59,681 bases of DNA from a virus. The position numbers and the translations under genes were made by a program. The DNA is taken from positions 1-59,681 of the IMG/VR virus record IMGVR_UViG_3300031787_000134; one strand, written 5' to 3'. The notes below the pieces were generated by a model. The model was not told the origin of the DNA. It saw nothing but the letters and a program-made list of their open reading frames with translations, and did no database searches. Shown here one piece after another: positions 1 to 59,681 of this stretch. Within the stretch, counting starts at the first letter, position 1, and every line of letters starts with the position of its first letter.

Positions 1-7
1 AGCTACC

Positions 8-46
8 AAAAAGAAAAAGACCGGCGCCAGGGCCAGTCTCTTTTTG
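8..46. terminator. Bidirectional rho-independent terminator
   Basis: A 7-bp stem (GACCGGC at 19-25, GCCAGTC at 32-38, one G-T pair) is flanked by an A-rich run at 8-18 and a T run at 41-45. It can therefore stop transcripts from either side. It lies just after the minus-strand genes at 590-65 and next to the tandem repeat that closes the genome. Confidence 0.75.
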
Positions 47-64
47 TTCTGTTTAGTTTCCTGT

Positions 65-199
65 CTACAGCGTCCGTGCCACAGCTATGAGGCAGAGCTC
101 CAGCGTCCGGAGCCGCTCAAGTTTATCGACGGAATCAGGCTCAGACCTAACTAAATCGATGGCGCCAACAAGGTATCGTATTTCTTGGGCGGGGCTCAT
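65..199 (-). CDS. Small hypothetical protein (44 aa)
   Basis: The ORF begins at ATG 199 and is preceded by a strong AAAGGAG ribosome binding site 7 bases upstream. The product begins MSPAQEIRYLVG, is helical and charged, and has no recognisable domain. It is the last gene of a short minus-strand operon that runs from the sigma-28-like promoter at 631-657 to the terminator at 8-46. Its function is unknown. Confidence 0.6.
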   Translation of the reverse strand: MSPAQEIRYLVGAIDLVRSEPDSVDKLERLRTLELCLIAVARTL

Positions 200-217
200 A
201 TGTTTTCTCCTTTCATA

Positions 218-292
218 TTAAGCTCCTCTGTTGACGATAATAAAAAGAGACGCGCTGGCCAGGACCGTTATATAAAGAAGAAGAAACATCAT
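218..292 (-). CDS. Putative 24-aa single-span membrane peptide
   Basis: The ORF starts two bases after the stop of the 98-aa gene upstream (TAA-A-ATG), with AAGGGGG just ahead inside that gene. The peptide is almost entirely one hydrophobic helix (FLLLYITVLASASLFIIV) with a short polar end. The size, coupling and hydrophobicity are like small phage membrane peptides, but no family is recognised. A similar 25-aa peptide lies at 52123-52200. Confidence 0.4.
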   Translation of the reverse strand: MMFLLLYITVLASASLFIIVNRGA

Positions 293-293
293 T

Positions 294-590
294 TTACCCC
301 CTTGTTAGTTTGACTTCGACGACCAAGAAACGGCAGTCGTCGTTGTGCCGGGGATAATACGTCGTGAAACGGTCGAAACCTGTCCAAAAGGTGACCGGTT
401 GCCGGTCGCCGTTGTGAATAAACGACCACACATCACGCTCTGTTACAGGACCCCAATCACCCTCAAACGTTTCTTTTTGGTCGTCGGTCGGTTCCTCAGT
501 CGTCAGCTCCCCGCCGATTATATAACCGAGGACGCCGTGGTCGTGGTAGTCGAAATGCATTTCGTATTTGCTGGTGATAATACGTTTCAT
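294..590 (-). CDS. Hypothetical phage protein (98 aa)
   Basis: ATG 590 follows an AAAGGAG site. It lies about 35 bases downstream of where the sigma-28-like promoter at 631-657 should start transcription. The product is rich in acidic and aromatic residues, with no signal peptide or membrane segment. It heads a three-gene minus-strand operon. I do not recognise the family. Confidence 0.7.
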   Translation of the reverse strand: MKRIITSKYEMHFDYHDHGVLGYIIGGELTTEEPTDDQKETFEGDWGPVTERDVWSFIHNGDRQPVTFWTGFDRFTTYYPRHNDDCRFLVVEVKLTRG

Positions 591-630
591 GGTTCACTCC
601 TTTGTATGGTGGATTTGTCTTACCTAACCC

Positions 631-657
631 TTATCGGCAATCCGTGAAAAATCTTTA
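631..657 (-). promoter_or_regulatory. Sigma-28 (FliA)-type promoter
   Basis: Read on the minus strand the site is TAAAGATT, an 11-base spacer, then a perfect GCCGATAA. Only one -35 base differs from the enterobacterial FliA consensus TAAAGTTT-N11-GCCGATAA. The gene at 590 starts about 40 bases downstream with its own ribosome binding site. Confidence 0.75.
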
Positions 658-981
658 GCCCTAAAAGAAAAAAAAATTATCCTACTCCCCCTAATAAAGG
701 AATGATGGGTCGGGCATGGTTTGTGCACCATGCAACAGATGGGCCAACCTGGGCTGAGTAGCTGAATTTAGGGAGGATAGCCAGTTTTAGTTAGGCTGTT
801 TTTCCCCCTCCTCCTATACACCAAAACATGATGAGAACTGGTGAATAGAAAGAGTACAAGTGCCGCAGTGGGGGCCCTGGTACCTAGAATTAACTACTCC
901 AAACACTGGGTTACACACGGGCCAGCCCTTCGCACTTGCCCCTCACTTCCCACTATGATATCCTACACTTGGGAGAATAAT
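658..981. other. Divergent intergenic region, no clear gene
   Basis: This stretch separates the minus-strand operon from the plus-strand HNH gene. An open frame from GTG 841 runs into the HNH gene, but it has no ribosome binding site and a residue composition unlike the rest. I treat it as non-coding. A long A run at about 668-677 is the only conspicuous element. Confidence 0.5.
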
Positions 982-1578
982 ATGGCTGCTAAGAGAAGAG
1001 ACCACAAAGGTCAGAAGTATTACCACCTTACGTTACTTTACCCTACCCGAAGTGGGGGTGCGGGCAAAGGCGTGTATTGGATGGCTCGCTGCGATTGTGG
1101 AAATATAAAGGAAGTTCGGGGCTCAGAAGCTGCCCTCGGCAAGATTAAGTCATGCGGCAACTGCAAGTATCATACTGAAATGCTTAGCACTGCTGCCGCT
1201 GATGGGGCCAAACTCCGAGGATGGACCAAAGCCGTGAAGCTTCAACATCTCCGTTATATTAAGTCAGCAGTGAAACGGGGCATTGAGTGGCGGCTATCGC
1301 CTGAAGAGTTCTTACGAATCACCAAGAAAGACTGTAATTACTGCCGCGCCGAACCTAGAATCTATGAGGGCAAATTCTCCAAGAAGGGGAGAGTTGTCAA
1401 AACTTTGATGAACGGAATTGACCGTATCAACTCTGCACTTGGCTATGTAGATGGGAACGTTGTCCCTTGCTGCGGCACCTGCAATAAGATGAAGATGGCG
1501 ATGGACGAGTCGGCCTTCAAGATTCAAGTACTGAAAATTGCTAAGGTATACATTGAGAAGCACAACGGGGCGCTTTAG
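982..1578 (+). CDS. HNH homing-type endonuclease
   Basis: The 198-aa product ends with an HNH nuclease fold. A CNYC knuckle is followed by NGIDRINSALGYVDGNVVP and then CCGTCNKMK, the classical pattern of free-standing phage HNH enzymes in which two cysteine pairs hold zinc and the NGIDR...NVVP stretch forms the beta-beta-alpha active site. An N-terminal CDCG...CGNC pair may bind a second zinc. ATG 982 is chosen over GTG 841 because GGGAG lies 6 bases upstream. The gene stands alone upstream of the terminase region, as selfish homing genes often do. It is more A/T-rich than its neighbours, which suggests separate acquisition. Confidence 0.85.
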   Translation: MAAKRRDHKGQKYYHLTLLYPTRSGGAGKGVYWMARCDCGNIKEVRGSEAALGKIKSCGNCKYHTEMLSTAAADGAKLRGWTKAVKLQHLRYIKSAVKRGIEWRLSPEEFLRITKKDCNYCRAEPRIYEGKFSKKGRVVKTLMNGIDRINSALGYVDGNVVPCCGTCNKMKMAMDESAFKIQVLKIAKVYIEKHNGAL

Positions 1579-1839
1579 CCAGTAAGTCGACAAACAAGCC
1601 ACATACTGGCTGAGTTTGCAATTCGTAAACAGTAAACCACAAAGAGACATTTGTTGTCGTTATCTGGTACGGGTTTGTCCTATTGCAGTAAAATACTTGT
1701 CCATAATAGCCATAAAGGCGATTTTTGGCCACTATGTGATACAAAGTTGTCATAGAGCAGTAAATTGTGACCTATTTGTAACAGCTGTATCTTTTAAGAC
1801 ACAGTGTTGTTACTATTGACAAATGTACACATCGAGTGG

Positions 1840-1868
1840 TTGACACTCACAGCGTGGTATGCTAGAAT
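1840..1868 (+). promoter_or_regulatory. Sigma-70-type promoter with extended -10
   Basis: TTGACA at 1840-1845, a 17-base spacer and TAGAAT at 1863-1868, with TGC directly before the -10. The nearest plus-strand gene start is 2430, so the transcript would have a leader of about 550 bases. A hairpin (CCACGT/ACGTGG, 1889-1906) lies at its beginning. Confidence 0.65.
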
Positions 1869-2065
1869 GATACTGCTGTTAGTGTGAACCACGTACAGCG
1901 ACGTGGTCTTGAGAATCCCCCTGAACTGCCGTAGTATTATCTGTTGAACCAGTAATAAACTGGACCCCCCAACGGGACGAAGGAACGGCCTCAAGATTAT
2001 TAGACAGTTACGAAGAGCGATGGTAGGAAACGGTCGATGTTGTTAGATAATACGTTCATCGGTCG

Positions 2066-2231
2066 TCGGCTTCGGCCAGGAGCAGCCCCCTAACCAGGGG
2101 TCCAAAGTAAGACGACAACCCGTCCTCACCTAGCAAAGCGTAACACAAGGCCAGGCACTCCCTGACCGGGTCCCTTCCAAGAGCGGGCGACAAGACTGTC
2201 CGCTCCTGATTGAGACCTCCCCGAACCGGGC
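2066..2231. other. Hairpin-dense, possibly structured leader
   Basis: Within 165 bases there are several tight hairpins: GGC-TTCG-GCC (about 2069), CCCCT-AACC-AGGGG (about 2087), a long one with arms GAGCG/CGCTC enclosing GACA-AGAC-TGTC (about 2181-2206), and CCCG-AAC-CGGG (about 2220). No convincing gene covers it. It would lie in the leader of the transcript from 1840. Confidence 0.4.
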
Positions 2232-2322
2232 TTACTATATGGTTATGGTAAAGCCAGAAAGGGGGAGATACTAGCTGGTAACTAGTATTCAGGAGCAAGA
2301 AGAAACTAACATGTAGCTACCT

Positions 2323-2370
2323 GTACCAAGTAGCATCCTGTACAAGCTGCTACTAGTACATATAGTTACT
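2323..2370. repeat. GTAC-centred motif array A
   Basis: GTAC occurs at 2323, 2340 and 2356, spaced 17 and 16 bases. Each copy is followed by a related sequence (caAGtaGCat, aAGctGCtac, atAtaGttac). A degenerate fourth copy follows. The motif and spacing match the larger array at 29273-29370. The array lies about 60-105 bases ahead of the small terminase gene, so it probably binds a regulator of late genes. Confidence 0.5.
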
Positions 2371-2429
2371 AGTAGTAGCTAGTAGCCTTTTGTGCTACAC
2401 TGATGTAAACAGTACCCAGTGGATTCATT

Positions 2430-2936
2430 ATGAGCCTCAAAGACATCAACAAGATACTAGCCGCCGCGCAAACTGACCTAGTCTTTGCCCCCACCCCGGA
2501 CATGCGCCGGGCCAAGGCAGCCTTCTGGTCCAAGTTCGCGGACTCCCCCATGCTGGCCGCTGACAGCTTGACCCTCGCCTCTGTCCAGCAAGTAGCATCT
2601 GATAAGAGGCTTACCAAGTGGTGGTCGCTGCCGGGCTTCGCAGAATGGTTCCAAAACAAGGAGGAGTTTCGTGAGAGGCTCGAGTACTTGGCTGATATCG
2701 CCCTCGACTCCCTGGAACAGGTCCTGACCGACCCCGACTCGAACCCGTCAGCCAAAGTGGCCTCAGCCAAACTCGTCCTCGAAGCTGCCAGCAAGATGCC
2801 CAAAAAAGATGCCGAGGCCCCAGCCTCCCGGCTGGAGACCATGTCAAGGGGCGAATTAGAGGACTACGTCCGTAAGAACCTCAAATTCTTGACAAGCGAC
2901 CCCCCACCTGCTAAAGTAGACCAGACTGAAGAGTAA
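2430..2936 (+). CDS. Putative terminase small subunit
   Basis: The 168-aa helical protein has the build of small terminases. It has a polar N-terminal segment, then helices around TWW-like aromatic residues (KWWSLPGFAEWF), and the motif NPSAKVASAKLVLEAA that is frequent in phage small terminases. It ends in an acidic tail. It opens the structural cluster, 4.1 kb before the large terminase. The role would be to recognise the packaging site and load the motor. The ribosome binding site is weak (AGTGGA). The assignment rests on pattern and position. Confidence 0.6.
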   Translation: MSLKDINKILAAAQTDLVFAPTPDMRRAKAAFWSKFADSPMLAADSLTLASVQQVASDKRLTKWWSLPGFAEWFQNKEEFRERLEYLADIALDSLEQVLTDPDSNPSAKVASAKLVLEAASKMPKKDAEAPASRLETMSRGELEDYVRKNLKFLTSDPPPAKVDQTEE

Positions 2937-2959
2937 CGACCTACCTGGAGGTCCCCCCA

Positions 2960-3586
2960 TTGCTGCTAAAAACCGGGCTACAAGAAGTTCTGCTTAATGC
3001 AGCCCCGACCGGGGGAGGCGTCCTTACCAAGGACTTCTCCATCCAGTCCGATGCAGCGTTGTTCCTCCTCTGGGTCAACTCTACTGCTGGCGATATCACG
3101 GTCGAAGTGTACGGCATCTTGGCCGACGACCAAGAAGTCTTCGTACTAAGCTTCCCCAAAATCAACACCCCTTCCATTGAGATATCGCAAAAGCGGACCG
3201 GGACGGTTCCTACCCGCCTCCGCGTCAAAGTCACGCACACCGCTGGTTGCGACTTCGAACTCTCGGTTCGGGCGGTTTCGACCGGTAGCTCTGATACCAG
3301 GATACTTGGCGGGGCGTCACTAAAGGTTAGCAAGAAAACGGTCAATAACGTCGCCTCCCTTCTAGTCCCCTCTTCATTAGTTGACCGAGCTGCTATCGCC
3401 ATCAAGAATTGGTCTACCAGTGGCACCATTTACATCGGGGAAACCATCGCTAAAGCCAATCAGAATAATGGATGGCCCATCGGACCCAAAGATGCCCTCG
3501 GCATTGATATCCAAGCTGGGGTCGAGATTTACGCTGTTGCTGTTGACGGGCCTTGTGATATCCGCATTATTGAGAGTGGGGGCTGA
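2960..3586 (+). CDS. Virion beta-structure protein
   Basis: The 208-aa product starts at TTG 2960, chosen because GGAGG lies 8 bases ahead. The C-terminal part (GTIYIGETIAKANQNNGW...DIQAGVEIYAVAVDGPCDIRIIE) resembles a short beta-sandwich found in many phage head or tail surface proteins. There are no catalytic motifs. It sits between the small terminase and fibre genes and is probably a minor structural or decoration component. Confidence 0.55.
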   Translation: MLLKTGLQEVLLNAAPTGGGVLTKDFSIQSDAALFLLWVNSTAGDITVEVYGILADDQEVFVLSFPKINTPSIEISQKRTGTVPTRLRVKVTHTAGCDFELSVRAVSTGSSDTRILGGASLKVSKKTVNNVASLLVPSSLVDRAAIAIKNWSTSGTIYIGETIAKANQNNGWPIGPKDALGIDIQAGVEIYAVAVDGPCDIRIIESGG

Positions 3587-3588
3587 TA

Positions 3589-3978
3589 ATGGCATCAGTA
3601 ACCCCATCAGGTTCCGCAGGCGGAACAGTAGAAATTGTTAACACCGCAGTAGCGCCCGCATATAACATTGTCGTGACCGCGTTGCGGGTGAATCCCGAGA
3701 CTAGGGTATCATACACCTTTCCGGACGGGTCCACTAATATCACCTTTCGAGTTCGGCAGCTGGGTCAAGAGGTTAGGTTCTACTCAGCCTTGAACGCCAC
3801 CGGATATTATACAACTAATACGTATTCTTCTGGCAGCGTTAATACCAGACAAGTAACCTTCTGCTGGGAGAATGACATCGGAGTCGATGTGGAGCTCACG
3901 TATTGGGGCCCTGCCGGCGTCTCTGACAGTAGCGGCTTCTTACTACTTGAAACCGGTGATTATCTTGGTCTATACTAG
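3589..3978 (+). CDS. Hypothetical virion-associated protein (129 aa)
   Basis: ATG 3589 lies two bases after the previous stop, so translation is likely coupled. The product is beta-rich with many Thr, Val and Tyr residues and no charged coil. The composition and neighbourhood fit an exposed virion protein. No family is recognised. Confidence 0.55.
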   Translation: MASVTPSGSAGGTVEIVNTAVAPAYNIVVTALRVNPETRVSYTFPDGSTNITFRVRQLGQEVRFYSALNATGYYTTNTYSSGSVNTRQVTFCWENDIGVDVELTYWGPAGVSDSSGFLLLETGDYLGLY

Positions 3979-4025
3979 TTCTCGGTAGTTTCCGCACTTA
4001 CCGAGCGACCGCAGGGAGCGTACAG

Positions 4026-4403
4026 ATGGCCAACAAAAAGATTAGTGAACTAGACGACTTGTCCACAGTTACTAGCGATGACCTTGCTGTAGTGGTAGAT
4101 ATCTCAACGCTGACGACTCGAAAAGCCAGCATGGCCAACCTCCGAAGCTACTTCCAGTCCGAGCTCCCCCGACCCAAGACACAAATACTCACCGTCACCT
4201 CTGACATGCTGTTAGCGAAAGCGTTCAACTTGACAAACCCCCCCATCTTGGGCTATAATGTCACTATCCTCCCCCACGGTGGCCCAGCCCAATTCATCAA
4301 TGAAGACTTCATTGTAGACGGATTGACTCTATCTTGGGATGGATACGGATTGGACGGCTTATTAGAAGCGGGTGACCGCATTTTGGTAAGCTACTTTTAT
4401 TAA
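4026..4403 (+). CDS. Fibre-associated attachment protein
   Basis: The N-terminus (KKISELDDLSTVTSDDLAVVVD, followed by TTRKASMANL) is the common phage module that opens many tail fibre and tail fibre connector proteins, where it docks to the virion. The rest (to residue 125) is a short beta domain. It is followed immediately by a large coiled-coil fibre and may be an adaptor or short fibre. Confidence 0.6.
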   Translation: MANKKISELDDLSTVTSDDLAVVVDISTLTTRKASMANLRSYFQSELPRPKTQILTVTSDMLLAKAFNLTNPPILGYNVTILPHGGPAQFINEDFIVDGLTLSWDGYGLDGLLEAGDRILVSYFY

Positions 4404-4426
4404 CCCCCTTCTTTCAGGGAAAACTC

Positions 4427-6514
4427 ATGGCACAGATTAAGAAGAAATTCCTTGCCTCGAACGCCGTTGACGGTACTAAAGTCCAGTACTCGAACAACGA
4501 ATCGTTCCGGGCCAAATCCTCCTCGAACGTGGACGTCGAACTGTTCAAGCTCGACAACTCCAACATCTTCCAATTCTTGCAAATGCCAAGAGTTGGTTCC
4601 GACCCCAGTAACGGCAATGACGTTTCGCGTAAGTCTTACGTCGATGCTCAAGTTTTGGCTGAAGCTGCTTCCCGCGTCCAAGCTGACGCAGCTGAAACCG
4701 CAGCCCGCGAAGCGGCTATAGCTAGTGAAGCTGCCTCCCGTCAAGCTGCCGACGAGCAACTTGCCTCTGACTTGGCTGACGAATCTGCTGCTCGCGTAGC
4801 AGCAGTGTCTGCAGAGCAGTCCGCACGTGAGTCCGCTGACAGCGACCTCCAAGACGCTATCGACGCCGAAGAAGCGGCCCGCATCGCGGCAGTCTCTGCT
4901 GAAGAGTCTAGAGCTACCGCTGCTGAAGGCGTGCTCCAAGCGGCTATCACTGCTGAGCAATCCAGAGCCGAGGCCGCCGAGGCGGACCTCCAAGACCAAA
5001 TTGACGCCCTCGACACAGGCAATGCACAAGCTCTTGCCGATGAAGTTGCTGCTCGTATCGCTGCGGACTCCGTCCTCGACGGCAAAATCGAAACGGAAAA
5101 ATCCCGCATCGATGCCATCCTCCTCGCCTCCGACGCAGACAAAGATAGCTTTGCTGAAATCGTTAGCCTTATCAACAGTGTTGATACGACGAACGACACC
5201 GCCTTTGCTAGCTACGTCCTCAGCAATGACGCTGCCCTAGCTCAAGAAGTTAGTGACCGCCAAGCTGGCGACTCTGCTCTCCAGTCTTCGCTCGACAGCG
5301 AAGTCAGCCGCGCCACCGCTGCTGAAGAAACACTGCAAGACAATATTGACGCCGAAGAAGCTGCTAGAATTGCCGCTGTTTCTGCCGAACAGTCTGCTCG
5401 CGAAGCTGCTGACTCTGCTCTAGACAGCCGCCTCGACGTTTTGGAAGGAAGTGATGCTACCGAAGGTAGCGTTGCCAAAGCTGAAAAAGACGCTAAAGAT
5501 TACACCGATGCCGAAGTTTCTGCCGAGCAAGCCCGCGCCGAAGCTGCTGAAGCCGGACTTCAGTCCGCTATCGACAGTGAAGCAGCTCGTGCTACCGCAG
5601 CTGAAGGCGACCTCCAAGACGCGATTGACCAAGAAGTATCGGACCGCCAATCGGCTGTCTCGGGTGAAGAAGCTGCTCGGATGGCGGCTGACGCTGGTAT
5701 CCAATCCGAACTCGACGCTACCCAAGGTGGCGCCGGTCTAGGTGTAGACGGCGGCTATACGGCCCCAGTAGGTTCCTCCCACCTTGGCTCTGCAGTCAGC
5801 CTCAAAGATGCCGACAGCAAGCTAGACGCTGCTATCGTCGCTGAGAGCAATGCCCGACAAACCGCCGTCAGCAACCTCGAGCAAAGCATCTCCGACCTCG
5901 ACGCTGCTATGACCCAAGGCTTCGACGACGCTCAAGCTTACACGGACAGCAAAGTTGCTGCTCTTATTGACGGTGCCCCGGCCCTCCTTGACACCCTTAA
6001 CGAGCTAGCCGCCGCTATCGGTGACGACGAGAACTTTGCTGGCAACATCATGACCGCCGTCAGCAACGAAGCTGCTGCTCGTGCAGCTGCCGACACTGCT
6101 GAAGCTAGCGCCCGCGCTGCTGCTGATACCGACCTCCAAGACCAGTTGGATGCCGAAGAAGCCGCTAGAATTGCTGCCGTCTCTGCTGAGCAATCAGCAC
6201 GTGAAGCTGCTGACTCCCTCGAGTCTTCGACTCGAGTTGCCGAACTGCCCCGCCACGCTAAAGTCCGCTACACGCTGACCTCTACCGATATCAGCAACGG
6301 CTACGTCGACCTCGACCACGTTGCTCTGGGCTCCTCTTGCCACGTCTTCATTGACCGCCTGGCTTGCCACGAGTCTGATGACTACACCGTTTCGACGGTG
6401 GGTGGCGTAACCCGCGTTACTTTCTCCGCTGGCTTCATGTCTAGCGAAGAAGGTCCAGGCGAAGGTGACCTCTTCCGTTGCGGTTACATGTACAAAAATA
6501 GTGACCAACCGTAA
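4427..6514 (+). CDS. Long coiled-coil tail fibre
   Basis: The 695-aa product has three parts: a short N-terminal head (about 1-75), a shaft (about 75-590) of heptad repeats of the kind EEAARIAAVSAEQSAREAAD, interrupted by SRIDAILLASDADKDSF and a GGAGLGVDGGYTAP loop, and a compact C-terminal beta domain (about 600-695). This is the architecture of a trimeric fibre shaft. The near-identical repeat units use different synonymous codons. A ribosome binding site (CAGGGAA) lies 10 bases before ATG 4427. A strong terminator follows at 6538. Confidence 0.8.
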   Translation: MAQIKKKFLASNAVDGTKVQYSNNESFRAKSSSNVDVELFKLDNSNIFQFLQMPRVGSDPSNGNDVSRKSYVDAQVLAEAASRVQADAAETAAREAAIASEAASRQAADEQLASDLADESAARVAAVSAEQSARESADSDLQDAIDAEEAARIAAVSAEESRATAAEGVLQAAITAEQSRAEAAEADLQDQIDALDTGNAQALADEVAARIAADSVLDGKIETEKSRIDAILLASDADKDSFAEIVSLINSVDTTNDTAFASYVLSNDAALAQEVSDRQAGDSALQSSLDSEVSRATAAEETLQDNIDAEEAARIAAVSAEQSAREAADSALDSRLDVLEGSDATEGSVAKAEKDAKDYTDAEVSAEQARAEAAEAGLQSAIDSEAARATAAEGDLQDAIDQEVSDRQSAVSGEEAARMAADAGIQSELDATQGGAGLGVDGGYTAPVGSSHLGSAVSLKDADSKLDAAIVAESNARQTAVSNLEQSISDLDAAMTQGFDDAQAYTDSKVAALIDGAPALLDTLNELAAAIGDDENFAGNIMTAVSNEAAARAAADTAEASARAAADTDLQDQLDAEEAARIAAVSAEQSAREAADSLESSTRVAELPRHAKVRYTLTSTDISNGYVDLDHVALGSSCHVFIDRLACHESDDYTVSTVGGVTRVTFSAGFMSSEEGPGEGDLFRCGYMYKNSDQP

Positions 6515-6537
6515 TCTTTTAGTTAGCGGTTAGTTAC

Positions 6538-6570
6538 GGGGCTCCCTTCGGGGGGCCCTTTTCTTTTTGT
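6538..6570 (+). terminator. Rho-independent terminator
   Basis: GGGCTCCC-TTCG-GGGGGCCC (6539-6558), an 8-bp stem with one G-T pair and a UUCG tetraloop, followed by TTTTCTTTTT. It ends the operon of the fibre gene. Confidence 0.9.
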
Positions 6571-6571
6571 C

Positions 6572-6599
6572 TTGCATTTCCTGGCGGTTAAAGTATACT
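6572..6599 (+). promoter_or_regulatory. Sigma-70-type promoter
   Basis: TTGCAT (6572-6577), a 16-base spacer and TATACT (6594-6599). It follows the terminator directly and leads to the gene at 6632. Confidence 0.6.
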
Positions 6600-6631
6600 A
6601 CTACTCAGGCGCTAGAGTAGGAGCACTACAA

Positions 6632-7021
6632 ATGAACGCTTGGATACCTAACACAGTAACTTTGCAGGGACTTGGCACCATCGTTGCCAACCAAATTGAT
6701 GTCCCGGTCAGTAAGAAATTCCCCATCACAGCTGGCGGCAGTAAGAATATTGTTGTCTCGGTGTCGTTTACGGCCTCCGCTGCAGCCACATACAAGGTCA
6801 AACTTCGGTCCAGTTTCGGCAATAATGGCACCGAGGACGCTAAAGAAGTATCTAAGGTAGTGGCCGCCCCAGGGGCGGTGACGATAGTATACCGCCTCAA
6901 TAGCGACGTGTCTGGTGACCAACAATATCTACCCCTTAACTCATTAGGCGAGGTGGTATTTACGACTCCTGCGGGTGCCACCGCGTCCGGTATCGTCGTG
7001 CAAACCTTGCAAGAGGAATAA
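6632..7021 (+). CDS. Hypothetical structural protein (129 aa)
   Basis: ATG 6632 has TAGGAG 11 bases ahead. An upstream in-frame TTG at 6572 overlaps the promoter and is rejected. The product is beta-rich with the alternating hydrophobic pattern of a small immunoglobulin-like or decoration domain. It forms a single-gene unit between a promoter and a terminator, so it is probably made in quantity. No family is recognised. Confidence 0.55.
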   Translation: MNAWIPNTVTLQGLGTIVANQIDVPVSKKFPITAGGSKNIVVSVSFTASAAATYKVKLRSSFGNNGTEDAKEVSKVVAAPGAVTIVYRLNSDVSGDQQYLPLNSLGEVVFTTPAGATASGIVVQTLQEE

Positions 7022-7056
7022 GTCCACACTAGCTGAAGCGAGTGTAGACTTTTCCT
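7022..7056 (+). terminator. Rho-independent terminator
   Basis: A 9-base stem with one mismatch (GTCCACACT / AGTGTAGAC, 7022-7049) is followed by TTTTCC. It begins directly after the stop codon of the preceding gene. Confidence 0.75.
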
Positions 7057-7075
7057 TGTACAACTGCGAAATGAA

Positions 7076-8533
7076 ATGAAGCAGAAGACCGACAAATTAC
7101 TCTTGGCTGCGATGGAGAAGCTAGAAAAGCTCCGTCGCCAGGAGTGTTTTGACCCGGCAAGTCCTGACAGTAAGCCCACCGCAGCGCAACAAGAAGTGAT
7201 TCAAGACTTCGGCAAAGTCAAAATTCAGGTCATCCGCTCAGGTACGCAGGCGGGAAAATCTCAGACATGTTCGAGACTTATCACTTGGGTCTTGACTGAA
7301 ACTCACCCCAATTGGAAAAGACCAACTGAATGGGGAAATGAGCCTTTACTGGCCATCGTGGCTGGCCGTACCGGCAAGCAAATCGAGGAATCCCTCCTAC
7401 CCAAAATCAGGTCTTTCCTCGAACCGGGAACATTTAAAGAAGTCCGAATCGGGAACATCATTCAGCGCCTGGAATTGGACAACGGGAACCGTATCGTCTT
7501 TCAGTCCCTGGAAAACCCCTCGATGGCGAGAGAGCGGATTCAGTCTTACGTTGCTCATATTGCTTGGATTGATGAATTGCCCCCCACTGTAGACGTCATG
7601 GACGAATTACTTCGCCGGATTCAGGCTAGAAATGGCCACTTCTTGGCATCATTTACGCCCCTAGTCCGAAATGTCAAAGTGCAAAAGTTCGTCGACTCAT
7701 TGACAGCCCCGCTCGCCAAGACGTACCGCTTCCGAATGCTTGATAATCCCCTTTACGCGGACCCCGTTCGGCAGGCCGAAATCTTGTCGTCTTTGGGGCA
7801 TCTCCCCGAGCACGTCAGAAACAGTCGTCTCTACGGCGATTGGATGTCAGATGATAACGCGGTATTTTACTTTGATTACAATACGATGGTAGAGCTGCCT
7901 ACTGGCTACTCCCCACTGTGGCGCCACGTTGAAAGTGTCGACCCTGCAGTAAAGTCCGCCCTCGGTTACACCCTTTGGGCGGAGGACCCATCCTCTGGCG
8001 TCTGGTACTGCATCAAAGCGGAGTATATCAAAGGAGTTTACGTCCCGACCGAGCTCGTCAGCACCGTGGCAAAGCTCAGCGCCAACGTTAACATTGTCCG
8101 CCGCATATCAGACCCCCACGAATCTTGGTACATTCACACCGCCGCCAGTATGGGAATCAGCTACAGCACCGTCTACGACAAAAACAGCCGGAAGGCGGAA
8201 CTAATAAAAAACTTCCAAGAGGCCCTCGGCTCCCAGCTCCGGATTGCCCCAACGGCGGACCTCCTCATCGAAGAAATAACATCAGCAAGGTGGAGTGATA
8301 CACGGGATGGAAAGATTGCTTCTGGTAGCGATTATCATTTGCTGGACAGCTCTCAGTATTTCCTTGATGTTAAGCCGAAACGGGAAACCTCGCCTCAAGT
8401 TGGTTTACCGTGGGATGCCGCCCTTTACAAAGCCCACGTCGACCGAAAGAAAGCTGAAGCTAGTAAGCAAATGAAACTAATGCAGCGTGCTATCCAAAGA
8501 AAGGGACGAAGTCATGTCCGAAAATTCTCCTAA
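7076..8533 (+). CDS. terL: Terminase large subunit (packaging ATPase/nuclease)
   Basis: The 485-aa length suits the family. Walker A is SGTQAGKS (55-62), Walker B with the catalytic glutamate is HIAWIDELP (161-169), and the nuclease domain begins near VESVDPAVK with its metal-binding aspartate at about 289. The protein docks on the portal, pumps DNA into the prohead and cuts the concatemer. The ribosome binding site before ATG 7076 is poor and a start at 7112 is possible. Its end overlaps the next gene by 20 bases. Confidence 0.95.
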   Translation: MKQKTDKLLLAAMEKLEKLRRQECFDPASPDSKPTAAQQEVIQDFGKVKIQVIRSGTQAGKSQTCSRLITWVLTETHPNWKRPTEWGNEPLLAIVAGRTGKQIEESLLPKIRSFLEPGTFKEVRIGNIIQRLELDNGNRIVFQSLENPSMARERIQSYVAHIAWIDELPPTVDVMDELLRRIQARNGHFLASFTPLVRNVKVQKFVDSLTAPLAKTYRFRMLDNPLYADPVRQAEILSSLGHLPEHVRNSRLYGDWMSDDNAVFYFDYNTMVELPTGYSPLWRHVESVDPAVKSALGYTLWAEDPSSGVWYCIKAEYIKGVYVPTELVSTVAKLSANVNIVRRISDPHESWYIHTAASMGISYSTVYDKNSRKAELIKNFQEALGSQLRIAPTADLLIEEITSARWSDTRDGKIASGSDYHLLDSSQYFLDVKPKRETSPQVGLPWDAALYKAHVDRKKAEASKQMKLMQRAIQRKGRSHVRKFS

Positions 8534-8804
8534 CATGATAGGCATTTCCCTCCTCATTAGTCAGACCCCTCCCCGAAGGGAGGAGCGCCATAGGCGGGAG
8601 CACCATGAGCGAAAGCCGACCATCGAGCAGAAAGTCCGTGACTGTATTGAGCGAATTGACAACGGCTGCGGAACTGAGGTAGACTTTCTTACGTTGAAGA
8701 AGTTGAAAGCTGCCATTCAATCTAAGCCGAAACTGACACCTCGAATGAAGAACATCCTGGATATGGTAGAACCGGTAATCCGCAAGTTTGGTTACTACTT
8801 TTAG
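8514..8804 (+). CDS. Small basic hypothetical protein (96 aa)
   Basis: ATG 8514 follows AGGGACGAAG and overlaps the end of the large terminase gene. The product has an Arg/His/Glu-rich stretch (PPRREERHRREHHERKP) and a helical C-terminal half. Its place between terminase and portal, and its charge, fit a packaging or head assembly helper. This is inference only. Confidence 0.6.
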   Translation: MSENSPNMIGISLLISQTPPRREERHRREHHERKPTIEQKVRDCIERIDNGCGTEVDFLTLKKLKAAIQSKPKLTPRMKNILDMVEPVIRKFGYYF

Positions 8805-8813
8805 GAGCTTAAG

Positions 8814-10841
8814 ATGCCAATAAAAATCACAGTTTGGGATGAGGCTCAAACCAAACGGGAGATAATGAAGCGCTACCAAAATGCGCAAACCCAGCGGTCC
8901 CAAATTGAGCAGCGTTGGCTATCGAATGAGCAAGCGGTTTACTCGACCGGCACCATGACCGGGGCCAATTACATGTCGGGCAGTCTTACTTCGCTACTCA
9001 CCAACCCCTTTCCCGGTGTCGACCAGTCTGGTGCCGATACCAACAACGTATACATCTTCAAAAATCTTCGCTTCTTGCACGCCCAAATGAGTGCCAACCC
9101 GCCCTCAGTCGTAATGAGGCCCACTACCTCTGACCAGGAGGACCACCGCCGCGCTGACGCAGCGGACCGAGTTGTCCGGCACGCAATTCGCCAATACCAA
9201 ATGCAAGAGAAGTTTGACCAGCTTACCTTGAACACCCTGGTCTACGGCTCGGGTGTGATGAAAACCGTTTGGGACAGCACTAAAGGCGACATCGTCGAAT
9301 TTAACGAATCGTCCGGAGAGGTTACCCTCGAAGGAGACATCTCGATTACGGTCCCCTTCATTTGGAATATCTTTATCGACCCCGATGCCAGGTCTTGGTC
9401 TGAGGTAAAGTACGTTATCGAGCGCACTTACATGGACTTTGATGAGGCTTGCGCTAGGTGGCCAGATAAGAAGGAATTCCTGGAAGCGGCTAAAGTAACT
9501 CGGGACGGTTCAGCGGAAAAGACCCCTTCCCGTCTCTCAGCTCTAGCGGATGACAAATTCAACTCAGTGGAGTTGTTAGAGTATTGGGAAACTGGCCTTC
9601 CTACAAATGGTTACATGGGCAGGTATTGCCTCACCACCGTCTCGGGCAGTGTCATCGAGCCCTGCAAGCCATCCCCTTACAGATTCAAGCGGGCCGGAGC
9701 GGCGAGGCGCGTCTTGGAAAAGAACCTCCCCGACGATATCATCGAAGAACAGCTGTCCAAATTGCCTGAACAGGCTAGTCTACCTTACCACATCTTGACC
9801 GATATTGATGTCCCGAACGCGGTTTGGGGTAGAAGCAATGTCGAATATGTGTCCCAACTACAAGACAACTTGCTCCGCATCGATACCGCAGTATTGGACA
9901 ACATTCAAGCCCACGGGGTAGCTAGAATGATTGTCCCGGACACGGCTGAAGTAGCCGAGAATGTGAGCAATAGCCCGTGGGACGTGGTCAAGATTGCCGG
10001 TAACCAGCCGCCTTACTTTATGGAAGTGCCGCAGTTAATGCCGGAGATGGTGTCCACTAGGCTAAACCTGATACAAGGGATTAATGACGGCTTCGGTGTC
10101 AACGACGCCATGTTTGGGGTACAAAAGAGGGAGACCTCAGGCACGAGTATGAACTACGCCACCAATCAAGGTAACATGATTAGGCGCCGTCTCTTTAACA
10201 AGTACGTTCTTGCGGTCGAGTCGGTATACAAATCCCTCCTGAAACTGGTAGTCAAGCATTGGCCGGTCAGTCGCACCATTCAAGTACTAGGCAAGGAGAA
10301 TGCTCTAGAGAGTATCGACCTTAAAGGAAGTGACATTGACGGCGGGTACGACATTATAGGCGAGTACGGGGTTTCGCTATCGCTGGACCCGATGAGCAGA
10401 AGAGAAGAAATCCTGATGCTCCAACCTCTGTTTGAGAAGGCGGGAGTCCCTACCAGAACCTCGCTGAAGCTGATGAAGCTCAATGAACTTGAGGGTATGT
10501 ACGACCGCTTGACCTTGGCCGAGAACCGGCAGCGAGAAGTCTTTGACGAGATGATAGCAACCGGTCGGTATATCCCGCCCGAAGACTTACTCGACCACGA
10601 GAATATGATTGCTTGGTCACTCGAGTACTTTATGACCGCTGAGTTTCATTACCTCGAACCCCAGCTAAAGGAGCTGTGCAAACAGCACATCCGAGACCGA
10701 GTTCAGCTAGCAGCGCAAGAAAAGGCCTCGTTACAGGGCACCCCTCCAGGCGCGACTCCAGGTCCCACTCCGCAGCCCACAATGCCCGAAGGGCCAGCAC
10801 CCGGGCAACCCCCGTTAGCGCTGCCGATGGAGAACGCGTAA
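8814..10841 (+). CDS. Portal protein
   Basis: The 675-aa protein lies directly after the terminase with an AGGAG site 5 bases before ATG 8814. The core has the usual portal features: an alpha/beta N-terminal wing (NVYIFKNLRFLHAQMSANPP), a central tryptophan-rich segment (FIDPDARSWSEVKYV), a long clip/stem helix region around GTSMNYATNQGNMIRRRL, and a Pro/Gly-rich tail from about 645 (PPGATPGPTPQPTMPEGP). It forms the dodecameric ring for DNA passage. It is larger than T7-type portals. Confidence 0.85.
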   Translation: MPIKITVWDEAQTKREIMKRYQNAQTQRSQIEQRWLSNEQAVYSTGTMTGANYMSGSLTSLLTNPFPGVDQSGADTNNVYIFKNLRFLHAQMSANPPSVVMRPTTSDQEDHRRADAADRVVRHAIRQYQMQEKFDQLTLNTLVYGSGVMKTVWDSTKGDIVEFNESSGEVTLEGDISITVPFIWNIFIDPDARSWSEVKYVIERTYMDFDEACARWPDKKEFLEAAKVTRDGSAEKTPSRLSALADDKFNSVELLEYWETGLPTNGYMGRYCLTTVSGSVIEPCKPSPYRFKRAGAARRVLEKNLPDDIIEEQLSKLPEQASLPYHILTDIDVPNAVWGRSNVEYVSQLQDNLLRIDTAVLDNIQAHGVARMIVPDTAEVAENVSNSPWDVVKIAGNQPPYFMEVPQLMPEMVSTRLNLIQGINDGFGVNDAMFGVQKRETSGTSMNYATNQGNMIRRRLFNKYVLAVESVYKSLLKLVVKHWPVSRTIQVLGKENALESIDLKGSDIDGGYDIIGEYGVSLSLDPMSRREEILMLQPLFEKAGVPTRTSLKLMKLNELEGMYDRLTLAENRQREVFDEMIATGRYIPPEDLLDHENMIAWSLEYFMTAEFHYLEPQLKELCKQHIRDRVQLAAQEKASLQGTPPGATPGPTPQPTMPEGPAPGQPPLALPMENA

Positions 10842-10842
10842 G

Positions 10843-11235
10843 ATGATAACAAGAGACGAAATCCTTAAAGGGCGGGATAGAGATTACCCGCTCGATTCCG
10901 AACTAGAACAAAACCTGACTCGACTGCTCGACGCGGTCAATAAAATAAGAAAAGAATGGGGGAAGCCGTTAGTGGTTACAAGCGGTTACCGACCAGGCCA
11001 CTTCAACAAATCTGCTCGGGGAGCGAAGAAATCAGCTCACATGACGTGCGAAGCTGTTGACTTCCATGACCCAGACGGCGCGTTTGGGAAGTGGTGCTTA
11101 GCCAACCTCAAGCTATTAGAAGAAGCCGGCCTGTATATGGAAAGCCCCATCTACACCCACGAACCTCCAGCAAAGCGTTGGATTCACTTACAAATTCGGG
11201 CACCCAAATCAGGGAATCGGGTTTTCATACCATGA
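10843..11235 (+). CDS. M15-family peptidoglycan peptidase
   Basis: A zinc peptidase of the D-Ala-D-Ala carboxypeptidase/L-Ala-D-Glu endopeptidase type. The protein carries TSGYRP (46-51), SAHMTCEAVDF with ligands His66 and Asp73, and WIHLQ with His115. At 130 aa it is the bare catalytic domain without a signal peptide or binding domain. It starts one base after the portal stop and is therefore co-translated with late head genes. It may be the endolysin or a virion-borne wall enzyme used at entry. Confidence 0.85.
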   Translation: MITRDEILKGRDRDYPLDSELEQNLTRLLDAVNKIRKEWGKPLVVTSGYRPGHFNKSARGAKKSAHMTCEAVDFHDPDGAFGKWCLANLKLLEEAGLYMESPIYTHEPPAKRWIHLQIRAPKSGNRVFIP

Positions 11236-11262
11236 AGTTCCATAATGATTTTTTGTAAGCTA

Positions 11263-11292
11263 TTGACATCCCGTCCCCGGACAAAGTATACT
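11263..11292 (+). promoter_or_regulatory. Strong sigma-70-type promoter of the capsid operon
   Basis: Perfect TTGACA (11263-11268), an 18-base spacer and TATACT (11287-11292). It lies about 50 bases ahead of the scaffold gene, as expected for high expression of head proteins. Confidence 0.8.
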
Positions 11293-11344
11293 GACAAGTA
11301 TCACAAACAGCCTTATCCCCATGGGACAGGTAGGAGTTAGAAGC

Positions 11345-12466
11345 ATGTCAGTTACAGCACAGTCCATCGTTAACATTGCGCAGTCTTTACGGGGTGGTAG
11401 CAGCAGCGAACCAACATCGTCACCTGCAGTGTCGTCTTTTCCGGAGGTCAAAGCCGTTGACCCTGACAATGACGAGTACTCGGTGACAAGTAGTCAGTCA
11501 GAAGAAACGTCCTTTTCACTAACAGATGAGAGCGAGGGTGATACCTCCGCCGACCAGGAGACCGGGGCCGCAGACCCCACTGCAAAGTCCCCTGCACCGA
11601 GCGGGAAAGAATCAATCGTCGTCACAGATGACAAGGGAAAGCGTCGAATCGAAGTAGACTTTAATAATAAGGACCAGATTAAAAAGTACGTCCAACTCGC
11701 CCACGGTGCCAGAAAATGGCAAGCCGAACGAGACCAAGCCCTCAACAAAGCCAAGGAAGTAGAATCGAAATACTCGACTCTACAAGGCAATTGGGATGTT
11801 CTCGAACAGGCTTATCAGTCATCTGGTATTGAAGGCTTAGTAGACTTACTGGAAGGCAGACAAGGCGCGTTCCAAGAGTGGGAGAAATCCCGCCTCGACA
11901 GACACGAGATGCTCAAAAAGGCATCTCCGGCTGAAAGAGAACTCTTTGAAGCTAGGGAATTGGAAGCAAGGCGTCAACGCGAAATCGAAAAGATTCGCAA
12001 GGAGAATGAGGACTTTAAGAAGAGCGTCCAAGCAGAAAAGGAAACTGCTGAACTTCGCTCCCTCGAAAGTACCGTTCATCCAGTATTTGACCGTTACCGC
12101 TTCGCTGATAAACTCGGCGACTCAGACACGGAACAAATGTTTGACGAAATGCTTTGGAACGCCGCCTTAAAACGCTTGGAGCCGTACGAGGAGAAGGGAC
12201 TCCCCATTACACAAGACTTAGTAGACAGGGAATTCAAATCCGTTTCTACTGCCTTGCGTAAACGTATCAATCTCCAAGCCGAGAAAAAGGCTGCTAAAGT
12301 CGTGGAGCAAAAGAAAAGGGAAGCTACCGAGAATGTACAAGCTGCAGTCTCGAATGGGTACCGCTCTTCCTCCGCAGCCAAGGAAGCCGAAGAACTAATC
12401 AAAAGTGGTAATATCGCCGGCCTCTTCAAAGGATGGGGCAAATACGGCAAAGTTTTCAACAAGTAA
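11345..12466 (+). CDS. Scaffold protein
   Basis: The 373-aa protein is acidic and unstructured at first (Ser/Thr/Glu/Asp-rich to about 110). It then forms long charged coiled coils (RARELEARRQREIEKIRKEN-like) and ends in a short basic helix. That profile, and the position directly before the major capsid gene, identify an assembly scaffold. ATG 11345 is used because AGGAG lies 8 bases upstream. An in-frame ATG at 11321 is less well placed. Confidence 0.75.
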   Translation: MSVTAQSIVNIAQSLRGGSSSEPTSSPAVSSFPEVKAVDPDNDEYSVTSSQSEETSFSLTDESEGDTSADQETGAADPTAKSPAPSGKESIVVTDDKGKRRIEVDFNNKDQIKKYVQLAHGARKWQAERDQALNKAKEVESKYSTLQGNWDVLEQAYQSSGIEGLVDLLEGRQGAFQEWEKSRLDRHEMLKKASPAERELFEARELEARRQREIEKIRKENEDFKKSVQAEKETAELRSLESTVHPVFDRYRFADKLGDSDTEQMFDEMLWNAALKRLEPYEEKGLPITQDLVDREFKSVSTALRKRINLQAEKKAAKVVEQKKREATENVQAAVSNGYRSSSAAKEAEELIKSGNIAGLFKGWGKYGKVFNK

Positions 12467-12492
12467 CAAACAGAAAGAACAGGTAAACTATC

Positions 12493-13848
12493 ATGGCTTA
12501 TGATAACATCAATCAATTAAATCTAGGTAACATCCTTCAAATCGCGTTTAGCGATGGTATCCGGAATCAGATTTCCGTTGACTTCCGCGACTTTGAACAC
12601 ATCAAACGCGCTAAAGTGGCAGGCTCTCTTCCCCGGGAACTCCGCTTTATGTTCCAGACAAGTCTGGGAGCCGCCGCTATCCAGTACGCCAATCCGGGTG
12701 CCGGGGCTGGCCGGCTCTTCCCCAACTCTCAGCAAGTCAAAATTGCCGAGAACACGGCGAAGATGAAAGAACTTCAAGCGACTATCGAACTCGAGTACAA
12801 CTTGTTTGACCGGGCCCGCAAGTCTCCCGAAAAGTATGCGGAGCCACTCGCTATCGAAATCGACAGCAAGATGTCGGCCGCTAAGCGTCGTCTAGCAGCT
12901 GACCTTTACGGCGACGGAACCGGGGTTGTCGGCACGATTTCTTCTGTCTCCATTTCGGGCGGCAAAGCTGTTGTGACGCTGTCGGCCTCTGGCCGGGGGC
13001 ATGTGGGCTTCTTCGAGTACTATGACCTTCTCGTCCACAAAGCTGCTGCTGGTACCGCCGGCACCGCTCCTGTCCTTGCTTCGGGAACCTTTGCTCAGTG
13101 GTCCGTTCTTGACAAAGACCGCTCCGCTGGCACCGTTACCCTCGAAGCTCAAGACAGTGCAGGTGCTGCCCTTACTGTCAACAGCTGGGCCCCATCCGCA
13201 GGCGAAGTGTTCTACCGCTACGGCCAGCCGACCATCCCGAACTTGACCTCTATCTCTGACTACAGCTTGGCAACGGAAGTTATTGCCGGTCTTGAGTCGT
13301 TGACCGCTAACGACGGCCGTATCGTCCACAACATCACCATGAGCGGCGCTACTGGCGGCTCTAGGTTCGATGCTGGTGGCAACCCACTTGACGTGAAGCA
13401 CATTCAAAAACTGATGGACCAAGTGAAGCTGTCTGTTGGTCAAGACCGGTACCGTTGGAAAGCCCTCAACATGGCTCCAGAGTCGCACGCCTCTCTCATC
13501 GAAAGTCGTGAGACTGACCGCCGTTTCCAAACTATTGAAGACAATAAGCGCGGTGTGAAGTACTTCGCTTACGTTCACGGTAATGACGTCCTCGAGTGTG
13601 TCACGAGTGAGTTCGTGCCCCAAAACCGGATTTATGTCATGCCCGAAACTAAGGCTGGCGAGAAAGTTCTGGAGTATCACGGCTCCGACTTCGAAACGGT
13701 CAAAGGCCAAGACATGTCTGACTTCCACTTGAAAGTGGGTGGGTCGGGCTACACGAACGCCATGGTGTCTTACCTCCTCGCAACGGGTGTCCTCATCTGT
13801 AAGCATCCGAAAGCGGTGGGCGTCATCACCAACTTCGTCAACACTTAA
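12493..13848 (+). CDS. Major capsid protein
   Basis: The 451-aa protein follows the scaffold within the same promoter unit and ends at a strong terminator, the usual arrangement for the most abundant head protein. The N-terminal third has the segment RELRFMFQTSLGAAAIQY and an extended arm. The middle is beta-rich with a Gly/Ala/Thr insertion (about 155-245). The C-terminus (VKGQDMSDFHLKVGG...YLLATGVLICKHPKA) is like podovirus capsids with HK97 topology. Fold membership is inferred from length and context. Confidence 0.85.
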   Translation: MAYDNINQLNLGNILQIAFSDGIRNQISVDFRDFEHIKRAKVAGSLPRELRFMFQTSLGAAAIQYANPGAGAGRLFPNSQQVKIAENTAKMKELQATIELEYNLFDRARKSPEKYAEPLAIEIDSKMSAAKRRLAADLYGDGTGVVGTISSVSISGGKAVVTLSASGRGHVGFFEYYDLLVHKAAAGTAGTAPVLASGTFAQWSVLDKDRSAGTVTLEAQDSAGAALTVNSWAPSAGEVFYRYGQPTIPNLTSISDYSLATEVIAGLESLTANDGRIVHNITMSGATGGSRFDAGGNPLDVKHIQKLMDQVKLSVGQDRYRWKALNMAPESHASLIESRETDRRFQTIEDNKRGVKYFAYVHGNDVLECVTSEFVPQNRIYVMPETKAGEKVLEYHGSDFETVKGQDMSDFHLKVGGSGYTNAMVSYLLATGVLICKHPKAVGVITNFVNT

Positions 13849-13854
13849 CAGCTT

Positions 13855-13895
13855 AGGGAAGGGGCGGCATTCCGCCGCCTCTTTGTCCCTTTTTG
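13855..13895 (+). terminator. Rho-independent terminator after the capsid gene
   Basis: GGCGG-CATT-CCGCC (13863-13876) within an outer AGGGA/TCCCT pairing, followed by five T residues. Some read-through may serve the decoration gene at 13909. Confidence 0.75.
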
Positions 13896-13908
13896 AAAGG
13901 TCAATATT

Positions 13909-14337
13909 ATGAAATCTCCTACAAGAACTGAAGCCGGTCCTCTAGTTTATGGTAAAGTAAACAAGCGGGAAGCAGCCGTCTTGGAATTCGCAAAGCAAGT
14001 AGCTGCTGTTACTTGGGACTTTTCCGCTGATGGCGGTGCTGTTGGTGACGTGACGTTCGGCGTCAAGCTACCAGCCGGTGCCATTGTTGTTGCCGTTCTC
14101 AGTGATGAAGAAACCGCCGTTACTGGCGCTACTTCGATTACTCTTTCCGCCGGGTCAACTGCGCTGACCGGAGCAATCAACTTCACTTCCGATGCCGGGA
14201 TTCAGTCCCGCGATTTGGCTGGCTCCGCTGCCGGCATCAAAGTAACATCTGCTAGTGAACTAAAGATTGCCATCGCAACCAACCCAGCAACAGCTGGTAA
14301 AGTGACGTTTTACGTGCAGTTTTTAGTTAAGGCTTAA
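13909..14337 (+). CDS. Putative head decoration protein (142 aa)
   Basis: ATG 13909 has GAAAGG upstream. The protein is small, nearly all beta (many Val, Thr, Ala and Gly), with no charged coils or active-site motifs. It follows the capsid gene directly, the classic place for a capsid-stabilising or decoration protein. The function is assigned by position and composition only. Confidence 0.5.
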   Translation: MKSPTRTEAGPLVYGKVNKREAAVLEFAKQVAAVTWDFSADGGAVGDVTFGVKLPAGAIVVAVLSDEETAVTGATSITLSAGSTALTGAINFTSDAGIQSRDLAGSAAGIKVTSASELKIAIATNPATAGKVTFYVQFLVKA

Positions 14338-14475
14338 TGTATCTGTACTAGCCGAGGACTTTAGTCCGTGCATGCTCGCGTCACCTGCGAGAGCCTTCGC
14401 GGCGATGTGATAGTGGTGAGCTGCCAGGAGGCTACCTGGTCCATTCCTCCCCAGCCGAGTTCGATGCTGGGGTGT
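14338..14475. other. Structured untranslated RNA segment, tRNA-like in part
   Basis: Closely packed hairpins include GGAC-TTTA-GTCC, CTCGC-GTCACCT-GCGAG, CCAGG-AGGCTA-CCTGG and CCCCAGC-CGAGTTCGAT-GCTGGGG. The last two are enclosed by GGCGATG/TGTCGCC, giving a cloverleaf-like outline with a GTTCGAT loop. There is no usable anticodon loop and no normal D arm, so it is not a functional tRNA. It lies between the decoration gene and the terminator at 14477. Confidence 0.4.
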
Positions 14476-14476
14476 C

Positions 14477-14510
14477 GCCCGCTCCCCCGAAGGGGGGGAG
14501 TCGGGCTTTC
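14477..14510 (+). terminator. Rho-independent terminator
   Basis: GCCCGCTCCCCC - GAAG - GGGGGGAGTCGGGC, a stem of about 12 bp, followed by TTTCCCTT. Confidence 0.75.
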
Positions 14511-14516
14511 CCTTAC

Positions 14517-14543
14517 TTGACATCCCCCTAGTCATGTGCTAAT
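14517..14543 (+). promoter_or_regulatory. Sigma-70-type promoter
   Basis: TTGACA (14517-14522) and the extended -10 TGTGCTAAT (14535-14543), with a rather short spacer of 15 bases. It starts the transcript for the fibre gene at 14566 and directly follows the terminator. Confidence 0.5.
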
Positions 14544-14565
14544 GTCAACTAGACCGGAGGCTTGC

Positions 14566-16206
14566 ATGGCAGATACCATCTCAAGATATTTGAAGCTCAA
14601 AATCGCTGACGATTTGTCCGCCGATGCGAAATATAACCTCCAGCGTATTGACTCCCTTGGTGCTAGTATTGGGTCGACTTTTGTTACCGGGCTAGGTGAC
14701 AAGCTTAGTATCCTCTCCAGGGGAGACATCCAGCTAGTAGCCAATGACTCCTCTATCGGGGGCCCAGGTTCGGGTGGCACCATCACTTTAGGCGATAGTA
14801 GCAATCTTGCTACAGTCGTTATTGAAGGCGCCGCCTTTCGACTCAACTGTGGTCTCGGTCTCAAAAACGCGGCTACTTCCGCCAACAATTACTTGACCGT
14901 TTCCTTCTTGAACGCCGCCAACTTGACGACTCCCCAGTCTCTAACGATTGGGGTCGGGACCGGGAACCGCAGCATTACATTCCCTGAGGACGGGGTGGTA
15001 GTCACCTCCGACGCAACTCAGACCTTGACCAACAAGACCCTTTCTGGGGCAAGTAATACCCTGTCCAATATCGGATATTCGTCCCTCATTCTCACAAATA
15101 GTATTGTCAATGCGGATGTTTCCTCCTCCGCCGCCATCGCCACAAGTAAGCTCTCGGGCCCCCTGACAGCGGTAACTGGTAACGGACTCGGTACCCTCGC
15201 CACACAAAACACAGTCAGCCTCACTGCCGATGTGACTGGCATCCTACCCCCTGCTAATGGCGGCACCGGAACTGATGGTTCGGACAGAACAACTGCACTA
15301 CTAAACGTACTCCCGCTCCTGGCCGGGAATGAATCGGCCACCTTGCGTGTTAATCCGACCGGAACCGGTATCGAGTGGGTCGCTGGTGCGGGACAAGGAA
15401 CCGTCACCAGTGTCGGGATGGCGGTTCCCGCCGAGTGGATAGTTACTAGTAATGACATCGCGTCTCCTCCGTCTATTGACAGCGCAGGCACCTTTACTAT
15501 CACTAAAGCAGCCCAAGCAGCTAATACTATTTACTCTGCCCCGAACGGGACTAGCGGGGAGCCAACCTTCCGCTTCTTAGTTGAGGCCGATATCCCGAGC
15601 TTGGGACAAGGCAAGATTAGTAACCTTACTAGTGACTTGGCCGGGAAGCAAGCTACCATTACCGGGGCCGCTAGCACCATTACTGCTACTGACTTGACCG
15701 TTAGTCGGGCACTGCAGTCCGGTGCGTCGGGTAAAGTTGAAGTATCTACTGTCACATCTACCGAGCTCGGCTACTTATCAGGAGTAACATCCTCGATTCA
15801 GACGCAGCTCGGCAGCAAAGAGCCCACCATCACCGCCGGCACTACTAGCCAATACTGGAGAGGAGACAAGACGTGGTATTCTCCAGTAATTGACTCTACC
15901 GCCGGAAATGAGACGGACCAAGCCGCCAGCGTAGCCGCGATGAAATCATATGTCGGGTCGTACAGCGGCGGCTCATACGCCGCTGACTGGACTACCGGCA
16001 CCGCCATTACCTTAACCCACGGGCTAGGAAGCGAAGACGTTACTGTCAATGTTTACGATATGGACACCAAAAAGGAAATTTTAGTTGATGAAATCAATCG
16101 TGGGGATAGTAGCTCCCCAACTCCCCTTGACACAACAACTAAAGTAACCCTTACCGCTAGTGTAGCCCCCACCGGAAGCGGGTGGCGAGTTGTGGTTCGG
16201 AAGTAA
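14566..16206 (+). CDS. Repeat-rich tail fibre protein A
   Basis: 546 aa, starting at ATG 14566 with CGGAGG 5 bases ahead. An N-terminal domain with RYLKLKIADDLSADAKYNLQ is followed by SLTNKTLSGASNTLSNIGYS and AAIATSKLSG modules typical of phage fibre beta-helices, then ELGYLSGVTSSIQTQLGSK. It ends in a small domain, DWTTGTAITLTHGL...GWRVVVRK. The first and last domains are shared with the gene at 16295, so the two are paralogues of different length. It is probably a virion-attached fibre or fibre base. Confidence 0.75.
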   Translation: MADTISRYLKLKIADDLSADAKYNLQRIDSLGASIGSTFVTGLGDKLSILSRGDIQLVANDSSIGGPGSGGTITLGDSSNLATVVIEGAAFRLNCGLGLKNAATSANNYLTVSFLNAANLTTPQSLTIGVGTGNRSITFPEDGVVVTSDATQTLTNKTLSGASNTLSNIGYSSLILTNSIVNADVSSSAAIATSKLSGPLTAVTGNGLGTLATQNTVSLTADVTGILPPANGGTGTDGSDRTTALLNVLPLLAGNESATLRVNPTGTGIEWVAGAGQGTVTSVGMAVPAEWIVTSNDIASPPSIDSAGTFTITKAAQAANTIYSAPNGTSGEPTFRFLVEADIPSLGQGKISNLTSDLAGKQATITGAASTITATDLTVSRALQSGASGKVEVSTVTSTELGYLSGVTSSIQTQLGSKEPTITAGTTSQYWRGDKTWYSPVIDSTAGNETDQAASVAAMKSYVGSYSGGSYAADWTTGTAITLTHGLGSEDVTVNVYDMDTKKEILVDEINRGDSSSPTPLDTTTKVTLTASVAPTGSGWRVVVRK

Positions 16207-16224
16207 TCCCGCCGTAGGTGGCGT

Positions 16225-16254
16225 TTGACTACTACCGGGGTACTGTGGTATAAT
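16225..16254 (+). promoter_or_regulatory. Strong sigma-70-type promoter
   Basis: TTGACT (16225-16230), an 18-base spacer and a perfect TATAAT (16249-16254). It lies about 35 bases before the ribosome binding site of the gene at 16295. Confidence 0.8.
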
Positions 16255-16294
16255 ACCCGGTAACCTCCACATCTTCGTTAGGTAAGGAAACACT

Positions 16295-17101
16295 ATGTCA
16301 TTATCGACGCTTACCCGCTATCTTCGCTTGAGAGTGCGAACTGACCTCAGTTTACCGGCCAGCCAAAACCTCCAGAGGCTCGACCAGCTGGGCTTCTCTT
16401 TCGCGGTCGATGAGAATGACAACTTGGAAGTCCGGTCGAGGGGGAACCTCTCCCTTCGGCCCGAAGCATCCGAAGTCGGGGGAGCCGGCACCGGTGGTGA
16501 GGTTCATATCGGCTCATCGGCTCAGCCCTCAGTGGTCAAATTCTTCGCTAGCAGTTTCGAAGTAGCAGGGGGAGCCGGAAGCCTCCTCACCGAAGACAGC
16601 CTCAATACCGTTACTAACAAGTCAATCTCGGGCAGCAGTAACCTCTTAAGCAATATTGGCTACTCGTCACTACTGCTCAGCAACTCTATCAAAGGTAGTG
16701 ATATCGCGTCGGACGCTGCGATTCCCGACTCGAAACTGGCTACCATTTCCACTGCTGGTAAAGTCAACGTTTCCGCGCTGACCGGTTCCCTTTCAGGTAA
16801 CCTACTACCCAGCTACAGTAGTAATGACGGGAAGTACTTAAAGCTCGTCGATGGTGCCCTGTCGTGGGAAACCGCCGCCGGCGGCTCCGGCATGGAAGTC
16901 GCGAAGTCTGATTGGACGAGCGGGTCTTCTCTCACCGTTACTCATAACTTTGCCACGACCGACGTAGTCGTATCAATGTGGGACCTCGGCTCTGGCGAGC
17001 CGGTCTATACGGACAGTGTGACGAGGAACAGCAATTCGGTCGAACTCTCCGTTCCTGCCGGAACGTCGCCCAATTACCGAGTAGTCGTCGTCAAAGCATA
17101 A
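16295..17101 (+). CDS. Repeat-rich tail fibre protein B (short paralogue)
   Basis: 268 aa. The N-terminus (RYLRLRVRTDLSLPASQNLQ), the middle (SNLLSNIGYSSLLLSNSI) and the end (DWTSGSSLTVTHNFATTDVV...YRVVVVKA) all parallel the gene at 14566, with the long central repeat region missing. AAGGA precedes ATG 16295. It has its own strong promoter. It could be a separate short fibre or a co-assembling variant of protein A. Confidence 0.7.
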   Translation: MSLSTLTRYLRLRVRTDLSLPASQNLQRLDQLGFSFAVDENDNLEVRSRGNLSLRPEASEVGGAGTGGEVHIGSSAQPSVVKFFASSFEVAGGAGSLLTEDSLNTVTNKSISGSSNLLSNIGYSSLLLSNSIKGSDIASDAAIPDSKLATISTAGKVNVSALTGSLSGNLLPSYSSNDGKYLKLVDGALSWETAAGGSGMEVAKSDWTSGSSLTVTHNFATTDVVVSMWDLGSGEPVYTDSVTRNSNSVELSVPAGTSPNYRVVVVKA

Positions 17102-17106
17102 AGAGC

Positions 17107-17134
17107 TAAAGCTCTACCGGCATTTTGCCGATAG
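17107..17134 (+). promoter_or_regulatory. Possible sigma-28-type promoter of the variable fibre gene
   Basis: TAAAGCTC (17107-17114), a 12-base spacer and GCCGATAG (17127-17134), 7 of 8 in the -10 element. It is the only such site on the plus strand and lies 71 bases before the fibre gene. Both halves sit in small palindromes (GAGC-TAAA-GCTC and CGGCA-TTT-TGCCG), so the match could be a by-product of hairpins. Confidence 0.4.
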
Positions 17135-17142
17135 GGAACGAG

Positions 17143-17161
17143 CCCCCCATGACGGGGGGTT
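17143..17161. other. GC hairpin in the fibre leader
   Basis: CCCCCC-ATGAC-GGGGGG lies between the possible promoter and ATG 17205. It has no T run, so a terminator role is doubtful. It may protect or attenuate the fibre message. Confidence 0.4.
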
Positions 17162-17204
17162 AGCATAACCGGGGTAGCAGCCCCACAGAAAGGTCAGTAA
17201 AATT

Positions 17205-20036
17205 ATGAAGTTGTTCGGAAGTCTACGTGAGTTAGTAGCGGCGGTATTCCGCAAAGACACAAGAGAAATTACCCTAGAGCCGAATGCTGGCACCTATTCT
17301 GGGGCGGTCAATCTCAAGTTGCCCCCAGTATTGACTGGAAGCGATGTTCTAGTTTCGGAAGCTGGAAGTCAATCTCTTACCAACAAGACCATCGATGCTG
17401 ACCTCAATACTGTAAGCAATATTGATGACGGCAATATCAAGGCCGGGGCCGGTATCGACGCGTCCAAAATTGGCGCTGGTTCCGTTGACAATACTGAATT
17501 TGGTTACCTTAACGGCGTCACGTCTAGTATACAGACTCAGCTCGGGGGCAAAGCTGCAAGTGGTGCGAACAGCGACATCACTTCCTTGTCCGGACTTACA
17601 ACTGCCTTGTCTACCGGACAGGGCGGTACCGGTGTCAACTCGACTGCTACCTTTCCCTCTTCCGGTGTGGTAGTAACTGAAGCCGGCTCTGCAACTTTGA
17701 CCAACAAAACTATCGACGGAGACAATAACACCGTTCAAGACTTGGGACTATCATCCCTTAAGACGGTATTGGCTGACGCGAACAAAGCCATCCTCCGAGA
17801 CGCGGCTGGTGCAGTGACCTCTGCTCTTATCGCGAACGCGAATATCTCTCCAACTGCCGCTATCGACGCCAGTAAAATCGGAGCAGGTTCGGTCGATAAC
17901 ACCGAGTTTGGCTACCTCAACGGCGTAACGTCCAGCATCCAAACCCAGCTCGGTGGCAAAGCGTCGAGCGGGGCCAATAGTGATATCACTTCCTTGTCCG
18001 GCTTGACAACAGCCCTGTCCATCGGACAAGGCGGTACCGGCCAAACCTCAGCTAGTGGCGCCATCAACGCCCTCTTGCCGCCTCAGGCTGCCAATTTCAA
18101 CAAGTACCTCAAAACAGATGGTACGAATGTTAGTTGGGCTTCTGCTTCTGGCGGAGCTGGGGAAATCAACGCCGTGTTGAACAGCAGTGGTGCGGACGGT
18201 ACTTCTGGCTGGGTCAATGGCACCTCTCACACCATCAATACCGTTACTGGGGCAACAATTCCCCTCTCACCAGCGGTGCCAACTGCGTTTACGATGTCGT
18301 CTTCGGCAGCGATTGCCATCGGGTCACAAACGAACGCTAGCGGTGATTACTACGAATTCACGATGCCGCCCGCGCTTCGGAATCGGAAGTTGAAGTTTGA
18401 ATTTTATTACACGACTCCAGCATCTGCTGATGGCACATGGGGCGTGGCTGTTTACAACGGCGCGACCAGAGTCAGACTCTCTACCGATACAGGCGCTACT
18501 CCAGATACCGTACTCCCGGCAGGGGTTAGCGGGGGCAAGTTTACTGCGTACTTCGACACCGATGCTGGCACCACGTACCGCGTCAACTTCGTCCAGAGGA
18601 CGAGAACCAACACCAACAGCTTGTGGGTAACTAATGTGGTGGTCGGACCCGGAATCCAACCTCAAGGTGCGGTTGTCGGAGCAGAAACTGTATATACTCC
18701 GACTACAACTGGTTTTGGTACAATCGGCTCTGCGACTGTCTATTATAAACGTGTTGGAGAAACGATTGTTATTCAGGGCCGATTTACATGCGGCACAACA
18801 GCTGCCTCATTGGCGTCGATTGCACTGCCGTCTGGACTAAATATTAACACCGCCATAATTACTCAAAACCTGATTGTGGGTAAGTGGTGGTTAAATAGCT
18901 CAACAACCAGCACACCAAAAACCGGCGCACTTTCTACCGACCGGACAGTAAATACCACGTTAGTTCGCTTTAACACACACGAGTACGCTACTACAACCCC
19001 ACCATCAGTTAACTTAAACGGCAGCCAAGTAGCTTCCACGGGGGAAGTTATTTGGTTTGAATTTCAGGCTCCCATCGCCGAATGGGCCGGCAGCGGAACG
19101 CTGACGGTAGCTCAGAATGATGTTGAGTACGCTTCAAACAGTAGCGCAACTACCACCAGCGACCCAACAACTTTTGCCTACGGCCCAAGTGGTACGTTGA
19201 TTCAAAACTTTGCTCCTACTGGATTAAACTTAATTGCCAAAAGAGTGAGGTTTCAAACTCCCATACAGCCAGGCGACCAAGTTATTGTAGAAGTTGATGA
19301 AGGAACAAATGGAGCAAGATGGGTTAATGCAGTTGCAAGAATTGGAAGCCGCGGCGTAAATAGTGCAGGTACAGCAGCTTACGGATTAAACTGGGTCACC
19401 ATAAACAGCACTGATGTTGATGTACAATTTGCCGCTACTTACGATGCTGCAGCTGCCGATACTTGGTCTACACTCAACACCTGGCGTTGGCGCGTCCGGA
19501 AATCCTCCGCCGGCGCGGCAGTCGGTTTTGGTATCGTCAGCCCCGGCGTATCCTCCGGTCTTGTCAGTGCAAGTGGATTGCCGGGGAACACCACCGGGAA
19601 CGCGATAGCAAGTGGGTATGTTGGGGAAGTTGCAAACCCATCTTCAGGCACAGGAGTTGCAGCACCTGGAGCAACTGGAGTATGGAAAACATACGAATCT
19701 ATTACTTTGACTGCCGGAGTGTGGATGGTTTGGGGTATGGGAGCTGTTTACTGGGACGGAACAAATAGCCCAACTGGTTTCAGTCAAGTTACCTTTGCCT
19801 TAACTCAATCCGTCAATGGTAATGCGGTTGGTGGTGCTGCCGGTTTATCTTTAAATTTAACAGGACAGGCCGTGACTAACAGTGGAATACAATTATCAGT
19901 TCCACCTTTGATAGTAAATACAAACGGAATCACAAACAATATTGTTTATATGTCAGCAAATTGTAGGTATACAACGCTAAATACTTTGGTGTTGGATTTA
20001 AACGCAACAACAATTTACGCAGTTCGGATAGCATAG
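17205..20036 (+). CDS. Variable tail fibre with exchangeable C-terminal tip
   Basis: 943 aa, ATG 17205 with GAAAGG upstream. It has an N-terminal virion-binding part (1-50), then two nearly identical 60-residue modules (residues 84-143 and 220-279, IDASKIGAGSVDNTEFGYLNG...). A beta-rich middle follows, and from about residue 490 onward the DNA is clearly more A/T-rich and differs in codon choice. The tip after SGYVGE (135 aa, ending TIYAVRIA) is a typical receptor-binding domain. A perfect 19-base match to an inverted alternative tip lies inside the SGYVGE codons. A terminator follows at 20065. Confidence 0.85.
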   Translation: MKLFGSLRELVAAVFRKDTREITLEPNAGTYSGAVNLKLPPVLTGSDVLVSEAGSQSLTNKTIDADLNTVSNIDDGNIKAGAGIDASKIGAGSVDNTEFGYLNGVTSSIQTQLGGKAASGANSDITSLSGLTTALSTGQGGTGVNSTATFPSSGVVVTEAGSATLTNKTIDGDNNTVQDLGLSSLKTVLADANKAILRDAAGAVTSALIANANISPTAAIDASKIGAGSVDNTEFGYLNGVTSSIQTQLGGKASSGANSDITSLSGLTTALSIGQGGTGQTSASGAINALLPPQAANFNKYLKTDGTNVSWASASGGAGEINAVLNSSGADGTSGWVNGTSHTINTVTGATIPLSPAVPTAFTMSSSAAIAIGSQTNASGDYYEFTMPPALRNRKLKFEFYYTTPASADGTWGVAVYNGATRVRLSTDTGATPDTVLPAGVSGGKFTAYFDTDAGTTYRVNFVQRTRTNTNSLWVTNVVVGPGIQPQGAVVGAETVYTPTTTGFGTIGSATVYYKRVGETIVIQGRFTCGTTAASLASIALPSGLNINTAIITQNLIVGKWWLNSSTTSTPKTGALSTDRTVNTTLVRFNTHEYATTTPPSVNLNGSQVASTGEVIWFEFQAPIAEWAGSGTLTVAQNDVEYASNSSATTTSDPTTFAYGPSGTLIQNFAPTGLNLIAKRVRFQTPIQPGDQVIVEVDEGTNGARWVNAVARIGSRGVNSAGTAAYGLNWVTINSTDVDVQFAATYDAAAADTWSTLNTWRWRVRKSSAGAAVGFGIVSPGVSSGLVSASGLPGNTTGNAIASGYVGEVANPSSGTGVAAPGATGVWKTYESITLTAGVWMVWGMGAVYWDGTNSPTGFSQVTFALTQSVNGNAVGGAAGLSLNLTGQAVTNSGIQLSVPPLIVNTNGITNNIVYMSANCRYTTLNTLVLDLNATTIYAVRIA
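17454..17633 (+). repeat. Fibre module copy 1
   Basis: Codes for 60 residues that differ at only two positions from the copy at 17862-18041, although 36 of the 60 codons differ. The module ends SGLTTALSTGQGGTG. Confidence 0.85.
17862..18041 (+). repeat. Fibre module copy 2
   Basis: Partner of the module at 17454-17633. The protein is 58/60 identical, with synonymous changes in more than half of the codons. It ends SGLTTALSIGQGGTG. Confidence 0.85.
19610..19628 (+). repeat. Left arm of the 19-base inverted repeat (putative inversion site)
   Basis: AAGTGGGTATGTTGGGGAA, read in frame as (A)SGYVGE in the expressed fibre. The same 19 bases occur in inverse orientation at 20513-20531 and are again read as SGYVGE. 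Identity stops abruptly on both sides. Confidence 0.85.
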
Positions 20037-20064
20037 TATCCGTAGTTACAACCGAACGAAGTTC

Positions 20065-20099
20065 GGGGGGTCCGCATCACTGCCGGCCCCCCTTCTTTG
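20065..20099 (+). terminator. Rho-independent terminator between the two fibre tips
   Basis: GGGGGG...CCCCCC (20065-20070 with 20087-20092), with an inner CCG/CGG pairing, followed by TTCTTTGTTT. It is preceded by the small hairpin CCGAAC-GAA-GTTCGG, which recurs at 22171-22185. It lies inside the segment that would invert. Confidence 0.75.
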
Positions 20100-20125
20100 T
20101 TTCATACGCTAATAATGTTTAAAGA

Positions 20126-20531
20126 TTAGGCGATTCTTACCGCTGTAACTGCCCAGACAGTAGAAGATGCGCTCACATTATTTACAGTGTACGCATTCAG
20201 ATATACCGTACCCGCCGCTGCAAATACTGCAACCATTGGAGGAAAGGTAGCGGTAGATGAGTTGGCTACGCTTCCCACCGCTGCAGTAATGTCGTTTACA
20301 CCCCCAACAGAACCGCCAATTTCAGAAAATGTCGAGACAGTTGCTCCGGTCGAACTTAAAATACGAGAATCGCCACCAGTTGCCCCAGACCACACAGCGT
20401 AACAACTGCCGCTAATTAGCCACACTCCTGCACTGGGGATAGACAAAGTACCGACCCCGCGTGTAGTATTTCCACCAGCTGCAATGCTATTGGTCCCACT
20501 TGCACGAAGTCGTTCCCCAACATACCCACTT
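20126..20531 (-). pseudogene. Silent alternative tail-fibre tip on the opposite strand
   Basis: Read on the minus strand from 20531, the frame runs LSGYVGERLRASGTNSIAAGG, then SAGVWLISGSCYAVWSG, and ends AVTAVRIA. This is the same kind of domain and the same final residues (AVRIA) as the expressed fibre tip. The 128 codons after SGYVGE have no credible start. The open frame continues upstream to a TTG at 20635, but GGAGG abuts that codon and the added residues look like translated hairpins. Inversion between the 19-base repeats would join this tip in frame to the fibre shaft. It is best read as a stored, unexpressed receptor-binding cassette. Confidence 0.8.
20513..20531 (-). repeat. Right arm of the 19-base inverted repeat
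   Basis: A perfect reverse complement of 19610-19628 that marks the N-terminal edge of the silent tip. The segment between the arms, including both arms, is 922 bases. Confidence 0.85.
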
Positions 20532-20668
20532 AGGACAAGTCGCCTCGCCACAAGGAGGGGGGGTTCCCCCTCGCTGCGCTCGGTAGTACGGTCTTCCCAG
20601 GCAGGCCTGGTAGTACGGGCTTGTCTTATTGCCAACCTCCTGCTACTCTAGTGAAGGAGGCACCTTGC
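20532..20668. other. Hairpin-rich spacer outside the inverted segment
   Basis: Contains GAGGGGGG-TT-CCCCCTC, two direct copies of GGTAGTACGG about 30 bases apart, and distant AGGACAAG/CTTGTCTT arms. It separates the silent tip from the gene at 20669. No gene is seen. Confidence 0.4.
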
Positions 20669-21559
20669 ATGAAATTTTCCATTTTTCTTTTATTTTGGGT
20701 AATGTCATTCATTCGGACCCCCGTCCGAGTCTTCGCCCTGTTACTGGGTCTCCTGAGTACGGCAGCCTGTGGCCGGGAGATTCCGGCCGGACCAATCCTC
20801 ATCACCGAGCTGGAACAAATGTACGCGAGTAAACTCGCTCAGCTTCGTACGGAGACAGCCGGTCATATAGCGGGCTGGCCCGCCGATAATGAGTGCGACG
20901 GGGCTCTTTGGTCTGGTATCGCGCGAGCAGCTGGTGCGGAGTGGGTGGACGTCGCTGCCGCGCTCCGCCCCGACGGCCGCCCTACCAGGAAACCGTTGCG
21001 GGACTGCGTCACTCCGGACGAGAGTGCCACGACTACTAGCAACGACATGATAACGGGCATCCTCCTGGGCCTCCAAGAGGCTAAGGACGCCGAAAGCGTC
21101 CTGCGACTCTACAAATATGGAGAGGCGCATGACTGGATTATGGGCACCCCGGAGTGGTACCTCAGCAGAGTTCTGCTGAGGCCGAACGGCGTCACCCTTA
21201 TGGCCCGCATCCTATATAAGTTGACCGATGGGCAGCGTGACTACTCCGTCCGTCTCATGCCGGTAGTCTACGGTCCGGTAGACGGAGACTATGAGGGGCA
21301 TCTCCTCCTCCTCTCCCGCATCATCGAGAAAAAGGCTGGTGGACCCCAGTACGGGATGGAAGTAGCGGAGACTCTCTTCGCCAAAGCCAATCCCTCTGAC
21401 GCCTTAGCTCAGGCAGTAGCAGGTAACTACTTAGCAGCAGCCCTGCTACTGACTGGCGATTACAAGTCGCCGACATACGTTCGCGGCGACGACATCTACC
21501 ACACCGTGCATTGGCTCCTCGCAGCCCGGGTCACATTAGACGGGATGCTGGGAAAGTGA
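20669..21559 (+). CDS. Hypothetical exported protein (296 aa)
   Basis: ATG 20669 follows AAGGAGG, so the upstream in-frame TTG at 20621 is rejected. The first 40 residues hold hydrophobic segments (FSIFLLFWVMSFI and FALLLGLLSTAAC) with a weak lipobox-like end. The remainder is helical with repeated Leu/Ala segments, AHDWIMGTPEWYLSRVLL and a closing region YHTVHWLLAARVTLDGML. It is a possible lipoprotein or periplasmic protein. I do not recognise the family. Confidence 0.6.
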   Translation: MKFSIFLLFWVMSFIRTPVRVFALLLGLLSTAACGREIPAGPILITELEQMYASKLAQLRTETAGHIAGWPADNECDGALWSGIARAAGAEWVDVAAALRPDGRPTRKPLRDCVTPDESATTTSNDMITGILLGLQEAKDAESVLRLYKYGEAHDWIMGTPEWYLSRVLLRPNGVTLMARILYKLTDGQRDYSVRLMPVVYGPVDGDYEGHLLLLSRIIEKKAGGPQYGMEVAETLFAKANPSDALAQAVAGNYLAAALLLTGDYKSPTYVRGDDIYHTVHWLLAARVTLDGMLGK

Positions 21560-21606
21560 CCCGGTGCCCCCATCAAGTCCAGTACAACCCACCGATAGGT
21601 GGGGGC

Positions 21607-21635
21607 TTGACAATTAGTAACTACTCTGCTACGTT
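21607..21635 (+). promoter_or_regulatory. Possible sigma-70-type promoter
   Basis: A perfect TTGACA (21607-21612) follows a CCCACC-GATA-GGTGGG hairpin. The best -10 at 17-base spacing is only TACGTT, while TACTAT lies too far away (22 bases). It leads to the gene at 21668. Confidence 0.35.
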
Positions 21636-21667
21636 ACTATTACCCCTAATGCCGGAGGCCCCGTGCT

Positions 21668-21880
21668 GTGTCAGACAACGAGCTCAAGCAACATCTAGAC
21701 GACAGATTCGACAGAGTTGACGCAAGGTTATCTCGTGTTGAAGACAAGCTAGATGACCATCTTCAGCGCCTGTCCACAGCCGAGGCTTCTATAGAATGGC
21801 TACGGGGTCACGCCAGACTAACCGTAACAATCATCCTAGCTGCCGGGGGATTCCTCGCCAGCTTATATTTCAACAAGTAG
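21668..21880 (+). CDS. Small coiled-coil membrane-anchored protein
   Basis: GTG 21668 has GGAGG 8 bases ahead. The 70-aa product is a soluble coiled coil (LDDRFDRVDARLSRVEDKLDDHLQ) followed by one C-terminal membrane span (LTVTIILAAGGFLASLYF). This is the layout of XhlA-type lysis accessory proteins, which help a holin at the membrane. It could be part of the lysis system with the M15 peptidase, or a virion-associated membrane protein. Confidence 0.65.
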   Translation: MSDNELKQHLDDRFDRVDARLSRVEDKLDDHLQRLSTAEASIEWLRGHARLTVTIILAAGGFLASLYFNK

Positions 21881-21889
21881 GAGCATACC

Positions 21890-22165
21890 ATGCCCGGTAA
21901 ATTAAAGAAACTCTCGATGCCCAAGCGGGAAGAAATGGACATGTCCGAACTCGAGATGGACATGCCCGCCGAGGGCGAGATGATGGCAGGGGAAGAGCCA
22001 TCCGACAAAGGCGAAATGCCCAGCAAGGAAAGTCCGCTGGCCGGAGCTAGCGACGAAGAGCTGATGGCCGAGATGAAGAAGCGCGGCCTAATGGGCGACC
22101 TTGAGGGTGAAGGTATGGAGGGCGAAGAAGAAATCGACCTCGAAGACGAAGAGATGTACTCTTAA
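21890..22165 (+). CDS. Acidic low-complexity protein (91 aa)
   Basis: TAGGAG precedes ATG 21890. The product is dominated by Glu, Met, Asp and Gly (EEMDMSELEMDMPAEGEMM...), with one short ordered stretch (ASDEELMAEMKKRGLMGDL). There is no family. Similar acidic tracts act as nucleic-acid mimics or chaperone-like scaffolds in phages, but nothing here decides this. Confidence 0.55.
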   Translation: MPGKLKKLSMPKREEMDMSELEMDMPAEGEMMAGEEPSDKGEMPSKESPLAGASDEELMAEMKKRGLMGDLEGEGMEGEEEIDLEDEEMYS

Positions 22166-22213
22166 GCCCCCGAACGAAGTTCGGTAGTAACGACTTGTGA
22201 ATAGGGGTAGTCC

Positions 22214-23191
22214 ATGGCCCGGCCGCTATATACCGTAGAACAATTAGCCGAATCGGTGCGGGCTCGTATTGACGAACTCAATCGGGACTCTATCGACACC
22301 GAACGGGACATTTTGCCCGCCCTCAACCGCGCCCTCGAGTACGCGGTCGACATTTACGCGAAACACTATCCGGACCCCTTCTTGGCTTACACCGCTTTAG
22401 ACCTCGATTCAAAGCAAGAGTACGCCCTACCCGAGGATGTTTACGAGGACCGCATTCTGAAGCTGGAGACAAAAGTCACAGCAAACTCGTATCAGGAGAT
22501 TCAAAGAATCTCGTACCGCGATGTGACAGCGTACGAGACCGAAGCCACTACTCCGACCCCGTATTATTACGCGGTAGTCGGGAGGAAGATTAGGCTCATC
22601 CCACCCCCGAGTGGAAGCTATGATGCTCGGCTGTGGTACATCAAGTACCCGGAGCAGCTAGTCCTACCCCAAGGCAGGATTACTTTAGTTGGTGGCAATA
22701 ACCAGTACGTTGTAGTCGACAGTATCGGGGCCGACCTAACGAGCGAGATTGACCAATTAAATAGTTTCATCAATATCGTGAACTCCAGGACGGGTGAGAT
22801 AAAGGGCACCTTCCAAATCGCCGGTCTCGATGATGGCCGTATCACTATCCGGTCTACCTCCTCGCAAGGGCGGACCGAGATATATGGCAAGGAGATACTC
22901 TTCTCTTTTGCCAATCTCGATATCGAAAAAGATGATTACGTTTGCGTAGCCTCCGGCACTTGCGTCCCGTACTTGGCCAGCCCGACCAGCAACTTCCTGA
23001 TACAGTACGCCGTAGCAGAGTTGTCTCGCCAACTCGGAGTCAATTCAATTGAAGAAGAACAGGTCCTAGCCAAGTTCGAGCAACAAGTCCAACGCACTTG
23101 GGCAGGTAGAGAGACCACGATTCGGGTCGCGAAACGCAGCCCCGCCTTTGGCTTACCCCTCCGCAGCTGGCCCCTACTCACGAAAGGGTAA
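22214..23191 (+). CDS. Head-to-tail adaptor protein
   Basis: 325 aa. The N-terminal helix pair (YTVEQLAESVRARIDELNRD...ERDILPALNRALEYAVDIYAKHYPDPF) followed by LDLDSKQEYALPEDVYEDRI is the pattern of phage adaptor proteins that bind below the portal. The middle is beta-rich and the C-terminal helix (FLIQYAVAELSRQLGVNSIEEEQVLAKFEQQVQR) closes the ring-forming part. It lies upstream of the large tail protein, as expected for connector genes. Confidence 0.7.
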   Translation: MARPLYTVEQLAESVRARIDELNRDSIDTERDILPALNRALEYAVDIYAKHYPDPFLAYTALDLDSKQEYALPEDVYEDRILKLETKVTANSYQEIQRISYRDVTAYETEATTPTPYYYAVVGRKIRLIPPPSGSYDARLWYIKYPEQLVLPQGRITLVGGNNQYVVVDSIGADLTSEIDQLNSFINIVNSRTGEIKGTFQIAGLDDGRITIRSTSSQGRTEIYGKEILFSFANLDIEKDDYVCVASGTCVPYLASPTSNFLIQYAVAELSRQLGVNSIEEEQVLAKFEQQVQRTWAGRETTIRVAKRSPAFGLPLRSWPLLTKG

Positions 23192-23193
23192 CT

Positions 23194-23442
23194 ATGGCTT
23201 CGGTAAAGGACCTCAAAGATAAGATGCCTTGCAACCGGCCCAAACGGGATGTGAAGGGCGGCAAGAAAAGCGTCGTCAAGGCTTGCGAGGACGGAGAAGA
23301 AAAGCTCATCCGCTTCGGAGATGCTAACATGGAAATCAGGAAGGACGAACCGGCCCGCCGGAAATCTTTCCGAGCCCGGCACAACTGTGACGAAAAGAAA
23401 GACAAGATGTCAGCGGGATATTGGAGTTGTAAGGCTTGGTAA
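23194..23442 (+). CDS. Cys/Trp-tailed small phage protein (82 aa)
   Basis: Starts two bases after the adaptor stop. The end RRKSFRARHNCDEKKDKM...YWSCKAW matches a small protein seen across unrelated tailed phages in structural clusters (arginine-rich FRARH, two Cys, final Trp). Its role is unknown. Abundance in structural operons suggests a virion or assembly protein. Confidence 0.7.
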   Translation: MASVKDLKDKMPCNRPKRDVKGGKKSVVKACEDGEEKLIRFGDANMEIRKDEPARRKSFRARHNCDEKKDKMSAGYWSCKAW

Positions 23443-23458
23443 CTAAAGGAGAAAATAT

Positions 23459-23599
23459 ATGCCGCTAAAGAAGGGTAAATCTGATAAGGTAGTCAGTAGC
23501 AACATCAGAAAGATGATGGAAGAAGGCTACCCGCAAAAGCAAGCAGTAGCAGCGGCGCTTTCCTCTGCTGGTAAAAGCAAAGACAAAAAGAAGAAGTAA
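23459..23599 (+). CDS. Small basic phage protein (46 aa)
   Basis: AAAGGAG lies 6 bases before ATG 23459. The sequence, [20 protein letters not shown] then [13 protein letters not shown] and a Lys-rich tail, is the short protein common next to connector and tail genes in many phages. It ends two bases before the next start. Its function is not established. Confidence 0.75.
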
Positions 23600-23601
23600 C
23601 A

Positions 23602-26600
23602 ATGGCACTCCAATACCAAAATATCGAAGAACCATCCTTTGGCCGGGGCATTGACGCCCGTTCTGCCGAGAATCAAATTCGGGACGGCTTCGTTCGAGAC
23701 TTGGTAAATAGTGACATTGTGGAAGGCAGAGTAAGGAAGAGGAAAGGATTCGCCAACTATGCCGGAAACCTGCCGGTAAGAGTTACCGCGGTCCGCCAAA
23801 TCGGAGCTCCGACTAATAAGACCGGCTTCATCTTGGACCGAAGTATTGATTTGTCTGATGTTGATATCACCCCGCTACTGGTATACGGGAAGTATAGTAG
23901 CTCGATTGCTAATGACACCACGCTCTATTACGAGCAGTGGGAAACTAGCATCAAGAAGGCGTTCGCAGTCACAACCCCCCCCGGCCCTAGTACCCTTACT
24001 GTCCCCGTCTCCGAACACAATATCGACTCCCCGTATATTTACACGGGCACGGTACTATATTCTCCCGGTCCGGAAGAAGAAGTTATTACTGTCGATGAGA
24101 CAGAAGTCAGCAACAGTACTTACGACATCAATCTCAGCTATTTCAATTATACCGGCTTCCCTGAGGAAGTTTACGTTTATTATAAAGATGGCCGGACTAT
24201 CTTGGGCGAGACTGCGGTCATCACAGCCGTGCTCCCAAATCCAGGACCTCCTACTACTATCACCATTCCCGCTACGGGACTCGGGGGACACAACCTCTCT
24301 TTAGGTAATATCATTTACCAATTGTACGAGAATGTCGGCTCGGGCTTGGTCCGAAGAATACCCAGTAGTGCGTTCCTCGACAAGAACACCAATGAACTTA
24401 CCATCACGCCCGGCACTCCCGGCAACTATGTGGTGCTACTCTTCTCGGCCCCTGTATCGCAAAGCGTTACTTTGAGTCCCTCTCTCTTTACTGCCGGCGG
24501 CGAAGAAAATTACCGCCTCACTCTGTCCAATGTCACGTCTCGGTACATCTTCTCTAGCGTGTACCACGACTCGACCGGAGAAGAGATACTTCCTGATTCG
24601 GTCATTTATAACAGCGATAATGAAACAGTAACATTCGCTTTCGCCAAAGCTTCGTATGAAGCTAATCCCGGCGCGCTGCGGATTTACTACGATTACGGCG
24701 CGGTTCGGGCTAACGAGATAACCGTCACCGGGCCCAATGTCAACGCATATTACACCGACCCCCAGCTAACAATATACGGCCTCAGTCACGAAACTATTTA
24801 CGGCCAATATAAGAACGAGCTCCGCCGAGGATGGGCAAATCACGTTGACTCCTATAGAAGTCCCGAAACGACTCATATGGTGGCTGGCTTGGGCGGGAAT
24901 CTCTTTGCCGCATTATCGCCTAATGACTCGTACTTCCCGTCCGCCTTACTGGGAGCAACTCCTACTTACTACCCGAAACTGAGTAGTAAAACTGTTGCCT
25001 CGAACCAAGTTATTGGACCTGCCTTTTGGGACACAGACGATGTCCCGAACTTGACTAGAGCCGTGCTTAAGTTTCAGGGTGGGGGCACCAATTGGGCTTC
25101 CATTACCGGTGTGCAGCACATTACCGGCAATACAGTCCGGTATACCTTGTCCGTTCCGGGGGCGGTAGTAGTAGGCGGGACGCTTAGTAACGTCATTTCC
25201 GTCACCCCCGATTTAGAAGATTACATCTCAGTTAAAGGAATGTCTCATTCCCGGCACAACGGCAACTTCAAGATTGTAGCTCGCTCCCTTGTTGGGGACG
25301 TACTGACGCTGGATGTCGTGAATCCCAGAATTAAGAACTCCGACTACGACGATACCGGCTGCTCGGGTTTGGGCGGAGTATTCACGGACAGAGTCAGCCT
25401 TTCGGCTACTAGTCCCTTCCTCACTGATGACGTCCTCCTCTCCCCAGCTTGGACCTCCGCTACAGAACTAATAGTACAAAGCAGCGATAGCTCGACTATT
25501 ACCGTGAGCCAAGTATACGGAAAGATTACGCTCTCTCCTGGGGTCAGCATCGCGGGCCGCCGTACGTCAGCTACTATCCCGCTGAGAAATTTATCGACCG
25601 ACATCACCACCTCCCTCAATATAGTCGTCGGGGATACGGTATACTTGTCAGGCGTGAATCGCCCCCTTCAAGTACTGGCAGTCGATATCGCCAATAACGC
25701 TATTACAGTAGACGAAGCCCTAGTATGGGAAGACAATATCTCATTGCCTACTCCTATCGGAGTGTCTCAGAGATGGATACCCGCCGAGACCCCAGTACCG
25801 AGTAGCGGCGACTCCGCGTACAGCCTCATACCCAAGACGACCGTACAACACCTTTCTTCCAATCCCTATGATAATCAGCCCTTCCTCCGCTCTGCCATGG
25901 TACAGAATAACTTGTATCTTACAAATGGAAATGATGAGGTATACAAATATGATGGGCAGCATTTTTACAGGGCAGGCCTGATACCCTGGCAGCCGGGTCT
26001 CTTTCTCGCGGTAGAGAATGTCGCCACGGGCGGTATCCCACTTTCCGGCTCCGGAGCACAAGTTGTGGCCGCCCTCGAAGGGGCCCAACTAAGACTTGCC
26101 ACCGGACCCGCAGCCTACTTCCAAGCCGGGGACGTAGTAAGATTTACCAACGGGGAAGGCATCAATCAGCTCCTCACCATCAAAGCAATCAACGAAGTTA
26201 CCTCTTCCACTGATAAGCTCTTCTCCTTTGAAGAGACTCTTGATTTTACCGCGCTCGGAACTACTCCGAGATTGACTCTAGTATATCAGGCCCGGTACTA
26301 TTTTAGACTGAATGTCAAGGACGAGAATGGTGTTACCGTTTCTTCCGCCGTAACTGGGGCCTTAGACTTCGTGGCTACCATCAGCCCCGAATCTGGTAAA
26401 CAGCTCAAGGTACTCCTCCGCTTGGTGGGACTCCCACCTTGGGATAGGTACGATTTCCGTAACAAGAATATCGAGCTGGAAGTTTACCGTACCCTGTGGT
26501 CGAGGGGTAGCTTAGGCGAAGTGCCCACCTTCTACCGCATCCAGTCTATTGGACTCACGTACGAGAATAATAGCGGCTATATTGATGTCGAAGACGTTTA

Positions 26601-29070
26601 CAGTAACCAAACGCTGACCGACAGTCAGCAGGACTTCCTCATTGGGGCGCTCTCAGCTGAAGGGCCTCCCGCAGACTGGGACGAACCAGCTCGCGCGAAG
26701 TATGTTACCACCGCCGGGAACAGGCTAGTTCTAGCCAACGTCACCGACTGGCCGACTCTTACTGTCACTTATCTCGGTGCGGGGCTCACTCCGTTCGCCA
26801 GCTTTGCGGGACAGAAGTTTCTATACCGCCGGGACAGCAGCGAAAGCGCCCTGCTTACCCAAACAAATATGCTTGACCGGGTGACATATGAACTGGTACC
26901 CAGCTCAGCGGCCAAGACGATTTACCCCGTTCCCGGAACGAGTGGTCACTTCAAATTCTCCGCTACGACGGCGCTGCCCGCCACCCTCGCGGCGAAAGAC
27001 TGGGTCTACCTCTACCACAGTACGGTAAGCGGTGGTAACTCTCAAGTTGTCACTGTTAGTGCGTCGAACGATAAATTTACCGTCACAACAGACATACCAA
27101 ATGGTACCTTAGTTCATTTTTCAACTAGCGGCACGGGCACCTATCCAACATATGTTGATGGCGCCGGAACGACAAGCATTAGTCCCAACCGAGGCTATTT
27201 TGTTGTCAATAGTGGTAGTAATGAATTAAAAATTGCATTGACTTATGGCGGTGCCGCACTTGACATTGCTACTGATGGAACACCCACATTAAACCTACTT
27301 TGGGATGGGTCTGAACTAGATTATGCCGGCTGGTACCAAGTGGCCGACGTCACCGCTGGTGTCGTCACCATTCACAGTCCGAACCTCAACTGGTCCACTA
27401 TTCCCAAACAATTCCCGGATAGGGCATTATTTGCCACCAACCTCGAAGATGTCCCGGTCTTGACCGGAGTAGACGGCAATATGGGGATGTTCAATGGTAA
27501 CGGTCCCCTGCCTTGGCAAGTAGTATTGCGCCGGTTGGGGATGGCCATCAACGCCACAATGAGAGTGACGGACACGACACTAGCGGGTCAAACCACCTTC
27601 GTCCCGTGGCTCATTGCTAGGTCTGAAGGAGATACTGATGGGCAGCTCATCGTCAAGCAACCTAGGGCGGAAGTAGCCATACCAAGTCTTACTATTAAGG
27701 GACCAACAACCACCGTCAACGGCAGCGTAACAAATAGCACGACTGTGACTTTGGCCGACGCTAGTCAGTTTCAGTCAAATGGAACAATATTAGTCAACGG
27801 TAGCATTTATTCTTACGCTGGAAAAGTGGGTAATATTTTATCGGGTTTGTCGCCAGTACTCACCGCGTCTAGTGGGGCTGGAGTTGAGGCTGGTATCGGA
27901 GTTTCAACCTACGTCAATGGCGCTTTGACTAACGTGGGAACAGCAGCCAATTTAGTAACCACCCGCTACCCGAGCCGGCTATTAGTAAGCTACGACAACT
28001 ATCCAGAAATATTTGACAATCCTTGGACGGTGAATACGGACTCCAGTGATAGTGCAATTGATGTCAACTCTGCTGACGGGCAAGAGATTACCGGTGTAAT
28101 TCCCTTCTTCGGTGAATCGGCCTTCGGTGCCGCCCTCCAGTCCGGGGTACTAGTCGTCTTCAAACAGAATAGCATATACTTGGTTGACCTCTCCGCTAAA
28201 GCGGCTGGACAAAACCCAGTCCAAAGACTTGAGACGCAAGGTTTAGGTTGTACTGCTCCGTACAGTATCGCTTCTACTAAAGACGGTATCGCTTTCGCGA
28301 ACGACTCAGGCGTGTACGTACTCCGCCGGAATCAAAGGATTGAGTACCTGGGTCGGTATATTGAGAGATTGTGGCAGCAGTCGGTTGACAAGTCCGCACT
28401 CGACCTAGTGCAAGGACACCATTACGGGGTCGGCCGCCAGTATAAGTTGTCGGTACCCTTGGCTAGCGAGAGCCAAGACGGCCATGCTCAAAACAGCGAA
28501 GTATACGTCTACAACCACACCGGCGAGACGGCAGACGAACCGGGCGGGTGGGGCCGCTATACCAACCACGCAGCAACCGGGTGGGCGAACCTATTCCAAG
28601 ATGCCTTCTACAGCACGTGCAATGGCACCGTAAAGCGAATCAGGAACGTGGGGGATACCTCGGACTATAGGGACGACGACATCGCGATAGAATCGATTTT
28701 AGAGGCTCGGGCTACCGCGTACGGGAATACCGGAATCAGGAAGGTAGTGGCCAGCGTCACTGTCCATTACCGCTCGGGCGGGAACAGCAACAATACTTCG
28801 GTCTACATGTCTCCCGACCTCTATCAAGAATATGATTTGTCATCCGCGTTCCGAATCTTGGCCAAGCCTAGTTTGGTGGATGGGCTAGGCACCGTTGCGG
28901 GACAAGATGTCGTCTCGATTATGCACTCCTTTCCGAAACGGAGATGCATCTACATGTCTGTCAAGATAGTGAACAATGGTAAGGATGAAAATGTTGAGTT
29001 GGCCGGATTTGCGTATTCAGTCGCGGGTCTGTCAGGGGCGGGAGTCAAGCAAGCCGGCGAGACTGACTAG
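23602..29070 (+). CDS. Giant tail protein, nozzle/stabilisation type (1822 aa)
   Basis: An all-beta protein of unusual length. The N-terminus (SFGRGIDARSAENQIRDGFVRDLVNSDIVEGRVRKRKGF) and the closing region (GVLVVFKQNSIYLVDL, GVYVLRRNQRIEYLGRYIERLWQQ) match the style of podovirus tail-nozzle and head-stabilisation proteins that seal the portal. Between them lie many repeated beta domains. Two A/T-rich islands (about 27075-27306 and 27690-27950) code for glycine/threonine-rich domains and look inserted. Position after the adaptor supports a tail-tube or nozzle role. Confidence 0.6.
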   Translation: MALQYQNIEEPSFGRGIDARSAENQIRDGFVRDLVNSDIVEGRVRKRKGFANYAGNLPVRVTAVRQIGAPTNKTGFILDRSIDLSDVDITPLLVYGKYSSSIANDTTLYYEQWETSIKKAFAVTTPPGPSTLTVPVSEHNIDSPYIYTGTVLYSPGPEEEVITVDETEVSNSTYDINLSYFNYTGFPEEVYVYYKDGRTILGETAVITAVLPNPGPPTTITIPATGLGGHNLSLGNIIYQLYENVGSGLVRRIPSSAFLDKNTNELTITPGTPGNYVVLLFSAPVSQSVTLSPSLFTAGGEENYRLTLSNVTSRYIFSSVYHDSTGEEILPDSVIYNSDNETVTFAFAKASYEANPGALRIYYDYGAVRANEITVTGPNVNAYYTDPQLTIYGLSHETIYGQYKNELRRGWANHVDSYRSPETTHMVAGLGGNLFAALSPNDSYFPSALLGATPTYYPKLSSKTVASNQVIGPAFWDTDDVPNLTRAVLKFQGGGTNWASITGVQHITGNTVRYTLSVPGAVVVGGTLSNVISVTPDLEDYISVKGMSHSRHNGNFKIVARSLVGDVLTLDVVNPRIKNSDYDDTGCSGLGGVFTDRVSLSATSPFLTDDVLLSPAWTSATELIVQSSDSSTITVSQVYGKITLSPGVSIAGRRTSATIPLRNLSTDITTSLNIVVGDTVYLSGVNRPLQVLAVDIANNAITVDEALVWEDNISLPTPIGVSQRWIPAETPVPSSGDSAYSLIPKTTVQHLSSNPYDNQPFLRSAMVQNNLYLTNGNDEVYKYDGQHFYRAGLIPWQPGLFLAVENVATGGIPLSGSGAQVVAALEGAQLRLATGPAAYFQAGDVVRFTNGEGINQLLTIKAINEVTSSTDKLFSFEETLDFTALGTTPRLTLVYQARYYFRLNVKDENGVTVSSAVTGALDFVATISPESGKQLKVLLRLVGLPPWDRYDFRNKNIELEVYRTLWSRGSLGEVPTFYRIQSIGLTYENNSGYIDVEDVYSNQTLTDSQQDFLIGALSAEGPPADWDEPARAKYVTTAGNRLVLANVTDWPTLTVTYLGAGLTPFASFAGQKFLYRRDSSESALLTQTNMLDRVTYELVPSSAAKTIYPVPGTSGHFKFSATTALPATLAAKDWVYLYHSTVSGGNSQVVTVSASNDKFTVTTDIPNGTLVHFSTSGTGTYPTYVDGAGTTSISPNRGYFVVNSGSNELKIALTYGGAALDIATDGTPTLNLLWDGSELDYAGWYQVADVTAGVVTIHSPNLNWSTIPKQFPDRALFATNLEDVPVLTGVDGNMGMFNGNGPLPWQVVLRRLGMAINATMRVTDTTLAGQTTFVPWLIARSEGDTDGQLIVKQPRAEVAIPSLTIKGPTTTVNGSVTNSTTVTLADASQFQSNGTILVNGSIYSYAGKVGNILSGLSPVLTASSGAGVEAGIGVSTYVNGALTNVGTAANLVTTRYPSRLLVSYDNYPEIFDNPWTVNTDSSDSAIDVNSADGQEITGVIPFFGESAFGAALQSGVLVVFKQNSIYLVDLSAKAAGQNPVQRLETQGLGCTAPYSIASTKDGIAFANDSGVYVLRRNQRIEYLGRYIERLWQQSVDKSALDLVQGHHYGVGRQYKLSVPLASESQDGHAQNSEVYVYNHTGETADEPGGWGRYTNHAATGWANLFQDAFYSTCNGTVKRIRNVGDTSDYRDDDIAIESILEARATAYGNTGIRKVVASVTVHYRSGGNSNNTSVYMSPDLYQEYDLSSAFRILAKPSLVDGLGTVAGQDVVSIMHSFPKRRCIYMSVKIVNNGKDENVELAGFAYSVAGLSGAGVKQAGETD

Positions 29071-29072
29071 TC

Positions 29073-29094
29073 AGAAAAGTGCTACACTTTTTCT
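29073..29094 (+). terminator. Hairpin with T run after the giant tail gene
   Basis: AAAAGTG-CTA-CACTTTT followed by TCT, directly after the stop and a 12-base palindrome CTGACTAGTCAG. It is low in GC, so terminator strength is uncertain. Confidence 0.5.
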
Positions 29095-29157
29095 ACCAAC
29101 GGCGGGATGTCATATCACAGACATGATACTGACATCTCTAACCAAAGCGGCCGGGTG

Positions 29158-29185
29158 TTGACAGATTTGCAAAGCGGGTTATACT
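29158..29185 (+). promoter_or_regulatory. Strong sigma-70-type promoter
   Basis: A perfect TTGACA (29158-29163), a 16-base spacer and TATACT (29180-29185). It lies 330 bases ahead of the ejection operon and upstream of the GTAC array. Confidence 0.7.
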
Positions 29186-29272
29186 AAGACCATGTCTTGT
29201 ATGTTTCCCTTCGGTTGCTGGTTAACAAGTATATATGTAACACGTGCAGCTATAGTAACAGCAGTAACAATA

Positions 29273-29370
29273 GTACAAGTCGCAGCAGTGTACACGTAGC
29301 TACATGTACTAGTCGCAGCATAGTACTAGCCGCAGCATGTACTAGTCGCAGCATAGTACAGGCCGCAGCA
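29273..29370 (+). repeat. GTAC-centred motif array B
   Basis: GTAC starts at 29273, 29290, 29306, 29323, 29339 and 29356, spaced 17, 16, 17, 16 and 17 bases. Five of the six copies extend to GTACnnGYCGCAGCA; the second copy reads GTACACGTAGCTAC. Copies carry stop codons in the upper-strand frames. The array lies between two promoters and matches the smaller array before the small terminase. Confidence 0.8.
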
Positions 29371-29450
29371 ATATTACCGCACCCCCTGTACAGTTGCCCG
29401 GCGTCGGTAAGTGCGGACATGTACCGGCTACCCGCAACTAAGCCCCTGAC

Positions 29451-29479
29451 TTGACAGGCCACCCCTCGTATGTTACAGT
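29451..29479 (+). promoter_or_regulatory. Sigma-70-type promoter of the ejection operon
   Basis: A perfect TTGACA (29451-29456), a 17-base spacer and TACAGT (29474-29479), with TGT before the -10. It ends 36 bases before the first ejection gene. Confidence 0.65.
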
Positions 29480-29515
29480 AAGTACACCCAATAAAAGGGA
29501 GCGGGGGTATCCGGC

Positions 29516-31810
29516 TTGGCTACGATGACACTTCAAGAAAGAATCAAGCGAAGTCAGCAGGTTGGCAGTGAGGCTAAGCAGCCTACCGTCAATCAACTGG
29601 CGTCCAATGCCGGCCTCCCGTCTCCTAATACTGCCGTCGGGGCGGGTATGATTCCAGGTACTACACCCGACCAAGCCAAGATGATGGGCACTCCGGCACA
29701 GAAGCAGGCTAAAGTAGCCTCGCTCGGAGGGGAGACTGCCCTAGAGCAGGCCGCGAAATTGAGAGCACCCTCGGTAGCGACTGCGGAGGAGGAGGCCAAG
29801 AAGAGAAAAGCTGTAGCCTTATCTCAAGGCCTCGGAACGTTTGGCGATAAAGCAACCGAGCTGGTCGAAACCACATTCCGAAACATTACCGGCCAACAAG
29901 TACAAGCCGCCCCTACCGCCGCACCAACAGCGGGAGCCCCCGCCCCGGAGCCGGCGGCCCTGAACTTGAAACTCGACACCGCGTCTAGCCGCTTTGCTGG
30001 CAAAAGTGCGGACCAAATGACTAAAATTAGCCAGCTCGTTAACGACATTGCCACGATGCCGGCTGGTGCTGACCGAAACGCGGTAACGATGCAGCTCAAC
30101 GCGGAGCTCGGACTGACAGGCGAGACCGCACTCAAGTCTGAAGAGGTATCCTCTCTCATCTCCAAACTACCCGAAACGGTGGCAGGAGCAGCAGCTACAG
30201 CCGTTACCAAGACAGTCGGCGACAAGGTCACTATCGGCGATTTACAGCAGGTCGGAACAGATATCAACGAAATTTCCTCCTTACTAGGTATCCCGCCCGA
30301 GCAAGTATCGGAACTTACTTTCGGCGACTTACAGAACAGACTAGCCACCATCGGTCAAGAAACCTTCGGAGAAACTCAGCAAGTCCAAGCTGGCATGGTG
30401 TCGGGTCTCCTCTCCCCTACCGAAAGGGCCGCCTTGAGGGATGTCCTGGCCACTATGGAAGAAACCGGCATCGCAGGTGCCGAGCTGCAAGTAGCCGATA
30501 TCGGGAAGGATATCGCAGCAGGTACGACTGTTACTGTCGGCGGGCAGCAGTATAGTATCGAGGAGCTGCTTGCTGCGGACGAGATGACGGACATCGTCAA
30601 ACAAGTACTATCCGACCCAAAGGGTAAGCTAGCCCAGCAACTGAAGGTCGACAGTCCGGACCTCTTCAACTGGATAGCGAAGAGCGAAGCCGGCCTCAAG
30701 ACATTACTCGCCGCCACCGAGACCGGAGTCAAGGAATTCAAGACGATTCAAGAGAAGAACCTCGCCGTAGTCAAGCCGTTGCTGGCGTACAAAGACTACT
30801 TCAGTAAAATGAAGGGCGCTGACGGGAAACCCCTCTTTGACTTGACCGCCCTCAGAGCTGGCGAAATCAAGATAGAAGACTTGCCTCCCGCCATGAAGAC
30901 TGTCTTACAGTCCCCGCCCGAGAAGCAGCAAGCAGTACTATCCGCCCTTACTCAGCTCCCCGCTGACGCGGTAGCCGAGCTAGACTCAACTGAGATAGCC
31001 AACCTCGGCCTCGATAATCCGTCCGGCCTTTGGTCTAAATACGTCGCGGAATCCTCGAATCGGAAGCGCATCGCTAGTATCCCAAATGAGCAGCCCCAGA
31101 TAATTTTTGATACCTTGGGCTGGGGTTCGGTTGACCAGGCGAACCAAGTACTCGCGGACGCCATACTTGTCGAAGCTATGGGGGGACCGAAACACCCCCT
31201 CCTCGATGTCGACTTCAATGATGACGGCAAGATTGACGCCGCCGATATGAAAAACTTGAAGGAGTTGTCTGCCGGGGCTGCATTGCCCAGCCTCAAAGAC
31301 ATCGCGAAACAGGGAACCGTTCCCACCGCCCAGCTCCCCAACGTCGCTGGGACTAAGCTCGATTACGGCGACCAAGAGACATTCAATACCATCAAGAACG
31401 TCATGGCTGATGGCTTCTTTACTCAAGAAGAAGCTGATGCCTTGCCTTGGGATATACCCAAGATGGAGTCCGTGCTGAGTAAACTCAATCGCCAAGGCGG
31501 TGTGTATCAAGGACCGGCCGGCCAAATTGCCAAGACACTGTCGGACGCCTTGGACAGGAAGCGTAAGCAACGTGCCGAAGCTGAGGCCGCTGCTGAAGAT
31601 GAACGCATCCGGGCGCAAGCCGCTGCTGATAAAGCAGCTGCCGATGCTGCCGCTGCTGAGCAAAAGCGCAAAGAAGAAGAGCGGAAGAGAAGTGACCGCC
31701 GCCTAGACATCGGCCTCCTCGGCGCTGGCGTGGCTGCCCCGGGCGCCGGACGTGCGGGACGTGCCTTGGAAGAGCCAGCCAAAAAAGCAAAGAAATACTT
31801 GGGGATATAA
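29516..31810 (+). CDS. Internal virion (ejection) protein 1
   Basis: 764 aa, starting at TTG 29516 or at ATG 29525 three codons later. It is helical, Ala/Gln/Lys-rich and without a signal peptide. Near residue 565 it carries an EF-hand/dockerin loop (DFNDDGKIDAADM), a calcium-binding pattern. The C-terminal 100 residues form an Ala/Glu/Lys coiled coil with a short Gly/Ala end. It is the first of five consecutive genes of this type, which in podoviruses build the core and extend the tail across the cell wall. Confidence 0.6.
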   Translation: MATMTLQERIKRSQQVGSEAKQPTVNQLASNAGLPSPNTAVGAGMIPGTTPDQAKMMGTPAQKQAKVASLGGETALEQAAKLRAPSVATAEEEAKKRKAVALSQGLGTFGDKATELVETTFRNITGQQVQAAPTAAPTAGAPAPEPAALNLKLDTASSRFAGKSADQMTKISQLVNDIATMPAGADRNAVTMQLNAELGLTGETALKSEEVSSLISKLPETVAGAAATAVTKTVGDKVTIGDLQQVGTDINEISSLLGIPPEQVSELTFGDLQNRLATIGQETFGETQQVQAGMVSGLLSPTERAALRDVLATMEETGIAGAELQVADIGKDIAAGTTVTVGGQQYSIEELLAADEMTDIVKQVLSDPKGKLAQQLKVDSPDLFNWIAKSEAGLKTLLAATETGVKEFKTIQEKNLAVVKPLLAYKDYFSKMKGADGKPLFDLTALRAGEIKIEDLPPAMKTVLQSPPEKQQAVLSALTQLPADAVAELDSTEIANLGLDNPSGLWSKYVAESSNRKRIASIPNEQPQIIFDTLGWGSVDQANQVLADAILVEAMGGPKHPLLDVDFNDDGKIDAADMKNLKELSAGAALPSLKDIAKQGTVPTAQLPNVAGTKLDYGDQETFNTIKNVMADGFFTQEEADALPWDIPKMESVLSKLNRQGGVYQGPAGQIAKTLSDALDRKRKQRAEAEAAAEDERIRAQAAADKAAADAAAAEQKRKEEERKRSDRRLDIGLLGAGVAAPGAGRAGRALEEPAKKAKKYLGI

Positions 31811-31817
31811 GTGACGT

Positions 31818-32750
31818 ATGGCATCCTTACTTGACAAACTACAGCAAAGCTTGGGCACGGTCGGTGGACAGGCTACTCCCGGTGACGAGACCGCGTCAGT
31901 ACAAAAACTCCTCGCCGCCAAGAAGGGCATCGTTGGCGCGGGTCCGGGTGCGTTGGGTCCCCGAGGCTTGGCAGCCCCGGAGATGGCAGCCCGCGCCACA
32001 ACTCAACAACAACTGTCCCAAGTTGGACAAGCTGCACAACTACAAGCCACCGGCATCAGCCAAGCTGCCGAAGCTCAATCCGAGGAGCAACGTCAAAGGG
32101 AGCAAGCCTTAGCCGGACAGCAACAAGAGTCCTCCCTCCGGAATAGAATTCAAACCGAGAGCGTGTTACGCGGCCTGGAGCAAGGAAGAGCGGAGCTCGG
32201 AGAGAAGGAACGACAACAGGGCCTAGAACAAGTAGCCGCCAATCTCCGCCTCCAAGATGCAAGGTATGTTGATAACTTGCGCAGAGAAGGGGAAAGGGCT
32301 AGACTACAAGAAGACATCTCCTTTACTGAGCAACTCCAGAAGAGTGTGCTCGAAGACAATATGGCCATACAAAAACTTCGAATCAAGAATCAGTCCTTAC
32401 TCGATGTCAATGACAGGGAGTTTGACAAGGCCATGGCTAAGATGGGGTACAGTGAAGCTATATCCGCGGCCCGAGACAACCTCAAAGCCGATTCTCAGCG
32501 CGCCTTAATCAGCGGCGGGGCTGGCCTAATCAGCACCGGTATTCAAGCAGCTGGCCAATATAAGTCAGGCGGGCTCAGCCAAGGCTACCAGTCTTATCTC
32601 GATACGGTACCCCAAGGTGAGCGGCCGATGAGTTATACTGCTTGGCAAGCTGACCAAGCCCGCGCTGCCCAAGAAGCGCAAGGAAGTCAGGCAGCAAAAG
32701 GCAACCTTCCGGCTACCGGTCCTAGTCGGTCTTATGGAGGATTTGCGTAA
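31818..32750 (+). CDS. Internal virion protein 2 (Gln-rich coiled coil)
   Basis: 310 aa. Low-complexity Ala/Gln/Gly N-terminus, long Arg/Glu/Gln coiled coil (QREQALAGQQQESSLRN), then a Gly/Ser-rich end. It overlaps the next gene by one base (TAATG). The composition, and its place between two other ejection-type genes, support the call. No domain is recognised. Confidence 0.55.
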   Translation: MASLLDKLQQSLGTVGGQATPGDETASVQKLLAAKKGIVGAGPGALGPRGLAAPEMAARATTQQQLSQVGQAAQLQATGISQAAEAQSEEQRQREQALAGQQQESSLRNRIQTESVLRGLEQGRAELGEKERQQGLEQVAANLRLQDARYVDNLRREGERARLQEDISFTEQLQKSVLEDNMAIQKLRIKNQSLLDVNDREFDKAMAKMGYSEAISAARDNLKADSQRALISGGAGLISTGIQAAGQYKSGGLSQGYQSYLDTVPQGERPMSYTAWQADQARAAQEAQGSQAAKGNLPATGPSRSYGGFA

Positions 32751-33607
32751 TGGCCCAAACAGCTAAGCAATCCGGACTAGCTACCTTAGCGGGACAAATG
32801 CCGGTCCGTAATCAAGAACTAGCGGACCAGCAAAGAGCCGCTCGCGCCTTACAGTTACAGCAGACCGTAGCCAGGATGACCCCGCAACAGGCCCCAACTG
32901 CGCAGCAGGCGGCTGGGATGGGGGCCGCATTAGCGCAACAAGCGGGACAAGAACAAGTGGGCCGAGCCACCCAGCAGCTGGAAACAGCTGGCCAAGTAGC
33001 CAAATTAGGCCAACAAGAAACAGCTATCGCGGGCCAACAAAAGCTAGGTGCTTTGCAAGAAGGAGCCCGGCAACAAGAACTATCTCAAGTTGATAGATTG
33101 GCCAAACTCGACGCCGCCGCAAAGACCGAGCTCTTCGACAAGGAATTACAGTTCCGTAAAGATGCCGCGAATCAGACCTTCTTCACAGAAAGACAGCTCG
33201 CCGACTACAAGAGACAATCCGCCGCTAGTGACGAACAACTCCGCAATTGGTCTAATCAAGCCCAGAATTACCACAAGCGGAATATTACTACTTTAGAGAC
33301 GATGTACAAGAAGCTTTCCGAGATTGAAGAGAACAATTACCGGATTGGAAAGCAGCAGTTAGACCAAGCGGCGCGCAAGGAATTGGCGCAACTTAGAGCC
33401 GATACTGAGAAGAGATTGCGCGATGCCAAAAACAAAGCTGCCAAAACTGCCCAAATGTGGCAAGCTGGTGGTACGATAGTAGGGGCCGTTGTCGGTAGTA
33501 TTATACCCGGTGCCGGGACCGTGGCAGGGGCCGCGTTAGGGGCCAGTATCGGCGGCGCAGTAGGCGGCATGGCTGGGGCTCAACAAGCAGGACAAGAGGA
33601 AATATAA
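32750..33607 (+). CDS. Internal virion protein 3 with glycine-zipper membrane segment
   Basis: 285 aa. The first 230 residues are Ala/Gln-rich coiled coil. Residues about 235-275 form a glycine-zipper hydrophobic segment (GGTIVGAVVGSIIPGAG then GAALGASIGGAVGG) suited to insertion in membrane. That makes it the most likely pore component of the ejection apparatus. It is translationally coupled to the previous gene. Confidence 0.6.
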   Translation: MAQTAKQSGLATLAGQMPVRNQELADQQRAARALQLQQTVARMTPQQAPTAQQAAGMGAALAQQAGQEQVGRATQQLETAGQVAKLGQQETAIAGQQKLGALQEGARQQELSQVDRLAKLDAAAKTELFDKELQFRKDAANQTFFTERQLADYKRQSAASDEQLRNWSNQAQNYHKRNITTLETMYKKLSEIEENNYRIGKQQLDQAARKELAQLRADTEKRLRDAKNKAAKTAQMWQAGGTIVGAVVGSIIPGAGTVAGAALGASIGGAVGGMAGAQQAGQEEI

Positions 33608-33608
33608 C

Positions 33609-35261
33609 ATGGCAGCTATAGATAAAAAGAAACCCAAAGCGGGCAGTCTTGAAGAGAGATTAACAACTTCGTCCCTCCTCAACTCGGCCCCTACGCCGCC
33701 TGTTAAAGAACCGGCCCCATCCCTAAAGCCACAGATAACCGGAGAGTCTTACTCCGATATCAAGTTTGAGCCGAGTCCGGCCGAGCTTGAGGAAGCCAAC
33801 GCTAGGGGCGGGATGGACGGGGTCCGTTCATTATGGAACACTTACTCGGCGCTGAATGCCGAATTCCAGAACAAGGCCAAGACCGAGGGCTTCACTATGA
33901 GTGACCCCAAGGAGGCTGCCTCGGCGTTTCTCCAAACCAAGCAACCCGCCACCGGGCCGGGCATGTTGACCCGACCGGCAGAGCCAGTCGCCCCTTCACC
34001 AGGGCCAGTCCCCGCACCAACTCCGGCAGCGGATAGTAAGAAAGAGAAGCAAGCTGAGCCTGCTCCTCTTCTTGGGGGGGTTGCAGCCAAGCAAAGGCCG
34101 CAACCTAAGACTATCGCCGAATCAGTAGCTGGTCAAGTGAAAACAGCTGAAACCGCACAAGACGTTGCTACCGCAGTGACGGACAAGCTCGCATCAGGCC
34201 AGCCCATTGGCAGAGACGAATTGCTGGGTCTCGTGCAAAAGATTAACGCCATTCAGCCCACCCCTGCTCAAGCTGACGACGCCGCAGTCAAAGCCCTACG
34301 CGCGGCGCGGGAAGAAGCCCGTCAAGCGTACCGGGAGCAAGCTACTAGAAACGAGTGGTCCGAAGTAGCGCAAACCGTCAGCAACGCGATAGCCAACTTC
34401 ATCTCCGCGCAGCAGGGACTAGCCGGCAAGCCGCTAGCCTTACCGCAAGTCGATTATGGGGAGAGGACAGCCCGAGCCCTCCGCGAGTATCAGACTGAAC
34501 TGGGTTCCATCACCGAGCAAGAAAGAGCTATGGAACGCGGCGTGGAACGCAAGCAAGCTGCCTCCGAACGGGAAGCGGAAGCTTCGCGGCGCGGATGGGA
34601 ACGGTATCTGATGCTTGGCGAAAAGCAAATCGAAGCCGCTGAAAAGGAAGCTTACCAGAAGAGAGACTTGGCCGCCAATCTCGCGATTGCCACCGCGAAG
34701 CGTGAGCAAGAAAAGGCCGCTTTAGAAGCTGCAGCCCGTAAAGAAGAAAAGAAAGTCGCCAAAGAAGGCGGTAAGGAGCAACTCTCCTTCCTCGACAAGA
34801 GCATCCGCCAGACTGAAGACTTGATAAAGGAAACAGAGCGCAAGCTCCAGAACGCTACCGCGGTAGCTGCCGCCGCTGACAGTAAGGCGTTCTCCGAAGC
34901 ATTGCCCGCGTATTCTATCGGGGCCGGGGTCGACCTCTCCCAGTATAGTAAGGCCGGCATCTTTAGCGGCGAGAAGTACCAGCAAGACGAAGTCAAGAAG
35001 CAGGCCAGGGGCCGGGCTGCGGAGCTCTCTGCGGAACTGCAGCGCCTCTCCCGTATACGAGAAGAGAAACAAAATCAATATGATACACTCCTTTCGGGAG
35101 GGCAGCCTGCCCGACCAGCAGCCCCGGCTGGACAACAACCCGCTACGGGTGGTAAAGTAATTACCAGCGCTGATGTGGCAGACTACGCCAAAACGCAAGG
35201 CGTCCCTCCTGAACGCGCTGCTGCTTTCCTGGCCGGACAAGGCTATACAATCCGAGACTAA
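33609..35261 (+). CDS. Internal virion protein 4
   Basis: 550 aa. A Pro/Ala-rich N-terminal third, a central helical region (REEARQAYREQATRNEWSEV) and a long Lys/Glu/Ala coiled coil, ending in a small domain, TSADVADYAKTQGVPPERAAAFLAGQGY, that resembles a helix-turn-helix or UBA-like three-helix bundle. It starts two bases after the previous stop. Confidence 0.55.
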   Translation: MAAIDKKKPKAGSLEERLTTSSLLNSAPTPPVKEPAPSLKPQITGESYSDIKFEPSPAELEEANARGGMDGVRSLWNTYSALNAEFQNKAKTEGFTMSDPKEAASAFLQTKQPATGPGMLTRPAEPVAPSPGPVPAPTPAADSKKEKQAEPAPLLGGVAAKQRPQPKTIAESVAGQVKTAETAQDVATAVTDKLASGQPIGRDELLGLVQKINAIQPTPAQADDAAVKALRAAREEARQAYREQATRNEWSEVAQTVSNAIANFISAQQGLAGKPLALPQVDYGERTARALREYQTELGSITEQERAMERGVERKQAASEREAEASRRGWERYLMLGEKQIEAAEKEAYQKRDLAANLAIATAKREQEKAALEAAARKEEKKVAKEGGKEQLSFLDKSIRQTEDLIKETERKLQNATAVAAAADSKAFSEALPAYSIGAGVDLSQYSKAGIFSGEKYQQDEVKKQARGRAAELSAELQRLSRIREEKQNQYDTLLSGGQPARPAAPAGQQPATGGKVITSADVADYAKTQGVPPERAAAFLAGQGYTIRD

Positions 35262-35262
35262 G

Positions 35263-38200
35263 ATGCCTATCGATATTAGTACATTGCCGCCGATGCCGGA
35301 CGAGTTGAAGACTTCTCCGCTTGGTGTGGCTCGTCCTGATGTCGTGGCATCTCTGCCCCCAATGCCGAAGGCGGAGCAGCCTCCTGCCCAGCCCCAGGAG
35401 TTGCCGTCAATGGCGGCCCCAATCGAATTGCCTCCGATGCCCAAAGCGCCGGAGGAGCAGATGTATTGGCAACTCCAAGCCGAGAAAGAGAAGTACGGGC
35501 TCGGGAATAGTTTGTCGCCGACCGCTATGGAGCAGAGGGGCGGGATGATTACGAGTCGCGGCATTAGCGACGACGAGGTTCGCGCCTTCGCCCAACATTA
35601 CAAGCTTGACTTTGATACAGCCAGAAAGCTGGCCACGCTTAGGGGAGCGGTACCCCCCATGTCCGAGATTGATTCGGTAAGTGAGCTGCTCCAAGCCGCC
35701 GCAGGCAAGCTCAACCTCGCGACCGGAAACTTGGCAGGATGGGTTGGCAAGAAAGCGTTGACCGATGACCCCGCTATTCGGAACTTCCTTGACGACATCG
35801 GAGAACTGGCCGACGGCCGGGCCGGATTAGGGGAAGTAGTGGCTGGCTTACTCGTTCCAGGGGCCGCGATTGGCAAGGCCGGTAAGGCGTACACCGTGGG
35901 CCGGAAGCTGCAAGCTGCGGCCGGAGCGGCCGCTACCGGAGCCGGATACGGTCTTGCTGGTAGCAAAGAGGGCAAAGAAGTAGAAGGCCTAGCAGCGGGA
36001 GCCATCTTTGGTACAGGCTTGGCAGGTGCGGCGGGCGTGGCTGGTAAGCTATTAAGTCGCCGGGGCAAGATGCCTGATGTGGACAATGTCACGAAACAGG
36101 CCCTCGAAGATAGCATCACCCAGCACAAGAAGTTGACTGGGCTTGACTTAGTCGAAGAAACAACTCAAGCGTATCTACCTGTCAAGAAAAGCAATGACGC
36201 GATGAGGGACGCTATTGTCGATGAGGCCCCTCTTACCGATGACGCGGTCAGAGCTATTATTGACGAACAAACCGCTCCCGACACGAGGCAATTGGTCAAG
36301 GAGACGCTGCAAGAAAGATACCTTTCCTCTCTGCCAGAGGCCGAACAATCCGCCGCCCGCGAATACATCAAGTCCGGTAACACGTTCAAGGAACTCGAGG
36401 AAGCGGTTAGTGACAGGGCCATCGCCGAAGAGTTGACCCGCTTACAGAGAAGCGAGTTTGTCAAGGAGATGGAAGGCAGATTCCCCCAATTAAAGTATGT
36501 CCCCACTGAAGCGGGTAAAGTCCGCGCCGGGGAGAGTGAAGTATTCGCTTACCTTAAAAGACAAGGCGATGTCAACCTCAAGAAAGAGTACGACGAGTGG
36601 GCAATAGGCAATACTGCTCGCCAAGTACTGGCCGACGCTGGGGTAAAAGTAAATCCGAACGCGGACATCTTAGGCAAGACGATTGTCAATTTCGCCACTG
36701 ACCGGATGTTCGGTTTCAAGGTAATGGACGAACGCTACGGTTCTGATTTGTTACAGGACTTCTACGATGTCAATACCAACTTCAACCTCTTTACTGGCTT
36801 GAAACAAAAGGCCGGCAACGAGATTGCAGACATCTTTAAAGTAGCCAAGAAGAATGGCTTGCACAAGAAAGCCGCTCAAGTCGAAATTTTAACGAAGTTG
36901 AGAGCTGGACAATATGACCAGCTGACGCCTGAGCAAAAGCAACTAGCCGATGCGATGCGAAGTTTCTTTGAAGGGAAGAGAGAGTTCTTTAATACCGCGA
37001 AAGGCGACAACTACTCCCCCCTCAATATCCCCTTTAGGGAAGACTTCATTGCGCCCCAGATGATGGTAACTCCAGTCGAGTACGTGATTCGGATGAACAA
37101 GAAGCTCGGGGAAGTCAAGGAGCGCATACCCAATTTGGATACTATGGGTACCGATGAGTTCATGCGGCAAGTAAATATCAGACCCGAACTTGCCCAACTA
37201 AAGCAAGGACTTGAAGTAGGAACCGAGCTCCCGATTACCAGCGGCAAGCAACTGGCACTCGCTTTCCAAGACGCGACTCAAAAGGGAGCGTCAGACCCCA
37301 AGATGTATAAGCTGGCGTCTACTTTGATGCCTCGACAAGGGGCGATACCTGATTTCCTTTTAGAAAACAACATCTTCAAACTAATGACGAACTATGTTGA
37401 GGGAACGGGGCGGAGTCTGTACTTGAGGGAGCCGCTAAGTCGGATGGCTGAGAAGGCCAAAACCTTAGAACAAGTGGGCGCTACTCAAGAAGCCAAGTTC
37501 GTTAACCGGTTTATACAAGACAACATGGGTATCAGACAATACTCGATGGCTAAGATTGGCAACCAAGCTAGAATTGCTTTCGCTGATAAGGCAGACAAGC
37601 TACTCCGGAAGTATATTCAAGACGAGGAGCAGAGGGAAGCCGTCATTGCCGGCCTCCGCTTCTTGCCCGAGCTAGCTGCCAATATCCAGTACAACATCTA
37701 CCCAAACGTGCTGGGTCTCAACCCCAGAGCCCACTTGGCGCAATTGACGCAAGTCCTCTTCAAGACCGCACCTGAATTGGGCGGGACCTACGGATACGAA
37801 TCAGCTATCAAGTCAATGCTGTCTGCAGTCATAAACCTCGCCACCAAAGAAGGCCGGGCCAAGTATCTCTCCCGTGTGACCGAACTCGGCCTGGAACCGA
37901 AGGGTTTTGTCCGCGAGGCGAGGGAGGGTTTGGTAGAAGGACTCCAGTCTAGTATCATGTTCTCGGTTCCCGCTAAGGCTCTTCGTGCCTTGGCTGATGC
38001 GTTCATGTACACGTACGGCAAGATGGATACCATCAACCGAGCCATGACGATTGACATTTCGGAACGACTGGTAAGAGATATCGCCGCAGGAAATAAAGAA
38101 GCCCTGCGAGCAGTGCAAAAGATGCCTATCTCGGTCCAGAAAAAGATTGCTTCGAATATGAATAAGCCTGACGCCCAGCTCAAGGCCATTGCCACCCACC

Positions 38201-38793
38201 TCAACGCCGCGACTCAGTTCAACTATAATAGAGCTAGTATGTCCGAGTTAGGCGTCACGCTTGGGCCGATGTTCTCGACCTTTACTAAGTGGCCATTAGC
38301 TATCTCAGGCGATATCTTAGCGGATATGCGTACTAAAGGTATCTTCAAGTCCATGCCCCGGATTGCGGAGAAGTACGCTACCATCTTTGCCTTAGCGATG
38401 GCCGTGGACTCCCTCGTCCACTCGTCCCTTACCGGAGAAGACGCCCAAGCTAATCCCGATTTCAAAGAACTAAGTGACCGGGCTAGAAGGATATTCGGAG
38501 CTGGCGGCTTCAGAACTATGACTCCGGTAGCTTCGTTACAGGCATTTATGCCGAGCAAGACCGAGAAGAATCTCTTTACTCCGCCCGTTGTTGATACCTT
38601 TTATAACGGCGTCATCGGCCCTGTACTGGACGGCGACACCGAAGCGCTAGCCCGAGGGGGAATGAGGTTTCTTACTACCTTTGCTCCGGGGGCTTTTCTA
38701 CAAAGATTGATTATGAATGATATTCCGACTATGTTTGGGGAAGGTTCCAAACCCGAGACACTAGATGACTCTTTACAATTTTATGGCCTATAG
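35263..38793 (+). CDS. Large internal virion (ejection) protein 5
   Basis: 1176 aa. ATG 35263 lies one base after the previous stop and is preferred to an in-frame ATG at 35173 that overlaps 89 bases. The first 70 residues carry LPPMP motifs at least three times. A Gly/Ala segment (GLLVPGAAIGKAGKAYTVG...GAAATGAGYGLAGS) may insert in membrane, and the rest is helical. The end (FLTTFAPGAFLQRLIMNDIP...DSLQFYGL) resembles the close of large podovirus ejection proteins. I see no lytic transglycosylase or peptidase motif. Confidence 0.65.
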   Translation: MPIDISTLPPMPDELKTSPLGVARPDVVASLPPMPKAEQPPAQPQELPSMAAPIELPPMPKAPEEQMYWQLQAEKEKYGLGNSLSPTAMEQRGGMITSRGISDDEVRAFAQHYKLDFDTARKLATLRGAVPPMSEIDSVSELLQAAAGKLNLATGNLAGWVGKKALTDDPAIRNFLDDIGELADGRAGLGEVVAGLLVPGAAIGKAGKAYTVGRKLQAAAGAAATGAGYGLAGSKEGKEVEGLAAGAIFGTGLAGAAGVAGKLLSRRGKMPDVDNVTKQALEDSITQHKKLTGLDLVEETTQAYLPVKKSNDAMRDAIVDEAPLTDDAVRAIIDEQTAPDTRQLVKETLQERYLSSLPEAEQSAAREYIKSGNTFKELEEAVSDRAIAEELTRLQRSEFVKEMEGRFPQLKYVPTEAGKVRAGESEVFAYLKRQGDVNLKKEYDEWAIGNTARQVLADAGVKVNPNADILGKTIVNFATDRMFGFKVMDERYGSDLLQDFYDVNTNFNLFTGLKQKAGNEIADIFKVAKKNGLHKKAAQVEILTKLRAGQYDQLTPEQKQLADAMRSFFEGKREFFNTAKGDNYSPLNIPFREDFIAPQMMVTPVEYVIRMNKKLGEVKERIPNLDTMGTDEFMRQVNIRPELAQLKQGLEVGTELPITSGKQLALAFQDATQKGASDPKMYKLASTLMPRQGAIPDFLLENNIFKLMTNYVEGTGRSLYLREPLSRMAEKAKTLEQVGATQEAKFVNRFIQDNMGIRQYSMAKIGNQARIAFADKADKLLRKYIQDEEQREAVIAGLRFLPELAANIQYNIYPNVLGLNPRAHLAQLTQVLFKTAPELGGTYGYESAIKSMLSAVINLATKEGRAKYLSRVTELGLEPKGFVREAREGLVEGLQSSIMFSVPAKALRALADAFMYTYGKMDTINRAMTIDISERLVRDIAAGNKEALRAVQKMPISVQKKIASNMNKPDAQLKAIATHLNAATQFNYNRASMSELGVTLGPMFSTFTKWPLAISGDILADMRTKGIFKSMPRIAEKYATIFALAMAVDSLVHSSLTGEDAQANPDFKELSDRARRIFGAGGFRTMTPVASLQAFMPSKTEKNLFTPPVVDTFYNGVIGPVLDGDTEALARGGMRFLTTFAPGAFLQRLIMNDIPTMFGEGSKPETLDDSLQFYGL

Positions 38794-38801
38794 GAGATAG
38801 T

Positions 38802-39023
38802 ATGCCAGCAGTATTAAAGACAGTACTCTTTACAATTTTGACCGCGTTGGGTAAGACTCTCATGGCGATGCTAACGTCGCTCATGACTGAGAAGTTTCTG
38901 AAGAAGGCAATCATTGCCGGTTTGGAAAAGCTAGCTGTCAAGACCAAGTCTGATTTGGATGACCAGCTACTAAAGTATGCTAAAGAGGCTTGGAGCCAGC
39001 AACCCGGTGAGGAGAAGAAGTAA
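38802..39023 (+). CDS. Small amphipathic, possibly membrane-active protein (73 aa)
   Basis: TAGGAG precedes ATG 38802. The N-terminal 45 residues are hydrophobic with regularly placed Lys (VLKTVLFTILTALGKTLMAM), followed by a charged tail. It could be a holin-like peptide or a membrane partner of the ejection proteins. It overlaps the next gene by one base. Confidence 0.55.
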   Translation: MPAVLKTVLFTILTALGKTLMAMLTSLMTEKFLKKAIIAGLEKLAVKTKSDLDDQLLKYAKEAWSQQPGEEKK

Positions 39024-39313
39024 TGTTCAGTGAAGGACAGAAGAGAAGGGCATCCCTCAACATCTTGGAGAAACTCCGCTCTCAAGGAGTTCCTCCTTCC
39101 GAGAAGGGAGACTCTGGCGAAGAGTTTGACAGCATGTTTGCTAAACTAGATGAGGAAGGGAAGGTCACCACTGGTGGGGAAGCCGAAGTCCCTCCCGAAG
39201 AGAAAAAGAAAAAGAAGAAAGCTTACGAGCGGGGGGACGGGGAAACCAGACAGCCCGCCCCCAACCAGCCCGCCGCCAAAGCTTTCATGGAAGCATTCAA
39301 GAAGACTAAGTAA
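39023..39313 (+). CDS. Charged hypothetical protein (96 aa)
   Basis: Coupled to the preceding gene by TAATG. It is disordered, with Lys/Glu runs (EEKKKKKKAYERG) and a Pro/Ala-rich end, FMEAFKKTK. It is the last gene of the late arm, just before a bidirectional terminator. Its function is unknown. Confidence 0.5.
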   Translation: MFSEGQKRRASLNILEKLRSQGVPPSEKGDSGEEFDSMFAKLDEEGKVTTGGEAEVPPEEKKKKKKAYERGDGETRQPAPNQPAAKAFMEAFKKTK

Positions 39314-39319
39314 AAGTAA

Positions 39320-39345
39320 GGGGCCTTGCGGCCCCGTTACTACCT
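39320..39345. terminator. Bidirectional terminator between the two arms
   Basis: GGGGCC-TTGC-GGCCCC (39320-39335). The T-rich flank (TTACTTTTACTT on the minus strand) is better for minus-strand transcripts. The plus-strand side is weaker. Convergent genes end on both sides. Confidence 0.75.
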
Positions 39346-39356
39346 TATGAATGCGT

Positions 39357-39596
39357 TCATAAGTACTTATGTTCTTTGAGTTTCTTGAGCAGGGTCAAGA
39401 GATGGTCCCGGTTGCGTTCGGCTAAGTCAGCGGTATCTACCAAGACACCGATAACCCGGTCTAGCTCGTCTTCAAGAGCGGACATCCTTTCTTCAAGGGA
39501 GCCGCTCCGATACTTACTATATCGTGTATCTCTCTCCTGTACCTGGCGACGTTTCCAGTCCAGGCTCACTATATTCGATTGCTTCTCTTCCTTCAT
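39357..39596 (-). CDS. Hypothetical coiled-coil protein (79 aa)
   Basis: The 79-aa product has a charged N-terminus and a Leu-rich heptad stretch (MSALEDELDRVIGVLVDTADLAERNRDHLLTLLKKLKE). It overlaps the next upstream gene by 80 bases, so it is likely translated by coupling. It is the last gene of the minus-strand arm. Unknown role. Confidence 0.5.
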   Translation of the reverse strand: MKEEKQSNIVSLDWKRRQVQERDTRYSKYRSGSLEERMSALEDELDRVIGVLVDTADLAERNRDHLLTLLKKLKEHKYL

Positions 39597-39732
39597 GTTT
39601 CTTGGCCGCCTCGGCTAGCATTTGTGCTAGTAGTTCCGCTCCTTTGAGGATGTAGTCGAGTCGAGATTTCTCCTCGGCTACCTGCTTTTTCAATACTTCC
39701 AACGTACCCAGTAAATCAATACTCTGTTCCAT
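39517..39732 (-). CDS. Hypothetical coiled-coil protein (71 aa)
   Basis: ATG 39732 follows AGGAGA. The helical N-terminal half (LLGTLEVLKKQVAEEKSRLDYILKGAELLAQML) is followed by a polar tail that overlaps the next gene. No family is recognised. Confidence 0.6.
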   Translation of the reverse strand: MEQSIDLLGTLEVLKKQVAEEKSRLDYILKGAELLAQMLAEAAKKHEGREAIEYSEPGLETSPGTGERYTI

Positions 39733-39765
39733 ATCACGTCTCCTATTATATCACGTTAGTGGTTA

Positions 39766-40164
39766 TCAAGCTAGTAGAGAAAGACGCACTGCCCAAGTTA
39801 CCTCGGACGCTTTTATACCCTTCCGAAAGGTGGCGGAGTAGCTGGGGACGGTACGTCCCATCTCTCCCGGCCAAATGATGTGGCTGCTCCCTACTGAAGC
39901 GACAGCCTGCAACTCGGGATTATAGTGGACCATGACCGCGAAGTTGCCTCTGACATGGATGCTGCAAGCGGCAACGACTTCAAGGTGCTGGTTCGCTTTG
40001 GCCTCGTCGAGAGTTGTGCCGTCATCTTTGAGGAAGTGAGAGAAAGGTATCTCGACGTATTGGTAATTGGGGCCGAACTTGGACTCAAAGCCGGGGCTCA
40101 TCTCCAGCCCCATGTAGGCGGAAAGTCGGCTGCCTCTCGTCAGATTGAGAAACATACTGTCCAT
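39766..40164 (-). CDS. Hypothetical protein (132 aa)
   Basis: ATG 40164 is used because AAGGAG lies 8 bases upstream. A GTG nine bases earlier overlaps that site. The product is a mixed alpha/beta protein with aromatic-rich segments (KFGPNYQYVEIPFSHFLKDD, SSHIIWPGEMGRTVPSYSATF). No signal, membrane span or known motif is visible. Confidence 0.65.
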   Translation of the reverse strand: MDSMFLNLTRGSRLSAYMGLEMSPGFESKFGPNYQYVEIPFSHFLKDDGTTLDEAKANQHLEVVAACSIHVRGNFAVMVHYNPELQAVASVGSSHIIWPGEMGRTVPSYSATFRKGIKASEVTWAVRLSLLA

Positions 40165-40274
40165 TCTTGGCACTCCTTTTTGATACGCCGCAAAATGTCG
40201 GCGGTGTTTGTATTACGAATCCTTCTGGGACCAGCCGCGTAAACCTTACCAGTCTTACTTACTAGTAGCTTCAC
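40140..40274 (-). CDS. Small basic protein (44 aa)
   Basis: GTG 40274 overlaps the TGA of the gene upstream (GTGA) and has AAGGAG five bases ahead. It ends 25 bases inside the next gene. The product is basic (TGKVYAAGPRRIRNTN...ILRRIKKECQEW). The coupling signals make it credible in spite of its size. Confidence 0.5.
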   Translation of the reverse strand: MKLLVSKTGKVYAAGPRRIRNTNTADILRRIKKECQEWTVCFSI

Positions 40275-40594
40275 TTCTTCTCCTTCTTGCTGGCCGCCCT
40301 CAACTCGCGAGCGGCTTTGAGCAATTCCTTTTTAGTGGCCCCGTGTGACGAGGCTGCCCTTACTTGAAGCTTGCTGCTCTCTTTTAACAGTTGATAATCG
40401 CCGCCACGCTTGTACCCATCCGGGTATGATTCCTTAGTGGTGTTGGGTAACGACCACACGCGACGGACTCCCCTCTCCCCACAATTGTCACACGTGTAGA
40501 GGGTGTCCCAATCACTCGCACTATCGCGCGGCACAAGCTGGTCAGACTTGTTCTGACAAACAGCACATAGTGTGTCAATACTCATCAGGCCCAT
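40271..40594 (-). CDS. Zinc-ribbon protein (107 aa)
   Basis: GGAGGT lies 7 bases before ATG 40594. Two CxxC knuckles (CAVC and CDNC), separated by about 20 residues, are followed by GERGVRRVWSLPNTTKESYPDGY and a Lys-rich helical tail. It probably binds nucleic acid or a protein partner through a single zinc. Similar small proteins occur near replication genes of other phages. Confidence 0.65.
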   Translation of the reverse strand: MGLMSIDTLCAVCQNKSDQLVPRDSASDWDTLYTCDNCGERGVRRVWSLPNTTKESYPDGYKRGGDYQLLKESSKLQVRAASSHGATKKELLKAARELRAASKKEKK

Positions 40595-40599
40595 CACTG

Positions 40600-41055
40600 T
40601 TACCTCCGGTACCTGTTATCACGTAAGGTTCCCAACTGCTCACAATGAAGCAGCATTGCAAGGGTTGCACGAGCATGTCCAATATGGTGTAGCCCTGACT
40701 CGGGGTCGTATGTCTCCCCTCCGTTGTACGCGAATAGGTGGCGTAGTGCTGCGGCAGTGAGCCGGGATACTTCGAAACCGTTAGTGTAATTGTACCTGCC
40801 ATACTTCTTTTCTCCAAATCCCAAGGCTAAAGCTTCAGTTGATATCGCTATATAGGGAACGAGAGACAAGTCGGGTTTCCCATTGTCGTGTTTAGCTCCT
40901 TCCGCAGCCTTCGGGTCGGAGTGTTGCTTCATGTGGGATAGGGGGTCATTCATTACTTCCGTTACACCGGCAAAGATGTCGTTAGCGGGGAGGGGCTGGG
41001 CCCCGATACCGTACTGCTTCTTCGTCATTTCCCACTCCCAAGATTTCGGGTGCAT
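40600..41055 (-). CDS. dATP/dGTP diphosphohydrolase-like protein (MazG-related)
   Basis: 151 aa. KHDNGKPDLSLVP, EALALGFGEKKYGRYNY, RLTAAALRHLFAYNGGE and SGLHHIGHARATLAMLL are the hallmarks of the phage dATP/dGTP diphosphohydrolase-type domain, an all-helical MazG relative that hydrolyses purine dNTPs with metal held by acidic and His residues. Such enzymes adjust nucleotide pools. In 2-aminoadenine phages they feed modified-base synthesis, but no PurZ or DatZ gene is present here. AGGAG precedes ATG 41055, and the promoter at 41107-41134 lies just upstream. Confidence 0.75.
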   Translation of the reverse strand: MHPKSWEWEMTKKQYGIGAQPLPANDIFAGVTEVMNDPLSHMKQHSDPKAAEGAKHDNGKPDLSLVPYIAISTEALALGFGEKKYGRYNYTNGFEVSRLTAAALRHLFAYNGGETYDPESGLHHIGHARATLAMLLHCEQLGTLRDNRYRR

Positions 41056-41063
41056 ACTATCTC

Positions 41064-41570
41064 CTACTTGAAAAAGATTACGTCGTCCAGCGGGACGAGT
41101 AGTTTCTTATCGGCGTTATCGGCGTGGAACTTTAGTAATTTTTCTTTGGGCACGATATAGCCTAGTGTGGTGTAGCCTTTGTTCCTTACCGGACATGGCC
41201 TGAAGGCCGCGAGGTTTGCCTCGAGGTACTTCACTAGAGCGGCCGTACAGAAGACAAACAACTCGTCAGTCTCGGCGAACCAGTAGAGGTAGTACGTAGC
41301 TCCATGAGCTGCGGCTTGCCAGGGTCCACCGGGCTTACCGGCCCGCTCGGGGGTGGCCTCGACGGACCACCTCTCCATAAACAAGTTCGTGCTCTTGCTA
41401 TAGAAGTCGGTCTTCAATTCTAGAATGGCGCGAGACCACTTCACTTGAAGGTCGCCTTTTCGCCCATCGGTGCGAACAATCGCACCTTGACCATACCGTT
41501 CCAGGAAGTCCTTCTCGGCAGCTTTGCCCTTCTTTAATTGGGCCGCCATACTAAACGTCTTGCTTTTCAT
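41064..41570 (-). CDS. PD-(D/E)XK nuclease, Holliday-junction-resolvase-like
   Basis: 168 aa from ATG 41570, with AAGGGAAG upstream. GKAAEKDFLERYG, RTDGRKGDLQ (Asp40) and RAILELKTDF (Glu51, Lys53) form the E...D...ExK pattern of archaeal-type Hjc resolvases and related phage endonucleases. A conserved aromatic segment (AHGATYYLYWF) follows. It is likely to cut branched replication intermediates. It lies next to the helicase and the nucleotide hydrolase. Confidence 0.7.
   Translation of the reverse strand: MKSKTFSMAAQLKKGKAAEKDFLERYGQGAIVRTDGRKGDLQVKWSRAILELKTDFYSKSTNLFMERWSVEATPERAGKPGGPWQAAAHGATYYLYWFAETDELFVFCTAALVKYLEANLAAFRPCPVRNKGYTTLGYIVPKEKLLKFHADNADKKLLVPLDDVIFFK
41107..41134 (-). 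promoter_or_regulatory. Sigma-28-type promoter
   Basis: Minus-strand TAAAGTTC, a 12-base spacer and a perfect GCCGATAA. A second GCCGATAA lies inside the spacer. It is placed inside the 3' end of the nuclease gene, about 50 bases before the gene that starts at 41055. Confidence 0.65.
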
Positions 41571-41647
41571 CGGACTTCCCTTATCGTTACAGGTAACTAC
41601 CACAATTTGGTTAATGTATCACAGGTATGTTAGATAGCCAAAACATG

Positions 41648-44125
41648 TTAAGTATCTGCTTTCCCATCAACTAAACAATCTAGGAACCACCGTGGTAGTA
41701 AGTGACTACCTTCGTTGTATAGTCTCATAAAGCTGCTATCCAAGCAATATGTTACTCCGTAATCCGCCTCGTGCCGCGACACCCGGCCCCCGGCCTGTAT
41801 CACAGTCTTCGCTGTCTCCCACAGATACCACTCGGGGTCCCGCTCTGCCAAAGCGGAGACCGCAGGGTCTCCAAGAGACGGCCAAGGAATCTTGGTGATG
41901 ACTTGCCAACGTCCCAAGTCGTCAGGCAAATCACATCCCTCGTACATCCCACTAGCGACAAGGATACTGCCCGGCGTGGTGAGATACCGTTGGTACATTT
42001 CTTTTTTGTTCTCTTTAGTGTGGAAGATGAACCTCCTATCGACAAGCTTACTCCGAAGGAGGTCGGCCATCTGATACGTGGCATGTACTAATCCCCGTTC
42101 GCCTTGGTGCCGCTCGAGCAGATGACTATTTATATAGTCAGCTATCACTTCGACTGACCGCTCCATATTGGCCCGGTTAACGGAGACAATGTCGTCCACT
42201 ATAAAAGGCCGCCGGTCGGGGGGAATCGGGGAGGGGCTATGCAAGTACGCCACCCGTTTGCCACTGAGGCCTAGGGTTTCGATATCCTTCGCTCCTATGG
42301 TTGCTGACAACAGTATCACCTTTGATACCTCCGATGGCCAAAGGCGCCGGGCTTCCTGCCCCACCTCAAGCGGAGTGAGCACAATGCAGTCCCGGTCCTC
42401 GGGCTCCCCGCGCTTCGTTCCCTTCCCATTAAATTCACGTACTGCCCTCGATACGCTATAAGCCGGGTGCCTACTCCGAAGAGTATCGAGGAGCTTCTCC
42501 ACCTTCACAGTCTTCTTCTTTTTGGGCGGGAGTCGCTCGGCCCAAGCTAGTAACTGCTCCCGACTGTATGCCGACGTGGGGTATAAATGGTCATGCCTCC
42601 ACAGAACTACTTCTCCCATACTACGGAGTGCTGGTATCAATTGGTGTGCTTCATCGACGATGAGGACATCTCGGTATAGGCGGTGGGCAAGGTAAGCATG
42701 GTACGTGTATACGCCCGGCCCCCGTCTGTACTTGGCTTGCGCTAGTTGTGTGCCGCAGGCGCAGCCCCTACAAAAGCCCTTCTTGATAGCGCGGACTTTA
42801 GCGCAAGGGAGCTGGCTATCCTCGCACCAATATGAGTCCAGCCGACGAAGAGTCGGCGTGTCCGGAAAGGTGGACAGGAACTGGTCGACTAGTTGATTGG
42901 TGGGGTTAATATACGAGGCGGAGTGCCCTGCTTTTAGCAGGGTCTTTGCAAGTGCGGACTTGCCTGTGTTGTGGGTTACTGTAAAATCTTCCATAAGGTA
43001 TAGATGGTTGCCGTCTAGTTCAAATCCAAAGTATTCTTGAACACCCAAATCTTCAACCTTTTTTATCCCGTCATTTCGTTGGTTTGATTTACTATTCAGT
43101 AGTGCTCCTCTCTTGTGTGGCACTAAGAGTGGTAGTTCGTTGACTCTTTGTGACGACATGTGAATACGATAATAGGGAGTACCTTTTATGACCTTTGTTT
43201 TTATCTTACCTACAGCAAATCCAAGACTGCGGGCAAGAAATACTACGTGTTGTATGAGTTTTAAATTTTTTTGGATAATCTCAATGGTTCCCATACCCGG
43301 CAGTACGTGTCCGTCGGTATCAACTAATCCAGCCAATAAAGCTAGACGACATTCGTAAGATGCAGTTAAGTACTGATGTGGAATATGCTTATTGTCTAAC
43401 ACGCCCAAGGAGCGAAGCTTATTTAAGATGGGATTTTTTTGTCCTCGAGGTACCGCGAGATGTCTGGTAATAGCTCGGTTATCTTGCTTTTTTTCGTCCC
43501 GAATCTTAAGGCCATATTCGTTTCCAATTTCTGCCCAATAGTCCAAGATAGTTGCATCCATATTCGTGACCGCCACTGTATTAGAAGAGCCATCTCCAAG
43601 CCAAGTTCCCAGAAAATATGGAGGAAGAGGAAGCTCTCCATCGCTTGGTCTAAAATCGATTCGTTCCGGCTTCCATAATTTAGTGCAATGCTTGTGGGAC
43701 TTAGAGGAGTTATTCCAATCAGATACAGTTTGCGTAATTAATTCATGTGTAAAATATCTGGGCGCTGGTCTGTTATATCCACCGTGTCGTTTGTAATATT
43801 GCAGGGACAGGATGTGATTATGTGTAACATCAAAGCTGGCCCCCCTGGTGGGGGTTACTCGCATCATTTTATCTCGGCCAGAAAATAGTTCTAGAACGGT
43901 GCGCGGTTTTGAGTCGGGTCCCATAAGCTGGTCACCAACTCGTATGTCCTCTACCGCGCGAAGTGTTCCGTCATACATGATGACCTTCTGTCCTCGGGCG
44001 TGACATGCAGTCGGAGCCACAATGACGAAGACATCGTAACGGTCCCACTGCTGCTCTAACAAAGTCAGAGTTTCTTTCTGAAAGTCCCGTATCACTTTGT
44101 ACGGGAAGTGTTTCAAGAGTTCCAC
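41648..44125 (-). CDS. DEAH helicase (DinG/XPD-like) interrupted by an intein
   Basis: 825 aa; the spliced helicase would be 479 aa. The GTG start at 44125 has CGGAGG ahead. The Walker A loop is split: residues up to APTA (40), the intein, then TGKS (387-390). C-terminal to this are four cysteines in the pattern of an iron-sulfur domain (SYWCEDSQLPC...GFCRGCACG), the DEAH box (LIVDEAHQL), motif III-like LLSATI and motif VI QAGGRVSRHE. This is a 5'-3' superfamily 2 helicase of the XPD/DinG type, probably the replicative or repair helicase. It is inactive until the intein is removed. Confidence 0.85.
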   Translation of the reverse strand: MELLKHFPYKVIRDFQKETLTLLEQQWDRYDVFVIVAPTACHARGQKVIMYDGTLRAVEDIRVGDQLMGPDSKPRTVLELFSGRDKMMRVTPTRGASFDVTHNHILSLQYYKRHGGYNRPAPRYFTHELITQTVSDWNNSSKSHKHCTKLWKPERIDFRPSDGELPLPPYFLGTWLGDGSSNTVAVTNMDATILDYWAEIGNEYGLKIRDEKKQDNRAITRHLAVPRGQKNPILNKLRSLGVLDNKHIPHQYLTASYECRLALLAGLVDTDGHVLPGMGTIEIIQKNLKLIQHVVFLARSLGFAVGKIKTKVIKGTPYYRIHMSSQRVNELPLLVPHKRGALLNSKSNQRNDGIKKVEDLGVQEYFGFELDGNHLYLMEDFTVTHNTGKSALAKTLLKAGHSASYINPTNQLVDQFLSTFPDTPTLRRLDSYWCEDSQLPCAKVRAIKKGFCRGCACGTQLAQAKYRRGPGVYTYHAYLAHRLYRDVLIVDEAHQLIPALRSMGEVVLWRHDHLYPTSAYSREQLLAWAERLPPKKKKTVKVEKLLDTLRSRHPAYSVSRAVREFNGKGTKRGEPEDRDCIVLTPLEVGQEARRLWPSEVSKVILLSATIGAKDIETLGLSGKRVAYLHSPSPIPPDRRPFIVDDIVSVNRANMERSVEVIADYINSHLLERHQGERGLVHATYQMADLLRSKLVDRRFIFHTKENKKEMYQRYLTTPGSILVASGMYEGCDLPDDLGRWQVITKIPWPSLGDPAVSALAERDPEWYLWETAKTVIQAGGRVSRHEADYGVTYCLDSSFMRLYNEGSHLLPRWFLDCLVDGKADT
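42968..44005 (-). other. Intein with LAGLIDADG endonuclease in the helicase Walker A motif
   Basis: 346 residues. It begins with Cys (CHARGQKVIMYDGT), has the block B motif TxxH (DVTHNHILSL) and ends VTHN before Thr of the C-extein. The endonuclease motifs are FLGTWLGDG and LALLAGLVDTDG. The ends give the standard chemistry: Cys1, penultimate His, terminal Asn, +1 Thr. It is inserted between Ala and Thr of APTATGKS. Confidence 0.9.
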
Positions 44126-44142
44126 AACCGCCTCCGAAAAAG

Positions 44143-44322
44143 TTATCGAGCCCGTCGCCGCAATTCCGCCATTGTCCTACTATTGTCCAGCCGAATCACA
44201 CTGATGTCAGTGTGGAGGTCGACTATCGCCCATATCAATTGCTGAATCTTGTACGTGATAAGGGCCACGCCTAGTACTCCCACTGCAATAAGGATACCGA
44301 TTAATGCTTTAATCTCTAGCAT
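44143..44322 (-). CDS. Small single-span membrane protein (59 aa)
   Basis: ATG 44322 follows GAGGTGA and lies inside the stop of the previous gene. The product has one N-terminal span (LIGILIAVGVLGVALITY) and a charged cytoplasmic-type tail (LRRRAR end). It lies directly upstream of the helicase. It is a possible holin or membrane anchor; nothing in the sequence decides. Confidence 0.55.
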   Translation of the reverse strand: MLEIKALIGILIAVGVLGVALITYKIQQLIWAIVDLHTDISVIRLDNSRTMAELRRRAR

Positions 44323-44540
44323 GACTCACCTCTGTTAATTTCAAGACAAAGTCCGAATCCGAATAGTAGGACGTCTACTACTATTAGCTGTCCCCCTAGT
44401 AAGGGGGATACCTCGAAGACAGTATCGGCCATAATACCGATGCCTCGCTTGGATATCCGGAGTACAGGAAGTATCAATGAGACACTAATCCTCCCCACTA
44501 ATTTACTATATACTACCCCGCCGATGTTAATACCCGTCAC
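44316..44540 (-). CDS. Putative two-span membrane protein (74 aa)
   Basis: GTG 44540 (or GTG 44555) opens a frame with two hydrophobic segments (GRISVSLILPVL and QLIVVDVLLFGFGLCL) separated by a basic loop. It overlaps both neighbours. The ribosome binding site is weak. With the following single-span protein it could form a membrane unit. Confidence 0.4.
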   Translation of the reverse strand: MTGINIGGVVYSKLVGRISVSLILPVLRISKRGIGIMADTVFEVSPLLGGQLIVVDVLLFGFGLCLEINRGESC

Positions 44541-44709
44541 GGAACCACCCCCCACCCAGGAGCAGGAATGCTCCCGCTGTTATCGCTCTCTGAAACGAGG
44601 TTCCGCCACATAGTTCACACCTCTCTTCGGGCGGCACATCCCTGTCGTCAATCTTGCGGATGACTTCGACTTGCTTTCCGCACTGAGTACAGTCCCACTG
44701 ATAGAGCAT
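44527..44709 (-). CDS. FmdB-type zinc-ribbon protein (60 aa)
   Basis: ATG 44709 is 6 bases after AAGGAG. MLYQWDCTQCGKQVEVIRKIDD, then CELCGGTSFQRAI, is the FmdB/regulatory zinc-ribbon fold with two CxxC pairs. Such domains bind DNA or act as small regulators. The promoter at 44818-44845 lies upstream. Confidence 0.75.
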   Translation of the reverse strand: MLYQWDCTQCGKQVEVIRKIDDRDVPPEERCELCGGTSFQRAITAGAFLLLGGGWFRDGY

Positions 44710-44786
44710 ACTTGTTACTCCTTGTTGATGCTCCGGCCCCATCCCCACTAGCTGAAGCGAGTGGTGAGGGACCGACGACTTGTTAC

Positions 44787-44972
44787 TTATCCCGCGGAGC
44801 GGGGCAGCCCATGTACCTTATCGACATAATCGGGATGAACCTTTACACTTACTATTCCGGGCCGCCCAATGAGGGTATACACAAGGCCGTACACTTCTTG
44901 TTGGGTGTCTGCATCGACCTCGTAGTCAGCTACCTCGCCCATGGCGTTACGAGCCGTTAGTAGTATCTTCAT
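44787..44972 (-). CDS. Hypothetical protein (61 aa)
   Basis: ATG 44972 overlaps the TGA of the preceding gene (ATGA), and GAGGTGG lies ahead. A compact alpha/beta sequence with no recognised motif. It carries a sigma-28-like promoter inside its 3' half. Confidence 0.6.
   Translation of the reverse strand: MKILLTARNAMGEVADYEVDADTQQEVYGLVYTLIGRPGIVSVKVHPDYVDKVHGLPRSAG
44818..44845 (-). promoter_or_regulatory. Sigma-28-type promoter
   Basis: Minus-strand TAAAGGTT (7 of 8), a 12-base spacer and GTCGATAA (7 of 8). It lies inside a coding sequence, about 105 bases before the zinc-ribbon gene at 44709. Confidence 0.5.
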
Positions 44973-45118
44973 TCCACCACCTCATATTCTTCAATGTACA
45001 GATGGTCTGCACTATACTCATCAGTTAAGTCAACTAGTATTCGCTCGGCGGTTTCTTTGGTTTTGCAAATTGCTGGCACAAAAGAAAACCCGGCAGCGTG
45101 GATGACATAAACTTTCAT
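44969..45118 (-). CDS. Hypothetical protein (49 aa)
   Basis: ATG 45118 overlaps the TGA of the gene upstream, and its own TGA overlaps the next ATG, so the three genes are translationally chained. MKVYVIHAAGFSFVPAICKT..., with an acidic end (EEYEVVE). It is too short for domain assignment. Confidence 0.55.
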   Translation of the reverse strand: MKVYVIHAAGFSFVPAICKTKETAERILVDLTDEYSADHLYIEEYEVVE

Positions 45119-45426
45119 TCTACTACTCCGTTATCTTGTAAAATTTGATTGAACAATCCTTCCAGTTGACCAATTAAGTAGGTGGCATCCTTGAAAGATT
45201 GGTACTCATCTCGGGGCCAATCGGCCACACTCGCATGTTGAACCACCAGCTCGTCCAACTTCTCGACCAGTTGTTGGATGTCAGCACGGCTATACCCGTG
45301 CTTGCGTGCTGGTCTGAAGACTTGCTGTCTAGCGTCGAACAGGGCAGCGGCCATCTTCCCGGCACTAGATGCTTGGTCAAACTCTTCTTGCTCTTCTGGT
45401 AGACTGAATTCCAAGATACCTTTCAT
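45115..45426 (-). CDS. Conserved phage protein of the LPEEQEEFD type (103 aa)
   Basis: AAGGAG lies 6 bases before ATG 45426. The opening LEFSLPEEQEEFDQA is shared by small helical proteins in replication or early regions of many phages. The rest is helical (YSRADIQQLVEKLDELV). The biochemical role is not known. Confidence 0.65.
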   Translation of the reverse strand: MKGILEFSLPEEQEEFDQASSAGKMAAALFDARQQVFRPARKHGYSRADIQQLVEKLDELVVQHASVADWPRDEYQSFKDATYLIGQLEGLFNQILQDNGVVE

Positions 45427-45474
45427 TGCTGACTCCTTTCAGTAGTCATCATTCCTCAAACGCCGGTATGGCTT

Positions 45475-45765
45475 TCACAGTCCCAACTCCTTTTTTACTC
45501 GTTCTTTAAATTCATTGATGATAGTCTCAAACCTGGGCAGCTGCCCGTAGTAATGTACGTAAGCAAGGGGGTCCATCTGCGCCCGGTTCCATGCCCGGTC
45601 AAAGTCTACCGCATTAATGGTGGACTGCTTCTCCACTTCCCAATCGTCGGCAGTAATATCAACAGCACTAAGACATAAATCAATATCGTGAAATAACTCT
45701 AAGTAGCGTGGCTGTCCTCTGCGGCGAAACCGTCTCCCACTCTTGATTGCTTCAATGATATTCAC
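45475..45765 (-). CDS. Small protein resembling Tad2/DUF2829-type anti-defence proteins
   Basis: GTG 45765 follows GGGAGAG and overlaps the upstream TGA (GTGA). The pattern NIIEAIKSGRRFRRRGQ...LSAVDITADDWEVE is like Tad2-type proteins: an N-terminal EA..SG.R..R segment, then a D(I)xADDWE motif. Tad2 binds the Thoeris signalling molecule in other phages. The second half (residues 52-96) is unlike the usual short domain. The match is suggestive, not secure. Confidence 0.45.
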   Translation of the reverse strand: MNIIEAIKSGRRFRRRGQPRYLELFHDIDLCLSAVDITADDWEVEKQSTINAVDFDRAWNRAQMDPLAYVHYYGQLPRFETIINEFKERVKKELGL

Positions 45766-46067
45766 AGTTTCTCTCCCTGAAAGATGGACCAGTACTCGCC
45801 ACTGACTTTATCGGCATTATGGTAAAATATCTTGAGCGAGGCAAAGAGGTCGGCTGCTGCGCTGTAATCAAAGCTATACGTCTTGGTGCCCCCGCCAGGG
45901 CTGACATCAGTTACTTCATATCCGGAACCGGTATCTCGGATAGTAAAGTGAGCGCGTTCGTGGTGGGTGATGGTTACCCTGTCTTTGGTATACGTTGCCG
46001 ATGACCGGTCCCCGTCCACCGAGAACAGGAAGTATTTCTTTTCTTTTTCTTCCTTTGACTTTGCCAT
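45762..46067 (-). CDS. Hypothetical protein (101 aa)
   Basis: AAGGAG lies 6 bases before ATG 46067. A Lys/Glu-rich start (MAKSKEEKEKKYFLF) is followed by a beta-rich body with alternating Thr. It carries the promoter at 45808-45835 near its end. Unknown function. Confidence 0.6.
   Translation of the reverse strand: MAKSKEEKEKKYFLFSVDGDRSSATYTKDRVTITHHERAHFTIRDTGSGYEVTDVSPGGGTKTYSFDYSAAADLFASLKIFYHNADKVSGEYWSIFQGEKL
45808..45835 (-). promoter_or_regulatory. Sigma-28-type promoter
   Basis: Minus-strand TCAAGATA, a 12-base spacer and a perfect GCCGATAA. The next gene starts at 45765, about 35 bases past the predicted start of transcription. Confidence 0.7.
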
Positions 46068-46106
46068 GTTATCTCCTTTTGGTAAGTCTACCAAACTTTG
46101 GTACAT

Positions 46107-46280
46107 TCACCGTTTGTGACAAACACATTGGCCGTCAATCAGTGTGTAAGATTCAACCCGGTTAGCGCACATCGCCCGACATTCCCGCATCATCTGGTAG
46201 TGGTCTTTGGGCCACCACTCGTCTGCTCTCGGATGGGCGCAGCCGGCTAGCAACGCGGTTAGTAATGTAATGTAATACAT
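46107..46280 (-). CDS. Small lipoprotein (57 aa)
   Basis: ATG 46280 is 6 bases after AAAGGG. The N-terminus YYITLLTALLAGC is a lipoprotein signal with lipobox LLAGC. The mature part of about 44 residues has four more cysteines (CRAMC...CVC). It is a candidate outer-membrane lipoprotein for lysis (o-spanin-like) or surface exclusion. No inner spanin is seen beside it. Confidence 0.6.
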   Translation of the reverse strand: MYYITLLTALLAGCAHPRADEWWPKDHYQMMRECRAMCANRVESYTLIDGQCVCHKR

Positions 46281-46302
46281 GCTGCCCTTTCTGACGTGCC
46301 GC

Positions 46303-46330
46303 AAAGGGCATCCTCGATGCCCGTTACAAA
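46303..46330. repeat. UTR hairpin element, copy 1
   Basis: GGGCAT-CCTCG-ATGCCC (46306-46322), with flanking AAA and GTTAC. It lies between the promoter at 46335 and the lipoprotein start, in orientation opposite to the other copies. Confidence 0.5.
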
Positions 46331-46334
46331 GTAC

Positions 46335-46362
46335 TTGTCGGCTGAACGGCTAAAATACTTTA
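46335..46362 (-). promoter_or_regulatory. Sigma-28-type promoter
   Basis: Minus-strand TAAAGTAT, a 12-base spacer and GCCGACAA (7 of 8). It serves the lipoprotein gene at 46280. Confidence 0.65.
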
Positions 46363-46371
46363 GCTTTTTAT

Positions 46372-46779
46372 TTAGTCTTCAGGCAAGGAGAGGTGTTTCA
46401 ATAAGTCCTCCCCCACCTGCTCCAACAGCTCTTCCACTGCATGCTCAAAGGATTGCACAATGATTTCTTCTACTTCATCCGGGATGACAGACGCGACACC
46501 GTTGACGTACAGCACAGCGTGTGCCCATTCGTGGACAAGGGTTGTCCACTGCTGGCGCCGAGTCAAGTCCTTGCTAATTCGGATTCTCCGATACAATCCT
46601 ACCGTATCACCGAGTACGTTTTCCTCGTCGAGGCTTGCCATCTCCACTCTGAACGTCCTCCCCAACACCCGCACTTCGTCCGGTAGTACCGGCTTCAATC
46701 CACCGGGCGAGACTGATGGCGACCCATCCAATTTCAATGGCGTCTTCTTTGTCTCCCTTTTTGTATTCTGGTCGGACAT
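46372..46779 (-). CDS. Zinc metallopeptidase, ImmA/IrrE-like (135 aa)
   Basis: ATG 46779 follows GGAAGAATT. LVHEWAHAVLYVNG carries the HExxH motif (His83, Glu84, His87), and EEIIVQSFEHAVEEL provides the expected third glutamate. This is the gluzincin-like ImmA fold found in phages and mobile elements, where relatives cleave repressors. No repressor gene is seen here. The first 35 residues are polar and may be disordered. The gene overlaps the RuvC-like gene by 173 bases in another frame. Confidence 0.7.
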   Translation of the reverse strand: MSDQNTKRETKKTPLKLDGSPSVSPGGLKPVLPDEVRVLGRTFRVEMASLDEENVLGDTVGLYRRIRISKDLTRRQQWTTLVHEWAHAVLYVNGVASVIPDEVEEIIVQSFEHAVEELLEQVGEDLLKHLSLPED

Positions 46780-47188
46780 AATTCTTCCAAGACGCGGGGT
46801 GGATTCCCAGTACGTGGGAACTTGTAGTCGAGCATAACACAACTCCAACCGCTTTGAGAAGACTAGATATGGCGTTTTGATTGAAGCCACTGGTGGCGGG
46901 AATATCTTCGTAAACTAGCACGTCAACTTTGTACTCACTGCACAGGGTACGCAATGCGTCCCCGAGCCGACGCGCCCTCTGCCATAGTTCCAAGTGGGAA
47001 CCGCCGGTATGGATAATGCCGCTGTCAATTAGTTGGCCACCTTGGTAGTAGGCCCAGCCGGGGGAAGAGGAAGTACTCCCGATACTGGGGTCAACTGACA
47101 GGACCCCGCCCCATACTAGGGGCCCCTTCAGTTTGTCTACATTCTCGTACAGCTTGGTCTTCTTCCCAATTTCAGATACTGATTTCAT
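46607..47188 (-). CDS. RuvC-like Holliday junction endonuclease
   Basis: 193 aa from ATG 47188, with GGGGAGA ahead. It has an RNase H-like fold: VLSVDPSIGSTSSSPGWAYY (Asp33), VDVLVYEDIP (Glu94) and KKGDKEDAIEIGW (acidic pair about 146-149) give the catalytic carboxylates. It probably resolves branched DNA before packaging. The tail from about residue 160 is basic and lies in the part that overlaps the metallopeptidase gene. Confidence 0.75.
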   Translation of the reverse strand: MKSVSEIGKKTKLYENVDKLKGPLVWGGVLSVDPSIGSTSSSPGWAYYQGGQLIDSGIIHTGGSHLELWQRARRLGDALRTLCSEYKVDVLVYEDIPATSGFNQNAISSLLKAVGVVLCSTTSSHVLGIHPASWKNYVRPEYKKGDKEDAIEIGWVAISLARWIEAGTTGRSAGVGEDVQSGDGKPRRGKRTR

Positions 47189-47445
47189 TGGTGAATCTCC
47201 CCGTCGATAGTACATAACCTGACTTGGCCAGCCACTACCCTCTGCCCTACCTGCTCTACAGTATGAACCAAATCACACTCCATCCTGGGCCAAGTGAGCC
47301 AGACCTTTGTGCCGGGTAGTCCGAGTTGAACACGGGCGGTGCCCGAGATGAGGTACTCTTCACCACGAATCTGCATATGAAGCAGGTGGTTGTACTCGTC
47401 GCCGTCCTCTTCAACCATATCGATGTGGACATAGTATTCGTTCAT
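47185..47445 (-). CDS. Hypothetical protein (86 aa)
   Basis: ATG 47445 and its TGA each overlap a neighbour (ATGA). A beta-rich sequence (YYVHIDMVEEDGDEYNHLLHMQIRG and later VRLCTIDGEI). No known domain. Confidence 0.6.
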   Translation of the reverse strand: MNEYYVHIDMVEEDGDEYNHLLHMQIRGEEYLISGTARVQLGLPGTKVWLTWPRMECDLVHTVEQVGQRVVAGQVRLCTIDGEIHQ

Positions 47446-47660
47446 TGGTAAAAGTCCTCTTCTTCGTCCGTACTAAACTTATTATTCGTGGTATCCAAGG
47501 TACCAACCGTAGGTTGGAGGCCCGGTTCCCATCCGGTTCTGGTATAGGCACGGCCCCCGTCAATAAAACATTTCTTGCAGTCACAATACCGGAAGTCGTG
47601 TCTACTCTTAGACCAAATGACGGTCTCGCAGACCGGGCACTTTAGTGCTGATACTTTCAC
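47442..47660 (-). CDS. Zinc-knuckle phage protein (72 aa)
   Basis: GTG 47660 follows GGAGTGACAT. CPVCETVIWSKSRHDFRYCDCKKCFIDGGRAYTR belongs to the small phage family with CPxC...IWSxxRHDFRxCxC...DGGxxYxR, in which four Cys bind zinc. Its function is unknown. It is often found among early or replication genes. Confidence 0.7.
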   Translation of the reverse strand: MKVSALKCPVCETVIWSKSRHDFRYCDCKKCFIDGGRAYTRTGWEPGLQPTVGTLDTTNNKFSTDEEEDFYQ

Positions 47661-47821
47661 ATGTCACTCCTAGCCCACATAATTGTGTACTTGCCCAGCA
47701 TGTGAACCAAATATAAAGGCCATGTTACTGCAACCAAAAAGGAGAACAGGGACAGTACTAGTAGTCCGACCGGGAAGTAAAATATCCACCATAGGGGATG
47801 AGCTGATATCTCAAATCTCAT
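47657..47821 (-). CDS. Small membrane protein (54 aa)
   Basis: ATG 47821 has GGAGAGGAAG ahead and lies inside the stop of the gene upstream. Its own stop overlaps the next start (ATGTGA). Residues 9-40 are hydrophobic with many aromatics (LWWIFYFPVGLLVLSLFSFLVAVTWPLYL). It may have one or two membrane spans and could act as a holin or antiholin. Confidence 0.55.
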   Translation of the reverse strand: MRFEISAHPLWWIFYFPVGLLVLSLFSFLVAVTWPLYLVHMLGKYTIMWARSDM

Positions 47822-48035
47822 CTTCCTCTCCTCCGATGCGCGTATAGTCGAGGTCAGCTAGTAAGTCTCTCGCAATCAAGATGGCAGTATCAACCATCTC
47901 AGCTGAGGACGCGTCGTCGGGGGAACGCATCACCACGGAAGGAAGTACCAGACTTGCTGCGGTGAATAGTCTGTCTCTGTACTCCTTGTTAATCTTTCTC
48001 TTTTGGTCCGCTCTTGATTTGATGTAGTTGCTCAT
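47811..48035 (-). CDS. Hypothetical helical protein (74 aa)
   Basis: GGGAGAG lies 8 bases before ATG 48035, which overlaps the previous TGA (ATGA). A basic N-terminus (MSNYIKSRADQKRKINKEYRD) and an acidic C-terminus. No motif is recognised. Confidence 0.6.
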   Translation of the reverse strand: MSNYIKSRADQKRKINKEYRDRLFTAASLVLPSVVMRSPDDASSAEMVDTAILIARDLLADLDYTRIGGEEDEI

Positions 48036-48526
48036 TTGCCGACTCTCCCAAACATGTTGTTGACTAACCGGTCCCATTTCTCTTCTGCAATATCTCCGGG
48101 TAGGAGGTAAGTGTTCATGATATCTTGACCCTCGTCATAATGGTCTAAGTTCAGCGCGCAATGTCCGAGCTCGTGGTAGACCAAGGTCATCCTATCCGCC
48201 GCGCTAGCCCGGTCCCAGTACGGCTTCAAGAACGAAACTGTCCAAGGAGCTTGACAGTAGCCGATAACGTTGTCTCCTAAGGGAGACGGGAACTTGTCCT
48301 CGAAGATAGCCTTCCGGGTCCGGAGGCAAGGAACGCCTCTCTTTATCGCATCTTGGGAGAAAGCCTCGATTTGGGGAAACAGTCGTTCGTTGAACATGTA
48401 TACTATACTGTCTACAGTACACGGCTGGGGTCCATTGATACGGCGTTCAACTATATCAGTCTTACACGCGAAAGCAGACCCGCACGCGGGGGACAATAAA
48501 GTAATAGCTAGTAGGTATTTTTTCAT
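48032..48526 (-). CDS. Exported zinc metallopeptidase, matrixin-like (164 aa)
   Basis: ATG 48526 opens with a signal peptide (KKYLLAITLLSPACGSAFA) and possible cleavage before or at Cys21. The active site is HELGHCALNLDH (His118, Glu119, His122, with a third His at 129), followed by a Met-containing turn, GQDIMNTYL, as in metzincins. Several Cys suggest an extracytoplasmic enzyme. It lies directly downstream of the promoter at 48581-48608. A role in envelope remodelling, lysis or blocking further infection is possible. Confidence 0.75.
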   Translation of the reverse strand: MKKYLLAITLLSPACGSAFACKTDIVERRINGPQPCTVDSIVYMFNERLFPQIEAFSQDAIKRGVPCLRTRKAIFEDKFPSPLGDNVIGYCQAPWTVSFLKPYWDRASAADRMTLVYHELGHCALNLDHYDEGQDIMNTYLLPGDIAEEKWDRLVNNMFGRVGK

Positions 48527-48544
48527 ATGTAACATGGCCTCCCT

Positions 48545-48568
48545 GTATCGGGCACTACGTGCCCTTTG
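48545..48568. repeat. UTR hairpin element, copy 2
   Basis: GGGCAC-TAC-GTGCCC (48550-48564), read on the minus strand as AAAGGGCAC...GTGCCCGATAC. It lies between the promoter and the ribosome binding site of the metallopeptidase gene. Confidence 0.6.
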
Positions 48569-48580
48569 CATACATGTTTC

Positions 48581-48608
48581 TTGTCGGCAGAACGTAAAAA
48601 TAACTTGA
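48581..48608 (-). promoter_or_regulatory. Sigma-28-type promoter
   Basis: Minus-strand TCAAGTTA, a 12-base spacer and GCCGACAA (7 of 8). It drives the metallopeptidase gene and the chain of genes below it. Confidence 0.7.
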
Positions 48609-48613
48609 GTACT

Positions 48614-48642
48614 TTGTAACGGACACCGGTGGTGTCCTTTCC
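48614..48642. repeat. UTR hairpin element, copy 3
   Basis: GGACACC-GGT-GGTGTCC (48621-48637), with flanks GTAAC and TTTCC. It lies after the stop of the 48692 gene and before the promoter, so it may also act as a stop signal. Confidence 0.55.
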
Positions 48643-48691
48643 GACTGGCACAAAGGGCTGACCGAAGGTCAAGCGACAACGCAGTTATCCG

Positions 48692-48919
48692 TTACCGCGT
48701 GTCGTATCCGCCACATATGACCCAGTAGCTCAAATGCTTTCGCCTCTCGACACTTCTAGCACACGGCGAGTTGGGATATAATTCGGGACAGTGATGCTTG
48801 GCACGGGCTACAGCAGACCTATCGGCTGCTGTTTCCTTTTCCCCGGGGGGCAGTATCAACTTAGTCTCTGAACAGGCGGTAAACGCTACCCAAAAAAATA
48901 CTTCGGTCGCCACATTCAT
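48692..48919 (-). CDS. Putative small lipoprotein, spanin-like (75 aa)
   Basis: AGGAAGATTC precedes ATG 48919. A short hydrophobic start (VATEVFFWVAFTAC) with Cys16 as the likely lipidation site, then a Pro-containing stretch (LILPPGEKE), and HHCPELYPNSPC...YWVICGG. The layout resembles Rz1-type outer-membrane spanins, but the lipobox is imperfect and no partner is visible. Confidence 0.45.
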   Translation of the reverse strand: MNVATEVFFWVAFTACSETKLILPPGEKETAADRSAVARAKHHCPELYPNSPCARSVERRKHLSYWVICGGYDTR

Positions 48920-48940
48920 GAGAATCTTCCTGTGAGAATG

Positions 48941-51900
48941 TTAGTCTTCTAGTTTAATGCCGGCCAAAGTCTTGGCCACTGCAGCACTGCCCTTTAATGG
49001 GCAAGTGCCTCCTAGTATTCTATTCAATTCTGCGTAGGCGTCCACTTCCATTATTCGCTTCGCCACTTCGACTTGCTCGTCTGGTACCTCGATGATACTT
49101 TCATCGTGCCAGTCCATCACGATGGGGGTCCACTGTATCTTAGCCTCAGTCAAAAGTTGAGCCGCAATTCTGGAGTATAACTGCAACAAATCGTGACCGG
49201 TACTTTGCACCTGGCGATTTAGTATATCTTTCAAGTACTTATCGTCTATGCAGATAGGGCGACCATACCCGTTTTCAATCCAACCACCATTCGCTCGCCA
49301 CTCATCGCGGAGCCAGTCCACGTAATTGAGGACGCCTTCTTTGGCGGCCATAAGAGAATTGTGCATCTCCTCCACTTCGTCGAGGGACATATCCACGCCG
49401 TTAAGGGAGAGTATCTTCTGTTTCTTCTTTACTCCCGAGCCGTAGTTATCCGATAGGATAAGGAGCTTCGCAATGCCGCGCTCCTTCTTGAACGCTTTCT
49501 TTGTTGCGTCCATCGCCTCGACCGAAGGATTGTACGGGTCATAGCCAAGCGACGTTAGCTTCGGTCCGATGCCCGCCATCATACTACCGTAGAACAAGTA
49601 GATGTCATTCTTCTTGGCGCCTGGCCCGTAGAGGGCGAGCAAGTTCTTATCTTGCGATAGCTCCGCAGTCACCACCATCTCCAAGGCATTCACATCACAG
49701 TCAACAAAGCTATGGCCGGGCCGACTAACAAAGCCCGAGAGGGTACCCCTAGTCTTGGGACACTGCGATGTCACGTAAGTACTCGTGCCCCGGCGCACTA
49801 ACAAATGTTCCGTTTCCACGCTAAGACAATAGACCATTCCATCATATGTCTGAGTAGCTACATGAGACTTCTTGTATTCCCGATGCGAGCCTTTTCGGAT
49901 GTATAAGGAGTAGGCTAGTGGTCTCTTGAACTTGCGGACCCCATACCCGTGGCGAACAAGCAATGCTTGGATAGAGTCAACAACGTCTTCGTGAATACAA
50001 GTAAATTCAAAGGCATCTTTAGTTGTGCCTCGCTTATGTCCATCCCAAAAGGATAGCGCTTCCACAAAAGTTTCTACTTGGTTATCCCCGAGAACAGACA
50101 AATCAAATTTCTTGTCGGCTGTCAATAGGGGATGTTCAAATTCAACGCGGTACCAAGAATGGACGCCTCTAGTACTGACGTGACTGGCGGGAATTCCAAC
50201 CAACTCCATAAACTTTTGTATCTTTCTGTCTCTCTTAAATCCGAACCGCCACATATAAGGATTCTTTACCCGCGCACTGGAGCCGTCAGCTTGGACAGCG
50301 GCGGCCATCCATATGTCGCGCTCACTGAAGAACGACTCGGTTGTGGTACTGGGACGGATGCTGGCATGCGCCATGCACTCCTTGGTTCGGAGCTTGTGAA
50401 TGTCGGATGCTGTTGTAGTAACCCGTCTGGTTCGTTCGGTTTCGGCGGCGTGCTGTAGGTCACCGATTAGTAATAGCCGGTGGTCTGGAGTTACAAGTAG
50501 CGGGGTGTTATTAGCCATCCCGATAGCGACCATATCCCCCGAGTAGTGTCTTTGTGTTGTGGCTTGGACAGGACCCCACTGACCAAACAATGTATCTGGT
50601 TGAATGGTCCAGACCAATTCACCTACTTGTAAATCCTTGATTAGTTTCCACCCAGACGGAGTTAGTGCTTCGGTATCGGGAGCAAAACACTGCTGCAGAT
50701 TGGGAGCCTTACCAGCCAGTCGTCCAGTCACAGTGCCGGGCATTTTGAAGGAGGGGTGTATCGTAGAGCGGTGCTCTACTCTCTCGACATAGTCCGAGAC
50801 ATAAGATAGTTCCTTCACCTTCAAGGCGCGCCCGATGAGGATGTGACCAACATCGCCCATCGACTGTAATGCGTCCTCACTAATGGCTGGCATCCCGCTC
50901 TCGGTTTGAAGCAAGACTTTGTGCTTCAGCTTCTCGTACATCAGCCACCGCAAGTGGTCTCCGGATTGCAAGTTGAACGAGTAGCCTGGCTCAATTCCGA
51001 GCTCTATCCTGTGGCGCTTGGCTTCCCAGTTTTGCCACACCTTACTTTCCTCAGGAAGCATAGCTTCTAGCGCAGCCCACTTCTCCCAGTTCTTGCTTAC
51101 CGTTACCCCGTCCTTTAAGAAGCGTGGTGGTTCCTTTCGTTCCTTCTTCTTCTTGTAGCGGGCCGGCTCCGTGGCGAGGAACTCCGCTACTTTGGCCTGC
51201 TCGAAAGCGCGGACGTGCGGGGCGACAAGTGCGTGCTCCCTAAACGTCTGTTCGCTGTCTGCAATCCCCGCCTCAAGCTCCGTTGCGTAGGCGGTCCAAT
51301 GCTTCCTGTCCGTCAGGATACCAGCAATCTTTTGGTCGATGTGTACCTTCACATGGGGAAGGAAGTCATTTCGGTGGTAATCGCCGAGTGCGGGGAACCG
51401 TTTCACGATAGGCAAGAGATGCTCTGTGTAGAGGAGGTATGTAGCCTCGGCATCGAGGACGCAGTACTTACCGAGTATCTCGGGAGGGGACCGCCACATC
51501 TCGCCCTTCATCGGTGCCTTGTTCTGTTTACAGTAGCCGTTACTGACCAACCACTCGTCTAGTTCAGTTTCATTGGTGTTGGTCCACATCAGAACGTCGA
51601 CCATCGCCTCTTTAAGACCCCACTTCTGGCCCTCCCAGCCTTCACTAGCGCATTGCATGTACAGGCCGAAGGTGCAGGCGAGCCAGTCGGAGTGGACGCC
51701 TAAGTCCCTCCGAATCCATCCCCCATCGAAGTAAACGTTATGGGCCAGCAAACCGCGGTGGATTAACAATAGGTCGGTCAGCTGTTGTATCGACTCGTCT
51801 GATAGTTGGTCCATCGACAGATAACAACTACCCTTGTCCCAAGACAAGCCGACGCCTACTACGTACGCTTCACTGTCGGGAAGGGAGTAATCGTTACCTC

Positions 51901-52075
51901 GTGTTTCGAAGTCTACTGCGACCACCGCTGCTTGGCTGGCTGACAGAAGTAACGCGGAGGTCTCCGTTTCGCTGGGGCATACAAGTTGATACGACCGACC
52001 CACCCTAGCAGGTGTGGGGCGGGGTTCCACGAGCACGAAGCGGGGATGGGTAGTCAATGTAACGTGGTCAGACAT
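48941..52075 (-). CDS. Family A DNA polymerase interrupted by an intein
   Basis: 1044 aa; 735 aa after splicing. The 3'-5' exonuclease has VDFET (Asp55/Glu57), AHNVYFD (Asn113, Asp117) and YCVLD (Tyr204, Asp208). The polymerase motifs are FVDCDVNALEMVV (motif A), KKERGIAKLLILSDNYG (motif B) and DWHDES (motif C). AGGAG lies 5 bases before ATG 52075 and a hairpin element sits just upstream. It replicates the phage genome with the DEAH helicase. No phage primase or ligase gene is visible. The intein separates PNLQQ from CPKTRG. Confidence 0.95.
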   Translation of the reverse strand: MSDHVTLTTHPRFVLVEPRPTPARVGRSYQLVCPSETETSALLLSASQAAVVAVDFETRGNDYSLPDSEAYVVGVGLSWDKGSCYLSMDQLSDESIQQLTDLLLIHRGLLAHNVYFDGGWIRRDLGVHSDWLACTFGLYMQCASEGWEGQKWGLKEAMVDVLMWTNTNETELDEWLVSNGYCKQNKAPMKGEMWRSPPEILGKYCVLDAEATYLLYTEHLLPIVKRFPALGDYHRNDFLPHVKVHIDQKIAGILTDRKHWTAYATELEAGIADSEQTFREHALVAPHVRAFEQAKVAEFLATEPARYKKKKERKEPPRFLKDGVTVSKNWEKWAALEAMLPEESKVWQNWEAKRHRIELGIEPGYSFNLQSGDHLRWLMYEKLKHKVLLQTESGMPAISEDALQSMGDVGHILIGRALKVKELSYVSDYVERVEHRSTIHPSFKMPGTVTGRLAGKAPNLQQCFAPDTEALTPSGWKLIKDLQVGELVWTIQPDTLFGQWGPVQATTQRHYSGDMVAIGMANNTPLLVTPDHRLLLIGDLQHAAETERTRRVTTTASDIHKLRTKECMAHASIRPSTTTESFFSERDIWMAAAVQADGSSARVKNPYMWRFGFKRDRKIQKFMELVGIPASHVSTRGVHSWYRVEFEHPLLTADKKFDLSVLGDNQVETFVEALSFWDGHKRGTTKDAFEFTCIHEDVVDSIQALLVRHGYGVRKFKRPLAYSLYIRKGSHREYKKSHVATQTYDGMVYCLSVETEHLLVRRGTSTYVTSQCPKTRGTLSGFVSRPGHSFVDCDVNALEMVVTAELSQDKNLLALYGPGAKKNDIYLFYGSMMAGIGPKLTSLGYDPYNPSVEAMDATKKAFKKERGIAKLLILSDNYGSGVKKKQKILSLNGVDMSLDEVEEMHNSLMAAKEGVLNYVDWLRDEWRANGGWIENGYGRPICIDDKYLKDILNRQVQSTGHDLLQLYSRIAAQLLTEAKIQWTPIVMDWHDESIIEVPDEQVEVAKRIMEVDAYAELNRILGGTCPLKGSAAVAKTLAGIKLED
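49763..50689 (-). other. Intein with degenerate LAGLIDADG endonuclease in the DNA polymerase
   Basis: 309 residues (463-771). Cys1 opens CFAPDTEALTPSGWKLI, block B is VTPDH (Thr529, His532), and the endonuclease-like segments are AAAVQADGSSARV and ALSFWDGHK. The C-terminal end is STYVTSQ followed by Cys. The usual His-Asn pair is replaced by Ser-Gln, a non-standard terminus that is known among inteins but rare. Confidence 0.85.
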
Positions 52076-52084
52076 ATTAGCTCC

Positions 52085-52113
52085 TGTAACGGACAGCGGT
52101 GCTGTCCTTTCCG
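52085..52113. repeat. UTR hairpin element, copy 4
   Basis: GGACAGC-GGT-GCTGTCC (52091-52107), with flanks GTAAC and TTTCC. It lies immediately before the ribosome binding site of the DNA polymerase gene. Confidence 0.6.
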
Positions 52114-52122
52114 GCGTGGTTG

Positions 52123-52200
52123 TTAAAGGCGCTCCACAAAGTATACTAGCATCAACAGCACTAGCGTAGCAGTAAGCACATACAACAAGCCAGTTAACAT
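52123..52200 (-). CDS. Putative 25-aa membrane peptide
   Basis: ATG 52200 follows GGGGGTGAG. The peptide is a single hydrophobic helix (TGLLYVLTATLVLLMLVYFV) with ERL at the end. It lies between the 52411 gene and the DNA polymerase gene. Size and form resemble the peptide at 218-292. Credible but unproven. Confidence 0.4.
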   Translation of the reverse strand: MLTGLLYVLTATLVLLMLVYFVERL

Positions 52201-52312
52201 CGACTCACCCCCACTAAACCACTTAAATATTAAGTACTTTACTCGTTGGTAGGAGCGTTCACGTAAGTAGTTCCCGCCAACGCTCCCGTCGGAGAGCTAA
52301 GGCACAAATAAG

Positions 52313-52336
52313 AAAGGGCACTTTAGTGCCCGAGAC
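52313..52336. repeat. UTR hairpin element, copy 5
   Basis: GGGCAC-TTTA-GTGCCC (52316-52331). On the minus strand it is followed by TTTCTTATTT, so here it could terminate the transcript of the 52411 gene. It forms part of a row of hairpins at 52250-52412 with no other gene. Confidence 0.55.
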
Positions 52337-52388
52337 AGGAGGGGGAGCGCTACTTCCCCCAGTGTCGCCCGCTCGAAGAGCGACTACA

Positions 52389-52412
52389 AACTAGGTTTCT
52401 TTACACCTAGTT
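52389..52412 (-). terminator. Hairpin at the end of the 52411 gene
   Basis: A perfect 8-bp stem AACTAGGT/ACCTAGTT overlaps the stop codon. The T run is poor. It may protect the 3' end or act with the following hairpins as a terminator. Confidence 0.4.
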
Positions 52413-52719
52413 ATGCTCTCTTCTGTTCTGGTGCGGGCTTAATCATAACCACGTACAGTGGTTTGCCACCAGCCACTTCTTCTTCGCTGTTCTGATAGAG
52501 GTCAATGTAGACACGTTGACCTGCTTTGATGTCGGTCTCGATGGTGGTAGCGACCGAAGCAACGGCCTTGCTCTTCTCGGACTTGGGTTTGAAAAGACCG
52601 GTCCGGAGGAGCGATGCAATCTTTTCCTTTACACCACCAGCGGGGCTGGCAGGACGGGGAGCTGCACCTGCTGGACGACCACCAAAACGGTTACCAGAAG
52701 ATTGATTGTTGTACGCCAT
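52411..52719 (-). CDS. Basic Gly/Asn-rich protein, possible ssDNA-binding protein (102 aa)
   Basis: GAGGTG lies ahead of ATG 52719. The N-terminus is disordered and basic (NNQSSGNRFGGRPAGAAPRP), followed by a compact helix and beta strands (RVYIDLYQNSEEEVAGGKPLYVVMI). It has its own sigma-28-like promoter and a terminator, so it is probably abundant. It lies next to the DNA polymerase. Single-strand binding is a guess from charge and context. Confidence 0.55.
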   Translation of the reverse strand: MAYNNQSSGNRFGGRPAGAAPRPASPAGGVKEKIASLLRTGLFKPKSEKSKAVASVATTIETDIKAGQRVYIDLYQNSEEEVAGGKPLYVVMIKPAPEQKRA

Positions 52720-52774
52720 GACTAGACACCTCACTTGATACGCGGCGACATTGCCGTCGTTACTTACATACCAT

Positions 52775-52802
52775 GTATCGGCAAACTGAGTAAATTACTT
52801 TA
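52775..52802 (-). promoter_or_regulatory. Sigma-28-type promoter
   Basis: Minus-strand TAAAGTAA, a 12-base spacer and GCCGATAC (7 of 8). It starts the unit of the 52411 gene, with ATG 52719 about 50 bases downstream. Confidence 0.65.
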
Positions 52803-52866
52803 GCCCTATTTTCAGTTTGCCTTGACCACCAGCACCAGCACCAGCACCAGCACCAGGAACACACAT
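52795..52866 (-). CDS. Possible 23-aa Gly-Ala peptide
   Basis: ATG 52866 overlaps the stop of the gene upstream (TAATG). The frame reads MCVPGAGAGAGAGGQGKLKIG and ends in the -35 element of the promoter at 52775-52802. The DNA has four GGTGCT units in tandem. It may be a real peptide or only a microsatellite. Confidence 0.25.
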   Translation of the reverse strand: MCVPGAGAGAGAGGQGKLKIGLK

Positions 52867-53171
52867 TAGTTTAATCCGGTTGGTTTGTCCGGAGCGGGAC
52901 TACTGTCCCCTATCAAATCAAACGCTTCTTCGAGTAGGCCGTAAATGGTATCCCTAGCCCGGTCGACTTGATTCTCGGGCACCATGTTTGCGATACAAGT
53001 GGCCAACATCTCGGTCAAGATGGTCATCGTGGCGTTGTGGCCAGCCAACTGACTAGTCGCGTTGGTCCAATACAGCAGGGAATCAAGGGCTGCTTCTTTG
53101 TAGTAGGTATCTAGCTGGTCTGAGTCACCAGTTTCCATCCTACTTATCGAAGAGTTTTTTAACTTCGTCAT
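52866..53171 (-). CDS. Hypothetical helical protein (101 aa)
   Basis: GGGAGA lies 6 bases before ATG 53171. The open frame continues further upstream without a start signal. The product is helical and acidic (YYKEAALDSLLYWTNATSQLAGHNATMTILTEMLATCI). It overlaps the end of the exonuclease gene by 32 bases. No family is recognised. Confidence 0.55.
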   Translation of the reverse strand: MTKLKNSSISRMETGDSDQLDTYYKEAALDSLLYWTNATSQLAGHNATMTILTEMLATCIANMVPENQVDRARDTIYGLLEEAFDLIGDSSPAPDKPTGLN

Positions 53172-54093
53172 GCCACTTCTCCCATTTGTTTTCGTACTTA
53201 TCACAGATATCAACCAAAGGACAATAGTCACAATCGCTGTAGCCCTTGTTCTTACCACTTGGTTTGAGCGGAGCTGGCCTGGGACCGAGAGCTTTCCTCT
53301 CCCCCATATTCGAGACAAACTCATAGTACCTCTCGATATCGGAGACAGTCAACACAGTCTTTGTAAAAACTCCATCAGCCGTATCATGACTGGGTGACTC
53401 AAGGCGATATTGAATCGTCCCGTTACTGTCGAAACCAATTTCGTAAATGGTAGTATGTGGTAATACTTTTTTAGGTTCATTTTTTTCATTGACTTCTACC
53501 AAAGGGTGGCCGGGAGGAAAGAACTTCTTACTCCACTCCGGCATAGTGAAGTCGGTATACTGGGTATACACTAGTCGGTATGGGACACCCAACTTCCAAC
53601 TGTAGTGGGCAGCCTGTAACAAGTGCTTCATTTGGGGCGTGAGTTCAAATGACACTTCCCGTGCGGTCCACAGGGAGCAGATGGCTTTGTGCTCGATACC
53701 AAGGACTGGCTTCCCGTCAGCGTGGCAGAGGACCATGTCAGGTCGGCCAGTCACGTTGGTCCCGTTGGCAGTCTGCCACTTGATGGGAATCTCCTCTTCT
53801 TGCTTGATGATACCCGGCCAGCTTCTCTTTACTTTATCGACCCATATTACTTCGTTCGCTTTACCAAGCTCGAACATAATGAGTCGGTCCACGCTCGGGG
53901 GGTCTATCTCAACCCCGCCGAACGAGCGGAGATAAGCGCGGCGGTGACACCCGCCTACCACATCTCCGCCCTTAGTCATCGCACCCGAGTCCCCGGCCCG
54001 AAGGTTGCCCAACTTGGCAGCTTCTCCAGCGGCGTGCTTGTCTCTGTCATCGGACATTCCTGCCCAGAATAGTGCTGTCAAATTGAGCTTCAT
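53140..54093 (-). CDS. Cas4/RecB-type PD-(D/E)XK exonuclease with iron-sulfur cysteines
   Basis: 317 aa from ATG 54093 (AGGGAG 8 bases ahead). The catalytic residues are GRPDMVL (Asp119) and GIEHKA (Glu134, Lys136). One Cys near the N-terminus (GGCHRRAYL, Cys49) and three in CDYCPLVDIC near the end form the Cas4/AddB-type iron-sulfur set. Phage enzymes of this kind resect DNA ends for recombination or replication. No CRISPR array or other Cas gene is present. Confidence 0.75.
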   Translation of the reverse strand: MKLNLTALFWAGMSDDRDKHAAGEAAKLGNLRAGDSGAMTKGGDVVGGCHRRAYLRSFGGVEIDPPSVDRLIMFELGKANEVIWVDKVKRSWPGIIKQEEEIPIKWQTANGTNVTGRPDMVLCHADGKPVLGIEHKAICSLWTAREVSFELTPQMKHLLQAAHYSWKLGVPYRLVYTQYTDFTMPEWSKKFFPPGHPLVEVNEKNEPKKVLPHTTIYEIGFDSNGTIQYRLESPSHDTADGVFTKTVLTVSDIERYYEFVSNMGERKALGPRPAPLKPSGKNKGYSDCDYCPLVDICDKYENKWEKWHDEVKKLFDK

Positions 54094-54094
54094 A

Positions 54095-54331
54095 TTAATC
54101 ACTCCCTACTTGGTTCAAGTACACCCAAGCTCTTTCCTTGGGGGAAAGTTTCACCAGCTCGGGATTGCTATATCCTACCACCCACCCGATGATGTAGGCC
54201 CCATCGGGGCCGAAGCCCGCGATGTGCCACAACTTTCTACTGTCCTGATGACGGGCTAGGAACGGAGTCCGGTGCAATCTAAAAAGTTCAAGTAGACTGT
54301 ACTGGGTCGGAGTCGCTGGGTTGTAGTCCAC
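54095..54331 (-). CDS. Hypothetical protein (78 aa)
   Basis: GTG 54331 follows AAAGGAG. It has many aromatic residues (KLWHIAGFGPDGAYIIGWVVGY). It overlaps the 54288 gene by 44 bases and ends two bases before the exonuclease start. Unknown function. Confidence 0.55.
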   Translation of the reverse strand: MDYNPATPTQYSLLELFRLHRTPFLARHQDSRKLWHIAGFGPDGAYIIGWVVGYSNPELVKLSPKERAWVYLNQVGSD

Positions 54332-54509
54332 TGCCGTTCTCCTTTGCTTGCTGTTTCATCATCTGTTCCGCTCTGTCAATCACGTCTCTCATATATCTCT
54401 GCATGGCGAGTTTGGCGATACTATCAACCGGCATCCCAGCAGCGTCGGACAATTGGCGGGCTAGTTCTGCTTCATCACCATGTAACTTGAAGGCTAGACG
54501 TAGTCTCAC
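54288..54509 (-). CDS. Small helical protein, possibly DNA-binding (73 aa)
   Basis: GTG 54509 overlaps the TGA of the protease gene (GTGA). A strand-helix-helix layout (MRLRLAFKLHGDEAELARQLSDAAGMPVDSIAKLAMQRYMRD) hints at a ribbon-helix-helix regulator, but this is not certain. The C-terminal third is polar. Confidence 0.5.
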   Translation of the reverse strand: MRLRLAFKLHGDEAELARQLSDAAGMPVDSIAKLAMQRYMRDVIDRAEQMMKQQAKENGSGLQPSDSDPVQST

Positions 54510-55210
54510 TTATTGACTCCATTCGTGATAAATTGTTCGTGGATATAGACAATTTGATTGTAGCCGAACAACCCGCCGAAGGCGGAGGTATCAAGGGCCG
54601 GCTTCTCGGGGTACAAGTTACTCACGCTGTTAGTGACCTTGGTAAAGAATCCAGGTGCCGTTACTAGTAGATTGTGCGCTTGGTGGAGGGTCTCATTGTA
54701 AAAGTGCATCAAGATATCGGCTTCGCTCATCGAGAGGTGGGCACGCAAATCATGCAATGCGACTTCGTCGGCTTGTTGTAATTGGGTAGCTAAGTTGCTG
54801 GCCAGTTGTGCAGTGACCACACCTTGCGCGAAGATACGGACAGGATGCCACAGCAAGAAGCTATGTGGAGTAGAGTATCTCTCATCGCAAAAGAGCAGCA
54901 ACTGAAACGCCATGCTCGCAGCCAAGCCCCTTACAAAACACCTGAAGTGGACACCTTCACTCTTGAGTTGAACCATCTTGTCAACTAAAAAGCTACCGGC
55001 TATTACACTCCCGCCAGGACTAGAGATAATGATGTCGATATCCTTTCCGGTCTTAGCCAACGCGTCCATTGCATTCAGCATCGGGCCGGCGATATTGTCC
55101 GAGATAACCCCGTTCAAGACGATGGTTCTTTCCGGGACAAGTTCCACCTCGGTCTTCGCTCTTGCGAAAGTAGACAAAAACAAGGAAGCTAACAAGATTA
55201 GAAACTTCAT
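54506..55210 (-). CDS. Exported ClpP/SppA-like serine protease (234 aa)
   Basis: ATG 55210 is chosen over ATG 55219 for its spacing to GGGAG. The signal peptide is MKFLILLASLFLSTFARA. The mature part has the ClpP-fold signatures SSPGGSV (oxyanion, 63-69), GLAASMAF with nucleophile Ser99, and LLWHPVR with His122; the acid residue is probably in the helix that follows. ClpP-fold enzymes are normally cytoplasmic, whereas exported ones are SppA/NfeD-like. It starts in the stop of the transglycosylase gene (TAATG), so both are made together in the periplasm. Confidence 0.75.
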   Translation of the reverse strand: MKFLILLASLFLSTFARAKTEVELVPERTIVLNGVISDNIAGPMLNAMDALAKTGKDIDIIISSPGGSVIAGSFLVDKMVQLKSEGVHFRCFVRGLAASMAFQLLLFCDERYSTPHSFLLWHPVRIFAQGVVTAQLASNLATQLQQADEVALHDLRAHLSMSEADILMHFYNETLHQAHNLLVTAPGFFTKVTNSVSNLYPEKPALDTSAFGGLFGYNQIVYIHEQFITNGVNK

Positions 55211-55851
55211 TACAAACATCTCCCGAGGTAAGAGTTGACGCGGAGAACATACTCCTGCGTCTCTTTAGATAAGGTACCGGTTTGAATGAGCCGTGTCAAC
55301 TGGGCATACCCACCATTATACAGCACCAAAGCTAAGGTACGATTGCCGTCCACGTAATCGAGGTAATACTTGAGAAGACACGTCCCATACTTGACATTCG
55401 CTCGGTTATCCATTAACCTCGCTACTAGAGTCTCGTCACTCACCCCCCGGGCATAAGGCAAGCGGCACTGGATGGCTGCTTCCTTTGCCCCTATGAGTGT
55501 AACTTGCATCAGGCCGTACGCTCCCGCTCCAGAGACTGCATCTCTGTTGAAGCCCGATTCAGCTGCGACGACAGATGCCGCCAGCTTGAGGAACGTGGTA
55601 GACGTATCAACGGACTCACTACCGAGTAAGAACATCGCGGCTTTTACCTGCTCGGGGGAAACAGCCCGGCCAATGGCCAGCTTCTCCCCACACTCGTGCC
55701 ACGACAACAGCTCCGGAGACCAAGGCAAGAAGTCACCGCTTCCCGCCTTTATCTGGGTCTCGGCCATAACCGGACCGGTCACCGCGACCGTGGAGATTAT
55801 ACTCCCTAGTAACTTTACGATTATTGTCTTCACGGAATTTTTTAGCTGCAT
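55210..55851 (-). CDS. Exported lytic transglycosylase (213 aa)
   Basis: GAGGAAG precedes ATG 55851. The signal peptide covers residues 1-30 (IIVKLLGSIISTVAVTGPVMA). The catalytic domain has AAESGFNRDAVSGAGAYGLMQVT, with Glu98 as general acid, and a downstream NVKYGTCLLKYYLD...LALVLYNGG, the Slt/GEWL family pattern. It cuts the glycan strands of the cell wall. The signal peptide points to use from inside an infected cell (lysis or conjugation-like remodelling) rather than in the virion. Confidence 0.85.
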   Translation of the reverse strand: MQLKNSVKTIIVKLLGSIISTVAVTGPVMAETQIKAGSGDFLPWSPELLSWHECGEKLAIGRAVSPEQVKAAMFLLGSESVDTSTTFLKLAASVVAAESGFNRDAVSGAGAYGLMQVTLIGAKEAAIQCRLPYARGVSDETLVARLMDNRANVKYGTCLLKYYLDYVDGNRTLALVLYNGGYAQLTRLIQTGTLSKETQEYVLRVNSYLGRCL

Positions 55852-56188
55852 CTTTCTTCCTCTTATACTCCGAGGCTAGCGCCTCGGTGTCGAGCGTGCT
55901 GGTTTCAGACTTGTCTTCTTCTCTTTGTACTATGGCGCGGCTGCCTGCTAGTTCATTTCCAGTATCGGCGAGGTACTCATTCTGCTTCCGGACCATGTCC
56001 TTGAGTTCGCCCATGGTCTGGTTAATCTTGGCTAGCTTCTCTTGCAAAGCGGCTTGTTTGGTGGCGGTGGGGTCTAAGAGACCCCCGGGCCGGGTTGCGG
56101 GTGGTTTGTCAAATTGCTCCTTGACAATCTTGCGGGTACGCTTCTCCCGTATCATCGGGATAACGTTGCTGGGCTTGTCCTCGCTCAC
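55733..56188 (-). CDS. Charged hypothetical protein (151 aa)
   Basis: GTG 56188 has GGAGGG ahead and overlaps the previous TGA (GTGA). The product is Lys/Arg/Glu-rich with a central coiled coil (LQEKLAKINQTMGELKDMVRKQNEYL) and a Gly/Arg-rich end (HGRGDRSGYGRDPDKGGKR). It overlaps the transglycosylase gene by 119 bases. No family. Confidence 0.55.
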   Translation of the reverse strand: MSEDKPSNVIPMIREKRTRKIVKEQFDKPPATRPGGLLDPTATKQAALQEKLAKINQTMGELKDMVRKQNEYLADTGNELAGSRAIVQREEDKSETSTLDTEALASEYKRKKDAAKKFREDNNRKVTREYNLHGRGDRSGYGRDPDKGGKR

Positions 56189-56301
56189 AGTCTGCCCTCC
56201 TTCCTTGCTCTGTTGATACGCTGATTCAGATTGTACACTAGTCTCTTCCGAAGTTTCTTTTCGGGTTTCATTGTTGCGCCTTTACCTGGTTTAGTCTTCA
56301 T
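56185..56301 (-). CDS. Small very basic protein (38 aa)
   Basis: AAAGGA lies 8 bases before ATG 56301, which falls inside the end of the gene upstream. The TGA overlaps the next GTG. About one third of the residues are Lys or Arg (MKPEKKLRKRLVYN...RINRARKEGRL). It may bind nucleic acid. Confidence 0.45.
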   Translation of the reverse strand: MKTKPGKGATMKPEKKLRKRLVYNLNQRINRARKEGRL

Positions 56302-56569
56302 TGTGAAATCCTTTGTTGGTGGCAAGGTAATATGCTTCTAGTGTGTCTAGTCTCTTGACAACTTCAGCTAAGTATTCATCCTTCTCTCGCTGCCGTTCGG
56401 CTAAGTCCTCAGCTACTGCGGCCACGATATCGGGCCTCTTGTCGAGAGCATCCGTTAGGATGTCGAACAGCGCTTGCGCGCTGTCGGCATTGGTAATGCC
56501 TTCCCGATATAGAGCGTCAGTTAATCTGGCTGCGAGTTGGATACTGGAAGTGATTTCGTTGGTCTTCAT
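56291..56569 (-). CDS. Hypothetical helical protein (92 aa)
   Basis: ATG 56569 overlaps the previous stop (TAATG), with GAGGAG ahead. A fully helical product (LAARLTDALYREGITNADSAQALFDILTDAL...). Unknown function. Confidence 0.6.
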   Translation of the reverse strand: MKTNEITSSIQLAARLTDALYREGITNADSAQALFDILTDALDKRPDIVAAVAEDLAERQREKDEYLAEVVKRLDTLEAYYLATNKGFHNED

Positions 56570-56778
56570 TACAGAATCTCCTCACTAAAGGCGGCGTGGA
56601 CCGCGGTGTAAACCGCTTTTACCTGGTAAGGGGGAGCATCTTTTAGTGCTCGAAGGATAGCCATCTCCACCTCGTGTGCCGCGTCAGAGGAGCAGCCAGC
56701 TAATTCGCTGACCGAGGCTGCCAGTAGATTGGCGACACTGTCTACTTGATATTGATAATCAGTATCGTTGCTGTTCAT
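56569..56778 (-). CDS. Hypothetical helical protein (69 aa)
   Basis: GAGGCAG precedes ATG 56778. Acidic and helical, with a PYQVKAVYTAVHAAF end. The QVKA codons carry one copy of the GGTAAARGC motif that clusters in this arm. Confidence 0.6.
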   Translation of the reverse strand: MNSNDTDYQYQVDSVANLLAASVSELAGCSSDAAHEVEMAILRALKDAPPYQVKAVYTAVHAAFSEEIL

Positions 56779-56785
56779 ATCTGCC

Positions 56786-56998
56786 TCAGAAAGGGGTGTT
56801 AATAATGGGAGCTACTTCGGTAGGCTCCTCGTCTGTAAAGACGAGATGGATTGGGTACATCGGGACATCGTCTCGGGTGACTATGTCCAGCTTCTGGACA
56901 AGGACATCGGGTATGCCCTCGACATTGCTGATAAACAAGTCCCTCTCCCATTCAGTATCGAAGTACGCGACATTGCTAAATCCCGGTAAGTCTCGCAC
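56786..56998 (-). CDS. Hypothetical acidic protein (70 aa)
   Basis: GTG 56998 follows AAGGAGG. A small alpha/beta protein (NVAYFDTEWERDLFISNVEGIPDVLVQKLDIV). No recognised motif. Confidence 0.6.
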   Translation of the reverse strand: MRDLPGFSNVAYFDTEWERDLFISNVEGIPDVLVQKLDIVTRDDVPMYPIHLVFTDEEPTEVAPIINTPF

Positions 56999-57001
56999 GG
57001 C

Positions 57002-57175
57002 TCAATCCTCCTTAGCATAATTGGTAAAGTGATACTTGACTTTGACTGGGTATACTATCCTGCCGTCTTCGGTTTTCTCGGCCAACAGCTCCGCTGGTAT
57101 ATTCTCTTCGGCACACTTCGCGATAAACTTGAGGGCATCTTCTTTGGAGTCGAGAAAGAATGTTTCGGTCTTCAC
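57002..57175 (-). CDS. Hypothetical protein (57 aa)
   Basis: GTG 57175 lies 5 bases after GGGAG. A longer frame from 57214 would run through the hairpin element and is rejected. The product is KTETFFLDSKEDALKFIAKCAE..., alpha/beta, with a basic end. Unknown function. Confidence 0.55.
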   Translation of the reverse strand: MKTETFFLDSKEDALKFIAKCAEENIPAELLAEKTEDGRIVYPVKVKYHFTNYAKED

Positions 57176-57187
57176 GTTCACTCCCTT

Positions 57188-57212
57188 GTATCGGGCACTT
57201 CGTGCCCTTTGC
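57188..57212. repeat. UTR hairpin element, copy 6
   Basis: GGGCAC-TTC-GTGCCC (57193-57207), with flanks GTATC and TTTGC. It lies directly before the ribosome binding site of the 57002 gene and is almost identical to copy 2. Confidence 0.6.
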
Positions 57213-57219
57213 AATCTTG

Positions 57220-57558
57220 TTATTCTTCCCCAGTTGTTGGCCGGGGATAGTTCTCATGAGTTACAGTAACCGCCTTTACCTGGTCCGGGATAATCGTCTT
57301 GAGTCCGCTGTCGCCCTTCTCCTCCCGATAGTTCAATTTTGTGGCGAGGATAGTGAGCAGCTGCGAGAGCATGATTTGGTCCAAGTATGGGATGGTCCTG
57401 TAAATCACAGTACCGGAAGCGTATTCTACTTTGACTCTCGCCCATTTGAGGTCTCTCCTAGCCGCGCGATACGCCCTAGCAAAAGAAAAACTCACCTTCA
57501 CTGCTGTGTACCCTAGCAACGCTAGTCCGCCATAGATTAGGATAGTACCGATACTCAT
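57220..57558 (-). CDS. Membrane-anchored hypothetical protein (112 aa)
   Basis: AGGAG precedes ATG 57558. The N-terminal membrane span (IGTILIYGGLALLGYTAVKVSFSF) is followed by a basic segment (RAYRAARRDLKWARVKV) and a soluble domain. It is oriented with the bulk in the cytoplasm by the positive-inside rule. Unknown role. Confidence 0.6.
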   Translation of the reverse strand: MSIGTILIYGGLALLGYTAVKVSFSFARAYRAARRDLKWARVKVEYASGTVIYRTIPYLDQIMLSQLLTILATKLNYREEKGDSGLKTIIPDQVKAVTVTHENYPRPTTGEE

Positions 57559-57749
57559 TTGTTTGGCTCCTGTTCATTGAGAAAGTTCGCAATTAAATTA
57601 GCTAGCTCGTCCGCTTTTTTTAATAGGCGCCTATCCCCATTGTGCTTAATCTGAATGCATAGACCCCGGTTTGCGTGTCCATGTGTATTGTGGACGCCAA
57701 TACTTCTTGCATCTATATCTACTGTATCCGTGTTTTTATACCAAAACAT
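57555..57749 (-). CDS. Hypothetical protein (64 aa)
   Basis: ATG 57749 has GAGGTGG ahead; its TGA overlaps the next ATG. It contains a His/Asn-rich middle (VHNTHGHANRGLCIQIKHNGDRR) and a helical end. No motif can be assigned. Confidence 0.55.
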   Translation of the reverse strand: MFWYKNTDTVDIDARSIGVHNTHGHANRGLCIQIKHNGDRRLLKKADELANLIANFLNEQEPNK

Positions 57750-57750
57750 A

Positions 57751-58077
57751 TTAGACCACCTCGCTATTGCTATATTGTTCCATGAAATCGTTCAGTTCCC
57801 CTTCGTCGTAGTATCTGCCATCTAGCTCGACTACGTCCATGTTATCAATGTAAGTCAGGACTTCTTGGCGGTACGCAGTCGGGTCCACCTCGCGGAGTAC
57901 TTGAGACGGGGAGTAAGTGTAGGAACCGATAACAACTTCGGGCAGGGTGTCGTCCATTAGTTCATCGTGTCTCTGCTCTAGCTCTGCTTCAGTCCAGAAG
58001 CTGACCGTTTCGAGCGCAGCGTCTAACAGTTCCGGTCTGGCATTGAAGAGTTGGCGGGCTTTGTTGTACGTTGACAT
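57751..58077 (-). CDS. Acidic hypothetical protein (108 aa)
   Basis: AAAGGAA precedes ATG 58077. Strongly acidic, with ELEQRHDELMDDTLPEVVIG and DGRYYDEGELNDFMEQY. It is the first gene downstream of the promoter at 58291-58317, after a leader of about 205 bases. Unknown; an acidic early protein could mimic DNA. Confidence 0.55.
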   Translation of the reverse strand: MSTYNKARQLFNARPELLDAALETVSFWTEAELEQRHDELMDDTLPEVVIGSYTYSPSQVLREVDPTAYRQEVLTYIDNMDVVELDGRYYDEGELNDFMEQYSNSEVV

Positions 58078-58290
58078 AGCTAATTCCTTTCAGTCATTAT
58101 CTTTTCTGCGAAGCATTGACTTTTTATTGGGTCAAGGAGGGGACACCGTCCGTGGTGTCTTGTAGGCTGGCCTTGACTCGCGGTAACGGACAACCGCAAG
58201 GCGGTGTTCCTTGACGATTTGTCCCATAGCGGATATCATGGAGGTATCTTGATTGCTACTAGCAGCATCCTGCTGCGTTGTATAACTATC
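58078..58290 (-). other. Structured leader of the 58077 gene
   Basis: On the minus strand, after the promoter, come GCAGCA-GGA-TGCTGC (58261-58275), an ACACCGC/GCGGTTGT hairpin with GTTAC flank (about 58183-58215), and GGACACC-ACGGAC-GGTGTCC (about 58139-58160). No gene with a ribosome binding site is visible. The region could hold an attenuator or regulatory RNA. Confidence 0.4.
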
Positions 58291-58317
58291 TTATCGGCAC
58301 TTTTTAGAAAAACTTGA
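58291..58317 (-). promoter_or_regulatory. Sigma-28-type promoter
   Basis: Minus-strand TCAAGTTT, an 11-base spacer and a perfect GCCGATAA, the best -10 and near-best -35 of the set. It stands just after the stop of the 58321 gene. Confidence 0.75.
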
Positions 58318-58320
58318 GAA

Positions 58321-58668
58321 CTATTTTTGGCTATCTGTGTCGGGCATTGGAGCACTCTTGACTGTCGTGCTGTCTGTATTGACGAGAGGCAATATTAGCC
58401 GGGTTGAGTACTTTGTGGCGATACTATCTAACTCAGCTTTTTCGCCGTAAATAAACCCACGTACCCAGATATCAACCGCAGATTCAATCAAACTTACAGT
58501 TATTTGAGTCTCACTTGTACGGACGCACTTGAGACTGTATGGCTTGTTCTTCGATGATTCCGGTATATAGATTTGAGGAATCAATTCGTCTAGTGAATTA
58601 AAATCTATCAATTCAGACTCTTCGCCGGTCATATCGTAAAAAGCTGGATAATACCGTTTGTACTGCAT
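58321..58668 (-). CDS. Hypothetical protein (115 aa)
   Basis: AAAGGG precedes ATG 58668. Mixed alpha/beta with many Tyr (MQYKRYYPAFYD) and ISLIES-type strands, ending in a polar tail. More A/T-rich than its neighbours. No recognised domain. Confidence 0.6.
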   Translation of the reverse strand: MQYKRYYPAFYDMTGEESELIDFNSLDELIPQIYIPESSKNKPYSLKCVRTSETQITVSLIESAVDIWVRGFIYGEKAELDSIATKYSTRLILPLVNTDSTTVKSAPMPDTDSQK

Positions 58669-58687
58669 GGGAATGCCCTTTATCTAG

Positions 58688-58852
58688 TTAGTCAAGACTG
58701 TACTCAGTGAATTCGACGGGGTATACCGTAGTCCCGTCTTTACCTATTATAGGCCGGAGCGCGATAGCCCGGCAGTCGGGACGGTTGCCATAGGTGGCGA
58801 GGAACACCAGTCTCGCCGCCTCGCTATTGTAGTATTGGATGGAGCGTTTCAC
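58688..58852 (-). CDS. Hypothetical protein (54 aa)
   Basis: GTG 58852 overlaps the TGA of the gene upstream (GTGA). The product is KRSIQYYNSEAARLVFLATYGNRPDC..., ending GTTVYPVEFTEYSLD. The coupling supports it, but no family is known. Confidence 0.5.
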   Translation of the reverse strand: MKRSIQYYNSEAARLVFLATYGNRPDCRAIALRPIIGKDGTTVYPVEFTEYSLD

Positions 58853-59025
58853 GCTTCGGTACCTCGCTGTTCGTTGTCGGGGGGAGTCACGGTGTCGCAG
58901 CTGAGACCCCGCGCCTTTACCTCGCTATGGAACTCGTCGGGGGTGATGATTCCCGTGTCAAGGAATACCTCTAGCTCCACATAATTATACCGAGATAGGT
59001 CTAACGTGTAGTTAATTTTGGTCAC
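58849..59025 (-). CDS. Hypothetical protein (58 aa)
   Basis: GTG 59025 follows CAGGAG, with a hairpin element immediately upstream. The product is TKINYTLDLSRYNYVELEVF then TPDEFHSEVKARGLSCD. Short, alpha/beta, unknown. The EVKA codons carry the GGTAAARGC motif. Confidence 0.5.
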   Translation of the reverse strand: MTKINYTLDLSRYNYVELEVFLDTGIITPDEFHSEVKARGLSCDTVTPPDNEQRGTEA

Positions 59026-59034
59026 GGTGGTCTC

Positions 59035-59062
59035 CTGTATCGGACGCTAGCGCGTCCTTTGC
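59035..59062. repeat. UTR hairpin element, copy 7
   Basis: GGACGC-TAGC-GCGTCC (59042-59057), with flanks GTATC and TTTGC. It lies just ahead of the ribosome binding site of the 58849 gene. Confidence 0.6.
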
Positions 59063-59078
59063 GACTAGTTGCTTTTAC

Positions 59079-59291
59079 CTATTTGTGTTTAAACCAGTAA
59101 ACCGTCTTCATGGAATGGGAATCGTATTCGGCCGCAATATTAGTGGCCTTTACCTGTTTTGCCATCGCCATAAGCGCGTGATATTCATCACTGAATACTT
59201 TGTATCCGTTCAGTAAAACATAAATAGTATTCTTGTCTTTTCTGTCCCAGAAATAGTTTCCGTCGTTTAAGAATTCATAAAAGTTTTGCAT
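59079..59291 (-). CDS. Hypothetical protein (70 aa)
   Basis: ATG 59291 follows AAAGGGC. An earlier in-frame start at 59327 lies in the hairpin element and is rejected. The product is rich in Tyr and Asn (NFYEFLNDGNYFWDRKDKN) and alpha/beta. It is the first gene of the large minus-strand arm. Unknown function. Confidence 0.55.
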   Translation of the reverse strand: MQNFYEFLNDGNYFWDRKDKNTIYVLLNGYKVFSDEYHALMAMAKQVKATNIAAEYDSHSMKTVYWFKHK

Positions 59292-59313
59292 AATTTGCCC
59301 TTTACCTGTTGTT

Positions 59314-59340
59314 GTATCGGACATCAAGGATGTCCTTTCC
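59314..59340. repeat. UTR hairpin element, copy 8
   Basis: GGACAT-CAAGG-ATGTCC (59319-59335), with flanks GTATC and TTTCC. It is bracketed on both sides by copies of tttacctgttgttgta, so a unit of about 45 bases seems duplicated here. Confidence 0.6.
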
Positions 59341-59537
59341 GGCTTTTACCTGTTGTTGTACTGTACATAGTGAAAAGTAACTAGTGTTTCGGTTTCGGTT
59401 CGGGTTTAACTAACTCAGCCCGGATTCACCGCTTGTTAATTATTATGCACGTGCCGTGCCAATATTGGCTTGTTGTTTTTGTTGTTGTTTTTGCCCAATA
59501 CAGCGTCGACAGACTGGTCGGCGTCAATTAGTTAATT
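59341..59537. other. Non-coding control region next to the terminal repeat
   Basis: No gene. It contains perfect palindromes GCACGTGC (59447-59454) and GCCAATATTGGC (59458-59469), a T/G-rich stretch (59470-59491) and an inverted repeat GTCAATTA-GT-TAATTGAC (59523-59540) abutting the tandem repeat. It precedes the minus-strand arm and would suit an origin or an early control site. Confidence 0.45.
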
Positions 59538-59681
59538 GACGGGTCAGCTACCGCGACGGGTCAGCTACCGCGACGGGTCAGCTACCGCGACGGGTCAGCT
59601 ACCGCGACGGGTCAGCTACCGCGACGGGTCAGCTACCGCGACGGGTCAGCTACCGCGACGGGTCAGCTACCGCGACGGGTC
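59538..59681. repeat. 17-base tandem repeat, 8.5 copies, at the genome junction
   Basis: The unit GACGGGTCAGCTACCGC repeats without change from 59538 to 59673. A ninth copy breaks off after GACGGGTC at the end of the window. The first bases of the window, AGCTACC, continue that copy. It lies between the control region and the terminator at 8-46, outside genes. Confidence 0.9.

Follow-up and report, generated by a model that had tools for sequence, protein, structure and literature searches.

σ28 (FliA)-type promoters ahead of replication and accessory genes in an uncultured phage, with host FliA as their probable reader

An uncultured phage, represented by a record of 59,681 bases that was analysed over its whole length (the window; genome G000 below), carries a set of sites on its replication and accessory arm that match σ28-class promoters. 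We consider it probable that these promoters are read by a host FliA-type holoenzyme, which would drive the replication arm in short units, with the structural arm served mostly by σ70. The promoter class, the excess of sites over chance, their conserved positions, the strand split between promoter types and the hairpins that follow the promoters were all read from sequence, and from them we infer a reader, host FliA, and a consequence, namely that phage replication is tied to the motility state of the host and proceeds best in motile cells.

The structural genes of this phage (terminase, portal, head and tail-fibre-like) lie on the plus strand, and its replication and accessory genes, including those for a helicase, a family A polymerase, a RuvC-like resolvase and nucleotide enzymes, occupy the minus strand from approximately 39.7 kb. 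A search of the phage collection with the window DNA returned no near match; the portal had neither a match nor a named relative in that collection, the terminase showed just 21-23% identity, to three records, and the matches of the polymerase were weak. An exact 17-bp tandem repeat of 8.5 copies, which may be an assembly edge, occupies the very end of the record (59538..59681).

The initial annotation had listed eight σ28-type sites on the minus strand, and all of them are present as read, with spacers of 11 bases (631 and 58291) or 12 bases and, as it had also stated, a perfect -10 element, exact GCCGATAA, at four of them (631, 41107, 45808 and 58291). The promoter that heads the replication arm (TCAAGTTT-N11-GCCGATAA, 58291..58317) has a 5' hairpin (GCAGCAGGATGCTGC) and lies approximately 200 nt from its gene, and the promoter at 52775..52802 (TAAAGTAA-N12-GCCGATAC) stands before ORF 52411..52734, which itself precedes the DNA polymerase gene. 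Two further promoters with 5' hairpins are found at 48581..48608 (TCAAGTTA-N12-GCCGACAA, hairpin GGGCACGTAGTGCCC) and at 46335..46362 (TAAAGTAT-N12-GCCGACAA, hairpin GGGCATCGAGGATGCCC); the promoter-proximal ORF of the former (48032..48526) encodes an exported HELGH metallopeptidase-like protein with a signal-like start, and that of the latter (46107..46304) a small, exported-type, lipoprotein-like product with an LAGC box. The site at 631..657 (TAAAGATT-N11-GCCGATAA; 24.0 bits) is intergenic and precedes ORF 294..590. Three sites fall within the 3'-terminal part of the gene that lies upstream, namely 41107..41134 (TAAAGTTC-N12-GCCGATAA), which is located in a gene of PD-(D/E)XK-like type, 51 nt upstream of the start of a dATP/dGTP diphosphohydrolase-like gene, 44818..44845 (TAAAGGTT-N12-GTCGATAA), before an FmdB-like zinc-ribbon ORF (44527..44709), and 45808..45835 (TCAAGATA-N12-GCCGATAA), 42 nt after which ORF 45475..45765 starts. 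To these we add a ninth site, on the plus strand of the structural arm (17107..17134; TAAAGCTC-N12-GCCGATAG), which precedes the tail-fibre-like ORF 17205..20036 and has a hairpin (AGCCCCCCATGACGGGGGGTT) on its 3' side. The further observation that nearly all sites lie just ahead of a gene start with a ribosome binding site extends to all nine (within 108 nt, although the ORF counted for 58291 is a doubtful one of 39 codons), but 48% of random positions in the arm also have such a start within 120 nt, so that nearness to a start codon is weak evidence on its own.

Recognition of these sites as FliA-type promoters was borne out by a scan with a matrix set externally from the textbook consensus, without training on the window, which at a threshold of at least 16 bits gave 10 matches (9 on the minus strand and 1 on the plus strand; those at 41143 and 41134 overlap) as compared to a mean of 0.40 and a maximum of 3 in shuffled sequence. 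Column-permuted decoy matrices averaged 0.37 matches, and none of 300 reached 10. Simple pattern counts gave the same picture, with four minus-strand sites for strict TMAAG plus GCCGATAA (mean 0 over 60 shuffles) and 10 when up to one mismatch was allowed (0.27 in shuffles). Exact dyad counting, which uses no prior input, placed the dyad TAAAG/CTAAA-N15-17-CCGAT, or its variant TTTTT-N8-10-CCGAT, at rank 1 in three related phages (G017, G006 and G002), and the σ28 dyad or its T-run variant at rank 6 in G005; variation among the boxes of the window keeps exact 5-mer dyads down at rank 161 there. The dyad counts of G005/G007, G013 and G015 are dominated by large short-repeat arrays. A made-up consensus promoter used as a blastn query yielded only partial matches, which were judged to be chance. 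By their boxes (TMAAG(TTT) and GCCGATAA) and their spacers of 11-12 bases, the sites thus classify as putative σ28 (FliA)-type promoters.

Six related phages of 57-61 kb (G001, G002, G005, G006, G015 and G017) show the same excess, with 4-10 matches each as compared to decoy means of 0.3-0.6; with the same matrix, the excess was absent from four more distant relatives (no match in G008, G010 and G013, and one in G018). Placement is conserved as well. Five genomes have a promoter before their orthologue of ORF 52411..52734, the gene that precedes the polymerase gene, and in the noncoding region before this orthologue both boxes are kept in all five phages, with a diverged spacer between them. 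Promoters also precede the orthologues of the genes at 40600, 48032, 46107 and 57751 in two to five genomes: the 41107 site has orthologues in G001 and G006 and a weaker one in G002, the 46335 promoter has one in G006, G005 and G006 carry a promoter ahead of the orthologue of 48032..48526, and G006 has one ahead of the orthologue of the gene served by 58291. On the structural arm, the tail-fibre-like gene of G001 and G005 has a promoter in the same place as 17107. The excess in relatives together with these orthologous positions argues for conserved σ28 promoters.

Positions outside the matrix provide additional evidence. In the phage group (42 sites), a C precedes TMAAG in 83%, a T precedes GCCGATAA in 71% and a G follows GCCGATAA in 76%, so that flanking bases unused by the matrix also match the σ28 consensus; these sites further show an A-rich stretch upstream and a T followed by a purine 7-8 nt past the -10 box, which fits a transcription start site. 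At 40% of the group sites, the 40 nt that directly follow the promoter fold better than shuffled sequence (p < 0.05), as compared to 10% of random positions, and the stem of the hairpin at the tail-fibre gene has been rebuilt by compensatory changes across three phages (window, G001 and G005). A stem-loop directly past the presumed start would fit a role in mRNA protection.

Intergenic σ70-type promoters, in contrast to the σ28-type sites, are concentrated on the structural strand. In the window, such promoters were found on the plus strand at 1840..1868 (TTGACA-N17-TAGAAT), 11263..11292, 16225..16254 (TTGACT-N18-TATAAT) and 29158..29185 (TTGACA-N16-TATACT). Across five genomes (G000, G001, G002, G005 and G006), and with the count limited to intergenic sites because several TTGACA-TATAAT matches sit in conserved coding sequence, the structural strand carried 33 σ70-like and 4 σ28-like sites and the replication strand 1 and 14, respectively (Fisher p = 2e-8, with related genomes treated as independent). 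In the mechanism that we propose, each site would consist of two boxes separated by 11 or 12 bases, with transcription likely starting approximately 8 nt past the -10 box, and its reader would be the RNA polymerase of the host in complex with the host's own FliA-type σ factor; the replication and accessory arm would then be transcribed as a series of short units, many of which would carry a hairpin that stabilises the 5' end, and the structural arm would depend mostly on σ70-type promoters. The idea of a replication arm driven by FliA, as put forward in the initial annotation, agrees with the excess, the relatives, the 11/12 spacer, the σ70 split and the absence of a phage σ factor or RNA polymerase from the searches described below; against it count the four distant relatives that lack the excess and the three window sites that lie in coding sequence, one of them under coding constraint.

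Could the sites have arisen by chance or from coding constraint? Three of them (41107, 44818 and 45808) do lie within coding sequence, and that at 41107 encodes a conserved peptide and is partly coding-constrained, so this explanation is possible for single sites; for the set as a whole it is contradicted by a site count that none of the 300 decoys and no shuffle reached, and by the noncoding footprint before 52411 that five phages have kept, and we regard it as highly improbable. Hardly more credible is a phage single-subunit RNA polymerase that would use these sites as its promoters, even though a repeated, conserved element before genes is what T7-like phages show, since two boxes with a spacer of either 11 or 12 bases are typical of σ factors, which argues against such a polymerase, and since no polymerase match was found among the scanned proteins; in a direct PF00940 search of the genome, the controls stayed silent.

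The identity of the σ factor involved bears on a third explanation, under which the reader would be a highly diverged σ factor with σ28-like specificity that the phage itself encodes. Phages T4 and SPO1 encode divergent σ factors, and many small proteins of the replication arm are without a family match. However, boxes and flanks match those of cellular σ28, and neither the window nor 13 relatives gave a FliA/WhiG match (0/14 phages); a search for σ region 4 in the phage and its relatives gave a single match, below cut-off, in G009. Scans of the proteins against PHROGs and Pfam, which left some small ORFs outside their scope, found neither a σ factor nor an RNA polymerase, and in 46 other phage contigs with such sites no FliA match exceeded the curated cut-off, with weaker σ-like matches in 5. 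These searches give no indication of a phage-encoded σ-family protein, and we judge the explanation unlikely; with neither a phage σ factor nor a phage RNA polymerase found, host FliA is the likely and simplest reader. The gene at 41064..41603 is the single gene that tracks promoter presence in all six relatives; it was considered as a transcription or σ factor and rejected, as its ELK motif points to a nuclease of the PD-(D/E)XK type.

With regard to the host, contigs that carry portal relatives have been binned to organisms as unlike as Oligoflexales, Nanoarchaeia, Saprospiraceae and Thiomargarita. Portal relatives were found in 2 of 58 genomes from the phylum of the Oligoflexales MAG, whereas among 369 Gammaproteobacteria the one genome with a portal was that of the seed; the two same-phylum relatives are distant, and binning of phage contigs is unreliable. 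Bdellovibrio FliA has been described as a global regulator of the attack phase (PMC3627812). Six genomes of the same phylum as the Oligoflexales MAG (G450-G455) contain 11-32 strict FliA sites each (reversed control, 0), numbers that suggest an enlarged FliA regulon; the baseline was 7 strict sites over 114 Gammaproteobacteria, none of which had more than one. The C, T and G that flank the sites in that phylum are those seen in the phage group, in a comparison confined to these two sets. Oligoflexia (Bdellovibrionota) may thus be taken as no more than a lead to the host.

The consensus is TAAAGTTT-N11-GCCGATAA for Escherichia coli σ28/FliA and CTAAA-N16-CCGATAT for Bacillus subtilis σD; no support was found for the enteric label that the initial annotation had attached to the FliA consensus. 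The phage sites resemble bacterial σ28/FliA promoters in both boxes, in spacing and in the C before TAAAG, but often have NCCGATAN and use TCAAG beside TAAAG, and they precede replication genes whereas the bacterial promoters serve flagellar and chemotaxis genes. Phage promoters that are read by host σ70 or by phage-encoded σ factors are known, as in T4 and SPO1; the window phage shares with such phages a reliance on host RNA polymerase, but likely uses an alternative σ factor of the host, divided by genome arm. The attack-phase promoters of Bdellovibrio (TTAAG-N16-CCGATA; PMC3627812) offer a parallel in that FliA regulates globally there, beyond flagella, but they are host promoters with a TTAAG -35 element where the phage has TMAAG. 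Flagellotropic phage Chi, whose adsorption needs flagella (PMC10399903), would resemble the window phage in relying on a motile host, provided that our inference for the latter holds; its link is adsorption, whereas the link proposed here is transcription, with no sign of flagellar adsorption. In the open-access literature, to which our search was confined (subscription journals and preprints lay outside its scope), we found no description of phage replication driven by a host motility σ factor.

Arrays of σ28-type sites occur in many viral contigs and are thus not private to the window phage. The strict pattern CTAAAGTTT-N11/12-GCCGATAA matched at least 120 viral-contig stretches, as compared to 6 for the reversed pattern; among the matches listed, 66 of 120 had two or more strong sites on the same strand, and the densest array held up to 11 sites in 5 kb. 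Their wide occurrence suggests that such promoters may form a general class in phages. At 57 of 192 sites (90 loci among the matches listed), TTGACA lies inside the σ28 spacer and is followed after 16-18 bases by a TATAAT-like hexamer, as compared to 4.2 in shuffled flanks, and such interlocked σ28/σ70 promoters, seen in L131, L148, L156, L161, L171, L208 and other viral contigs, might be usable by either holoenzyme. As a speculation that we hold only tentatively, use of host FliA may be a common, undescribed strategy of environmental phages that ties replication to the motile state, with interlocked promoters working in both states in some lineages and the window group perhaps infecting Bdellovibrionota with a global FliA. 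If our main interpretation is right, phage replication would depend on the motility σ factor of the host, and phage ecology would be linked to swimming as opposed to sessile or biofilm life. The replication module of another contig, L152, has five σ28 sites on the polymerase strand, and its polymerase shows 43-47% identity to that of the window. Both the family A DNA polymerase (48941..52075, minus strand; homology is interrupted near residues 462 and 782) and the DNA helicase (41648..44125, minus strand; Hint/LAGLIDADG intein) of the window carry an intein, and the L152 polymerase is without the insert.
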